A stretch of 64,000 nt of DNA from Beroe forskalii. Lineage: Eukaryota; Ctenophora; Nuda; Beroida; Beroidae. The position numbers were made by a program, and so were the translations under genes. Of the stretch, positions 1 through 64,000 are shown one piece after another (within the stretch, counting starts at the first letter, position 1; each line of letters begins with the position of its first letter). The stretch spans positions 248,001-312,000 of the forward strand of contig WFMF01000056.1 in assembly GCA_011033025.1 (NCBI GenBank), in the 5' to 3' direction. The notes under the pieces are model-generated. The model did not search any database. It had not been told where the DNA came from and worked only from the letters and a program-made list of their open reading frames with translations.

Positions 1-826
1 GTACTTGCCCCATCTCAAGTACGGTGATGGATGGTAAACTGTGCAGTCTTTTTAATTTCATGCAATGGCATTCGTTTAGCTGCTTACAGCGGACCATCTC
101 ATTAACATCAGTGGCTGACTAGCTTACTCATGGGACCACGGCATCGTCATGTCATCGACCAATCGGGGCGCGAGTCAGCAGTCAACTGGCTCACAGATTG
201 GCTAATGTCAAATGGACCTGTGTGTAAGCTAATATTAGCAGTCACAATGATAAAATACATGATTTTGTGGTTTGAACTTCCAAATTTCGTGGAACTTATG
301 ACTTAATGATTTTCAAACTTTCAAAGCCCTAATGACTCATGGGTACCCCAACGTGGGGTTTTACACATATACCTACATTTTATGAACACGGGCGACAGAA
401 TCATCTGGTGGCTTATGAGTTTTTCCTTGAATTTTTTCTCAACTTGCGCCACTTGGCATGTCGTCAAAATTTATGGTACCTCGCTTATGTGTGGACTGTA
501 AATTGAATAAAATTAGAATTGTTTTAAAATTGTTTTTTAATTGTTTTTTTTCCATAGACACGTGCATATCGGGTCCATTTTTGGATACTTCCCAGTTTAG
601 ATTAGCAGCCGAAGGGCGAGGCCGAGGGTCTTAACCAATATGAACCCGATCAAGCAAGTCTCTACCGTATATTTATTATATCTACACCGATGAAAACGTC
701 AGAGGGTTATATAAAACTATGTATAACTTACCTCCTTCTATTTCAGAGAGCTCGTAGTGGCGTATAACCACCCCCTCCTATTTCAGAGAGTTCGTAGTGG
801 CGTATAACCACCCCCTTCTATTTCAG

Positions 827-905
827 AGAGTTCGTAGTGGCGTATAACCACGATGACGAGCAGCCTAAAGCCACACTATGTACTGTCGGAGGGAACAGCG
901 GCTGA
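827..905 (+). CDS. Candidate terminal exon with triplicated acceptor (copy A)
   Basis: After a strong acceptor (CCTTCTATTTCAG) the frame reads EFVVAYNHDDEQPKATLCTV, then GGNSG and TGA. Copy C repeats it (23012-23090) with one E to Q change and the same stop. In copy A the acceptor plus exon start is present three times as 40-bp tandem units (733-852). I found no convincing upstream exon, so this may be fortuitous. Confidence 0.25.
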
Positions 906-1789
906 CAACCCACGATTATGGACAATATGATTTGTAGACCAAATGAATAGGCGGTCGAGAGTCCCGTCATTATCCGTAAATATCATTTCGTGTTGAATGA
1001 TGTCAATAATGACTAATTAGGTACATGTCTTGTGATTATTATAGTCGTTAATTATCATAATCTACTACTTCTAGTGAAAAATAGTAACCGGTTTTCCCAT
1101 CCTTGTGCAAACTCGTCCTTCGGAAAATGAAATGCTTTTAAAACTCTTTTCAACAAAAGCGTTACGCATATCGAATAAATGGTGCCTGAGTTAGTCAATA
1201 TCATTAAACAGAGAGGCAGTTTGGAGATGTGCCCAAATAAGTGCCTCAAATTTTCCTTTAATTAGTTGTTCTATAAAAACTATGATTAATAACCGGAAAA
1301 ATTAAAAAGTCTGAAATAATCGACGTATTATTTTGAGGTATTCTTAGTTTTGGTTTCTGTGGCTGGGTTTCCTGTGACCTAGAAGACCCATCGGGTCATC
1401 TAATTTTATACACGGAGAATATTTAATGTTTTCAGTTTTAAAGTATTAGTGAATTGAGATTATTTCACGACTATTTGTGTAATAATGATTAAAAACCTGA
1501 TGTTTTGTTATAAATATTATGATTTAACTATTTATGATTTTGTGAAATAATATCCATCTTTTCTTTGACTCCACCGAAGCTTGATAAAATCTGCTACTTT
1601 TCACCGTCATCCTTGTGAATTTATAATTGATGGAAGCAATCTAATATGAAAATCCTAAGAAACTCAATGTCATCATGATTAGATTAGTTTGCTATATAAT
1701 TGGGGTTGGAAATCATAATACATGCACCTGTCACCTTTCACTGTATAGAATGACGCAATTCTACCCACGACCTTTCATCTTTGGTTTGG

Positions 1790-1830
1790 TTACAAAGAAC
1801 CACAGGCATAGCTCCGCAGCTTGCAATCTC
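1790..1830 (-). CDS. Candidate terminal Cys-pair exon, copy A
   Basis: After ATGCAG the frame set by the acidic exon reads DCKLRSYACGSL and stops at TAA. Copy C (24078-24133) keeps both cysteines and the CGSL motif but reads five residues further before its stop. Confidence 0.42.
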
Positions 1831-3619
1831 CTGCATTCACATTTTCAACGGAAGAGGTTTGTGATTTGATTTATTCAACTATCCTTATATCACTTAGGGA
1901 TCGTTCACATATTACGTAATCATTTTTTGGCCATTTCAACCCCCTCCCTCCCCCTCGTGATCAAACGTAATCAAAGCCCAACGAATTTCTTCGAAAGTTC
2001 GAACTCATATGCTTTCATGTTGAATTGTGCCCATCTTCGCAGATGGGATTTGAAAAATTGAACAGATTTTGAAGACAATTGAAACGAATGTTATGATTAT
2101 GTATCTACGGAAAATATCAAATACTCAAATAATACCCCGAATTTTCACTGCAAATTTTCTCTTGATTTTCTCGTAGTTTCTTGCTTTCTTGATGCTATGT
2201 TTTAGTAATCTGTTGCTACTGTCCGTACCAAACACGCTTTCCTGAAAAACAATATCTCGATCAAATCGTTTTCATGTGTAAAGACTAATGCAACTGCATC
2301 TTTCCGCGTCGATCGAATGAACTGATCAAATAAAAACGCATAAAAGTGCTCGCGCTGAGTTGCGCTTGCTGTTTTGCGCGGGCGTCATCGTGAAAGTGCA
2401 TTGTACGAGTTTTTCATTTGATCAGTCCATTGGATCGATGCGGAACGATGAAACCAACTTACATTGTGCTTATCTTGATATGCCAATCCGAATGAAGTTT
2501 GGTGAAATCTATGTAACAGTTCTGAAATATCTCACCTACAGTAGTTCATACTTTAATCAATTCCTTGGTCTGAACATTGAACAATTTTAATTATTTACTT
2601 CTTACGAGCTTGTGATTTGGTACGTATTCTATAATTTGAGATTACCTCCGTTGTAGCCTTTGTATACCCTGGGTGCCTCCTCCGCCATAAAAGCTTCTCC
2701 ATTCATCTCATCTTCATGTAGCTCCATGTCCTCAATGGTCTCTGATTCTGAAAATGGCCAGGGATTTAATACTGAATTCTGTAGACTAGCAGAACCCATG
2801 GCCTCCGGCCATCGTTCACAATTTTTTCGCTTCAGCAATTGGTACAGTATAATGCAGTACTGTAGTTCTTATCAGTGATGAGGTCATATTTTAATCGGGT
2901 GTGCCTACTCCTCTATGTGATGTCTATATGTCAGGTGGTGTCAAACGTCACTGGTACTCTGGTATGAACATTCCGATCATCAGCAATCGGCATGCTTGAT
3001 TGGGTACTGAGTGGTGTCAGAAAAATCTGTGGCTATATATAAGCCACCGGACAGACAGAAATCATAAACCGGACAGACAGATATATATATATATATATAT
3101 TTATTTATATATTTATATATGAGGAAGAATTATAAGTAGTAAGATTAGGATTATATTTGATTAATTGAAACAATTTACGGACGCAACAACTCTTCGACAG
3201 GTATTTCGTCCTCATAACCTCTCCCTATTAGCCATTTCCAGCCCTCTAACCCCTCCCCTTCTAACAAATCATCAAATCCTCGAACAATTCTCTACTTCCT
3301 AACTCAATACCCATCCTTCCTAACCCATCCCTTCCAAACCCATCCCTTTTCTGCCCATTCCTTCCTTACCAATCCCTTCATTACCCATTCATTCCAAACC
3401 CATCCCTTCCTTACACGAACCTGTCCTTCTCTAACCCATCCCTCCCAAACCCATCCCCTCCAATTCAATCCCTTTTTCCACATCCCTCCCAAACCCATCC
3501 CTTTTTCCACATCCATCCCAAACCCATCCCTCGGGCCCCTGTCTCCTCTCACCTCGTGAGTTGAGTGAAGCTGTCTGGGTGAGGACGAGGAGAGAGAAAA
3601 CCAGGACGAAGCACTTCAT
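1790..3619 (-). CDS. Peptide gene A: predicted small secreted peptide, 3 exons
   Basis: I do not recognise this family. Exons in order: 3553-3619 (signal peptide MKCFVLVFSLLVLTQ, then TASLNSR), 2646-2747 (acidic, ending YKGYNG) and 1790-1830 (ending in TAA). Phases are 1/1 and 1/1, AG/GT borders are present, and the total of 210 nt gives 69 residues plus a stop. The last exon reads DCKLRSYACGSL, with a C-x6-C pair that could form one disulfide loop. The first intron holds a G-rich minisatellite and a dispersed repeat. Copy C has the same organisation. The third exon is the weakest part: its acceptor is plausible (ATGCAG) but short. Secretion is predicted; function is unknown. Confidence 0.5.
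2646..2747 (-). CDS. Acidic exon, copy A
   Basis: TTTTCAG acceptor and GGAG|GTAATC donor, 102 nt, symmetrical phase 1-1. It encodes SETIEDMELHEDEMNGEAF then MAEEAPRVYKGYNG. It is strongly acidic with a Tyr/Gly-rich end, like a propeptide or a flexible linker. Confidence 0.65.
2862..3150 (+). repeat. Dispersed repeat ending in a (TA)n tract, inside intron 1 of gene A
   Basis: It contains 'GGACAGACAGAAATCATAAA'-type sequence followed by TATATA. An inverted copy lies at 39985-40290, where the simple tract is (TAAA)n. Absent from copies B and C. Confidence 0.7.
3290..3535 (-). repeat. G-rich minisatellite in intron 1 of gene A
   Basis: On the coding strand it is made of units based on GGGATGGGTTTGGGA and GATGTGGAAAAAGG. 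The same repeat follows the signal exon in copies B and D. The open frames over it are repeat artefacts. Confidence 0.75.
3553..3619 (-). CDS. Signal-peptide exon, copy A
   Basis: The ATG (3619-3617) follows a purine-rich AAAAAGAA leader shared by all copies. It encodes MKCFVLVFSLLVLTQ then TASLNSR, with a short basic start, a hydrophobic core and a small-residue cleavage region. Donor CACGAG|GTGAGA, phase 1. Confidence 0.72.
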
Positions 3620-4569
3620 TTCTTTTTCTGTTTGCTGCTTTTGGCTATTTTGAATTGAAGAAAGTTATGAATTCAGGTAATGAATTCAGCACTTAGGTAA
3701 AGCGTTAATACCTAAGTGCTGAAAACGTTCATTTCGCAGCGATTTTAGCCAGAAAGAAAGCGATATTATTATCACTGTGTAGTAAAAGGAGAATTTGGTT
3801 TCATATCAGGTAATTTGTTAATTTATAGGTCTGGGCTGAGCGGCCAAGGGGGCGTACCGAAGTAGAGAAATGAGACGAGCTTATACTAGGCAACTTCAGT
3901 CTTTCATAGGAACTTGAGAAGTCCGTTCAATCGCACCTTGGATCATTATAACCTCAAAGAGATAATCAAAGATTCTGCACATACCACTTGCGGAAGAATT
4001 TGGAAGCACTCATAGGATGCACCCAAAGGTCGCATCACAACTAGAAAACCCGATCTGCATTAAACCAAATTTATGAGTTTATGACTCCGGCAATCATCCC
4101 TTCTTGTCAACTACTCAATTAGTTAATTATGTGGGTATTATATCTTTTGTATGCTAACAGTTACCCAATATACGCATTATGTAAATCACATAATACCTAT
4201 TCAAATAATTGTATTGTAGCATAATATAAGCTGCTACTGCGCTAAAATACGAATATGTGATAAATATAACCGCTATCAACAGACGTTACAATAGTAATGA
4301 TTTAGCATCTTCTGGAGTGCGGGTGTTAACCCCAGCAATAACTGTTAACAATAGATTACAAAGAGTCCAGTTCGATAAAAAGCATCCAAGTTATACAGCC
4401 TTGGTGTCTAAACATTATATAATCTCTTCAAATCCTTTATTACTTCATTACTTGGTATCCCATGATGCATTATGACTAGAAAGACGCGTAAATTATAGTA
4501 ATTAATGCTGCATGAATTTATGCAGCTCATTCAATAACTCTCGGAGTTTAGGAGATAATCATTCACATA

Positions 4570-4992
4570 CCTTATTGGCCTTTATTTAACCGGCCCTTAA
4601 GGACAAAAATGACTTTGAGATTTTTGTCCAAAGGGCCGGTTAAAAAAAAGGCCGGCTAAAGTGGGGCCGGTCAAATTAAAGGCCAGTCAATTTAGGTCAA
4701 ATGAAACTTTTTTGACTTGCCTTTTATTCTCGTGAACGTCATTATATAACACGATAATGACCTAAATCATCATATAAGATCGGGATTTGGGTCTTTTGGT
4801 GCAATTTATTAAGTATAAATGGGTTTAAATGGCCATTTTAGAGCAAAAAATCCTTGGTCTGGTGACCACTAGAAAATTTTTTGTCCAAGGGGCCGGCTAA
4901 AAAGGTTCAAAATTGATTCGATTTTTGTCCATAGGGCCGGTTAAAAAAAGGGCCGGTTAAAAAAAAGACCGGCTAAATAAAGGCCAATAAGG
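4570..4992. mobile_element. 423-bp TA-target MITE (CCTTATTGGCC ends)
   Basis: The terminal inverted repeats are CCTTATTGGCC / GGCCAATAAGG, extended by GGCCGG blocks. It is flanked by TA (4568-4569, 4993-4994). Copy B has the empty site near 8976 with a single TA. This fits Tc1/mariner-type mobilisation. Confidence 0.8.
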
Positions 4993-5001
4993 TATGATTT
5001 A

Positions 5002-5187
5002 CCCTGACGAGTTGGTCTAGCGTGGTTCCACGCTAGCGAACTGCTTGCGAACCGGTTGCGAACCGGTAGCGGAACGGTTCACAACCGCTTCGCTAGCGTG
5101 GTTCCACGCAACGTAGCGTGGCGACCAAGCTACTTAGCGTGCAAGCGGTTCACTAGCGTGGAACCACGCTAGACCAACTCGTCAGGG
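5002..5187. mobile_element. 186-bp palindromic MITE in copy A
   Basis: Ends CCCTGACGAGTTGGTC and its complement, flanked by TA (5000-5001, 5188-5189). Near-perfect long palindrome with CTAGCGTGGTTCCACGCTAG. Copy C lacks it and keeps a single TA. Confidence 0.82.
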
Positions 5188-5400
5188 TATCTGATTTGGA
5201 TTTCAATCCGAAAAAAGTTGATGAAAATCACTGATTAATGATGATTATAGCCTCTGCGACAAAATAAGCTGATCTTAATAGATAAATCTGATTTAATAAA
5301 CTGACATCGGGAATATTTTCGGAATTCTACTCCGTCATCAACCTCAAATTTGATTTTAAAGTTTAAAAACCACCGTTTATGAGGTACAAAATAGAGTATA

Positions 5401-7040
5401 CCTTATTGGCCTTTATTTAGCCGGCCTTTTTTAACCGGCCCCATGGACAAAAGGGGGGGGGCCAACCCCCTCAATTTTGGTGGATATAGAAAATCGCCAA
5501 TAGGGGGTTTAATTTTGGGGGGTTTTGGGGGTTTTAGGGGTTTGGGGGCTTAATTCTTAGTGCAAAAATGGGCATTTTTTCTCAAATGGTACCTTTTTTG
5601 TTCCTGATTTTTGCACCATTTCAAAATGGTACCATTTTTGGTCGTGATTTTGGCGATTTTTATAAATGGTACCATTTTTGTTTCGGTTTTGGTACCATTT
5701 TGTTTATAATTTTTGGAACTTTTATGAAATGGTACCATTTTTGTTTCTGATTTTCAGCATCTCTTTCAAATGGTACCGTTTTGTTTCTGATTTTTACATC
5801 CTTTCAAAATGGTACCATTTTTGTTTCTCATTTTTGCACCATTTCAAAATGGTACCATTTTTGTTCGTGATTTTGGCGATTTTAGAAATGGTACCATTTT
5901 TGTTTTCCGGTTTTGGTACCATTTTGTTTATAATTTTTGGAACTTTTATGAAATGGTACCATTTTTGTTTCTGATTTTCAGCATCTTTTTCAAATGGTAC
6001 CATTTTTGTTTCTGATTTTTAACACCCTTTCAAAATGGTACCATTTTTGTTACTGATTTTTGCACTATTTCAAAATGGTACCATTTTTTGGTGGTGATTT
6101 TGGCGATTTTAGAAATGGTACCATTTTGTTTCCGGTTTTTGGTACCATTTTTGTTTATAATTTTTGGAACTTTTATGAAATGGTACCATTTTTGTTTCTG
6201 ATTTTCAGCATATTTTTCAAATGGTACCATTTTGTTTCTGATTTTAACATCCTTTCAAAATGGTACCGTTTTTGTTTCTGATTTTTTGCACCATTTCAAA
6301 ATGGTACCATTTTTGGTGGTGATTTTTGGCGATTTTTAGAAATGGTACCATTTTTGTTTCCGGTTTTTGGTACCAATTTTGTTTATAATTTTTTGGAACT
6401 TTTATGAAATGGTACCATTTTTGTTTCTGATTTTCAGCATATTTTTCAAATGGTATCATTTTGTTTCTGATTTTTAACATCCTTTCAGAATGGTACCGTT
6501 TTTGTTTCAGGCATTCAGCCCCTTTTTTAATGGTACCAATTTTGTTTTTGATTTTTGGCATCATTTTCAATTGGTACCTTTTTAGTTTCTGATTTTTCAG
6601 AAGTACCCTTCTAAATTGGTACCAATTTTTTGTCCGATTTTTTGCGCCTTTTCGAAATGGTACCTTTTTATTCGTGTTTTTGGCAACTTTTTCAAATGGT
6701 ACTTTTTTGTTTCTTCATTTTGGTGCTTTTTTGAATCATACTAGAATAATTTCTGCTGTCGATAGGGGTTTAATTTTGGGGGTTTAATTTTTTGCTGTCG
6801 ATAGGGGGTTTAATTTTGGGGGGTTAAATTAAACCCCCTGGTGGATATAACAAATTTCCAATAGGGGGCTTAATTTTGGGGGGTTTTGGGGGGTTGGCCC
6901 CCCCCCCACAAAAATCCAATCATTTTTTAACGGTTTCAGCCGGCTCCGTGGACAAAAATTTTTCTAGTGGTCACCAGATCAAGGATTAAATGAGCTCTAA
7001 AATGGCCATTTTAACCTATTTATACAAATGGGATCAGTCT
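5401..7040. mobile_element. Composite element with the CCTTATTGGCC end and an internal satellite
   Basis: It begins TA|CCTTATTGGCC like the 423-bp MITE. Inverted G/C homopolymer blocks (about 5451 and 6898) bracket the GGTACC satellite. It ends near sequence matching 4800-4900 inverted. The far terminal repeat is not visible, so the right end is uncertain. Confidence 0.55.
5580..6700. repeat. GGTACC satellite with higher-order structure
   Basis: More than twenty ATGGTACCAT palindromes. The steps are about 40 bp with every fifth or sixth step 23-25 bp, giving a higher-order unit of about 222-227 bp (for example 5668, 5890, 6117, 6344). All open frames here are artefacts. Confidence 0.9.
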
Positions 7041-7049
7041 ACAGTGATT

Positions 7050-7716
7050 GAACTGCCGACCATACCCGAAAATGGTAATGCAAAAGGTTTGCCAAATACT
7101 TGAGCCGACAAACTCGTTACAAAAAATATTGAATAAATTTCATAAATTGTGAGATTTGAAACTTTGAAAGCATTTTTTGACAATTTGGGGCCGTCTTAAT
7201 AATCAATATCATTCTTCCGAAAATGAAAGAATTGACAATGTGGGTAAACTTGAAGTGGCTTCTAGTGTTCTAGAGAACCATTGGACCTCCAGCAGTGGAC
7301 CCATTAGCCTGGCAAGTGTTCAACCTCGTTGCGGTGCGCTACAAATTGGTTGCCCTATTTCTGAGAAATAAAGACCGTGAAAAAATCATTTGCCCTTGTC
7401 AAATAAATATATTATTTTTTCCTGTTTAATATTATATTCTCTATGGCTCTTTGGGGTGCCCTCAGAGCGGTTTTCAATCAGTTTTATCAAATTTTATCAA
7501 ATAAATTGTATTTTCGTTATATACAGTGGGGGGCAACCCCGAAAAACCCCGCGTGGACATAAAAATTGGCAAATGGGGGTGTAATTTTCGGATTTAATCC
7601 AATCGATCTGAAATTTTGACAGTTGCACCCTTGACCTCTAAACATGCGATGTTCAAATTTTAGTGCGATTTCGGCAACGGGAACTTACCCAAATTTCAAC
7701 GTGAAATATGGCCAAT
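7050..7716. other. No gene seen
   Basis: AT-rich unique-looking sequence with a short G/C-rich 'GGGGGGCAACCCCG'-like stretch near 7529. No supported exon. Confidence 0.5.
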
Positions 7717-7795
7717 AGAAATATTATTTAGAAATATTATTTAGAAATATTATTTAGAAATATTATTTAGAAATATTATTTAGAAATATTATTAT
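7717..7795 (+). repeat. 13-bp tandem repeat
   Basis: About six copies of AGAAATATTATTT. Confidence 0.9.
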
Positions 7796-8251
7796 TTATA
7801 TGTAATGATTGCTATTGTTGAAGCGTACGCTGATTTATGAATAATCGCACAGGTCACGAAATTGAAATGTTTGTAAGTTTGGATTCCTGGAAACGATCAC
7901 GTATATTAGTACCTATATTGAATGATATTTTTCGCGGGTGCACAGATGTCCACAAAGGCAGGTAGGAAAGTAGTAAGGATGAATTCAACCATTAACAGTT
8001 TCATATAATAGTGAAGTGCCAGAATTGCCGATTCTTTATTCCTTTTATCTAAACCTAATAATACGTAACAGAAATAATGCAAACGTGAGAAAAGTAACAG
8101 TTGAATATAAATTATTATAGAAATAAGTGAAACAATACAGGTGTCGAAACAAACAGCTGTGGGTGGTATAATGTCCTCAGCAAACCTATAAAGTTGGCAA
8201 CCATTCCACAATTCCATTTAGTTTTTTGATACAGTGAAAAGTATGGGTGTA

Positions 8252-8445
8252 GGACATTTCATCTCACGACATTTTATCTCAGGACACTTCATCTACCTGT
8301 CCTGACCCTAACCATGTAACCATAACCCTAACCGTAACCGGAACACTAACTCTTACCCATACCCAAACCCTAACCCTAACCCAGACCCTTACCTTTGTGT
8401 AGAGTTGACATACTGCGAGATAAAGTGTCGTGAGATGAAATGTCC
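8252..8445. mobile_element. MITE with internal telomere-like CCCTAA repeats
   Basis: Inverted ends GGACATTTCATCTC(A) / GAGATGAAATGTCC. The inside is degenerate (CCCTAA)n with variants such as CCGTAACC. Confidence 0.7.
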
Positions 8446-8782
8446 GTTCCCCGTCTGACCAAAAATGGGGAATCTGGTCATAAGCCAGATGACCACTGAC
8501 CCCACTGCAGTCATAATATCAGCCAGTTCTCGATATTTTTCCTCTAAATCGAAGTATACTCTATTTTGTACCTCATAAACGGTGGTTTTTAAACTTTACA
8601 ACACTACTTCATACAATCAAATTTGAGGTTGATGACGGAGTAGAATTCCGAAAATATTCCCGATGTCAGTTTATTAAATCAGATTTATTTATCAAAATCA
8701 GCTTATTTTGTCGCAGAGACTATAATCATCATTAATCAGTGATTTTCATCAACTTTTTTCGGATTGAAATCCAAATCAGATA

Positions 8783-8968
8783 CCCTGACGAGTTGGTCTA
8801 GCGTGGTTCCACGCCAGTGAACCGCTTGCACGCTAAGTAGCTTGGTCGCCACGCTACGTTGCGTGGAACCACGCTAGCGAAGCGGTTGTGAACCGTTCCG
8901 CTACCGGTTCGCAACCGGTTCGCAAGCAGTTCGCTAGCATGGAACCACGCTAGACCAACTCGTCAGGG
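8783..8968. mobile_element. 186-bp palindromic MITE in copy B
   Basis: Same element at the orthologous site as 5002-5187, same length, TA on both sides (8781-8782, 8969-8970). Confidence 0.82.
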
Positions 8969-9137
8969 TAAATCATATGTGAATGATTATCTCCTAAACT
9001 CCGAGAGTTATTGAATGAGCTGCATAAATTCATGCAGCATTAATTAAGTAATTACTATAATTTACGCGTCTTTCTAGTCATAATGCATCATGGGATACCA
9101 AGTAATGAAGTAATAAAGGATTTGAAGAGATAATATA

Positions 9138-11473
9138 AAAAATCCACAGGCATATAATAGCCCTCCCGAGCCGTTTTTATATAAGCTTTAAAGTCGGAAC
9201 GCTCATACTTTATGAAGGTTTAATTTCCGAGGACACGTAGTGTCCGAGGAAATTTAATCAAAAATAAAACACGACGGAGGAGTGTTTTATTTTTACCATA
9301 AAGTATGAGAGTGAGACTTTAAAGATTATAAAAAATCCACGAAAACCACTGGTTCGATCAATCAAGATTATGATAATTTGAGTCAAAAAAGTGAATTATG
9401 GTAATATTCGTCTTCACAAGTATGTTTAATGCAGAGATTATTCATTGGTATGCAGCGTTGATCTACATACCACAGTGCACAAGAGATACTTCCTGGATAA
9501 TTTATGCTGCCTATAAAACACAGTGAATTACATATTCACAGGAGATATCAGGATATCATTACAAAGGTCCGACCGGGTTCACTAAAAGTTTTCATTATAT
9601 CTACCCGTACATTATGACATATAAAAAACGGCTCGGGAGGGCTATTATATGCCTGTGGATTTTTTATATGTCATAATGTACGGATAGGTACAATGAAAAC
9701 TCTTAGTGAACCCGGTCGGACCTTTGTAATGATATCCTGATATCTCCTGTGAATATTTAAAATCACTGTGTTTTATAGGCAGCATAAATTATCCAGGAAG
9801 TATCACTTGTGCACTCTGGTATGTAGATCAATGCTGCATACCAATGAATAATCTCAGCATTAAACATACTTGCGGAGCCGAATATTACCATACTTCATTT
9901 TTTGACTCGAATTACCATCATTTTGATTTATCAAGCCAGTGGTTTTCGTGGATTTTTTATAATCTTTAAAGTCTCACTCTCATACTTTATGGTAAAAATA
10001 AAACACTCCTCCGTCGTGTTTTATTTTTGATTAAATCACTCACTGCGTTCGTGATTTAATCATGATTTAATTTCCTCGGACACTACACGTCCTCGTAAAT
10101 TAAATCCCATAAAGTATGAGCGTTCCGACTTTAAAGCTTATGTACCTAATTCACTGTGTTTTATAGGCAGCATAAATTATCCAGGAAGTATCACTTGTGC
10201 ACTGTGGTAACGGGTGATGACTAATTATCTGGAATTATTTCAATGTATTTTTGTGGACAAATCGAGATCATGGTAGAGATCAGATGTGGTTATTCTGGAC
10301 CTATAAAGTCTGCCTATTCAGAATAACATCATGGGAAGATTTGAAAACCCTATTTTTCCATGCTACTCGCCGATTAGTTTGAGAAGGTACAAAAAAATCT
10401 TGCACAAATTCAAAGATTAGCTCCCTGACATATGATTGGAATATGGCCTACAGGAGCATTGCCATCAGTTGCCATCTAGGTTGATTCATGAACTTCGTTA
10501 GCCGAGACACTAATGAAGACCTCTACATGCATTTTTCGTTGAAGATCAAGAAAATTCTTAGATTTTAGATCTAAAATCATGCCAAATTTCTGGAAAAATA
10601 TATGTGTTTTTATGCTAGACCAGGCCTTAAGAAAGTCTTAGAACAGGACCTGGGTGGTCTGAACACTCAGATTTGATGGCAGGAACCTCATTAAACATAA
10701 CCCATGTCTTTGGACCACTTCCATTTATTGGGATGCAGAATTTTGGATTAACAATAACCCAAAATCACAGTTGTATGAAAGTGACATTATCCTAGAATTG
10801 ATGATTTTAAACACGTTTTAGGTTCCATAGGGTCACCACTGGATAAGTTAGTGATGCTACTTACTGCAGTCACTCTTGAGACCCTCCTGCTCAGAATCAT
10901 CCCATAGTAAGGCTTTATGAACACTTTTGGAGATAATTATTGTCATTGAGATTTTGTGCAAGATTTTTTTGTACCTTCTCAAACTAATCGGCGAGTAGCA
11001 TGGAAAAAGAGGGTTTTCAAATCTTTCCATGATGTTATTCTGAATCAGCAGACTTTATAGGTCCAGAATAACCACATCTGAGCTCTACCATGATCTCGAT
11101 TTGTCCACAAAAATACATTGAAATAATTCCAGATAATTAGTCATCACCCGTTATGTAGATCAATGCTGCATACCAATGAATAATCTCTGCATTAATGATA
11201 CTTGTGAAGACGAATATAAGGTACCATAACTCACTTTTTTGACTCAAATTATCATAATCTTGATTGATCGAACCAGTGGTTTTCGTGGATTTTTTATAAT
11301 CTTTAAAGTCTCACTCTCATACTTTATGATAAAAATAAAACACTCCTCCGTCGTGTTTTATTTTTGATTAAATCTCTCACTGCGTTCGTGATTTAATCAT
11401 GATTTAATTTCCTCGGACGTGTCCTCGGAAATTAAACCTTCATAAAGTATGAGCGTTCCGACTTTAAAGCTTA
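9138..11473. mobile_element. Nested foldback element in copy B
   Basis: Inserted in a TATA stretch; copies A and C show the uninterrupted flank. Outer arms share GCTTTAAAGTCGGAACG and GAGCGTTCCGACTTTAAAGC. A second palindrome is centred near 9645 (CGGGAGGGCTATTATATGCC). The copies of the arms are inverted and repeated, with the 942-bp element inside. Confidence 0.75.
10210..11151. mobile_element. 942-bp TA-target foldback transposon
   Basis: Terminal inverted repeats of about 190 bp start ACGGGTGATGACTAATTATC. It is flanked by TA (10208-10209, 11152-11153). A second copy of the host sequence at about 9813-9835 gives the empty site CTCTGGTATGTAGATC with a single TA. It has no transposase frame, so it is non-autonomous. 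Confidence 0.88.
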
Positions 11474-12213
11474 TATAATGTTTAGACACCCAGGCTATGT
11501 CATTTGGATGCTTTTTATCGAGCTGGACTCTACGTTATCCGTATTGTTACCAGTTATTGCTGGGGGTTAACACCCGGACTCAAAAGATGCTAAATCTTCG
11601 CTAATGTAACGTCTGTTGATAGCAGTTATATATTTTTTTTATCACATATTCGTATTTAAGCGCAATAGCAGCTTATATTATGCTACAATTTTATGTTGCC
11701 CTTTCCTAACCCTGAGATATGCACGGTCCAAACTACAGTACTGTAGTTTGTAGATTGAAATACAATTATTTGAATAGGTATTATGTGATTTACATAATGC
11801 GTATATTGGGTAACTGTTAGCATACAAAAGATATAATACCCACATAATTAACTAATTGAGTAGCTGTTGATAAGAAGTGATGATTGTCAGAGTCATAAAT
11901 TCATAAAATTTGGTTAAATGCAGATAGGGTTTTCTAGTGGTGATGCGACCTTTGGGTGCATCCTATGAGTGCTTCCAAATTCTTCCGCAAGTGGTATGTG
12001 CAGAATCTTTGATTATCTCTTTGAGGTAATCAAGATACCAGCTGGTGCGATTTGATGCACATGTCAATTTCCACTGATCAGTGATTCAATATTTCTTTCT
12101 TTCCAGCTGAAATCGCTTGGAAACGAACGGTTTCAGCACTAATTTAAACGCTTGAAATTGAATTTCATAACTTTTTCAATTCGAAATAGCAAAAGCAGCA
12201 GACAGAAAAAGAA

Positions 12214-12295
12214 ATGAAGTGCTTCGTCCTGGTTTCCTCTCTCCTCGTGCTCACCCAGGCAGCGACAGATGGTTCACAATCAGGTTCACAATCAG
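12214..12295 (+). CDS. Signal-peptide exon, copy B
   Basis: 82 nt from ATG to TCAG|GTAAGG, phase 1. It differs from the other copies after residue 7 (V-S-S for V-F-S) and ends in a small GSQS duplication, making it longer by five residues. Confidence 0.68.
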
Positions 12296-15200
12296 GTAAG
12301 GGGAGACAGGGAGACAGGGAGAAGGACGGGTTTGGAAGGGATGTGTAAAAAGGGATTGATTTGGAGGGGATGGGTTCAAGAAGGACGGGTTTGGAAGGGA
12401 TGTGTAAAAAGGGATTGATTTGGAGGGGATGAAGGACAGGTTTTCAAGGGATGGAAAGGTTTGGAGGATGTAAAAAAGACGATTTGGAGGGGGATGGGTT
12501 CGAAGGACGGGTTTGGGAGGGATGTGTAAAAAGGGATTGATTTGGAGGGGGTGGGTTCAAGAAGGACGGGTTTGGAAGGGATGTGTAAAAAGGGATTGAT
12601 TTGGAGGGGATGGGTTAAAGAAGGACGGGTTTGGAAGGGATGTGTAAAAAGGGATTGATTTGGAGGGGATGGGTTAAAGAAGGACGGGTTTGAAGGGATG
12701 TGTAAAGGGATTGATTTGGAGGGGATGGGTTCAAGAAGGACGGGTTTGGGAGGGATGTGTAAAGGGATTGATTTGGAGGGATAAGAAGGACGGGTTTGGG
12801 AGGGATGTGTAAAAAGGGATTGATTTGGAGGGGATGGGTTCAAGAAGGACGGGTTTGGAAGGGATGTGTAAAAAGGGATTGATTTGGAGGGGATGGGTTC
12901 AAGAAGGACGGGTTTGAAGGGATGTGTAAAAAGGGATTGATTTGGAGGGGATGGGTTCAAGAAGGACGGGTTTGGGAGGGATGTGTAAAAAGGGATTGAT
13001 TTGGAGGGGATGGGTTCAAGAAGGACGGGTTTGTGTAAGGAAGGGATGGTTAGACCCCAACTAATCGTGATGTGACGCGTCACGTCATGCGTCTCCTATT
13101 CTAACTAATCGTGATGTGACGTGTCACGTCACGCGTCATGTCACGATTAGTTAGAACAGGGGACGCGTCCCCTGTTCGAGAGGAAATCCTAACATCCTAA
13201 CGACCTCGCGCGCTCATTTCTTCTTGATTTCGACTGAGGATGTCAATGGGCAGAGCGGAATCCAGTGTCAAACAAAGAAACAATAAGTAAATTCATATGA
13301 TTTTTGACAAGAGGTCGTTATCAACTCAAGGTGAACGTTAAAGCTTCAACTCAGACTTGTTTTATTTTCTCAAAAATACTGCAATAACGCATCAACTTCA
13401 TTTATTATCAAGCTATCGATTGTCAGCAAAATTGAACGAACAACCAATAATTCCAAGGCACAACCGGAAAGTACACACTACACAGAGCAAGGACAAGCAA
13501 CATATCAGATAGCAACAGAGGAGAAATGGTGTCTGTTAATGAGGTAAGCGTTGACCCCTGCTGTAGTGCTGTAGGCTGATCAGGTGACCTATATCTCATA
13601 TCAACCGCCCTTGCATTATTGCTTGATACAGGTTACCTGATCTCTGATCAGTCTACAGCAGGGGTAAACGCCTACCTCATCAGCAGACACCATTTCTCTT
13701 GTGCTGTTATAGTGTTATCTGATATGTTGCTTGTCCTTGCTCTGTGTAGTGTGTGCTGTGTAGTTTCCGGTTGTGCCTTCGCATTATTGATTGTTCGTTC
13801 AATTTTGCTGACAATCGATAGATTGATAATATGCTTGATGCGTTATTGCAGTATTTTTGGGCAAATAAAACAAGTCTAAGTTGAAGCTTTAACTTTCACC
13901 TTGAGTAATTGTTAATAAAGACCTCTTGTCTTGTGACTTTTCAGAAATCATATGAAATTATTTATTTTATTGTTTCTTTGTTTGATACTGGATCTCGCTC
14001 TGCTCCTTTAAGTCAAAATCTAGAGGAAATGCGCGCGCGAGATCGTGACGTGACGCGTCACGTCACAAGTAGTTAGAACAGGTGACGTGTGACGTGACGC
14101 GTCATGTCACGATAAGTTGGGGTCCTAAGTATATGGCACTTCTTGTTAAGTTCCTTGTTTTCTACAGGTATGAAAATGGGGGTGTAGGTCAAAGAAATAT
14201 GCATCTTTTTCATTCACAGGGACTGCGATATGGGCAATTTCCGTATGCCCATAATATGGTAAATGACCATATATGGGTACACTTCGACGCTTATTAATAA
14301 CTTTATTAAAACCAAAGGAGTAACCAAAGAGATAGCATTATAGCAACATATTTTTTTCTCGTATACCCAGATTATCATAATTACCATATATGGGCATACG
14401 CGAGCAAAAATAGGCGGATGCCCATATATGGGCATATGAAAATCGGTGATAACTCAGCTTCTGGAGGTCGTAGGTCAAAAATTTTGGATCTATACCCCCA
14501 TTTTCTGGACTGAGGAACACGATGAGAAGGCTTAGAAATATGTTACTCAAGTGGAAAAAGAGATGGGTAACTTTTTACCGAAAATCACGATTTTTACAGG
14601 TAAAAATGGCTGTGGCCTGTGCACGTGCTTAAAATCATTTTTTCGCCTGAAACTTTTTTCTGCCAATTTGTATGTCCTAAAGGATAGCTTTTGACCCCGA
14701 ACAACATACAGTTCTCTAGTCGGGTAATTATGAAACGCCCTATTATCATACCCAGAGAACACGAATATGAGGTCAACACTAATTCTCGAATATCATCAGG
14801 AGTGGCCAAAACAACATATATGGGCATTTCGTATGTAAGACACTTGCCATATAATATGGTCTTTTGGCCATACCTGAGGGTATTTGGGAGGGATAAACCA
14901 CATATTATTCGTGTTCTCTGAGTATGATAATGTGGGTATAGAAGAAAAAATTATTTTGCTATCTCATTTGGTTTATTATGAGTTATTAAGCGTCGAAGTT
15001 ATACCCATACTAGAAAATGGTACTCGTCATTCCTTGATGATACGATAACGAAAAAATTTTGCTCCGTTGTCAAAAGAAAATTCAAAATTGTGTGCATTAA
15101 ATGAACCTCTCCTAAATAACTGGGCTTTTTGAATCCTATCCTTTTAACCCAAAAAGCCAAAATTGAAATTTTCTTCAAGCAACATTTGTTTCAGTTTACT

Positions 15201-18200
15201 GTACCGACGAAAGGGGGTCGTGTGCCACTAGCACGTCTGCTGAGCTTTGCGCCCGGCACTGGACTGTCAGGAACTGGTATTGTAGGCAGACTTGCGGAAT
15301 GTGTGAAGGTATTTAATGCTTAATTCGGTGACTTAAATGAGTCCATTTGACAGTTACTTATTTCAAAGTTATATTATTTTTATTATATAACGATCGTTAT
15401 ATATATTTTTTTGCTCCGATAATTTCCATTATATCACTCCAGTGCAGATAACCACAGTGCAATATAAGGGCATATTGCACTCTCAGATAATTGTTAGTAA
15501 TTAAAGTTGTGAAATTACAGAAGTCTTCTCGTTGGTGGATGGAACGTTCTATGCTAATGATCGCCGGAGTTTTAATTTAAACAGCTCCGATGGAAGTGAG
15601 TTATCCCTCCTCATCTACCAAGGCGGCACTGTCTGTGACGCTTACCCGTACAGCTTCACTGACCTAGCTGCAGACGCTATCTGCAGAAAGATGGGATTCT
15701 CTAAGATGAAGGAATGGAAAATGCTTGGCGGCGACTACGGGAAATTCAAATCAGTGATATGGGGAGGAATAAGGAGGAGACTGCATGATGTGAAGTGTGA
15801 CAGCAATGAATGGAGCGAGTGTACGTTTGATGAGGATGTTGGTGATGATTGTTATGCTAGCGAGAATATCCTTCTTTCTTGTGGTAAGAAACTGAATGTC
15901 TATGTCACTTCTTGTTTAGAGGGAGGGGGGGGTTCTAGCCAAATTTTTTGGAAAACAAGTTTCTGAGATAATGGTTGACCCAAAAGGTACACCTCGTGGG
16001 CCAACTTTTTGGCCGGGTTTGGCACCCCCAGTCCCAATGGCGCCGCTGTGGATGGGATCTGAGGTGTGCAATCGATAGATAATGGTCACCTGAGTTACCA
16101 TAAAAATATTTGAAGTCGATATTAAATACCTCAAAAAACCCCTAAATTGCCATTTTTGGTCCGAGGACCAGAAATTTTTTGGGGACCTGAATCAAAATTC
16201 AGCTCTATAACATAAGTGCGAAATTTAGTTTTGAAGCGATTCTGAAAATTTCATGTAAAAATATTGAAAAATAGCTGAGATTTTGAAAAAAATGTTAAGT
16301 CCATTATTGCCAAACCGCAAACCGGGAAAATGGCAATTTAGGGTTTTTAGAGGTTTTTTGGACCGTAAATCGTCATTTCAAGTTCAGCAATCAATCCCAA
16401 ACTTGCAGAGAATACGTAACCCAAAGCTATTTATAATCGAATAAAGTTGGTTTCATTCAAAAATATTGATATTTGGCCAAGTTATGGGCCAAAATAGGCT
16501 TGGTAACTCAGGTGACCATTATCTATCGAGTGTACACCTCGGATCCCGTCCAAGTCGCTTTTGGAAAAATGCACCCATTGTGGGCGCACTTTTGGCGGCG
16601 GCGCCAGTGGGCCTGGGGATACCAAACCTGGCCGAAAAGTTCGCCCACGGGGTGTACCTTTTGGGCCAATCATTATCTCAGAAACGTGTTTTCCAAAAAA
16701 TTTAATGGCTTGAACCCCCCCCCCAGACCCCAACTAATCGTGAAATGACGCGTCACGTCATGCATCCCCTGTTCTAACTAATCGTCACGTCACGCGTCAC
16801 GTCACGCGTCATGTCACGATTAGTTAGAACAGGGGACGCGTCCCCTGTTCGGAAGAAAATCCTAACTACTTAACTAATCATGACGTGATACGTCACGTCA
16901 CGATCTCGCGCGCGCATTTCTTCTAGATTTTGACTGAGGATGTCAATGAGCAGAGCGAAATCCAGTGTCAAACAAAGAAACAATAAATAACTTCATATCA
17001 TTTCTTCTTCATCCATTTCTTCTTTTTCTCATTCTTCGTGAGTTCTTGTTGCTTTTCTCATTCTTCGTGAGTTCTTGTTGCTTTGCTCCTCCTGCACCAT
17101 CACTCCTGTTACTTCAGCTCTCATCAGTTCTTATTTATCTTCAGCATCTCTCTGTTGGCTCTTTGGTCCATGCACTCTGTACGTGCCCACATTATGATCC
17201 CCGATCTCATCAAGTTCCTTTAAGTACCTATTTCAGTTTGTGGCCCCTTTTTTGCATTCTTACTTCTACTACCTCAAATCATTACGTTGATGACTTTGCA
17301 TCAAATCAATTCCAATCACCATAACACATCACCAAATCACATTATCATCTCTGTTTAACATAATGCTACTGACATGTGTGTGATTTGAACGACATTGCTT
17401 TTATCACAAATTATATTTTTAAAATTCTTGTAAAAAATCTTGTATGATTTCTGACAAGTCACAAGACAAGAGGTCTTTAACAACTCAAGGTGAAAGTTAA
17501 AGCTTCAACTTAAACTTGTTTTATTTGCCCAAAAATACTGCAATAACGCATCAACTTCATATAATCAATCTATCGATTGTCAGCAAAATTGAACGAACAA
17601 TCAATAATGCGAAGGCACAACCGGAAACTACACATTACACAGAGCAAGGACAAGCAACATATCAGATAGCAACAGAAGAGAAACGGTGTCTGCTGATGAG
17701 GTAGGCGGTGACACCTGCTGTATAGGCTGATCAGGTGACCTATGTCTCATATCAACCGCCCTTGCATTACTGCATGATACAGGTTACCTGATCTCTGATC
17801 AGTCTACAGCAGGGTTCAACGCCTACCTCATCAGCAGACACCATTTCTCTTCTGTTGCTATCTGTTATGTTGCTAGAGTCGCTCTGTGTGTGTGGCGGAT
17901 TTCATTATTGATTGCCTTCGCGACCAATTGTTCGTTCGATAGAATCGTATGAAGTTGATGCGTTATTGCAGTATTTTGGGCAAATAAAACAAGTCTAAGT
18001 TGAAGCTTACTTTCACCTGAGTTGTTAAAGACCCTTGTGAATAAAAGTAATGTCGTTCAAATCACACATGTCAGTAGCATTATGTTAAACAGAGATGATA
18101 ATGTGATTTGGTGATGTGTTATGGTGATTGGAATTGATTTGATGCAAAGGAATTACTACATGTGCACTGGCTTATATTGTGACCATTTTGTGTCGTGGTA

Positions 18201-18519
18201 TAATGCGCTAATCTAACTCTCCTAGTGGTATTGTTGCATTTATTGCACTCGGCTTCTCCTCGTGAAATTAGTGCTCTGATCAAACTCGGCTTCGCCTCGT
18301 GTGGTTAGTGCTGTTATGAGCACTCGGCAATGCCTCGTGCAATAACAGCAACAATACCACTACGGGTAGTTAGATTAGCGTATATAATCCAACTACAGAA
18401 TTCAGTACTAAATCCATGCACAATTTCAGAATCAGCGACCATTGAGGACATGGGGGAAGATGCTGTTAAGGAGGACAGTTACAAACCATCAGGGAGGCAT
18501 TATAAAGGCTACAACGGAG
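12214..18519 (+). CDS. Gene B: signal peptide, SRCR domain and acidic exon (inverted copy)
   Basis: Plus-strand exons 12214-12295 (signal peptide MKCFVLVSSLLVLTQ, then AATDGSQSGSQS), 15521-15883 (SRCR domain) and 18430-18519 (acidic exon ending HYKGYNGG). Every junction is phase 1, so all three join in frame. SRCR domains are extracellular protein-interaction modules, here on a secreted protein or larger receptor. No stop-bearing last exon was found after 18519; homology with copies A and C ends near 18985, before the place where their terminal exon would fall. The introns are filled by foldback elements. It could be a partial gene, or the SRCR exon may belong to another model. Confidence 0.45.
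12300..13045 (+). repeat. G-rich minisatellite in intron 1 of gene B
   Basis: About 54-60 bp units with AAGGACGGGTTTGG, GATGTGTAAAAAGGG and GATTTGGAGGGGAT, around 12-13 copies. A 235-codon minus-strand open frame (12376-13083) is a by-product of the repeat (Pro/Ser-rich). Confidence 0.85.
13053..14124. mobile_element. 1.07-kb palindromic element, GACCCCAAC ends
   Basis: Inverted ends GACCCCAACTAATCGTGA / GATAAGTTGGGGTC with (TGACGCGTCACG)-type subrepeats. The arms continue to a centre near 13610. The 86-codon frame inside is an arm artefact. A related copy starts at 16726. Confidence 0.8.
14160..15020. mobile_element. Foldback element with ATATGGGCAT motifs
   Basis: Inverted pairs include TTCGACGCTTA / TAAGCGTCGAAG and CCCAGAGAACACGAATA / CGTGTTCTCTGAG. 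Several CCATATATGGGCAT palindromes. No transposase. Confidence 0.6.
15521..15883 (+). CDS. SRCR-domain exon
   Basis: 363 nt, acceptor AATTACAG, donor CTTGTG|GTAAGA, phase 1-1, as is usual for single-exon SRCR domains. The frame holds TVCDAY, ADAICRKMGF, LHDVKCDSNEWSEC, GDDC and a final LLSC: six cysteines matching the group A set of positions. The Trp and Gly pattern fits although it is divergent (WKMLGGDYG). SRCR domains bind proteins or polyanions outside the cell (established). The exon is intact, with no stop or frameshift. Confidence 0.85.
15920..16724. mobile_element. Foldback element just after the SRCR exon
   Basis: Homopolymer G / C ends, with arms containing GGTGTACCTTTTGGGC and ATAATGGTCACCTGAG and their inverted partners. 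About 240-bp arms. It begins about 35 bp after the SRCR donor. Confidence 0.7.
16726..18150. mobile_element. Second GACCCCAAC palindromic element
   Basis: Left end and arm as in 13053-14124, with extra internal sequence (17005-17450) whose inverted partner is at about 18030-18150. The right outer end is missing. It includes a 27-bp direct repeat of CATTCTTCGTGAGTTC. Confidence 0.7.
18195..18385. mobile_element. Small foldback with CTCGGCTTCGCCTCGTG motifs
   Basis: Arms ACTCTCCTAGTGGTATTGTT and AACAATACCACTACGGGTAG. Related sequence at 20390-20520. It lies about 45 bp before the acidic exon of gene B. Confidence 0.6.
18430..18519 (+). CDS. Acidic exon, copy B
   Basis: 90 nt, phase 1-1, TTTCAG acceptor, GGAG|GTAATC donor. 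It encodes SATIEDMGEDAVKEDSYKPS then GRHYKGYNG. The middle differs most from the other copies; both ends are conserved. Confidence 0.6.
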
Positions 18520-19384
18520 GTAATCTCAAATTATAGTATACTTTTATTACGGTTCTTGATTCATAAGCTCGTAAGAATTAAAATTGTTCAGAGCAAGGAA
18601 TTGATTTGATATGAAGTACAGTAGGTGAAATATTTCACAACTAATACAAAGACCACTTTTTAAATAGATTTCACCAAAATTTATTCGGAGATATTATTGT
18701 TTTTCAGGAAATCGTGTTTGGTACGGACAGTAGCAACAGATTACTAAAACATAGCATCAAGAAACTACGAGAAAATCTAGAGAAAATTTGCAGTGAAAAT
18801 TCGGGGTATTATTTGATATTTTCCGTGGATACCTAATAATCATAACATTCGTTTCAATTGTCTTCAAAATCTATGTAATTTATCAAATCCCATCAGCTAT
18901 TCAGCTAAGATGGGCATCAATTCAACATGAGGACAAGGCAAAATAAAAGCCTATGAGAGTAGAACTCTGTTCGAACTTTCGAAGAAATTCATCTGCAAAC
19001 TTGGGACTATGACCGACAACATATCCAAAGATGAAGTTCTGGGATGGTCCCGTTCTCTCACAATCATCCTTACCGTTTTTGCTTTTTTTTGCGATTTTTT
19101 CGTATCAAAGTGTTTCAAACAAGCGCAAATATCTCAATGATCCCAAGAAGCCCAGAACTTTTCGACCACATTTTTGCAAAGTACATTGAATTTCCTTTCT
19201 GCGCTAGCGTTTTCTCACAATAAATTATCAAAAAATCCCGCGCGTTTTGCCAAAAATTAGTGTTATGGACAGTACGACGACGACCAAAAAACGACCACAA
19301 AACGGGAAACACTTCAAGGGAGAACCATAGAAGATAGAGCCGTAATCTAAAACGCATATGAAACTTTATAATGAGGTGCGTCAT

Positions 19385-19990
19385 GTTATTTTCGCCAAAT
19401 CCTTAATGGGATAAATGACCAATTAAAGTAATTATGGAATATAACTCAGAAAGTAAAAATGATAGCGACTTAATTCCAACGGTATCATTAACTAGAACCA
19501 AAATTACGTTTTATACGTTTAATTTGTGCACCAGTTCTCAACCGCCTAATGACTTAATGAGATAATTGGCCAATTAAAGTAATTATCGTGTATAACTCAG
19601 AAAGTAAAAATGACAGCGACTTCATTCCAACGATATCATTAACTCGAGCCAAAATTACGTTTTATACGTTTAATTTGAGTACTGGTTGTCAACTGCCTAA
19701 TGAGATATTTGGCCAATTAAAGTAATTATCGTGTATAACTCAAAAAGTAAAAATGATAGCGACTTAAATCCAACGGCATCATTAACTAGAGCCAAAATTA
19801 CGTTTTATACGTTTGATTTGAGTATCAGCTGCCAACCGCTTAATTATATTGATGGCCAATTAAAGTAATTATCTCGTATAAATATAATATAACTCAAAAA
19901 GTATATTTTTCTACAGCCGAAATTACGTTTTGTACATTTAATTTGAGCACCGGTTGTAAACTGCTTTAATGAGACTCCATTTCATAACAC
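19385..19990 (+). repeat. Tandem repeat of about 150 bp, four units
   Basis: Units contain GGCCAATTAAAGTAATTATC, AAGTAAAAATGA and AAATTACGTTTTATACG. Confidence 0.8.
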
Positions 19991-20274
19991 CAGAATGGAG
20001 GTAAGCCCGGGACCACATAGCTAGAACTACACTATTGAAGAAGACTTCCTATCACCCGAAGTCTCTTCGAGTTCTAACGCAAGTCAAAGACTCTTCTGGT
20101 TGGCATGGTGGCTCAACTCAAGTGTAGTGTGCCTGTGTGACTCAAAGACCTGGTTCGCCAATATTTGTTTTATCAGTTAATGAGATAATTGACTAATTAA
20201 AGCAATTATCACAACTTGAACTGAATTTCATAAGTTTTTTGCCAAAGAAGAGTGATATGGATAGCCAAAATTTT

Positions 20275-20600
20275 GGGCCTGTTAATACACAGCTCACTCG
20301 GCGCTGCTACGCAGCACCTCGTTCGCAAATATCGACATTTGCAATTCAAATTGATTAATATACGCTTAGAGCATGGCTGGGAATGCGCTAATATACGCTA
20401 ATGTAACGACGCATAGTGGTATTGTTGCACTTATTGCACGAGGCGAAGCCGAGTGCCAATAAGTGTATTAATCACACGAGGCGAAGCCGAGTGTTGATTA
20501 GTACACTAATGTGCATGAGGCGTTAGCAAATGTCGATATTTGCGAACGAGGTGCTGCGTAGCAGCGCCGAGTGAGCTGTGTATTAACAGGCCCAAAATCC
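20275..20600. mobile_element. Inverted-repeat element
   Basis: Ends TTTTGGGCCTGTTAATACAC / GTATTAACAGGCCCAAAAT, continuing through AGCTCACTCGGCGCTGC and its complement. Confidence 0.75.
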
Positions 20601-21565
20601 TCGGTTCCATTTTTAAGGACCCGGAACATCTACCTTGAATTTCGGAAAGGCGAAATCCTCGGTTCCATTTTTAAGGACCCGGAACATTTACCTTTAACTT
20701 CGCAAAGGCGAAATCCTCGGTTCCATTTTTAAGGACCCGGAACATTTACCTTTAATTTCAGAAAGGCGAAATCCTAGGTTCCATTTTTAAGGACCCGGAA
20801 CATCTACCTTTAATTTCGGAGAGGCGAAATCCTCGGTTCCATTTTTAAGGACCCGGAACAATTACCATTAACTTCGGAAAGGCGAAATCCTAGGTTCCAT
20901 TTTTAAGGACCCGGAACATTTACATTTAACTTCGGAAAGGCGAAATCCTAGGTTCCATTTTTAAGGACCCGGAACATCTACCTTGAATTTCGGAAAGGCG
21001 AAATCTTCAGTTCCTTTTTTAAGGACTCGGAACATTTACCTTGGATTTCGGATAGGCGAAATCTTCGGTTTCTTTTTTAAGGACCCGGAACATTTACCTT
21101 TAATTTCGGAAAGGCGAAATCCTCGGTTCCATTTTTAAGGACCCGGAACATTTACCTTTAATTTCGGAAAGGCGAAATCCTCGGCTCCATTTTTAAGTAC
21201 CCGTACCCGGAACATTTACCTTTAATTTCGGAAAGGCGAAATCCTCGGTTGCATTTTTAAGGACCCGGAACATTTACCTTTAATTTCGGAAAGGCGAAAT
21301 CCTCGGTTCCATTTTTAAGGACCCGGAACATTTACCTTTAATTTCGGAAAGGCGAAATCCTCGGTTCCATTTTTAAGGACCCGGAACATTTACCTTTAAT
21401 TTCGGAAAGGCGAAATCCTCGGTTCCATTTTAAGGACCCGGAACATTTACCTTTAATTTCGGAAAGGCGAAATCCTCGGTTCCATTTTTAAGGACCCAGA
21501 ACATTTACCTTAAATTTCGGAAATGCGAAATCCTCGGTTCCATTTTTGAGGACCCGGAACATTTA
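20596..21565 (+). repeat. 59-bp satellite array, about 16 units
   Basis: Unit contains CGAAATCCTCGGTTCC, TTTTTAAGGACCCGGAAC and TTACCTTTAATTTCGG. A detached fragment follows at 21993-22090. Confidence 0.92.
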
Positions 21566-21566
21566 C

Positions 21567-22220
21567 ACACATGCTATGACTGTATCGAGGGGTGGTTAGA
21601 GGACTACTACCTTGCACTGGTTTTCTTCCTAAATATGATTATAATACAAGTTCAGGGGATACAATCCACTTGAAAGTGCTCTACTTATTGAATGAGGTAT
21701 CATTGCGTGTAAATATGATTGCATATATATTGAATAACCGTCTGTACAGGAACAGCAAAGACCTGGGGAAAGACCTTCCTAAACTGACGCAAGAGACGCC
21801 TGACATTAAGATATCAGGCGCACATTACGTTGCCTCAACTGCTACCCCCACCCCAGATCTCTCCTTGTCTCGCTTCAGGTTTTACATTCTTTTGATTGAT
21901 TGATTCATGATTGAAAACCCTCATGAGGCACTGCTAAGGGCTTTTAAATATATGATATTATATTGTACTTTACATTCAAAAATATATGAATATACTATTT
22001 TTAAGGACCCGGAACATTTACCTTTAATTTCGGAAGGGCGTTCGGAAACGCGAAATCCTCGGTTCCATTTTTAAAGACCCGGAACATTTACACATGCTAT
22101 GACTGTATGGAAGGGTGGTTAGAGGACTGCTACCTTGCACTGGTTTTCTACCTAAATATGATTATAAAACAAGTTCAGGGGATACAATCCACTTGAAAGT
22201 GCTCTACTTCAGGTTTTACA
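21567..22220 (+). repeat. Partial duplication around the satellite's end
   Basis: The block 21567-21680 (ACACATGCTATGACTGTAT onward) recurs at 22090-22215, each time directly after a satellite unit. This suggests duplication of a satellite-flank junction. Confidence 0.6.
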
Positions 22221-23011
22221 TTCTTTTACTCATTATTGCCCACACTAGATAGCAGAAATCACTAATTTACTTGGCGATGGATGGTAAATGGTGAATTCTT
22301 TTTAATTTCATGCAATGGCATTCGTTTAGCTGCTTATTAACATCTCATTAACATGATCAGTGGCTTACTAGCTTACTCATGGGACCACGACATTGTCATG
22401 TCATCGACCAATTGGGGCGCGAGTCTGCAGTCAACTGGCTCACAGATTGGCTAATGTCAAATGGACCTGTGTGTAAGCTAATATTAGCAGTCACAATGAT
22501 AAAATACATGATTTTGTGGTTTGAACTTCCAAATTTTATGGAACTTATGACTTAATGATTTTCAAACTTTCAAAGCCCTAATGACTCATGGTTACCCCAA
22601 CGTGGGGTTTTACACATATACCTACATTTTATGAACACGGGACGACAGAAGTATCTGGTGGCTTATGAGTTTTTCCTTGAATTTTTCTCAACTTGTGCCA
22701 CTTGGCATGTCATCAAAATTTATGGTACTTTGCTTATGTGTGGACTGTAAATTAAATAAAATCAGAATTGTTTTGAAATTGTTTTTTAATTGTTTTTTTT
22801 TCATAGACACGTGCATATCGGGTCCATTTTTGGATACTTCCCGAGGGATGTATCCAGTTTAGATTAGCAGCTGAAGGGCGAGGGTCTAAACCAATATGAA
22901 CCCGATCAGGCAAGTCTCTACCGTATATTTATTATAGACTCCGATGAAAATGTCAGAGGTTTATATAAACATATAAAACTAATATGTATAACTAACCCCC
23001 TTCTATTTCAG

Positions 23012-23090
23012 AGAGTTCGTAGTGGCGTATAACCACGATGACCAGCAGCCTAAAGCCACACTATGTACTGTCGGAGGGAACAGCGGCTGA
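23012..23090 (+). CDS. Candidate terminal exon (copy C)
   Basis: Same frame and stop as 827-905, with a single copy of the acceptor unit. It is antisense to peptide gene C and beyond its 3' end. No known domain is recognised. Confidence 0.25.
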
Positions 23091-24077
23091 CAACCCACGA
23101 TTATACTAAACACCGCGCACGAGGAATAGGCGGTTGAACTTCATCAACTCACTACATCCTGATATGATAATGACGTCATCCTAACCGCCTATTTCTCGCG
23201 CGCGCTGTATAGGCAGTGTGGACAATATGATTTGTAAACCAAATAAATAGGCGGTCGAGAGTCCCGTCATTATCAGTAAATATCATTGCACGGTGAATGA
23301 TGTCAACTATGACTAATTAGGTACATGTCTTGTGATGTTCTTGTCGTTTATTATTCATAATCTACTACTTCTTGTGAAAAATAATAACCGGTTTTCCCAT
23401 CCTATTCACTCGTCCTTTGGAAAATAAAATGCTTTTAAAACACTTTTCAACAAAATCGTTACGTATATCGAATAAATGGTGCCTGAGTCAATGTCAATGG
23501 AGATGTGCCCAAATAAGTGCCTCAAATTTTCCTTTAATTAGTTTTTCTTTAAAAACTATGATTAATAACCGGAAAAATTAAAAAGTCTGAAATAATCGAC
23601 GTATTATTTTGAGGTTTTCTTGGTTTTGGTTTCTGTGGCTGGGTTTCCTGTGACCTAGAAGACCCATCGGGTCATCTAATTTTATACACGGAGAATATTT
23701 AATGTTTTCAATTTTAATAAAGTGTTAGCGAATTGAGATTATTTCACGACTATTTGTGTAATAATGATTAAAAACCTGATATTTTGTTATAAATATTATG
23801 ATTTAACTATTTATGATTTTGTGAAATAATATCCATCTTTTCTTTGATTCCACCGAAGCTTGATAAAACCAGCTCCATTTTGCCGTCATCCTTGCGAATT
23901 TATGATTGATGGAAACAATCTAATATGAAAATCCTATGAAACTTAATGTCATGATGATTAAATTAGTTTGCTATATTGTGGTTGGAAATCATAACACATG
24001 CACCTGTCACCTTTCACTGTATAGAATGAAACAAGTCTATCCAATGTATAGAATGAAACAAGTCCATCCACGACCTT

Positions 24078-24133
24078 TCATCTTGGGTTTGGTATCAAAG
24101 AACCACAGGCGAAACTCTGCAGCTTGCAATCTC
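24078..24133 (-). CDS. Candidate terminal Cys-pair exon, copy C
   Basis: ATGCAG acceptor, phase 1 entry, 17 residues then TGA: DCKLQSFACGSL followed by IPNPR. Relative to copy A the two residues changed inside the loop are Q for R and F for Y. A small length change (TTTGATACC versus TTTGTAACC) moves the stop. Confidence 0.42.
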
Positions 24134-25780
24134 CTGCATTCACATTTGCAACGGAAGAGGTTTGTGATTTGATTTATTCAACTATCCTTATCACTAAGGG
24201 ATCGTTCACATATTATGTAATCATTTTTTGGCAATTTCAACCCCCTTCCTCCCCCTCGTGATCAAACGTAATCAAAGCCCAACGAATTTCTTTGAAAGTT
24301 TGAACTTAGCTTTCATGTTGCTTCGTCCTTATGTTGAATTGGTGCCCATCTTTGCAGATAATAATACCCCGAATTTTCACTGCAAATTTTCTCTTGATTT
24401 TCTCGTAGATTCTTGATGCTATGTTTCAGTAATCTGTTGCTACTGTCCGTACCAAACACGATTTCCTGGAATATTTCCAAATAAACTTTGGTGAATTCGA
24501 TTTTAAAAAGTGCTCTTTGTAAAAGTTATGAAATATCTCACCTACATAACAGTACTTTATACTTTTATATTTGTCTTAGAAATTTCAAATTTCTTACGAG
24601 CTTGTGAATCAAGAACCGTTATAAACGTATTCTATAATTTGAGATTACCTCCGTTGTAGGGTTTATATTCCCTGGGCGCCTCCTCCGCCATAAAAACTTC
24701 TTCATTCATATTCTCATCTTCATGTAGGCTCATGTTCTCAATGGTTTCTGATTCTGAAAATGGTCAGGGATTTAATACTGAATTTTGTAGTACCATCCAC
24801 CTCCCCTCCATCCCACTTCCTATCATCGTCGGAAGGTAATCACAACATTTTGCATGAAATTTTGCATGAAATTGGCATACCTTTTAATTCCCTGGCCGCC
24901 TTTTTCCCCTTACCTCGTGAGTTGAGTGAAGCTGTCTGGGTGAGCACGAGGAGAGAGAAAACCAGGACGAAGCACTTCATTTCTTTTTCTGTATGCTGCT
25001 CTTAGCTATTTCGAATGATAGAAAGTTGTGAAATTCAATATAAACCTTATGTTGAATTGGTGCCCATCTTCGCAGATGGGATCCGAAAAATTGAACAGAT
25101 TTTGAAGACAATTGAAACGAATGTTATGATTATTATGTATCCACGGAAAATGTCAAATAATACCCCGAATTTTCACTGCAAATTTTCTCTTGATTTTCTC
25201 GTAGATTCTTGATGCTATGTTTCAGTAATCTGTTGCTACTGTCCGTACCAAACACGATTTCCTGGAATATCTCCGAATAAATTTTGGTGAAATCTATTTA
25301 AAAAGTGCTCTTTGTAAAAGTTATGAAATATCTCACCTACATAACAGTACTTCATATGTAATCAATTCCTTGTTCTGAACAATTTCAAATTTCTTACGAG
25401 CTTGTGAATCAAGAACCGTTATAAACGTATTCTATAATTTGAGATTACCTCCGTTGTAGGGTTTATATACCCTGGGCGCCTCCTCCGCCATAAAAACTTC
25501 TTCATTCATATTCTCATCTTCATGTAGGCTCATGTTCTCAATGGTTTCTGATTCTGAAAATGGTCAGGGATTTAATACTGAATTTTGTAGTACCATCCAC
25601 CTCCCCTCCATCCCACTTCCTATCATCGTCGGAAGGTAATCACAACATTTTGCATGAAATTTTGCATGAAATTGGCATACCTTTTAATTCCCTGGCCGCC
25701 TTTTTCCCCTTACCTCGTGAGTTGAGTGAAGCTGTCTGGGTGAGCACGAGGAGAGAGAAAACCAGGACGAAGCACTTCAT
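24078..25780 (-). CDS. Peptide gene C: predicted small secreted peptide with duplicated first exons
   Basis: Same family as gene A. A tandem duplication of about 0.8 kb gives two signal-peptide exons (25714-25780 and 24914-24980) and two acidic exons (25449-25553 and 24649-24753), ahead of one terminal exon (24078-24133). Signal, acidic and terminal exons total 228 nt, that is 75 residues plus TGA. Because the acidic exons are phase 1-1, either or both could be included. The terminal exon holds DCKLQSFACGSL, then IPNPR. The minisatellite found after the signal exon in A, B and D is absent, leaving a short intron of about 160 bp. The family is unrecognised. Confidence 0.5.
24649..24753 (-). 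CDS. Acidic exon, copy C2 (tandem duplicate)
   Basis: 105 nt, phase 1-1, nearly identical to C1 except PREYKP for PRVYKP. It is the copy nearest the terminal exon. Confidence 0.62.
24914..24980 (-). CDS. Signal-peptide exon, copy C2 (tandem duplicate)
   Basis: Identical to C1, exactly 800 bp away. Its upstream flank is provided by the duplication, so it may have its own promoter or be skipped. Confidence 0.65.
25449..25553 (-). CDS. Acidic exon, copy C1
   Basis: 105 nt, phase 1-1. It encodes SETIENMSLHEDENMNEEVF then MAEEAPRVYKPYNG. The Pro replaces a Gly of copy A. Confidence 0.63.
25714..25780 (-). CDS. Signal-peptide exon, copy C1
   Basis: It encodes the same 22 residues as copy A (MKCFVLVFSLLVLTQ...) and ends CACGAG|GTAAGG, phase 1. 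The leader before the ATG and about 350 bp of 5' flank match copies A and B. Confidence 0.72.
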
Positions 25781-26227
25781 TTCTTTTTCTGTATGCTGCT
25801 CTTAGCTATTTCGAATGATAGAAAGTTGTGAAATTCAATATAAACCTTAGCTAAAGCGTTAGTATGCGCTGAAAACGTTCGTTTCCAAACGATTTCAGCC
25901 GCAAAGAAAGCGATATACAGTAATCATCACTGATCGTGCGAAATTGAGAATTACATTCACTTGCAACCGGTATCTTGATTACCTCAAAGAGATAATCAAA
26001 GATTCTACACATACCACTTGCGGAAGAATTTGGAAGCACTCATAGGATGCACTCAAAGGTCGCATCGCTACTAGAAAACCCGATCTGCATAAAACCAAAT
26101 TTATGAGTTTATGACTCCGACAATCATCCCTTCTTGTCAACTACTCAATTAGTTAATTAAGTGGGCATTATATCTTTTGTTTGCTAACAGTTACCCAATA
26201 TAGGCATTATGTAAATCGCATTATACC

Positions 26228-27903
26228 CCTCCCAAGCTTGTTTTAGCGACCGTGTAAGTTTGGTTATACCCCTCCCAAGCTTGTTTTAGCGACCGTGTAA
26301 GTTTGGTTATACGGTCTCCACTGAATTACAGTGTAAAAAAGCTTAAAATGAAATTTTATTTTATAAAGGAGCACTCAAAAATCTACTTAAGCGTTGAATC
26401 CGGACAAGGGTCGTCAGACCCGAGTGGGAAGAAATACTGTTGTTTGGTCAGAAAATAGTCGGCCAAAGCTATTTCCGGTCGGGGTATAATCCGGTTCCAT
26501 GATCTCAGCTGTGACCGTATACCTTCGATAATGAACTCGGCACGCCTCGTCCATTATCCAACTTACAAAGTCTCGGCTGTCGCCTCGACCATGTAAGTTG
26601 CGGTATACGGTCACCACTTCGACATGTAACCGCTTATTATATGGTCTTCACTGAATTACAGTGCAAAATGACTTTAAATGAAATTTGATTTTATAAAGGA
26701 GCACTCAAAAATCTACTTAATCGTTGAATCCCGACGAGGGTCGTCAGACCCGAGTGGGAAGAAATACTGTTGTTTGGTCAGAGAATAGTAGGTCCCAGCT
26801 GTTTCCGGTCGGGATATAATCCGGTTCCATGATCTCAGCTGTGACCGTATACCTTCGATAATGAACTCGGCACGCCTCGTCCATTACATAGCTTCCGAAC
26901 TGCCCTCTTTTTGAGAGGGCGCCCTCTCATGCCCTCTTTTTGCCCTCCTTTTTGGGTCTTGCCCTCCGAGCCCTCTTTTTTGCCCTCTTTTAGGCTCAAT
27001 TTGCCCTCCTTTTTGACCTTTCTCAAAATACACCTAACATATATGGCCTAAAATGGGTCTTTTTGGGCGGCGGCAAAAAAAAAAAAAAAAAAAAAAAAAA
27101 AAGGTGGACCATATATTTCGGGAATATACCTAACAAGCACTAGCTCCGATTGATTTTGGAAATCTACTTTTTGTAAATTTGCACCTGGCAGACACTGAAT
27201 TCTCCTAAAATACACCCTAAGTTCCTGAAATACGCTCTTGAATTTGAAAATACACCTAATAAGGACTATCTCGGATTGATTTAGTAAATATACTTTTACT
27301 AAATCCACCTAAAATACACCTTAAGTTCCTGAGATACACTCTTGACTCTGAAAATACACCTAATAAGAACTATCTCGGATTGATTTTGTAAATATACTTT
27401 TACTAATTCCACCTGAAATACACCTTAAGTTCCTGAGATACACTCTTGACTCTGAAAATACACCTAATAAGAACTATCTCGGATTGATTTTGTAAATATA
27501 CTTTTACTAATTCCACCTGAAATACACCTTAAGTTCCTGAGATACACTCTTGACTCTGAAAATACACCTAATAAGAACTATCTCGGATTGATTTTGTAAA
27601 TATACTTGTACTAAATCCACCTAAAATACACCCAAGATTGTGAAAATACACCTAATAAGCACTATCTCGGATTGCATTTTTGGGGCGTCGACCAAAAAAA
27701 AAAAAAAAAAAAGTCGACACTATTTTTGTGGGGTATTGCCCTCTTTTTTGTGTTGATTTGCCCTCCTTTTTGGGCAAAAAACTGCCCTCCGAACGGATTT
27801 TCAACGGTCGGAAGCTATGGTCCATTATTCAACTTACACGGTCTCGGCTGTCGCCTCGACCATGTAAGTTGCGGTATACGGTCACCACTTCGACATGTAA
27901 CCG
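26228..27903. mobile_element. Insertion specific to copy C
   Basis: Copies A and B read straight through this point. It starts with a 40-bp direct duplication (CTCCCAAGCTTGTTTTAGCG) and contains two copies of a block with GACCCGAGTGGGAAGAAATA. The second block is interrupted by the hAT-like element. Confidence 0.7.
26887..27819. mobile_element. 933-bp non-autonomous hAT-like element
   Basis: Perfect terminal inverted repeats CATAGCTTCCGA / TCGGAAGCTATG and an 8-bp target duplication GTCCATTA (26879-26886 and 27820-27827). The sister block has the unoccupied GTCCATTA at 26549-26556. The inside holds GCCCTC subterminal repeats, poly-A and a tandem of about 105-110 bp units (27240-27665). Confidence 0.85.
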
Positions 27904-28836
27904 CTTATAATACCTATTCAAATATAATAATTGTATTGTAGCATAATCTAAGCTGCTACTGCGCTAAAACACGAATATATAGTGATAAAATTGTAACCGC
28001 TATCAACAGACGTTACAATAGCAAGGTTTAACGTCTTTTGAGACGGGGTGTTAACCCCCTGCAATAATTGGTAACAATAGATTACAGAGAGTCCAGTTCG
28101 ATAAAAGGTACCCAGCCTGGGTGTCTAAAGATTATATAGTCTCTTCAAATCCTTCATTAGTTGTTAAGTTGGTATCCCATGATGCATTACGACTAGAAAG
28201 ACGCGTAAATTATCGTAATTAATGCTATATGAATTTATGCAACTCATTCAATATTATTCAATAATAATAACTCTCGGAGTTTAGGAGCTAATCATTCACA
28301 TATATAATTTATCTGATTTGGATTTCAATCCGAATGAAGTTGATGAAAGTCACTGATTAATGATGATTATAGTCTCTGCGACAAAATAAGTTGATTTAAA
28401 TAGATAAATCTGATTTTATTTAAAACTGACATCGGGAATATTTTCGGAATTTTACTGTATAAAGTAGTATTGTAAAGTTTAAAACTTAACAAAAAAAATC
28501 AAATTTGAGGTAGATAACCGATGACGGAGTAGAATTCCGAAAATATTGCCGATGTCAGTTTATTAAATCAGATTTATTTATTAAAATCAGCTTTTTTCAT
28601 TTTATCGCAGAGACTATAATCATCATTAATCAGTATCAGTATGCGACTTATAAACAGTGATCCGATCATTCGGTATGATGAAAATCAACCTTTTAATTTC
28701 AGCATTTCGGATGCAGTGATAAATTGTCAATCTCAAAAAAAACACCGTCTATGAGGTACAAAAAAAGTATACTTTGATTTAGAGAAAATAATATCGAGAA
28801 CTGGCTGATATCATGACTGCAGTGGGGTCAGTGGTC

Positions 28837-29123
28837 TACTACTAGAAGGGGGATGGGCCAGCGAGGGCCCAGGTGGCGCCCAGGAGAGGAAGCAACTGGC
28901 CGAGACAAGCGCTTCCGAGCTCCCAGGCGCCCGGATGGGACGGGAGTCCCGTTCATCCCCGTCGCCATCCTGTCGGAACAGGACGGCGTTCCCGACCCAG
29001 CGGCGGGGTCGAGCCCCTCCTTCTGTGGCTGGAGCGAGGGATACCTCCGCGACATCCTCTGGGGACGGCTTGAGTGTATCCCTGTGACTGAAGGCTCAGT
29101 CCGGTGAGGGACAGAGCCTCAAA
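28837..29123. mobile_element. GC-rich 287-bp insert with 13-bp direct repeats
   Basis: Flanked by GGGGTCAGTGGTC (28824-28836 and 29124-29136). The copy B sequence near 8495 shows the uninterrupted form. Clearly more GC-rich than all around it. The long target repeat suggests retroposition (SINE or processed fragment). Open frames exist on both strands but match nothing I know. Confidence 0.65.
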
Positions 29124-29299
29124 GGGGTCAGTGGTCATTCAGCGAAACTTTGTAAGGAAAAGCAGTAGCTGTAAAGGAAAAACTACTGGGACCGTATTGA
29201 GACCCTAAATTCTAAAACCCATGTCACGACTCCAGAGATCTGCAGTCTCAACTTTAAGCCCAAAGGGCACATTTATACCACACATGGGAAAAGCTTTAC

Positions 29300-29775
29300 T
29301 GGGAGTCTTCCTAAATCCAAACGACATTGGCATGAGCTTCAAGACGAATCTAAGATAAGGTTTGATGGTAGATGCTTAGATGTCCTCAGTCTCGACTCGA
29401 AAGCTCAAAGATCCGTCGCAACTCACTACCACAACTCATTTGGAGTGAAAGCAGCCCTTATCTGGTATATTCTTCCTAAATCCGTTAACGAACAGTCAAC
29501 ACTTGATTAATTCACAGTGTACTATTATCCACACATGGAAAATAGCTACTGGAGCTGCTCCAAACGACATTGGCATGAGCTTCAAGACGAATCTAAGATA
29601 AGGTTTGAAGGTATCTGTCCCCAGTCTCAACTTTAAGCCCAAAGATCCGTCGCAACTCACTACCACAACTCATTTGGAGTGAAAGCAGCCCTTTTCTGGA
29701 GTATTCTTAAATCCGTTAACGAACAGTCAACACTTGATTCATTCAAAGTGCTAGCTTTCCGCCGAAAATTTCCTC
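29300..29775 (+). pseudogene. LINE ORF2 C-terminal remnants, two partial copies
   Basis: Two repeats (about 29300-29515 and 29560-29760) read HNSFGVKAALIWYILPKSVN / HNSFGVKAALFWSILKSVNE then STLDSFK, the typical tail after the reverse transcriptase of non-LTR elements (W..LP...TLxxFK). Stops and shifts upstream show it is dead. Confidence 0.6.
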
Positions 29776-29779
29776 TGTT

Positions 29780-30380
29780 TTCCCCAAAAATTTCCACCGC
29801 TTCAAAATTTCCCTCGAACCAGGTTTGCAGGTTCGCAGCTTTTCGAATATGGGCTTAATTCATTCAAAGTGGCTCTGGGAAGATTTCTTGAGAGCTTGCC
29901 CGACACAGCAACAGCCTTTTTCAGACTTTCAGAGATGTTCCGGAATGGCAGGCTTGGAAGACTCGCATGTTGACGTCGCCCATCTGTGATCCCGGCTAAA
30001 CAGACTCTAAGGTACTCTAAGGTGTCAGACACGGGACCCGTATGGTTCTATGGCGATTCATGTGTCAGAAAGGTAATTTTACCCCCAAAAACGTGAAGTT
30101 GTTTGGTCATAAACCTACAAAAAGGCGTAATTTCAAGATTATTATATCACTCGTGAATCCCTTAGGTCTTACAGGAATGGCCTGCAAAGTTTCAGCTCCA
30201 TCACTTTAATCAGGCAACTTTTTAATCTATGAATTTCATCAATCTGGATGCCTCGAAAAATAAAATCAGCAAAATCATCGTGTTTAACTATGTAAAAAAT
30301 AGGATATGATGACTAAGATATACTGACTAAGATTCCAACTAGACGCCTAGACGGTACATACCGCTGTACGTACCGATTCC
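29780..30380. other. No gene seen
   Basis: Unremarkable AT-rich sequence; no supported exon or repeat. Confidence 0.4.
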
Positions 30381-30604
30381 GGGTCGGTCTCCCATATAAA
30401 CAGGAGCCTTCATCATCAATGACAATGACGTCACTCAAAAAATATAATTAAGCGCACCTAGCGCTTTAAGCATTAAGGTTAGGGTTCTGGTTAGGGTCAG
30501 GATTTGTTAGGTTTAGCGTAAGGATAAAGGTTAGGTTTAGGAGACAGAAAAATTGACGTTTAGATCTGTGACGTCACTCAGCCGTTTATATGGGAGATAT
30601 ACCC
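30381..30604. mobile_element. MITE with internal TTAGGG-like repeats
   Basis: Inverted ends GGGTCGGTCTCCCATATAAAC / GTTTATATGGGAGATATACCC and inner TGACGTCACTC pairs. The middle has degenerate TTAGGGTT units. The ends differ from the 8252 element. Confidence 0.6.
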
Positions 30605-30609
30605 GATTC

Positions 30610-33060
30610 AGAGTGAGCATTTATCCCCAAATTTCTTAAGGAAAAGATATGAAGCCAGGAACAAACAATTGTCAATGATCAAGCCAATCGAAAATTAATG
30701 CAAATTAGAGGGGAAAATATCAAAATTGGAAATCTGTCATCCTAATGGCCATATTCCCTAGTTTTATTGGTCGGACTTGAGACCTTTCATGACGATTTAT
30801 TAGTTACAAAGGTCATTTTAGCGTAAAAAGCAAAAAACTGCGAATATGCTGTATTAAAATCTGAAAAACCAACGTTTATTGTACAATGCGGGTTATACTT
30901 TGACTTAGAGGGGACTTGCAATTGGTGTATATCATTGCTGCAGTGGGGTCAGGCGCCTTGCTAATATGTCCAGATTTCCTACGAGCTATATGGCGATTTT
31001 ATACGTCAAAAAAGAGACTTTTAGACCATTTAACTGCGAATTTTCTCGGTCATAAACGTAAGAAGGGGGGGGGGGGTAATAACCAAATTCTTAAGTTTAT
31101 CAGAATTTTTCACCATACTACTAACATTTTGTATATTAAACTGCCAAACGACCGATTACCATTTGTCAATAAATCCAGTTACGGTTTCGGTTCGCTAAAA
31201 ACGTTAGTTAACTGGTATTTCGGTTTCACATTGGTAAACCGGACATTTCCTAATTATGACTGGATCTGATTGAAAAAAGTGCAATTATTCTCCACTGTAT
31301 TTCCATATAAGGACAGCATCTCGTTTCTTTACCGTATCTGGTAATTGTGCTGACTTCTTCAGGTCTATGATTCTGCTCTGATAAGTGATATTTCCCGAAG
31401 TGTGTCCTCAAAAACCAGTTAGGATAAAGATCAAACACACTTATTCTCCACTGTATTTTGAACACCATTTTGATAGGACTGCATCAAAGTGCGGTTTTTA
31501 TGGGCCGGGGGTGGAGTAATTGAAAATTGACTTCTTCAGGGTTTCAAATTTTTTGGCAAATAAAAATCAAGAAAATGGTTGAGAAAATGTGACCAACAAT
31601 TTTGTTTTCAGGAATACTCATTTTTAGGATAGACCCAAGTTTGTTCCGTGAGGGGCCGCAGCCCCCACGGCCCCGCTCTGGCTACGGGACTGTGTGAGAT
31701 ATGTGTCAGAGAGAGTGCATTGAATCTGCTTACCAATTCAGTAATTCCTAAAGAAGCTATCTAAATTATTTCGAAAAACAGACCTAATTCAAGGTTTCAT
31801 GAGAAAATTTCAACCGGACACAACTCCTCAGAGCTGAAATTGCACCCCGGTCAATGTTTTGCTGCCTATAAGCTTACACGCCCAACCCTGACCAGTGACC
31901 CAGTTTGTCGCATTCCTGTTCCATATTTGGAGTTCCCGAAGCAAATATTACGTAATAAGGTCTTCTTTACGCTACGATTTGATGTTTCTTAAGCGCGGTT
32001 GAGACGCGCAGTGCGCGCGCGCTCAAATTCTTCCTATTTGGGTATTTGACTGTCCCATTTGACTGTCCATCACATTGGAAATTGAAAGAAATTAATTAAT
32101 TTCATGGCGTTGAATCTTTTAAGATTAAGTCAAGTGCCCTTCCCTAATTAAAACAAATTCAAAAATCAAACTTATTTTCACTCAAATAAAAGACAGTTTT
32201 TAAGAAAGATCCACTGAAAATAGTATCCAGAATTTTCACTCCAAAATTCTTACTGAAAAATATTCCATGTGTTATTCAAGTCATAATAGTCAATCTAAAA
32301 GTTGTATTGATTGGTATAATACACTACTTTCACACGTAGAAATGGTGCTATCAATTTCAGTTAATTAGTTATGATAAACATAAAATGTGACAGAACCTCC
32401 ATTTGATATCTATTAATGACCTTATCAACATAGCATTCAGATATACACGATTAAAGAATAATGAAAACATTTTTCGTAACTCTTCAATCACAAGAAAATA
32501 CTTCGGGAGAGAAAAATACAATCGATATTTTTCAAGGCAGTTTAAAACAAAAGGAATTAATCCCGTAAGTTTTAACCGAGCAAATGGGCGATGACTTTTA
32601 GATCACGATATACAAAAGAGGAACTGTCACCATCGAAGCTTGTCGTCACCATGACGTCACACGTCACATGACATGATGTTATTTCTTTCATTCTGCTGCA
32701 ATTATCCGTACCAAACACGGTTTCCTGAAAAATAAATACGATGAAAAATGGGGCAAACCAAAATAGCAATTTCGTAACTACAGCTATGATTTATTGGCTC
32801 AATATCCTTCGAGCGGTAGGGGTAAATTTATCATGCCATCCGTATTGGGCGAAAGTTCGTCCAAAAGGGTGCAATTGTATCTCGTAAAAATTTGATATCT
32901 TGAGTTAAGCTAGAGGATATTATAATTCTATCGATAAAAATCTATAAGACATTTCAAAATATTTCATTATATTTTTTCGCAGGGTTTTATATTTTCTGCA
33001 AGTTCGTCTGACGCGTCTAAAGTACATAAAATCATCAAATTATAATATCTTAAAATCTGG
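30610..33060. other. No gene seen
   Basis: Mostly AT-rich. A block near 30890-30950 matches the 28780-28830 flank (CTGCAGTGGGGTCAG). A GC-rich tail near 31650 (GGGGCCGCAGCCCCCACGGC) resembles a transposon end. Short open frames only. Confidence 0.4.
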
Positions 33061-33068
33061 TCTCTTAC

Positions 33069-33173
33069 CTCCGTTGTATCCTTTGTACACCCGAGCTTCC
33101 TCCTCTTCCGCCATAACAACTTCCTCCTTTATCTCATCTTCATGTAGCCTCATGTCCTCAATGGTCTCTGATT
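33069..33173 (-). CDS. Acidic exon, copy D
   Basis: 105 nt, phase 1-1, TTTTCAG acceptor, GGAG|GTAAGA donor. It has more Glu than the other copies. ETIEDM and YKGYNGG are retained. Confidence 0.62.
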
Positions 33174-34621
33174 CTGAAAAGGGGTTTAGGAGTTAGGTTA
33201 CCATTTTTACCCTTTCGTCCCGAACATTTACCTAGTTGTGTTAGAATGCAAATTTCAATGCGTTCTCTAAATTTTGAGGACAATTGAGAGTTTTTAAAAA
33301 ACATTTAACCCTCATCCCCCTTTCCACTTTCACTCGAACTCACCCCCTCAGTTGATTATGTTATATGTGTACGATCTCTGATATTAACTTTTGCATCGTA
33401 ATTGTATTCGAAAAGTCGGAAAGCAAGGAATTTTTTAGATAAATCAAGGTTCAACCAGCAGAAATAGAATTTGCTGCGAATGAATGAAATTTGCTGCAAA
33501 TTGATTGAATTTGCTGCGAATGATGAAATTTTCCACGAATCGGTAGCATGAATTTTGATTTGCTGCATTGATTGCTGCGTCGATGGCACAATATAATCCA
33601 AAAAGAATTGTTCGTGCACAGCCTCATGGGATTTTTTTGGGATTTATGAGTTGAGCTTTGTGGCTAAGGAGACGTGGGATCGATGGGTATAATTTCGTAA
33701 TTTGTAATTTCATAATTTATCAATTTCATAATTCCCGTTTTAAATGATTCCCGTTTTTTCGCTACACGTTGGTCGTTGTTTGATCACGCAACGAATTGCT
33801 CCGGGAAACGGAAATTCGGCGTCCCCAAACTTAGCGAGTCCTCCAAATTTTCGGCTCCCGGTACAACGATTTAAGTAGTTTTTGTAATTTTCGATTATAG
33901 TCAGTTCCCTTATATATTGCATGGTGGTTGAACATCATCTTGAGATCTTAAATCCCCGCAATACGAGTGATCTAAAATAATTACTTCAAATAATCGAATT
34001 TGTTTTATAGAGTCGAGAGCGCGGGCATGAAGGAAAGACTAGACTAAGTGTTTATAAATTTGCCTAAATTATTAATTTTGTAAAATAATATTCCTAATTT
34101 TTATAACTGATAATAAAATTATCAATGATATTCGTATAAACGATAAAATTATCATTTTAATGTTTCTTTTAAAATTAAACTGAGTTGGGATTGCGATAAA
34201 TTGTAACGCTCACTGGGGAACCGAGAAATTTTTGATTGATTGTAAACCCCGTGTAGGGGCACCTCTTAGGGCTTTAAAAGGAAGTATACAAAATAATACT
34301 TACAATAAAATACAAAAATGAGGAATATGCACAATTCATCGTTTGAATCTGTAAATTAAAGGATTTCCTCCCAATATTAGGTGAATTTATCATCCCTGTA
34401 TGCATATAATATATCACTCATTGATACCTTCCACCTAACCCATCCCTTCCATCTCATCCTTCTCAAACCGATCCCCTCCAAATCAATCCCTTTTCATACA
34501 TCCCTTTAAACCTGTCCTTCTCTAACCCATCCCTGGCCCCCTGTCTCCCCTTACCTCGTGAGTTGAGTGAAGCTGTCTGGGTGAGCACGAGGAGAGAGAA
34601 AACCAGGACGAAGCACTTCAT
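33069..34621 (-). CDS. Peptide gene D: partial member (signal and acidic exons only)
   Basis: Exons 34555-34621 (signal peptide, same 22 residues as A and C) and 33069-33173 (acidic; SETIEDMRLHEDEIKEEVV, then EEEEARVYKGYNG). Phases agree. The flanks are diverged from A to C, apart from a short stretch around 32.70 kb matching 2.22 kb. I found no terminal exon within 1 kb downstream. The first intron keeps the CCATCCCTT minisatellite at 34430-34540. It is either a pseudogene or uses a different last exon. Confidence 0.45.
34430..34540 (-). repeat. Short minisatellite in intron 1 of gene D
   Basis: Contains CCATCCCTT and CCAAATCAATCCCTTTT, as in copies A and B. Confidence 0.6.
34555..34621 (-). 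CDS. Signal-peptide exon, copy D
   Basis: 67 nt, identical protein to copies A and C although the surrounding DNA has diverged. This suggests selection or recent conversion. Donor CACGAG|GTAAGG. Confidence 0.7.
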
Positions 34622-34639
34622 TTCTTTTCTTCTGTGCGT

Positions 34640-37240
34640 CACAAAAGAAAGGTCTCTGACCGTAAAGATTTCCTTGGCTCAAATTTGATTGTATAAAGTT
34701 ACAGCGATAAGTTTTTTCGAAACTTTAAAGATAAATTCACGCATGCATTTAAAAGAAAATGACTATTTAGACGGATTAATCAGTCATAGTCCTTCAACAT
34801 TTCCCCCTGGCTTGCTCCAGAGATCCAAATTCAATAGACTTACACGAGTATCAGTCTAAGTATACTAAATTTAAAACATGTACAATCCCCCAGGTAAGCT
34901 CAAGAGAATTGGAAAAGCTGATTGTGAACGAACCTAGTTTTGGTCTATGATTTGGATCTAATCGAAGTCTAAAAAAGTGAGTTGAACCGTATAATAAATT
35001 AATCGCCCTACATCTATTCCTTTAACACCCTTTAAGTATGCCATTCAGATTCAAACACTTAATCTAGCTAGAATACAGCGGCACTTGAAAATATCTCTAA
35101 TATAAACCAAGGAAATATTTGTAGAGTTATATCAGCTTATCGCACCGACAAGCCTCCTTGAATCGCACGCCAAATACCACCCCGCAAAGCAGTGACTGCC
35201 GGAGAATAATACGGAGATAAGCCGGTGCCTCCCCCATTATAAACACGATCCTCCTGGCAACGCTGAACGCCACTCCCCTAAAATTACATGCCCCGTGAGG
35301 GGAAAACACGCGATGTTACGTCGTCAATGGGAAATGTTCGACTATGGTTGTTACGTCACTCTGAAAGGGCGGGTTTTCGTTCGCAGCTGATAATTCCTCA
35401 CGACACGGTTTGAAAATTGGCGAAGGAAAATATCATGTAATGAACAAATTGTCTTGCAATAAAAACATTCAAGGCATAAACAGATAATTAACGTCTCGCG
35501 CGTTAACTAATTATTGTACCTGGTTACCTCATTATGTCTTTAACAAATTAGCATCGGATATAAGTTGGTCGGCTGAAATGGCCCGGTGAAAGGACCAGCG
35601 TCACAGACGTTTACTAAATCCAATGGCCGGAAAAGTGTCACGTGTGTGCGGTATCCAAGCAACGCGGCATAAAAAGCATGCGTCACGTGACGCGTGAGAC
35701 TGACGTCACGTGACCAACCACGTGACGTAAAACACGTCTGATCATAAATCATGATCACAGTCAAATAGTGTTGTGTAAGGACGGTGAGCTTGTTAATAAT
35801 TTGGGAAAATATATATTGAATTTCATATCATTGTTGTCAAACCGCACCTAAATATAATCAAAAGGGCGTGCTGGATTAACCGTCGTCTAGAATAATGGCC
35901 TGATCACGGCATAAGATGCTGAAATGTTGACGTTGGAGTGCCATCGCTTTTTCTGCGACTCGTAAAATGGGTGATGGGTTGGACTTGCTCCCGGAAATCT
36001 GGAAGGCGTGTATAAAACGCCTGGGCGTCACTGTCAACGGATGCGTCATCGTTTTCAGCTGGTCGGTATCTTCTATATTAACGGAATATTCTTTCGTCCC
36101 TGTACCGATCTGTGAGTCAGCCAATCAGCGAGCAGTATCTGTGTGATACCGAGCGCTGATTGGCCAAGCCATGAAGTCTGTGGGTAAACTATAAATGCAG
36201 CGTCGCCTATCAAATGATATTTCTCGAGACTGCCGTAGTAAAGCTGTGGAAAATTTTTATTGCTGATGAAACATGAAAAAAGGAAATGGGACATTTTGTG
36301 AAAAAAAAACTAGTAAAACCGGAGAGAAATTAGAATTTTCACTCATCTTAAACAGTAAAACCCATCTAAAACCCATGTAAAAAGCAAAGCAAAAGCAATC
36401 AGTGACCGTATTTATAATGCTGGATTATTAATCGCTTTTTCATGAACAAAAAGATATTTTTCGCCTGAAATTCGATGACAAAAGAGGTATTGTCCAGAAA
36501 AAGGGAAATATATTATCTCCTAATTAGAATAAATCAAAACACAATGAGGGCTATTAATGTTCCTTGGCCTCGCGGTGAATCTCTTCGTTTCATAAAGTCA
36601 TTCTTTATATTAATCAGACCTTCTTACTTCACGAATAGAAATGAATAAACCAGACTACCCGGCATGGCACAATGCGCTATGAATTAATGTCGACAGGAAT
36701 ACAACACAGTATATGCCATAAAATGGTTAGTTCTATTCCTTTCAGTAGCGCCTCGTGTTTTGCTGTGAAGTCTGACTCATTCTCTTTTTAATCAACTTCA
36801 TGAGACACGTCACTTAATGCACAGTAAGAATACAGCTGTCTTAGAGCAGACGGTACCCATGGAGGAGAGTGGTTTATTGTTTTTGTGAGAACAAGCAGGA
36901 CACCAGTGTCGGCAGGGATGATTAAAAAACGTGATACAGCGTGGATTTTATGGTTTTAATGAAGTCGAGGAGACGAAACATAGCCTATGGATCCCACTCC
37001 CAGTGGAACTCTCTGTGGAATTGGGATCAAGACTCCCTGGAAAGGGGATGTGATGGTCAGTTTGATATTGCACGACAGAAAAGCCCTGAATATAAAAAAG
37101 AAAAAAAAAGATGCTGTTACGGAAAAATAGAGACTATACTTCAGAGAATGGATACAATACTTTAGGGAATAGAGACTATACTTTATTGAGAATAGAGACT
37201 ATACTATGACAGTCTTTATCAAAGTTGCAAATCCAGGGAC
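34640..37240. other. No gene seen; some promoter-like motifs
   Basis: The only structure noted is the CACGTG/TGACGTCA cluster at 35638-35745 and a CCAATCAGCG / CGCTGATTGG inverted pair at 36120-36165. The open frames (for example 35876-36124, 36941-37165) match nothing I recognise. Confidence 0.4.
35638..35745. promoter_or_regulatory. Cluster of CACGTG and CRE-like motifs
   Basis: Several GTCACGTG/CACGTGAC sites and one TGACGTCA within about 110 bp. About 1.0 kb upstream of the signal exon of gene D on its strand. Regulatory role inferred. Confidence 0.35.
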
Positions 37241-37319
37241 TCATGTTGAAAGGTGAGATGTGGAATTATAGTAATCTGCGATGGTAATTGTATTGTCACT
37301 ACTCACTCGAACAACACTG

Positions 37320-37790
37320 CCGATCACGCCCGCACGCCCGCACACACGCACAAACACTCGCACAAACATTCGCACAGACACTCGGACAAACACTCACATA
37401 AACACTCACACAAACACTCACACAGACATTCGCACAGACATTCGCACAAACACTCACACAGACATTCACAAAGACACTCGGACAAACACTCACACAGACA
37501 TTCACACAGACATTCGCACAGTCATTCGAGCAAACACTCGCACGAACACTCACACAGACATTCACACAGACACTCGCACAGACACTCACACGGACTGAGA
37601 CACTCACACAAACACTCACACAGTTATTCGGACAAACACTCACACAGACACTCGCACAGACACTCGCACAAACACTCACACAGACATTCACACGGAAACT
37701 CACACAGACACTCACACAAACACTCGCACAGACATTCACACGGACACTCACACAGACACTCACACAGACACTCGCACACTCCTGGGGAGA
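37320..37790 (+). repeat. CACACAGACATTCG minisatellite
   Basis: Irregular 12-mer based repeat. It gives a 219-codon His/Ser-rich frame (HSHKHSHRHS) on plus and a Cys/Val-rich frame on minus. Both are better explained by the repeat. Confidence 0.85.
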
Positions 37791-37914
37791 CATATCGGTG
37801 CCTGACTTATCTCGAGTTACTGGAGGGCTTCCGTAAAGGACGCCGTGTCACGGTAAGTGGCGTCCTCTTCAAAAGTTCGGCTCTTGGGGGGATATATGGG
37901 ACTTTGGGATGAAA

Positions 37915-39984
37915 ATCTTCCTTCGAGACATAAATTGAACGATGGTGTTTCAGTTTATGAATATGTGCCTGGTATTGGTAGGATATGTGAGTATTTCCCT
38001 TTCTCCTCCTTTTGTCCTCTCGCATATTTCTTCCCACAACAACCCAAGTCCCAAACTGAAATATTTGCTGGGGTCACAACCCCACACAGCAAAGATGAAG
38101 CACATAAAACGAAATGATGGAGACTTTTAAGCGTTTTGAACTTTTGAAGCGACGCGTTCGCAATTACAGTCACTGCATTATTGCGCAGCTCGTTACATGG
38201 TCCTTATTTCAACAATGACCTTGCGGGAAAACACGACGGTTCGAAACGTCACCAATTAAACATTCTAAACTGTTTTAATGACGTCAGGTCTAACTGCCGA
38301 TTAGTCATAAGCGGGCTTTAGCTACAGTATTCCAGGGACCCAGGACTATAAGGTGCTTAGCCTTGACGAGGAAAGGGGCTATAGATTTTGAGTGGTTAAG
38401 AACTTATTATCTCCAAATTACAAAATCCCAGAATTGGGGGCTCTTGAATGGGATAGGGTGCTGTTAAAATATATTTTCCTTCAAATATAAAACATGCGTT
38501 GCTTGAAACTGTCGAAAAGAAAATTCGTCGTTAGCCTAAGAATATTAGACTCTTATATTTTAAGAAAACTGAAATATATTGGCTGTGCTTTAAGGCTAAC
38601 AAAGCTCAAAGCTGCCCCCAAATATAACGCACAACGCATCAATCCTTCGCAAGAATTTCAAATATTCCTGTGGGAGGTGGTGGATTTTATCAATATATGA
38701 CTGCGGCTGCTGCGTGCCTGAATTTTGTCTGAAAGGGAATCTTTTGCCATTGAATTGATCATCATACAGCAAATTATATATCTTAATTCTTACGATTAAT
38801 TTATTACTTTATCAGTCATTTTGGGTTGTCCATGACTAGCTATTATAGCTTTATATTGCCTCAAAGGAACAATTACATAAAATTAACAATATTCCCTACC
38901 GATAATTTTGTAATATAATCTAACGGCCGATGATACAAAATTATCCATTAATATATACCAAGGGGCTGATGTGTCGCTGAATCATTGTGACCTTGTCAAA
39001 CTTTCAGAGCCTCCCTCTCCCGAACATGGGTAAGCTGATACCACAGACATTTGGTGTGCCCGGCCTGGTCAATATATGAGCCTTTACAAAGTGTGCACGG
39101 ATACTGAGATGTCTTCAATTGACCCCTTTGGGGCGTGATTATGGCGTCAATACCAGACAATCCCTGCAGTATTCATGTGCGGCCCGTCATAGAGTATTTT
39201 TTGCATGGATCAATGGTCAGCACGATTCGAGAGATGCGAACTATGATTATGGAGCATTCGTCCCAAGATGCCACATTATTAGTTAGGCGGTTCGAAGTGA
39301 CACAATTATCAAGTGTTAAGATTGGTTTGGTGATGAAGTTGAACTGATTATTTTTGGGTCAATTTAGGTTCTTTTTGAGAAAAAATAAATAAAAAAGATG
39401 TAATGAACGAAAATTTCAGCATGACATCACCATCATACGTTAAGATGGGTAGTATTAAAAATTGACAATCCCTGGAACTATTGTTCCATATAAATACGTT
39501 TCATATTAAATTGGAGTTAATTGGAAGTGTTAGCTCTTGAAAATAATTCGACTTCAAGGGATTGTTTAAAGTCACCCTGAGACTGAGATGAAGCAGGGTT
39601 TAAAGGGATAATACCTTCAATAGAATTAGAAAGATGTCATTTGCAGGTTTGGAAGGTGTAAAGGTTTGGAAATAGTGATTTAAGGAAATAACAACTTAAC
39701 AATTTTATCTGGGTAAGATATTTTTCTTAAAATGTCGGTCCCAAATATCTCAAATGTTAGAATTGTAAGAGAGTATAAAGAGATCGAGACAATGTTAGAA
39801 TGATGAGCTCGATATGTAATCACGATAATGTGGGCAATTGAAGGTTGACTAGGGATCCCATCCTTAATTTTATGTCACGAAATTCCTAATTTTGTGCCCA
39901 CGTTGCCCCCAAATGGCTCGAGCATTATGTATCTAATGGGAGGCGCAGGATCAGTAACCAATTTATTTGAAATCCCAATACTCA
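37915..39984. other. No gene seen
   Basis: Short open frames only; no domain or conserved splice pattern found. Confidence 0.4.
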
Positions 39985-40022
39985 ATCTTACTACTTATAA
40001 TTCTTCCTCATATATAAATATA

Positions 40023-40065
<43 letters not shown>

Positions 40066-40290
40066 ATATATATCTGTCTGTCCGGTTTATGATTTCTGTC
40101 TGTCCGGTGGCTTATATATAGCCACAGATTTTTCTGACACCACTCATTACCCAATCAAGCATGCCGATTGCCGATGATCGGAATGTTCATACCAGAGTAC
40201 CAGTGACGTTTGACACCACCTGACATATAGGCATCACATATAGGAGGCACACCCGATTAAAATATGACCTCATCACTGATAAGAACTATT
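39985..40290 (-). repeat. Inverted copy of the 2862-3150 dispersed repeat
   Basis: Near-identical over about 290 bp, except that the microsatellite part is AAATAAAT rather than TATATA. Confidence 0.7.
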
Positions 40291-40299
40291 TAACGATGA

Positions 40300-41750
40300 A
40301 AAACGCACAACTGGTCTTATCACCGAAAATTGGAAAATGCCTTAAGAAGGAACAATTATCTGTTGATTAAAAATTATATTTGGAACTGGAAGCAGAAAAT
40401 TAAATGGAAGTGTGCCCCTGTTCTTCTATATAAACGAAAAATATTTCCTTGCTCTAAACCTTCCGCTTATTTCGTTGCGCGGCGTGCAGCAGAAGAGCAA
40501 TAGAAGAGAAGAAGGAGAAAAGACGACCGTGTCACAGCGTGCGATGACTAAATCCGAGCATGGAGGTCACTTTCATCCTAAATCCGGGTTCTGCTCCGTT
40601 TACCACGGACATCTGGGAGCCTCGGACAATATATATAAATATATATCAAGGGAGGGAGGAGCCGGGGGGAGTTTAGTGAGGTTTTCGTTCTGAATATGCC
40701 GAACAATAGTTTCCCCATTAACGTAAAGAATTAGAGGAGCTCAGGCTGACGGACAGGGAGTCCGGCAGGGTCAATTAACAAAGACAGCACTGCACTCGAA
40801 ACTCCTTGCCAAGTGCAGGGGAATGCGAGGGTGGGGAGGAGGAAGTGACGTCATGGCGAGGCTTTATGCTAGGAAATCTGGTGACGAAACGGCCGTATAA
40901 ACATGGCTTGATCACAGCAGTAGTAGCTGCAGGAAGCTCTTTTCAGTGCGTTTACATAATGGCGAATGTCAAGAAAATTCTAAACTGCATTCCAACTAAA
41001 TTAAGGGCAGTAAACGGCAGATATATGAAGATAAATTATTCTCATAGCCAGGGAATTATAGAGCTCGCGTGGATTACGGAGGATCTCTAAATGGTCGATG
41101 TTTTTGTTCTTCCGTGGTCGTCTAGCATCATGTAGTTTTACATAGCGGGGTGGGGTCAGTCAAAGCCATATCGTACTCGTACAGATTAGAGATATAATAA
41201 TAAGGCTTGGTTTTAGGATATTCGCTCTGTGTCTTCTCGGAAATGTCATGGTTTGTTGACATGGTTAAGAGGAAGTTAGGCGGCATTGAATGAACAATTC
41301 ACCATTATCAACATTTCAGCATTGACAATGCTGCTACTAATATTCAGCCATGTGGGGAGACAAGCCGACTCTTCTCAGCATGGAGCTCTATTGTAGACAA
41401 GCTTGACAAAAATATAGAAATGTAGATATTCTATAGACAAGCTTGACAGAAATATAGAGATTCTCTTCTAGACACACCCTAGACGCAACAAAGGGTCAAA
41501 AGACCAATATTAACCCCTGAAAATGTTCACTTTGACGTCACTCATGTTGATTGACCTATATAATGTGGCCCACCCACGGATTGCAGAACAAGAACAATAA
41601 TGATCTGCCTCGGTGGGTTCCTGCAGTTCGATGGTTTAATTGAATGAATGAGAAAGTAAAAACAGCATCATCAGAGATAAAAAGCTCATTAGTTTTCTAA
41701 AAATAGTTCATCGGACGAAACAGTAACTAAAAAAGAAGCTATTACCATGA
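40300..41750. other. No gene seen
   Basis: Frames of 93-94 codons (40412-40693, 40806-41090) show no family resemblance. Confidence 0.4.
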
Positions 41751-41754
41751 CCAC

Positions 41755-42150
41755 AACCTACTTTAAATGCTTGACCAAATACCAGGTACCAGTAGGTACA
41801 AAGTACCATGGTAAGATGTACCACGTACCATGGCCACAACCTACTTTAAATGCCTCAAAAAACCCTGGGTACCAGGTACCATGGTAACAGGTACCAGTTA
41901 CCATGGTAACAGGTGCCTGGTTACAGGTACCTGGTACCAGGTACTATGGTAGTTATTTCCATGACCACACCCTATTTTAAATTTAAGTGTCTGAACACAA
42001 CCAGGCACCGGCTGTTTCCATGGCAACAGGTACCAATGGTAACAGTAGCTATTATAATGACCACAAACTGCTTTAAATGCCTGAACAAAACAAGGTACCA
42101 TGGTAAAAGGTACCATGGTACCAGTAGCTATTACCATGACATTGACCGCA
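41755..42150. repeat. Palindrome-rich repeat with GGTACC/CCATGG and X-box-like motifs
   Basis: It consists of imperfect units of roughly 90 bp sharing 'ACCACAACCTACTTTAAATG'-like spacers and blocks of GGTACC and CCATGG palindromes. Three segments match or nearly match the RFX X-box: GTTACCATGGTAAC at 41897-41910 (perfect palindrome), GTTTCCATGGCAAC at 42014-42027 and GGTACCATGGTAAC at 41875-41888. It lies about 3.4 kb past the DNAI7 3' end. It could be just a satellite. Confidence 0.6.
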
Positions 42151-42159
42151 ACCTACTTA

Positions 42160-43430
42160 AACTTCGAATCCCTGAAAGTGAACAAAACATTGAGTAATTT
42201 TTGATTCATACCGAAGTTCCAGACGCATTCGACATACTTAAATTACCGCCTATTTCTGTTAAATGCTTCTATGATTGAAATAGAAATAGATATCGCTATT
42301 TTTGGGAATATAGGCGTTGATAATAGGTAACTTTACAAGAGTTCCCCTCTCAACAAGACCTATGAAAAATCATGAAGCACGGACAGTAAAAACATAAGAA
42401 CCTAGCGATCAATTTATACACATAAACTGAAAACGACGTTTCCTGCTGCAAGCACTCGCAAAACTATAAATATTGATCTTTTTGCTCCTTAACTCGCACA
42501 CAAGTTAACTTTATATATTTTCGATAAACGCTGGGCGTTGGACACATACGAATATATATACAGTGCAATAGTGCATATAAAATATATATGCAGGTTAGCA
42601 GAGTACCGGGCTGGATACTCTGCTGGACGCGGCCACGTTTACTGGGACCTATTTCCCGTCCATTTAGCCCTCTCGAAATCGCAGCTAGATCTCGGTTTGC
42701 AGTTTAAAAAGGTTCTGAAGAAGGGTTGATATTATGATTGTATCTTCTTACAATGGGTATCCAAAAAGGACAAAAGATTTTATCCTCTGTAAACGCTCAA
42801 GGGTAAACACTCAATGGTATTTTTTTAGTTCCTGCATTAACAAATAACGGATGGAAAAAATCTGATAAAGCCTGAAAAGTTGCGAAAAAATATGAAATAA
42901 ATGAAATTAAAGCGTCGAAATTAAAAGAGACGAAAAATCAGACAGATGAAATGAATTCAAACTACACAGTGTCAGTTCGAAACAGTTCGTTATGAATGAG
43001 GCTCTGGTTCTAGAGGTCTGGCACAAAATCTGTGAGTTTTATTTTACCCATACTTGACGGATTTGGCCCAAAGAGTCCATTTTAGCCCAAAAAATGGGAC
43101 TTTAGTGACTAGGACTTGTTGGTAACGTCTCACGTATTATTCTTGTACAGTGGGTTTAGACCTGTTAGCCTTCAAGCCCAAATGAAAGCCTTCCACCAAG
43201 TTACGCGTGCAAGGATAGTCATGGTCAATCAGTACCATCGAATGATGATTCCAGTGCTCAATGCTGCCATCGGCCTCGGTCTATGCTAAACCAAGCCAAG
43301 ATACTTGATAGGCATTCTTTCATGACGAGCTTTCTCTCTTATCTCACTGAGATATACCTTGCAAGTAGACTTAGAGATGCTTATCTCAGATATCCCAAGC
43401 AGAATGGGTGCGACATTGGACATAACCGTA
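42160..43430. other. No gene seen
   Basis: AT-rich; nothing supported. Confidence 0.4.
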
Positions 43431-43431
43431 C

Positions 43432-43860
43432 CTAACTGTGCACAACATAGATCAGTTTCGGACCAAAAGTGCTGCACGCAAATTATGACCATTTCACTCA
43501 TAAAACCATTTGTAAATGCCCATCGATACCAAAATTTTCATTGATATAATGATATTGATATATGGCATAGGACACTGGACAGTGTCTTTGACAATTTGAA
43601 GCATTTTCATTTCAAATGACGAAGATATCGCGAAATTCAAATAAAGTCAGTTTCGGACCGAAACTGGCAGTTCGACTTTGAGTTTCGGTCCGCTATATCT
43701 TCGTCATTTTTTGGATGACGCTGTCTTATGTCATAAACTGTATTCATGCAAATTTTGGTATCAATTAAACAGTCACAAATGGTTTTATGAGTGAAATGGA
43801 CAAAATTTGCGCGCAGCACTTTCGGTCCAAAACTGAATCATGTTGTGCACAGTGAGTTCC
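43432..43860. mobile_element. Foldback element, TGTGCACAACAT ends
   Basis: Inverted ends ACTGTGCACAACATAG / CATGTTGTGCACAGT, then TTTCGGACCAAAAGTGCTG and its complement; inner pair around TTTCGGTCCG near 43655-43690. Non-autonomous. Confidence 0.75.
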
Positions 43861-43864
43861 TCTC

Positions 43865-45550
43865 AAGTCTCACATGACGCGCGGCTCATCGCTATAGCTT
43901 GCCAGACGTTGCCGCCTGATCCCTTTCCATCCATAGTTGCCTGGCCCAATCGGGCAAACTTTAAATGTCCGCCTATTTTGATACTGATAGTTGGCTAGAA
44001 ATTTCAAAGTCAATTTCGTATCTTAAATGGAAAATAGAAACTATTGGGATTGACAAATCTCAAATAATTGCAATTTATTTACAGAAAAAGTGTATACACG
44101 CGTCTAGATATTCAAATCAATCCACAAAACATGATATTTTTTCAAATGCCCAAAGTTTAAGTAGGATGAAACTGAAATTACCGAATAGAAGTCATTATTT
44201 TTGTTTTTATCCACTATTAAATACAATCAAATCGAAGACATGGCCTCGAAACACCCTCTTTCATTTAAATAGGGTGTACGCATAAAATTGACAGTTTCAG
44301 ATTGCGCTGCAATTCAAAAATCCATGATCAGATTGAGAAATCTGAAGCTGTATTATTTTAAATCAAACTGTACTCCTTGAAACACTAAACTGCTCTGATA
44401 AAATATTATCGAAAAAAGAAACAAATAGATACACAAAAATACTGAAAACAAACGCATAATGTCTATACCAACGACTAGGTTTATGTTAGAAATGAGCAAT
44501 TGTGCCCTTCCAATCAATTATGGAAAGTATTTAAGTTCTTTCAGCATATATATCCCTTATAGCGTATGTGAGTGCAAGTTTTACTACAGATCAGTATCAT
44601 GAAGTGTAAGACGGAAGTTGACTTAATTCGTTTTTTAGAGACGAGGGCAAAAATGCAAAAAATAGAATTCCTAAGATTTAAAAAAGCTTAAAATTTTACA
44701 TATTATCATTATGAAATATTTAAGGAAATATTCGGTAGCGTCTATTTGAAATTGAAAAACTAACGGTATACGGATATACCGGATACCCCCTCCCTAGAAA
44801 CACATGAACACCTCGTGAAATAGCCGACTCATGACAGCGTAGTATATATATGTTTATGTTTCTGACCGTTAAAGGTCGCTCAGGAGAGATCTAGGCGGGT
44901 TTGAGTGACGTCATCATTAGGGTTTAGAGTGGGGCGCTGATGATGTGACACCGCCTACCTCGCTCATGCTCGGCCGTTAGAAGACCCAGTGATATTCGTT
45001 TGAAACAATTAAAAATATGTAACTCCTTAACATGCTGCAAGTCGATGATGATCGCTACAAATTTTCAACTGATAATGACTTAATTACTGATAATGACTTA
45101 ATTGCAGCTCAGATATAACTGCGTATAAACGTTCACGTGTATTTTATCATATAGTTTATCCTTAGCTGGGTGGGATCAGAAGTAAGGTGGTTGAAGGTAG
45201 TTAGAGATGAAACTATGCTGGCTTATCTATGTGACGTTATGAAGTTGTAATGACGACATAATATACATGCAGTTAACTTTAAAATATATCACCATCATTT
45301 AAAATGAATTCCCAATTGTGATAAGATTTCACGCCACAAAATTGCTTCTTTTTCTTCAGCCAGTTTAACAACATTTACTATAAATACCCATCTCCCGCTA
45401 TATGACAGTTATTACTCAATACATCAATTATACGCGAAAAATTGCCAGAGCCTGTTTCGCAGGAAGGGGAGAAAGTTTAGGCTTTGAGGCTGACGCCAGT
45501 TGGTACTGGCTCTTATCAATGCTAGGATATTTCAGCTGCCAAGTATCGTT
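43865..45550. other. No gene seen; 3' flank of DNAI7
   Basis: Includes the presumed DNAI7 3' UTR just below 45554. No clear polyadenylation signal close by. Confidence 0.4.
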
Positions 45551-45553
45551 GGC

Positions 45554-45691
45554 TCATGAGAAAGTCAGGACTTTTGTGGCAAATAGCCAAGTGGAGACGG
45601 TGTCGACGAAGCTGTAGGAAGTGTTGGAGAGGGCTTCCAGAGCTGGCTGACTGGCTTGCTCTTTCAGACAGTTGAACAGATCCGGATGGAA
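45554..45691 (-). CDS. DNAI7: DNAI7 coding exon 17 (stop codon)
   Basis: Starts phase 0 after CCCCCAG and ends at TGA (45556-45554). It encodes 45 residues beginning FHPDLFNCLKEQ and ending TKVLTFS, matching the family's C-terminal FHSxLYHxL...LLSxS pattern. No clear AATAAA was found just downstream. Confidence 0.9.
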   Translation of the reverse strand, partial: FHPDLFNCLKEQASQPALEALSNTSYSFVDTVSTWLFATKVLTFS

Positions 45692-48600
45692 CTGGGGGTG
45701 AAGGAATGGTTAAGATTGATGAGTGGTTGAGAAATTAAATTCTCTGTCAATGGAATAGATGTTCGGATAAAACTCGATTTAAACAACTAGCAACTTTGAT
45801 TAATTCCGTGATGATTGGGCTTTGATTACGTTTGATTAAAAGGGAAATGGAGGGAGTTGAAAATGACCAAAAATTGATTACGTAATATGTGAACGATCCC
45901 TTACCTGAGTGCCCTCGATCTTCTCATCTGACATCTCGTCGTCATCATCAGTACACTTGAGAGCGTAGCTCTTGCGCGGCTCACAACTGAAGTTCTTCCA
46001 TTGATCCTCCTCAACTGGTGCTTCACTGAGGTTCTCAGCTGCCCGGACTATTTGACGGTTTACACCTGTCAATTGTCAAAGGTTACCTTTGAAAGGTAAT
46101 ATGAGTTACTTATTCGTTCCAGGGTAAATGTTTAGCATCGTGGCTTCCTATTCTATGCAGATTTATGAACATTGGACAGCATATTATAATGTTTCCTGGA
46201 AAAAGCCTTTTAATCATTTAAGGACCCTTTAATTTAGCTGGTGAGAGGGTTACTTTTCTCTGTTGCAATAGATGGTATCAGAAACCGAAATTATTTAGAT
46301 TCTGATAAAACTTACCGCAATCCGCATTCCATCTACTCCAAGAGAAGGCAAAGGCTGAAGAAGAAAGGGCCATCTGCTCGTAGACGCATGTCTCTAGTTC
46401 TTCATCCTGAGAAAGCAGCACAAATTACACAAATAAAAACACAAATCTGGGGAGGAAGTTTTAATTAGATCGAGAAATTATTTTTAATATGGGTTTCAAA
46501 ATTTGCATGAGCATATCACAATTCCTTGAATTTTAAGTCAATGATCTAGGTCCACAGCATGAATTAACAACTTGAAGTAATACAGCTGGAGGAAAGTTAG
46601 ATATATTCATGATACCACATACCTTAGTTGAGATGCTGACGTACTTATCAGCATCTTCGCTTGGGAACACGTTGATGCCAGCAGCCACCAGTTTCTGTAT
46701 CAGAATGTGAGCTGGTAACCACTTGTTCCTGATCCCATCCAGTTCCATATCCTCAGGCGAGTTCATGCAACACAGGTTCTCTTTGATCGAGATCTCGAGT
46801 TCTACTGTAGCAGCGATTAGCGTGAAGAGGACACAGCCTTGACCGTAGGGTCGGATCTCCCACGATTGGAAGGGCATGTTGTTGTATGTGTCCTGAGGGA
46901 GGAATGGCGGTAATTTTCCCGAAGGAGGAAAATGTGGCGTTTTGGAGTTGGGGCCATGAATTGCTCGATATGAATTTCGTGTCTGCATGTCATTCTAGAA
47001 ATTCAATATCCACGAAATTTAAAATAGCTAATTAGAGAAACTGGAGCATATCAAATTTGGATACTGCCAAATTGGCGGCTATTTTGATTTAACAGTCAAA
47101 TCAAAATTGCCCAACATTAAAATTGTTGGGCTATTTTGATTTGACGCGCACAGTTTTCCATAGCAACGCGCGAAAGTAATTACGAAAAAGGTAAATTTGT
47201 CCCCGCGCTTTACAAAAAGTAAAGAAATTGAGTGCGACCGCCCCTCGCTGCACATTGCTAACCTGGAAAGTGCAAATTGGGCCAATGAACTGCGTTTTGA
47301 AGCTGATTTCTCCAGTCGTTTCATCGAAATTAACTTCCTCGAATCCGTCAGTTCTCCAGCACTGCTGCGAGTCCTCCCATCGAGCAAGCTGGGGTTCTTC
47401 GGTGAATACCGCCTGAAATATGGGTTTATTCAGTGTAAATATTTGAGATAATCTTAACAGAGCCATCGGCATCATAGAAAACTGCCGTATATTAAAAGCA
47501 TCAGCTATCTCATTAAACTCATTGATCTATAAACCCCACTCACGTTACTCAAAAGTTTAAACGATATAACTGATACGAGAGAATTGTAATCAGAAGCTCT
47601 CGAAAAATCTTGTGATTATCGTCGTCAGCCACTCACGTTATCTGCCACGGTAAAGCTCATGTTGAGTAAAGGCCAGGTGAGTTCCTTGGTGATTTGGGTG
47701 ATGGCAGCCTCACCCCCTTCCTCCCCTTCCTTAGCTTCCTCCTCCTCCTCCTTCTTCTCTTCTTCAGGAGTCGGGTTAGGGATGCGTTCCAACGCGTCTT
47801 CTGTGACTGGAGATGAAGGGTTTTAGATGTTAGAAATTTGAGTTTATAGGCTCATTTTGATGAGATGATCATAGAAACAGGTTGGTCGAGCCACCTTTCA
47901 GTTTCAGATGAATCACGTCTAAACTATAAACTTCTTATAAAGCAAGTGAGCGAGAAATCGCAAAGTATATTCTTAAAAAGATGATGGGGAATACTTACTG
48001 TCTTGAATGACCCAGGATCCGACTTTCTTTGCTTGAGGCGGTAACTTCAGCAAGTCTAGATACATGACACCACCAACTGTTGACATTGCACGCAAATCAA
48101 CAACGTCTTCATCCTCTGAAAGTGTGCAGTGTAAGGGTAAGATAAGTAACTTATAGCACTGGGATCTTAGGATTCGCTCCGGAGGCTATAACTGGTATTC
48201 TATCTTTCAGTTTTTATTTCGTCAGTTAAAACTAAACGCTTCTGTACACCAGTCGTCTGTATAATAATTGTATAGCAAGATACTTAAAATCGCGACAGAG
48301 TAAAATAGTGGAAATTGCTTGTAAAAACATCATTACATGATGAAAATGTTTCATGCATATGTTCGACAGTTTTGATACAATTCAGAGCAAGCTGTTTGTT
48401 TCACAGTCTTTACTCTTTGTACAACCACTAAGGTACACTGCAAGGTACACTGAAGCATTTTCCAGCGAATAGTGATAGTTGTCTGTTCAAGGATTGAAAT
48501 CTTTGGTCATATCGTGTGCAGAATATACCTCCGAGATTATCCAATAGTCCCCCGAACGCAAGTGAAAACGCGAGTAAAAAAGGCCATTGCTATTGCGATG

Positions 48601-51600
48601 AATATAATAATATTGCCAGAATTCGTTCATGTTTGCAAAGCCCTAATTTTCAGTAGTTGATATCAGCAAGTAACGAACCTATCTCATCGACATCTGAGGG
48701 AGTGGCAGGTCTAGGAGGTTCCTCAGGGACTGCTTCTACTGGTTCAGGTGCAGGGGGCTCCTTCTCAACCTGTTCATCCTTCACAGTGACGACATCAGTA
48801 CACATATATACAATGTACAATTTGCATTGTACTATCAAGAATATGCATTGAAAGAATATGCATAGAAAGAATATGCATTGCGTTAAATTCATAACAAGCA
48901 TCGTATCATTATCTTTGGATATCTATGGGCTCCCTTCCCTCCTCCCTTACTTACCTCGGCCTGCTCGGCTGCCGCCTCGTTCTCCTCCGGAATCCTGTCC
49001 CCGGACTGAGCAGTACCCAACCGCTCACCCGGTGCTCCCTCTTTAGCTACTGACACAGCTCTGGAGGGGGCTGGGGTGGGCTTCTTCTTTGAGAAGAACG
49101 TCTTGCACTGAGGAGAAACAGAAATGAAATGAAGAAATATAATTTAACTTCAGTAACTAACTGATTGGAAGAAATTGTAAGGGGATTTTCGAACAAATGT
49201 CCGCAAAATTTGGTACTGGGTTTCGGACAACTGTCCGTGTCTGACAAATGTCCGACTACCATGGTGAAGTTACTGAAAAATGCCGATAACCATAATAACA
49301 GCTCACTACACAACTGTGGATTGTAGAATCTACACCTAATCCTTGCTGTACGGCATGTTAAACAAGGAATCGAAACTGAGGGGCTCCGTACAGGACATTG
49401 CTATTGTGACGAATGTGATTATACAGATAAGATTTAGATTGATTCCGTAGTCCGGTGAGCTGTGCTTGATGGTCGGTTCTTCCGCCTCGTCTCTCACATA
49501 AAGACTAGCTTATATAACATCAAATTGGAAATGAAATAGTACTGTGTGAGCATCAATTGTCAAACGCAAGGAAACATTTCCATTAGACAGAGCGTATAAA
49601 GCCAACTTTCGTCATAGTACTAATGAGTGTCTAAGTGCCTAACCATGGTGAACTCAGTGTAGCTCCTTGCTGTACGGCATGTTAAACAAGGAATCGAAAC
49701 TGAGGGGCTCCGTACAGGACATTGCTATTGTGACGAATGTGATTATACAGATAAGATTTAGATACCTTGGGACTCAGAAAGTCGAAGGAAGTGTGGATGA
49801 GTCTGACTGCTACGTCTGCGTTTGCCAAACTCTTGGGGATTTCCATTTGGAACTTATCGGTTTCCAGTTGGAAGCTCTTTTGACGGGGGTTCTTTGCAAG
49901 GTTACCCCACAGAGACATTCTGGGGAATAAGAGGTCAGAAGTTGGAACACTCGCCAACTTTTAGATTCTTACTAAATGTTTTGGTCTCGAACCTCTTTCT
50001 TCCGGTCAGACATAATAAAGTAGGATATACAATTTGGTATGATCTGTAATTGGACTGTAAACAATATTTACATTGAATGAATACTAGGGAATGAATTGAA
50101 TAAGTTCTCACTTGACTCGAGGGGACTGCTTCTCAATCAGTAAGTTCTGGGAGTCAGGGTCAGCAAACTTCTCAGCTGTCCTCATTACGTTAAACGTGAC
50201 GTTGTCTACCTTGGCCTCGATTAGCTCTTGGAGACTGTTGATACCCTGAGGAAAAGAGCGGTTTTTAATGTGGCCGGCAAGTAAGGGAACCCTTGCATCC
50301 GTTCTTGCCAGCAACATTTATGAACATTGAAAATGATGGGATTAATCAATAGAAATCTGGCTTTTAGATGGTATTTTATGAGTTTAAACACCGTCAGGTT
50401 TCCATTCCTCCACAAAAGCAAAGTAAACCTGTTTGAAAGTGGCATGGTTCTCTGTGATGTCGAGCTGTTTGTCGAGGGTCATTACTTCCTCCAACTCGTT
50501 GATGAGATCCAAAGCTTCCTCCACATCACCCAGACACCCTACTACGTCTTGACTCGTGCTGAGGGAAAACCGGCATTTAAAGTTTGGTATGGAATTATCA
50601 TTTTTATTGAACTATAAATTAAAAACATGTGTAAGTCTTTAAACGTAGAATCATCATTTTCTAGATTTTTCTAACATAATATAGCTTTGACAGTTGTTGA
50701 GGATAAAATATACCTGTTTTTGGTTTCATCCATACAGAGACTGGTGAAGGTGTTGAGTTCTGATTGTACGGAGGGGTCAGGAGTTCCGTTGCACAGAAGG
50801 AACCTATCCCATGCTTTCTGTGCTCTCAGTTGCTCCCGCTGTTCTGAAACATGGTGCAGGGTTAAGGTCATTAGAAAGTGGACTAGAGACACAGTGCAGG
50901 TTTTACAGGTTTGCATCATTAGAAAGGGGACTAGACACATAGTACAGGGTTAGAGTCATTAGAAAGAGGACTAGAAGTGCTTATAGAGGACAGTTATAGA
51001 GGACTATAGAGTACTATAGGATTATATAGAACTGCTTACGAATATCCGTAACTTAATAATGCCTTCTCACTTATATATAGCTGTGAAAGTAACTGGTGAG
51101 GAGAAGCCGAAGTTTGCACAGCTCAAAAAGTGATGAAGATTACTAATAAGTTGAATCAAGTTATATAAAGTTAGATTTAAGCTAGTGTGTAGTTTTACCT
51201 CTTAGTTGCGCTTTGTTTTCATTGATCGTGATTTGCAGAGACTGAGTTTCGAACTCGAACCTTTCGGCTTCCTGAAAAATCATTGTCAAAATATTTAATA
51301 GAAAGTGGGAATCAGACCAATTATCTTGCAACCATTTATTCTATGAAAATCATAGTTTTCATTCGAGAACCATGGTATCGTCACTCTGGCGCCATCAATA
51401 TATATGATAAACTTGGGGATAAAAATTAGAGATTTTTACCTGTTTCATCATCTCCTCCATGGCTTCTTTTTCTTTTCGTTTCGCTTCCTGTTCGGCTTCA
51501 AATGCTTTTTGTGCTGCTTCTGCTTCTGCCGCTGATGTTGCGACATGTGATTAAAATTAACTCGTATCTTCTTGTGAGGAAATTAATTCAATAAATTATT

Positions 51601-54600
51601 ATTTCAACCATTATATCCCAAAAACGTACTGTACGGTGATCAATAATAGTCAACGGATACATCATTATTTTGTGAGGTCTGGTTTCTGTTTCTTCAAATT
51701 TGCTTATATGCAAATTAGAGATGACTGAGATTGGAAAGAATCTGTTTGAGATTGGAAAGATTCTCTATTGACTGTGAACATGAAACAAAGTCCAGAGATT
51801 TGACGTCACAATGGGTATTGAAGGGGCATTGACCTGTCTCTTACCTAATCTCTGTTCTTCCTCGAGATCTTCTGGAGTTTCACCGAGAGGAACTGCTTTT
51901 TTCCCTTTACCTTTGGCCTACAAGAGAGTTACTGCAAAGTGTTCATAACGAGTTGTACAAAAAGCAGGGATGGTGTGAGTGATGAGGGAGCTGATGATGG
52001 AGCTTGGATGGTGTGAGTCATGGATTTTCTAAGGACATATTATGATGGAACTTGTTTTGAATGGTGTGAGACGTGGATTCTCCAAGGACTGAAGATGGAC
52101 CTTGTTTTGGATGGCTTGAGTCATGGATTCTCTTAGGACTGATGGAAGAACTTGTTTTGGATGGTGTGAGTCATGGATTCTCTAAGGACTGATGATTGAA
52201 CTTGTTTTGTGGGTCATGGATTCTCTGGAAACTGATGATGAAACTTGTTTTGTGAGTCATGGATTCTCTAAGGACTCATGATTGAACTTGTTAAATTGGT
52301 GACATAATGCCTTTGTCTCCTGGTTTAGTGGATCTTGGATGAATTGTTGATGCCGTGCAAATTAGATATGAATTGGTGTTATCGATTGGAATTGCAGATT
52401 TTCCATGGACTAATGGAGATCAAATGTTGGTCGAATCACAGAAATAGACGAGACTCTTCTTGATTATCGGGAAGAATTGAGATGATTGCCGTTGAAATGA
52501 AGTCTTCATAATGACTGTTCACTTTTCAATTAAATCTTTATGAAGGTGCGTCGTTAGAAATTGCTCACTTATCAAGTCATGAACGGTCCAAAATCAGCTC
52601 TCTTTGAAGCCTGCTGTCTCAGGTCACACTCTCAGGTCACACTCTCAGATACAAAATACTTAAAAATAAAAAATAGTTTTGGGATTTTTAAGCCATTTTC
52701 ACTCAACCTCACCTCTCCTTGCTTCTAGCTCTTCCGGGTCTAACTTGGGCCCCTTCTTTTTCTTGCCCCCCTGAGTGAGTGTGGGTGAGTGAGTGGGTGA
52801 AAGTGGGGTGTGAGAAAGTGAGTGGGGGACTGAGTGAGTGAGTGAGTTGAATGAATGTGAGTGAGTTGAATGAATGAGTTAAACAATAATTTTAATGTGA
52901 GTGAGTGAGTGAATGAGTGAGTGAGTTGAATGAATGTGAGTGAGTGTGAATGGGTGAGTGAGTTGAATGAATGTGAGTGAGTGAGTGAGTTGAATGAATG
53001 TGAGTTGAATGAATGTGAGTGAGTGAGTTGAATGAATATGAGTGAGTGAGTTGAATGAATGTGAGTGAGTGAGTTGAATGAATGTGAGTGAGTGAGTTGA
53101 ATGAATGTGAGTGAGTGAGTGTGAATGGGTGAGTGAGTTGAATGAATGTGAGTTGAATGAATGTGAGTGAGTGAGTTGAATGAATGTGAGTGAGTGTGAA
53201 TGGGTGAGTGAGTGAGCGAGTGAACAAAAGAGTTCTACTTCAAGTGCATGTAATAACATAGGAGCGTTTAAACCATGAGAGCTACATTCCACACCACTCA
53301 ACCATCAATTGAAGCATTAAATTCGTGCTTGCGCTTGAAAAGATCACGTTTTGCTTCAACAATCAACATATCATAGTGTTCACACAAAACTACAAGCAGG
53401 AATTTAGAAAATTACTACGCATACGCAAAACTACCAGCAGGAATTTAGAAATTTACTACACAACGCATAAATTCGTACGCTCGAAAAGATCACGTACTGC
53501 ATCAACATATCATAGCGTTCACACAAAACTGCGAGCTGGAATTTAGAAATTTACTACACAACGCATACACAAAACTGCGAGCAGGAATTTAGAAATTTAC
53601 TACACAACGCATAAATTCGTACGCTCGAAAAGATCACGTACTGCATCAACATATCATAGCGTTCACACAAAACTGCGAGCAGGAATTTAGAAATTTACTA
53701 CACAACTGCGAGCTGGAATTTAGAAATTTACTACACAACGCATACACAAAACGGCGTGGAGAGCGACTGAGAGGTGCAGACCGAGTGTGTGCTGGAATAT
53801 CATGCAAGATGTTAAAACCACACACATACTTACACACACATGTTTTCTACATGCTTACTATAGTTCAGCTATTTCAGAACACACTCACACACGTCTATAT
53901 TAGAACCGTTTAGGGATGCACCAGTTGCAGAGACTTTGCAGCTTATTCGTGCATATCAAGTGCTACATACGTTGAGTAAAAACTTAAGAAACTGTTACTG
54001 TTTTAGATCGAGCAGTTGGTGTCACAGCAGTCATGTGACCAAATATTTTCATCGTCTAGATTTAATTCCTTAATTCAAAGCAGTGATTGAAAAGTTGGCC
54101 TGCTTCCAAATTGTATAGATCAAACTTTCAAATGATCCACTATCAGATCCAAAATTTTCTAAAATCAACTTGTCAGTAAGGTAACAAGTTAACTGCCTCT
54201 TAATTGATTGTCACAACAGTAAAATTGAGAATTATTTTCAATTCATTCATGTATGAGTGTCTGATAGTTATCAAAAGCAATTCAGTAGAAAATTAAGTAA
54301 CATACTCAACATAATATAATATCAAGAGCTAAGTATACAACCAAGACACACGTAGCAAACAACGAAACTATAAGAGCAATAGGAGAAGGAGGAGGGGAAC
54401 ATGAGAGCTATCATTGTTTATATCACCATGGCAACACGCTATGAATCCAGATTGTTATTCGTCCTAGAGGGAGTGCACAGAGCATGAAATACGTATAATG
54501 ATCATTATAGGATGATTAGATGATTGGGAGGTGAAGGGAGTGCTTAAATGGGTTTCAATTGCAGCCCGGGTAATGATAAATGGGGGCACGTCTCAAAGAT

Positions 54601-56367
54601 ATTTGAAACATGGTGGGGTAGGTAATGATCAGTACGTACGGGGTCATTGGACAATTGTTTCAGGAGTTTAAGTGACGTAAATATACTACAAACTCATTAT
54701 ATGGTGGTTCTGTGTGGGTAGGTACTTCCGAAATTAGAGGGAGTTTGTAATTAGTTGCGATAGAGGAGAATTGACATCACGTTACTTATATAATACTTAT
54801 TCAAACGCTGTAGATTATTTAGTCATACATTCTTACATTATTGTTAATATTTACAATGACCAGGAGTTGTGTGATATGGGGGTCATTCTAAAGGAAGTAA
54901 TTGCTATAATAACTAGAAGTTTAATGATATCATAAACCATATGGACATATGTGTACAGATGGATTGATCAAACAAGGGATTAATGAAGATGTGCTCAGCA
55001 ATCAAAAGCTATATGTAAGTCGAAGGGGTAGCGAAAATCAGTAGAATAAGTCAAGTTAAGAGATATCTGTGATAAGTTGGTTTAAGATTTTACAGGGATC
55101 CACAAAAGCAAACTGTCAGAGGACTACTATACTTTTTGAACAATGCAATCTTTTGAGCACTGCTTTTATATGCTGGGATCGTGTTTTTTTCCAAATTTTT
55201 TATATTTTACTATTATTATTACTAATTTGTAACCATGAATTTACACTAACAGACCAGTTCACTTGTGTAGAATGTAGATCCATGCATTGTAATTTTATAC
55301 AAAATTTGGCAAATGGGTGCTTTATGGTAAGGCTTAACTGGGTGCAAATTTGCGCTCAGTCACCGCTCCTTTGCACTCATTTGCACTCAATTGCACTCAA
55401 TTTGCACTCAATTACCATTTAAAACCTTGAAAATAGCTTGTTTAAAATTTTGCGCTCATTTGCACCCAGAATCACCCATTTGTGCCCATCTTGAGCCACA
55501 ATCAGAGTGCAAATGAGCACAAAATTGACATCGGAAAAAGTTCCTTTTTTACTACTGAGTGCAAGTTTGTGCTCAGCAGAACTGAGCACAAAAGAGGGCA
55601 AATATTTTTGCGCCATTAAAAACTGAGTGCTCATTTGGGCCCATTACTGTCATTTGCGCCCATTTTTATGTTTTTTAATTTTTTGCGCCCAATTCTGCTC
55701 TTGGCCTAAAGGCAGCTGTTGACTTTGCAATCAGCGCTGATCTGTGCCGATTCAGTGTTGATCAGTGCCGATTCATCACTGATAGGTGCTGATAACCGCC
55801 AATTCATCGCTGATAGGCACTGATCAGGGCCAATTGGAAATTTTAAAATTCTCAACCGCAGTCAACAGCATTGTTCAGCACTGATTTTGGCCATCAGTGC
55901 TGATTATCCCTGATTGATCGCCGATTGGCACTGATCAGCACTGATTAGCACTGATTGCAAGATCAATGTCTGCCAACCTAAATGGGCGCAGATGAGTGCT
56001 AATTTTCGTTTGGAACCCCATGGGGCTGGTATGTGCAGAAATTTTGTGCTCATTTGCAACTATCCATTAATAGGAGTGTAGAGCACAAATGGGTGCAAAT
56101 GTGTGCAAATATATGGGCTCAATTGGGCTCAATTAAGCCTTGGGCTCAATTTCGCCTTGTGCTGAAGTACCCATTTGCCCCAAAATTTACAATAAACAAT
56201 TTCATCGAAATTGCAATAGATTGCTACATACTTTCATGGATCCAGCTATTATGCATCTATATTGATAATTTTGGAGAGTTGCTTTTGACTGGTGAAAACA
56301 TATAAATATTCAATTGGGATGAAAATATTATTTTACTCACCTTACCTCCTTTCTTCTTTGGTGCCAT
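45554..56367 (-). CDS. DNAI7: DNAI7 (CASC1/CFAP94), dynein axonemal intermediate chain 7-like protein; 17 coding exons
   Basis: Known role of the family: a ciliary protein tied to axonemal inner dynein arm assembly or attachment. Exons, in transcript order on the minus strand: 56341-56367, 52713-52770 (2a) or 51845-51917 (2b), 51440-51531, 51199-51271, 50714-50843, 50429-50558, 50112-50245, 49766-49919, 48955-49107, 48679-48778, 47999-48115, 47637-47800, 47263-47412, 46623-46892, 46316-46406, 45905-46065, 45554-45691. All have AG/GT borders and compatible phases. With 2a the sum is 2142 nt, that is 713 residues plus TGA, close to the human length. Diagnostic motifs in order: a Lys-rich then Glu/Ala/Lys coiled N-terminus, WDRFLLCNGTPDPSV, WGNLAKNPRQKSF, VGGVMYLDLLKLPPQ, ARWEDSQQCWRTDGF, NNMPFQSWEIRPYG, EISIKENLCC, MALSSSAFAFSWSRWN and a C-terminal FHPDL...FATKVLTFS. 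The family assignment is from remembered family sequence; the exon joins are read directly. Confidence 0.93.
45790..45904. mobile_element. Dispersed repeat ending GGGATCGTTCACATATTACG
   Basis: It matches 1899-1985 and 24198-24295 (inverted relative to them), including TTGGGCTTTGATTACG. Its terminal sequence forms the start of the intron after DNAI7 exon 16. Confidence 0.6.
45905..46065 (-). CDS. DNAI7: DNAI7 coding exon 16
   Basis: Phase 1 to phase 0 (CAG|GTAAGG). It encodes VNRQIVRAAENLSEAPVEED then QWKNF and a D/E-rich end, EKIEGTQ (about residues 615-668). The donor lies at the edge of a repeat also seen near 1.9 and 24.2 kb. Confidence 0.9.
46316..46406 (-). CDS. DNAI7: DNAI7 coding exon 15
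   Basis: Phase 0 to phase 1 (TTGCG|GTAAG), 30 codons plus one base. It encodes YEQMALSSSAFAFSWSRWN, the conserved MALLSxAFAFxWSxWN block. The plus-strand open frame over it (46241-46468) is its shadow. Confidence 0.94.
46623..46892 (-). CDS. DNAI7: DNAI7 coding exon 14 (largest)
   Basis: Phase 0 to phase 0 (AAG|GTATGT), 90 codons (about residues 495-584). It contains NNMPFQSWEIRPYG, EISIKENLCC and AGINVFPSEDADKYVS, all clearly matching the family. The open frame continues upstream of the acceptor at 46893, but that part is intron. Confidence 0.95.
47263..47412 (-). CDS. DNAI7: DNAI7 coding exon 13
   Basis: Phase 0 to phase 0 (CAG|GTTAGC). It contains ARWEDSQQCWRTDGF and GEISFKTQFIGPICTFQ, matching the family's beta-rich domain with the W-RTDG motif (about residues 445-494). 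Confidence 0.94.
47637..47800 (-). CDS. DNAI7: DNAI7 coding exon 12
   Basis: Phase 1 to phase 0 (AAC|GTGAGT). A Glu-rich stretch (TPEEEKKEEEEEAKEGEEGG) precedes the conserved ITKELTWPLLNMSFTVADN. The antisense appears as a pyrimidine-rich cct/ctc tract. Confidence 0.9.
47999..48115 (-). CDS. DNAI7: DNAI7 coding exon 11
   Basis: Phase 1 to phase 1 (GACA|GTAAGT). It encodes EDVVDLRAMSTVGGVMYLDL then KLPPQAKKVGSWVIQD, a hallmark block of the family (about residues 351-389). Confidence 0.93.
48679..48778 (-). CDS. DNAI7: DNAI7 coding exon 10
   Basis: Phase 0 to phase 1 (GATAG|GTTCGT). It encodes a Pro/Glu-rich linker (EKEPPAPEPVEAVPEEPPRP within it). The acceptor GTGAAG has a poor pyrimidine tract, so the exon start is less certain than the others. 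Phase is consistent on both sides. Confidence 0.75.
48955..49107 (-). CDS. DNAI7: DNAI7 coding exon 9
   Basis: Phase 0 to phase 0 (GAG|GTAAGT). It encodes a Lys/Pro/Ala then Glu-rich low-complexity linker (KKKPTPAPSRAVSV, then EENEAAAEQAE), about residues 267-317. The family is variable here. Confidence 0.82.
49340..49763. repeat. Intronic 100-bp duplication in DNAI7
   Basis: 49340-49439 and 49661-49760 share CTCCTTGCTGTACGGCATG-like sequence through GATAAGATTTAGAT. The second copy abuts the exon 8 donor. Confidence 0.75.
49766..49919 (-). CDS. DNAI7: DNAI7 coding exon 8
   Basis: Phase 2 to phase 0 (AAG|GTATC). It contains WGNLAKNPRQKSF, then FQMEIPKSLANADVAVRLIH, both strongly family-like (about residues 215-266). 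The intron sequence just past its donor is repeated about 320 bp deeper in the intron. Confidence 0.93.
50112..50245 (-). CDS. DNAI7: DNAI7 coding exon 7
   Basis: Phase 0 to phase 2 (GTCAA|GTGAGA). It encodes GINSLQELIEAKVDNVTFNV onward (about residues 171-214), ahead of the conserved WGNL segment in the next exon. Confidence 0.88.
50429..50558 (-). CDS. DNAI7: DNAI7 coding exon 6
   Basis: Phase 2 to phase 0 (CAG|GTTTAC). It encodes an acidic helical segment including DVEEALDLINELEEVMTLDK (about residues 127-170). The matching position in the human protein is also a helical linker. Confidence 0.88.
50714..50843 (-). CDS. DNAI7: DNAI7 coding exon 5
   Basis: Phase 1 to phase 2 (AACAG|GTATAT). 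It contains WDRFLLCNGTPDPSV followed by ELNTF, the best-conserved N-terminal signature of the family (about residues 84-126). Confidence 0.92.
51199..51271 (-). CDS. DNAI7: DNAI7 coding exon 4
   Basis: Phase 0 to phase 1 (AGAG|GTAAAA). It encodes EAERFEFETQSLQITINENK and a few more residues, continuing the charged helical N-terminal region (about residues 60-83). Confidence 0.82.
51440..51531 (-). CDS. DNAI7: DNAI7 coding exon 3
   Basis: Starts phase 1, ends phase 0 at CAG|GTAAAA. It encodes an Ala/Glu/Lys-rich helix (AEAEAAQKAFEAEQEAKRKE onward, about residues 29-59), the expected coiled-coil stretch. The acceptor CATCAG is followed by further CAG triplets, so a few residues at the start are uncertain. 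Confidence 0.83.
51845..51917 (-). CDS. DNAI7: DNAI7 coding exon 2b (alternative to 2a)
   Basis: It starts at phase 0 after TAG and ends at phase 1 (TTAG|GTAAG), 73 nt. It encodes a Lys-rich then acidic segment (AKGKGKKAVPL, then TPEDLEEEQRL) that aligns with 2a through GK-K-rich and PE(E/D)LE motifs. It joins in frame to exon 1 and exon 3, giving a 718-residue product. It is probably a tandem exon duplicate used alternatively. Confidence 0.8.
51970..52300 (-). repeat. Tandem repeat between alternative exons 2a and 2b of DNAI7
   Basis: About six or seven imperfect units of 45-60 bp with GTGAGTCATGGATTCTC and GATGGAACTTGTTTTG. Confidence 0.7.
52713..52770 (-). CDS. DNAI7: DNAI7 coding exon 2a (alternative to 2b)
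   Basis: It starts at phase 0 after CAG and ends at phase 1 (AGAG|GTGAGG). It encodes GGKKKKGPKLDPEELEARR. Exon 2b has the same phases and a recognisably similar product. The 58-nt length means that joining it to 2b would put a stop codon three codons in. Confidence 0.82.
52775..53222 (-). repeat. GTGAGTGAGTTGAATGAAT minisatellite abutting DNAI7 exon 2a
   Basis: It runs to within a few bases of the exon 2a acceptor. In transcript sense it reads CTCACTCACATTCATTCAAC repeated. The 140- and 111-codon minus frames are artefacts. Confidence 0.88.
53320..53770 (+). repeat. Tandem repeat in DNAI7 intron
   Basis: Units contain ACGCTCGAAAAGATCACG, CATATCATAGCGTTCACAC and GGAATTTAGAAATTTAC; about three to four irregular copies. 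Confidence 0.75.
54422..54435. promoter_or_regulatory. RFX X-box-like site in the first coding intron of DNAI7
   Basis: ATCACCATGGCAAC differs from the X-box consensus GTNRCCNNRGYAAC only at the first base. RFX factors drive ciliary genes in animals (established). A role here is inference. Confidence 0.35.
55300..56190. mobile_element. Foldback element with GCACTCAATT and ATCAGTGCTGATT repeats
   Basis: Outer inverted pair AATTTGGCAAATGGGTGC / GTACCCATTTGCCCCAAAATT. Inside are TTTGCACTCA and GCACTGATCAGC repeats. Lies in the first coding intron of DNAI7. Confidence 0.6.
56341..56367 (-). CDS. DNAI7: DNAI7 coding exon 1 (start codon)
   Basis: It encodes MAPKKKGGK. The ATG is at 56367-56365, preceded by an AG acceptor at 56373 with 5 nt of 5' UTR in this exon. 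The donor AAG|GTGAGT is strong and leaves phase 0. The Lys-rich start matches the basic N-terminus of the family. Confidence 0.85.
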
Positions 56368-56379
56368 CTATCCTACCAG

Positions 56380-57830
56380 AAGAAGTTATTTATTAGCCAA
56401 CAGCAGTGTTAAAATTACAAGTTTATCATTTTCATGTGTGAATGAACATGTCAATAAAACAAGTCATCACAGATAGAAGTAAACCCAAATTTGGAAGATT
56501 ATACTGCTTTGTGCCAAGCAACAAAATCATACTGAACTGGTAGTATATAACAAACCACTGTAATTATGGCACAAGAAAATGTCTTCTTCAAATCGAAGTT
56601 TAAGAAACTTGAATTTAACTTGGATGTCGGATGGTTATAGTTCAAATGTCTTATCTATAAAGGTGTATGGGTATACTACAATCATAAAAAATAGTACTGC
56701 ATATCATATTTGAATTAAAAAGAAATATTTCTTCAAGACATCAATCTGCAAGACTTTTCTCCAACTCCGTACTTGAACACCAACATGATTCCTTTAGGTA
56801 ATCCAATGTGGAGAGCAGTAGGATCTTAGTGAGTCACACCAAGATGAGTGGTGTGCAGGCATCTTCAGTCCAATACCTACCTCAGCTTTCGGGGTGTACT
56901 GCATATCAATTTTCTAATTCAATGATTGACATCAGAGGCGGAAGAGATTTAACTGTGAATCATCAGTGTTACCCTACAGTTGTAAGGTTTCCCTGTTATT
57001 TAGATGTCCTATCAGCATGTGGAAAAGGGGGATGGATGGATTTCAGCCAGTCATTCCCATCACAGTTTAAAACTACAAGGCTGGGCCACCCAAGACTCCT
57101 GAATCCTGAGCATCACATTTTACAGGGAAATGAGAGGATATAAGGTGTCTTGAAAGCTAATGCTTCATGACATATGGACTTGCGACTGTGGGCCATCCAA
57201 AGAGGGGAGGGGGTGTTAGGCCAAATGTGGACATCTGCATTTATGAAAATTTTGGTCGATTAGACAAGTTTTCACTTAAAAATAGTTAAGTTTTAGAATT
57301 TTGGCCTAGATTTTGGATATTGAGTCAGAAAAAGGGTATAAAAGTAATGGTGCATAAGATTTATATTGAAAATGGGGACATCCAGGGGGAGGGGGTATCT
57401 CAGGTTGTGGATGTTTTCAGAAGTCCTTTATGGATGACCCCTTGTGGGGTTGGAAGCATTTGATGGAAAAACTGTATAAGCTTGGGCCACTGGACAAAAG
57501 TAGTCTCTTTTTACTATCCCTTCTACTAGGTATTTGCTATCTTTTGAATGCACTTTTTCCATAGTGCATAGGCAACATTGTCCTTTAAATAACATAACTT
57601 AACATAACATAAATGTCCAAGTGTTGCAGACTAAGGATTGGAGAAACCCATCTAACTGAAGAGCACACATACAAGTAAATAACTTCAGCAAGAAGGATGG
57701 GATAGGTCTGGCCAATTCTGAATTTAGATATGAGGGGGATTTGGATGTTGATCAATCATGTGATGGAATGGAATTGGTCAATCAATCAATGACATGAATC
57801 AAACGGTTAAGCGTTGCTTAATGCTTAACA
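56380..57830. other. 5' UTR intron of DNAI7, left part; nothing else seen
   Basis: No coding exon supported; the 111-codon plus frame (56808-57143) shows no family resemblance. Confidence 0.4.
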
Positions 57831-58445
57831 CGTATATCCCGTGGGGAAGCGCGCGGCGCGTATGGCACACTCGGAAGTTTGGAGGGTCGCGGAAAAAATG
57901 TTCTAAGCCCGCATAGGTGTGTGTACGCGCGCGGCGCTTCCCTACGGAAGGAAGCGCGCCGCGCAACGCAGACAGGGATATACGTGTTTAGCAAAAAATG
58001 GCGCGCGGCGGAGGTTAGAGTAAAATCCTACTATCAGACGTTGTCTAACCATTATTTAAACGGACGCGCGCGCGCGCCTTGTCAGGCGTTGCCTGACCCC
58101 CTTCCTAAGCCCGCATAGGTGTGCGTACGCGCGCCGCGCAACGCAGACAGGGATATACGTGTTTAGCAACTGACCCCCTCGCGCGGACATTGGACAACGC
58201 AACGTCAAACAACGCGGCCCGCCAAAGTCTAAGGGGTCAGGCGTCCTAAGTTTCCTAAGCCCGCATAGGTGTGTGTACGCGCCGCGCGCTTCCCTACGCC
58301 GCGAGCCACACAGGGATATACGTGTTTAGCAAGTCCTAAGTCCGCATAGGTGTGTGTACGCGTGCGGCGTTTCCCTGAGGAAGCGCGCCGCGCGACGATA
58401 ACAGGGGTATAAGTGTTTAGCAAAGGTGAAAGGTCAGACAACGTC
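57825..58445. repeat. GC-rich palindromic tandem repeat
   Basis: Four units with CTAAGCCCGCATAGGTGTG, a GCGCGCCGCGC core and CAGGGATATACGTGTTTAGC. Interspersed with palindromes like GTCAGACAACGTCTGAC. Confidence 0.8.
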
Positions 58446-58994
58446 TGACAGTGTAAAAGTGAAATAGTACCAAATGCAATGGAGTTAACTGTTTAAATAT
58501 TTTTTGTCAGACAACGTCTGGTCGTCTGGCAAAATATTTCTATTTCTATTTACAACTCAAATAGAAATATTGAAAACTGAATAGAACGATGTTGAATCAA
58601 CCCAGCGAACACTGTGCACTCGTTGGGGTGCGCGGCGTACATGAAAATGTCATTCGCGCGTTACGTCAAGTAACGCTCAAGGAAGGCTCAATTAATTGGA
58701 GATTATGTACGTTATCATTCAATGTGAGCCGCGCTACGCGCGCGCAATTCACATATAACATCGATTTATGTATCGAAAACTGATGATCTGATGAACATAT
58801 GCACAGCTGTATAAATTGATTTGATCGATGGGTCAAGTGAAATAACCAAATTAGTCGATCTAAATCTGTTATAAACGGCCGAATAACAAGCGAAAAATTG
58901 AAATATGGAATATCGGGCGACTCACGGCTGAATTTGAAACCGATATGCGATGCAATATTACTTCTAATCTTAAACGACACCATCAAGATTGACG

Positions 58995-60115
58995 CTATCC
59001 AGAGCGACACCGATACACCATCCATATTGACACCATTCAGATTGACACCATTCAAATTGACACCATTCAAATTGACACCATTCAAATTGACACCATTCAA
59101 ATTGACACCATTCAAATTGACACCATTAAAATTGACACCATTCAAATTGACACCATTCAAATTGACACCATTTAAATTGACACCATTCAAATTGTGAATT
59201 GACACCATTCAGATTGACACCATGCAGATTGACGCCACCCTGATTGACACCATCCAGATTGACACCATCCACTTCCAGATTGACACCATCCGGATTGACC
59301 CCTAGTCCTCTGCAGATTGACACCATCCAGATTGACACCATCCAGATCGACACCATCCAGATTAACACCATCCAGACTGACACCATTCATATTGACACCA
59401 TCCAGATTGACACCATCCAGATTTACACCATCCAGATCGACACCATCTAGATTAGCATATTGACTCCTCTCCAGATTGACACCACCCGGATTGACACCTT
59501 CCAGATTGACGCCATTCAGATTGACACCATCCAGAGTGCCACCATCTATATCGACACCATCTAGTTTGACACCACTACAGATTGACACCATCCCGATTGA
59601 CACCGTCCAGTTTGACAACATATTGAAATTATGACGCAACACTGACAGTGACACCACTCTGACTGGCAACACATCGCATCACTGACACAAATATCGTTGA
59701 CTGTGATCCATGTGACCACGTTTCTTTTGTTTCTAGATTCTGCAAACATTAATCAGATTGACACAATGACACCATTCTACATTGATGATGTGAAACTGAA
59801 ACTGACGTTCAATTTACACAAAATTGCTGACAACAATGTAAAATTACGCTGATTTTGACACCAGTAATTTCTGATGTCAATCAGCTGGTCTAGATCTAGA
59901 TTGACACCAATACTGACACCGCTTGCATAATAGCATATCACTGACACCAGGGTAACATATCGTGGACTCCGGTATGCAATGCTTCTGACACCGATTAACA
60001 CACCATATTACATAACATGACGTAACACTGGCAGCAGTCTGACCGCTAAAACCAGCAAAAATAACCGCAGACACCAATCAGATTGACACCAGATTGACAC
60101 CAGATTGACACCAAA
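58995..60115. repeat. 15-bp minisatellite (ATTGACACCATTCAA / ATTGACACCATCCAG)
   Basis: Dense and nearly perfect at 59025-59620, then scattered GACACCA units to 60115. Minus-strand frames read as pentapeptide repeats (NLNGV, NLDGV). In the DNAI7 5' UTR intron. Confidence 0.9.
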
Positions 60116-60119
60116 TCAG

Positions 60120-60870
60120 ATTGAGATTTTGCATTATGCTATTTTGATCTGTGCTGACATTAATATATGACATTAGTCTGACCGCTAACATATAACGTAC
60201 CTACACCATGATATATCGATTTAATTGTTGACTCTGAACGCGATACCTGGCGATGTTTCTATTGAATAACACTTGACAGTGACACAAATAAAATCATGAC
60301 ACATTGACAGCAATCACGGATCACCATACTTGTTTAAACATCGTTGCAACGTACAACTACAACACAAGTCAATGTAAAGCGAGAGAAATGAATTAAATTC
60401 TACAGAGCCACAACGTACGGAGAAAAGAACATACGTGGCTACTGAGTACTGCCTGGCCTGGTTCAATTCGTCGCAAAGTTATTTGCGCGCGTTGAAATCT
60501 TGTCAGACGTTGTCTGACCCCTACGCCTTCGGCCAAAAGATGATTTTAGCGGCGCCAACGCAGAATTGATTAAAATATTCTCATTAATATGAATCTTAAT
60601 TTGAAGCTTGGCATGACTGCATCATGACCAAAACTCATATACCCACCTGCAGGACAGAGTACTGCAGTCAGCTGTCACTTGTCAGCGGCAGCCCATTTGC
60701 AGTTAACTGCATCTGTGGCGCGCGCTCAAAGTCAAAGCTCAAGTTGTTGCAAAAATATCTTGGTCGCGATGTTATTGAAAAATGAGTTCACATTGCAAAA
60801 TATTGTTTTCCGCACGCTCAGTTTTTAAAGTCTGAATTGTTAAAGCAAAAGAGATCTGCAAAAACACCTA
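60120..60870. other. 5' UTR intron of DNAI7, right part
   Basis: No exon supported. One GTCAGACGTTGTCTGAC palindrome at about 60502. Confidence 0.4.
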
Positions 60871-60871
60871 C

Positions 60872-61080
60872 CTTTTTTCAACTCCACGCTCCGTAATCGA
60901 TCCGTGCCTGGTATTACTGCTACGCGCAATTACTCCTCCTCATCCTCTCCGAGGAATATAAAAAATATTTTCCGAACTCCCGAGAATATGACGTGCTGAA
61001 AGCGTGAATTATCTTCATTAATTCAATATTTCGTATTTGGCTGAAAATTTTTGCATCTACTTGTTTGCTGACCCTGAATG
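60872..61080 (-). other. DNAI7: Probable non-coding first exon of DNAI7
   Basis: A donor AAAAAG|GTAGGT at 60872 on the minus strand lies just inside the promoter-like region, and an acceptor (TGGTAG) sits 5 nt before the DNAI7 ATG at 56373. An intron of about 4.5 kb would join them. The transcription start is not visible, so the upper bound is a guess. Inference only. Confidence 0.4.
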
Positions 61081-61139
61081 TGGTGCTCTGACGCTCCGAG
61101 CTCTTAAGTGCACTGCGCGGCACATTAGCGAATTATGAG

Positions 61140-61345
61140 TTTAAAAAATCGCGTTGGATAGAACTCTGTGTTCGTCACTATTTCAACGCTCGCGTCGCTT
61201 TGTGATTGGTCGAATTAGGGACAATTCGATGACGTCATCATCTCCGCTGTCTCCACTCCAATGAGGAACCAGAGAGGATCACGTCATCAAGTGTTCAAAG
61301 GCAGCATCTGTCAGTGCTTGCTCTGCTCCTGATCACGTGACTCGC
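61140..61345. promoter_or_regulatory. Candidate bidirectional promoter upstream of DNAI7
   Basis: The stretch is richer in CpG than its surroundings. It holds CCAAT boxes in both orientations (GATTGG at 61204-61209 and CCAAT at 61258-61262), a perfect CRE palindrome TGACGTCA at 61230-61237 and an E-box CACGTG at 61334-61339. An RFX-like site at about 61174 is weak (about 3 mismatches). The CCAAT boxes in both directions would suit divergent transcription, but no partner gene is supported on the right. Confidence 0.45.
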
Positions 61346-61349
61346 GTGT

Positions 61350-61830
61350 AGTTTGAGTGTTTCATTAGCTGTTCAGTGCGGTCACATTACCAAATCCTCT
61401 GCAGTTCAGCAGTTGAATTGCTGATAGTCGCATTCATAATTTTAGGCTTTTTCTTTCTTTGAGACCTGCCGTTCACTGTTGCTTCAATTCAGAAGATTAT
61501 GGCCTATTTTGTTGCATTGCAGGCAACAATTAATCGAAAACATCCCTATCGCATAAGTATAGATTTCTTAATTCATGACACCTAATGATACTATTACTAT
61601 TGACCATTTATCGGTAGGCTAGGCATGTTACCGTTTTGCTTGATGCTTGATAGCTTCCGAACATATATATATGTTAAATGGTTACATACTGTTGGATTGA
61701 CTGAGTAAATTTAAGTAATTACTTGTGTTAGAAATGCTTATGACTTGATGTCTGCCCTCAGCACATGGAATTTGCCTCTTTTTATACGGGAAGAAAGGAT
61801 ATTTTTAGAATGAGTGCTGTAAAAAATTGA

Positions 61831-61861
<31 letters not shown>

Positions 61862-64000
61862 AGCATACGATACAGGACCCCCGATGAAATATTTGATTCG
61901 AATCTCAAACATGTGACTCTTATATTATTGGTAGGTACCTATTAAAGGTACCTACCAATAAAATCATACCTATAGAGGCAATGAACTAGGTTATACCTGA
62001 GTACCTGAATGAAGTCTTAAATTTCTTTATAGGAGCAATTATGAATCTCTACGTGAAATTAATGAAGATGAAGATCTCTACACCTGCTCTACGAGTTTGA
62101 GTTATTGCGTAGCACTTTACCAAAAAGCCCAAACCAAACAATATTGGTAGGTACATAATCATAGTCCAGGACCTTTGGTTCATGAAACTGAAATATAACT
62201 ATAAGTTCCAAGTATTTATACCCTTTCTTGACATTAATCTCGGACTTCAGCTAGGGCTTTGTAGATCAATATTTATAACGGAAGGAAGCTTTGGGGAAAA
62301 CGTACAAACAATTTCAGGAAACCGAGTCTGGCAACATTTCACCATGAGATGACTGTCTGGTGCTGATTCCCATTGCTAATGAGCTGATGATCCTGGATTC
62401 ATGGGGCCTGGATCTCCTGCTGATAATGATGATCAACGCATGATAAGTGAGTTAGAGGATAGGTAAATGAAATTGTTTATGTAGGGTAAGGATGTATAGA
62501 TAGGTGGAACTAAACATTTAAAAGTTAAAATTCTGTCATTTTCGAGCCTTTGAAAACTTTCTTTTGAAAATGGTCGCGTTCGTTTAAGCGCGCTTATATT
62601 CGCGCTTAAATATCGCGCTTAAACGAATTTTTATTTTCTTCTTCATACTTTTATACCTTTCGCTTCATTACCACGGTGGCTAAAAGTGAGAGTTGATCAT
62701 TATCAAAGTTTAGGGAACTTAAATATAATTTAAGAAATTTCTGAAACAGTATAAGGTACATATCTTTCTTGCGTTCTTTCGGCCGTTTCTCTGCGTGACT
62801 TTCCAATACGCCATCTATTTGTTGTTTAGTACATGCTGTTTTGTTCCCAGCTGTTACAATTCTTAAATTCCGATGTAATAAACATATTCCTCTGATGCCT
62901 ATACCCTATATAATTATAATGGCGATGCCATTTTACTCTCGCCTTGGCCTTATCGCCACATGGTTGCAGGTATAAGGTAGCGTCAAAATATCTCTCATTT
63001 CAGGGAAAGTGAGCCCGCTCATGAGCAGTTGCTACTACACATCACCGCACATATATCCAGTGATTTCCCGCTAAAAAGTTGCTGTCAACTGTAAGTGAAG
63101 GTTTAAAATTCGTTTCTCCTTTTTGAGTCAAATGCTCAAATGAACATCGATGTTCATGATCGGCAAAATTGAAAATTATGCGATGGTGTTTAAAATAACG
63201 TACGGATCACGTGTACCTACTAAATCGAATATCGATCCATCGGACACAAATACTAGATCAGTGATATATACTAATACTGAACTAAGTTTTGTGGTCGTAT
63301 TTTATCGAATCCATTAAACATGATTATGAAGCATCATTTGAAAATATTGAGGACTGATCTTGTGACCCCTTAAACACTTTCATCTATTATTTAATTCCTG
63401 CATGTCACCCATAGCTACTGTTGGTTAAGCGCCAGGATAGAATTTTCTAATTTTGAATTTTTGTACCAATACCCATTCGCCTTCAGGATTTCAGCCGTTG
63501 CTCTGAAGCTCTGCGACACGATCTCTGACAGTGGAAGGGCTTAGGGCAGCTTCCCTTCAAGTGCGAGGCATGCTACTGAAGTGGCGACTGCAGCTGAAGC
63601 CAAATGGTTAAGCGAGGATAATCCGAGAAGGAACGCAAAGGCCAAAGCTCTCATAGGTACTGCCTGACTCCACTCTACCGCTGCCATTGTTGGAAATCCT
63701 GGCATTATACATCAACATGCTTACATGTGACAGACTTGACAGTGGTCCAAATGAAAAAGCATTAACAGTCACAAAATTGAAATCTCGAATTCGAACAATG
63801 TGGTCATATGATTGAATTAGTAATTACTGCAGGAGATTGCCGAGATCAGGCCCACGGGATTTCTTCCGTAGGCCCCCCGCTGTTTCAGTGTTTTGTTTTT
63901 ACGGGAATTATTCATAGTTACCTGATAGTAATATTACAAATAAATTATATTTCTAACGTCAGAGTTTGATTCTAATTCTTGTCGATCCAATTTCAATGCT
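61350..64000. other. No gene supported
   Basis: Holds an (ATT)n microsatellite (about 61830-61858), a 38-bp hairpin (about 61923-61960, TTGGTAGGTACC arms) and a palindromic TTTAAGCGCG cluster at 62580-62625. AG acceptors near 63003 and 63492 could belong to a divergent transcript, but no frame stays open. Confidence 0.4.

Follow-up and report, generated by a model that had tools for sequence, protein, structure and literature searches.

Five probable three-exon genes

The window, a 64,000-nucleotide stretch of a ctenophore genome, very probably contains five small neuropeptide precursor genes in a cluster, each of three exons: the gene for VWYamide and four paralogs with a GQ tail. The genome can be recognised as that of a ctenophore from its cluster of photoprotein genes, the best of which is 94% identical to berovin (residues 2-208 of 208). 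Gene D, on the minus strand, reads as an intact VWYamide precursor gene: exon 1 (34555..34621) encodes a predicted signal peptide, exon 2 (33069..33173) the acidic spacer and the start of the mature peptide, and exon 3 (32702..32724) the VWYamide end, the amide-donor glycine and the stop, identical to the published peptide. Genes A, B and C share its strand. In A, the predicted signal peptide lies at 3553..3619, the acidic spacer and peptide start at 2646..2747, and a terminal exon encoding KRVWYGQ and a stop at 2216..2241. In B, the signal-peptide exon (24914..24980) and exon 2 (24649..24753) precede an exon 3 that encodes NRVWYGQ and a stop (24440..24465); C has its predicted signal peptide at 25714..25780, exon 2 at 25449..25553, and NRVWYGQ and a stop at 25236..25261. 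The locus that an earlier note on this DNA lettered C appears to be our gene B. Gene E, which that note overlooked, is on the plus strand (12214-18733); its diverged predicted signal-peptide exon (12214..12295) is followed, after a 6.1-kb intron, by the acidic spacer and peptide start (18430..18519) and by NRVWYGQ and a stop (18708..18733).

Every intron in the five genes is GT-AG and phase 1. Joined in phase, the exons of A, B, C, D and E predict precursors of 64, 65, 65, 64 and 65 residues, respectively, with the C-terminal ends RVYKGYNGGKRVWYGQ, REYKPYNGGNRVWYGQ, RVYKPYNGGNRVWYGQ, RVYKGYNGGNRVWYG and RHYKGYNGGNRVWYGQ. Exon 1 of A-D is 67 nt long, encodes MKCFVLVFSLLVLTQTASLNSR, and is identical at 66 or 67 of 67 positions between any two genes, while exon 2 of the same genes (102-105 nt) is variable and acidic (ESETIE...). 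The earlier description of four minus-strand loci with a near-invariant signal exon and a variable acidic exon is thus borne out. Signal peptides were assigned by eye throughout, including that of D, which has the hydrophobic N-terminus MKCFVLVFSLLVLTQTA. The join between exons 1 and 2 of E is the least certain, because the long intron between them holds an SRCR-like frame (E 2.7e-5, below the Pfam cut-off).

The third exon had been missed by the earlier note. It spans only 23-26 nt with the stop included, codes for the terminus G(N/K)RVWYG(Q)-stop, and is in phase in 5/5 copies. In every copy, a conserved block lies 3' of the acidic exon, in which tttcag or ttccag is followed directly by GAAANCGTGTTTGGTACGGA; the acceptors have 7-10 pyrimidines in 13 positions. 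A 22-nt consensus of acceptor plus exon 3 matches D at 21 of 22 positions, and no match better than 17 arose when the same stretch was simulated 2000 times with a first-order Markov model. The exon-3 match in D exceeds chance. Across the genome assembly (216.1 Mb, 1134 contigs), the exon-3 pattern with up to 3 mismatches occurs at six places and the reversed control pattern at none.

Genome-wide totals are five signal exons, six acidic exons and six third exons, counts that diverged members could escape, and no further copies were found in the 10 kb either side of the window. The sixth copy, F, is partial. Its exons 2 and 3, which lie on contig C309, resemble those of E (92% over 808 alignment columns), and it too has Gln after the glycine. 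No recognisable signal exon is present in the 7.9 kb upstream of F, and the genome-wide search placed none on C309.

Gene D and VWYamide

The predicted end of the D precursor, ARVYKGYNGGNRVWYG, is exactly the published VWYamide plus the glycine that would donate the amide. In the article text of Hayakawa et al. (2022; PMC9525235), VWYa (ARVYKGYNGGNRVWYa) is a Bolinopsis mikado peptide identified by mass spectrometry, and ML02736a is given as the M. leidyi gene; VWYamide and ML02736a are also treated in the text of Burkhardt et al., 2023 (PMC7617566). D has the same mature sequence, ARVYKGYNGGNRVWY, in a ctenophore genome; its frame reads ...VWYG and then stops, leaving the amide-donor Gly at the peptide end, and EEEE stands directly before ARVYK. 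Acidic residues are described as major cut sites for this species group in the text of PMC9525235. The three-exon, phase-1 layout and the peptide core of the VWYamide precursor are present in A, B, C and E as well. The earlier note had called the family unrecognised; because D encodes a published ctenophore neuropeptide letter for letter, that description no longer applies. Its broader outline is supported: a multi-copy family of signalling type in which a signal exon and an acidic pro-region lead to a short C-terminal peptide.

By analogy with the published B. mikado peptide, from which we infer the processing of D, the precursor would enter the secretory path, be cut after the acidic run (between EEEE and ARVYK...) and have its terminal glycine converted to an amide, yielding ARVYKGYNGGNRVWY-amide. 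Against this reading, neither AATAAA nor ATTAAA is present in the 1500 nt after the D stop. A search of the genome for NPWa, another B. mikado peptide, also came up empty, although the query (17 residues) and the exact-match pattern can both overlook it. The reverse primer for M. leidyi Opsin2 (PMC3570280) has no site in the genome at up to 3 mismatches; this counts against M. leidyi as the source, though a gap or an intron could give the same outcome.

Searching Pfam and PDB with the precursors returned no relative; one match to DUF515 (E 0.16) and three V-ATPase matches (E 0.89-0.96) are at chance level. Rfam gave no matches over the window at gathering scores. Two other candidates, the sea-cucumber peptide NGIWYamide and antimicrobial precursors of the frog or Hydra type, whose pro-regions are acidic, gave way to the exact VWYamide match.

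According to the published texts, VWYa neurons of B. mikado and V. multiformis contribute to the subepithelial net (PMC9525235 among the sources), larvae of B. mikado given synthetic VWYa show an expanded oral epithelium (PMC9525235 again among them), and an ML02736a antibody labels vesicles in the M. leidyi nerve net. These functional results are those of other authors in other species, and D is known here from sequence alone.

The GQ-tailed paralogs

A, B, C and E retain intact frames with the core xYK(G/P)YNGG(N/K)RVWYG. In R-x-Y-K-x-Y-N-G-G-x-R-V-W-Y-G, all but the x positions are invariant in 5/5 genes. These four genes therefore have the VWYamide core in common with D, but differ from VWYamide in two respects: the N-terminal side varies (P replaces G, K replaces N, and H or E replaces V), and an extra Gln follows the glycine, so that all four end ...RVWYGQ-stop with no Gly at the end to serve as amide donor. 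Ordinarily, amidation by PAM acts on, and needs, a C-terminal glycine. Lacking one, A, B, C and E are predicted to give non-amidated ...RVWYGQ peptides.

Such peptides would have been discarded by the published B. mikado survey, which, according to its text, retained only peptides detected in amidated form (PMC9525235). The passages of article text on VWYa that were covered contain no mention of paralogs, and a peptide-string search of literature text found no report of GQ-tailed peptides. In one string search, the sole text match to RVWYG was a sea-anemone lectin paper. The VWYamide family is already known; the new part is the cluster of GQ-tailed genes with an altered tail.

Comparison of the copies suggests that the coding parts have been held more closely than their surroundings. 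When D is compared with A, B, C and E, identity comes to 0.84-1.00 for exon 1, 0.72-0.86 for exon 2 and 0.87 for exon 3, but to 0.45-0.54 for intron 2 and 0.39-0.58 for the 150 nt past the stop. Non-coding DNA is most diverged in D, exons 1 and 2 in E. Over the mature region, D differs from B and C at 0.60-0.62 per silent site and 0.10-0.13 per replacement site, from A at 0.34 and 0.08, and from E at 0.49 and 0.14. This excess of silent change fits constraint on the peptide. Among the GQ genes the picture is different: E versus A, B and C gives 0.18-0.22 silent and 0.16-0.19 replacement differences per site, which are about equal. This comparison lends no support to constraint among the GQ genes, and some copies may be decaying.

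The similarity is also patchy. B, C and D have exactly the same exon 1 (67/67), yet D and B agree at only 78 of 105 positions in exon 2 and at 47 of 94 in what could be aligned of the 100 nt upstream. None of the 13 silent sites in exon 1 differs between B and D, an outcome with a chance of 0.006 at the rate in the rest of the gene, for one pair of ten that was picked afterwards. A and E, on opposite strands, agree at 132 of 134 aligned nucleotides after the stop, but at only 64 of 90 in exon 2. This pattern looks like patchy gene conversion, or like DNA-level constraint on exon 1.

One could envision a two-tier VWY system, a reading that we put forward tentatively, judging it somewhat less than an even chance. 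The amidated transmitter of the nerve net would come from D, and the four GQ genes (A, B, C, E), remodelled by gene conversion, would supply non-amidated, N-terminally diversified ...RVWYGQ peptides acting as receptor-selective variants or as competitors. We also hold it less likely than not that only D is functional, with A, B, C and E being recent duplicates in decay whose similarity is kept by gene conversion. Speaking for decay are the near equality of silent and replacement change between E and A, B and C, the single nucleotide by which the exons of B and C differ overall, and the state of F, which has lost or is without an exon 1; the match between A and E after the stop fits conversion. 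Against it, none of the four genes has lost its open frame, its phase-1 GT-AG introns or its RVWYG core.

We consider it unlikely that the GQ paralogs are amidated too, with an unusual exopeptidase stripping the Gln, so that the cluster would mainly boost VWYamide output and add N-terminal variants. The residues that prohormone carboxypeptidases are known to remove are Lys and Arg; Gln is not known to be among them. Speaking for such trimming, the RVWYG core is invariant in 5/5 genes. The text of PMC9525235 also describes carboxypeptidases and PAM as abundant in peptidergic cells of N. vectensis and M. leidyi.

The C-x6-C stretch and the reading of the cluster

In the earlier note, the third exon was taken to be a stretch with a C-x6-C pair, found on the minus strand after A (1790..1830) and after B (24078..24133, its end counted by hand). 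The arithmetic of that splice stands: at A and B, a frame open in phase gives 69 and 75 residues by hand count. Its status as the third exon does not, since a better in-phase exon with a stop precedes it in 5/5 copies and it has no counterpart after C, D or E. Exon 3 as modelled here sits between the acidic exon and the C-x6-C stretch wherever the latter exists. The best ungapped matches to the stretch after C, D and E reach only 18, 22 and 21 of 41 nt, the scan after C covering only the 246 nt up to the start of copy B. A and B, the only copies after which the stretch was found, are parts of one duplicated block. Within that block, A and B agree less well over the stretch (35/41) than over the DNA before it (95/98) or after it (67/73). 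Its acceptor has 4-5 pyrimidines in 13, versus 7-10 at exon 3, and AATAAA precedes it in both copies. We judge the C-x6-C stretch to be non-coding.

It is thus highly improbable that the signal and acidic exons splice to this stretch to make a disulfide-looped defence or signalling peptide: the open frames at A and B are outweighed by the failure to find it after the other three genes, its lower conservation than its flanks, its weak acceptor, its position beyond AATAAA and the conserved in-phase exon with a stop that comes earlier in every copy. The ring of allatostatin C has the C-x6-C spacing, and the earlier note had drawn that comparison. The spacing is all that is shared, and with a stretch judged non-coding; allatostatin C carries C-x6-C in its mature peptide, whereas the peptides predicted here are without cysteine. 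Since no Cys follows the signal peptide in any supported model, both the disulfide-looped C-terminus and the likeness to allatostatin C fall away. The finding replaces a disulfide-peptide reading that was plausible but wrong.

VWYamide occurs in the ctenophore subepithelial nerve net, for which published texts report a syncytial organisation in larvae of M. leidyi, and has a bearing on the origins of nervous systems. If the cluster with its GQ paralogs holds, staining with NRVWYamide antibodies and surveys limited to amidated peptides may show only part of the system. The deposited B. mikado raw data (PXD030145) could be used to look for paralog peptides, if that species has such paralogs. Should the two-tier reading be true, its ...RVWYGQ peptides would be invisible to amidation-filtered peptidomics.

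Block and tandem duplication of the precursor genes

Among the VWYamide-type neuropeptide precursor genes, A and the B/C pair lie within a block duplication (107-4197 versus 22356-26227, a spacing of about 22 kb), and B and C themselves form an 800-nt tandem duplication. A (minus strand) and E (plus strand) are oppositely oriented. Downstream of the stop codon, 132 of 134 aligned nucleotides are the same in these two genes (A, 2066-2215, minus; E, 18734-18883, plus), in contrast to their peptide-start exon, exon 2, where only 64 of 90 are identical.

Other sequences in the window and genome

Intron 1 of E contains an SRCR-like reading frame (15505-15966, plus strand; E = 2.7e-5, under the Pfam cut-off). 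A 12-nt repeat at 37273-37848 has open frames rich in His/Ser, and the minus-strand frames of a 15-nt repeat at 58948-59627 read as NL(N/D)GV pentapeptides. Elsewhere in the genome, photoprotein genes (L025-L036) cluster on contig C254, except L028 on C745; their intact copies share at most 94% identity with the photoprotein berovin and adjoin stop-interrupted ones.

Signal-peptide exon of B, C and D

The exon 1 DNA of B, C and the VWYamide gene D shows no difference (24914-24980, 25714-25780 and 34555-34621), although D departs widely in exon 2 and upstream DNA. Judged from sequence, this sameness looks like the result of gene conversion acting in patches, or of constraint at the DNA level.
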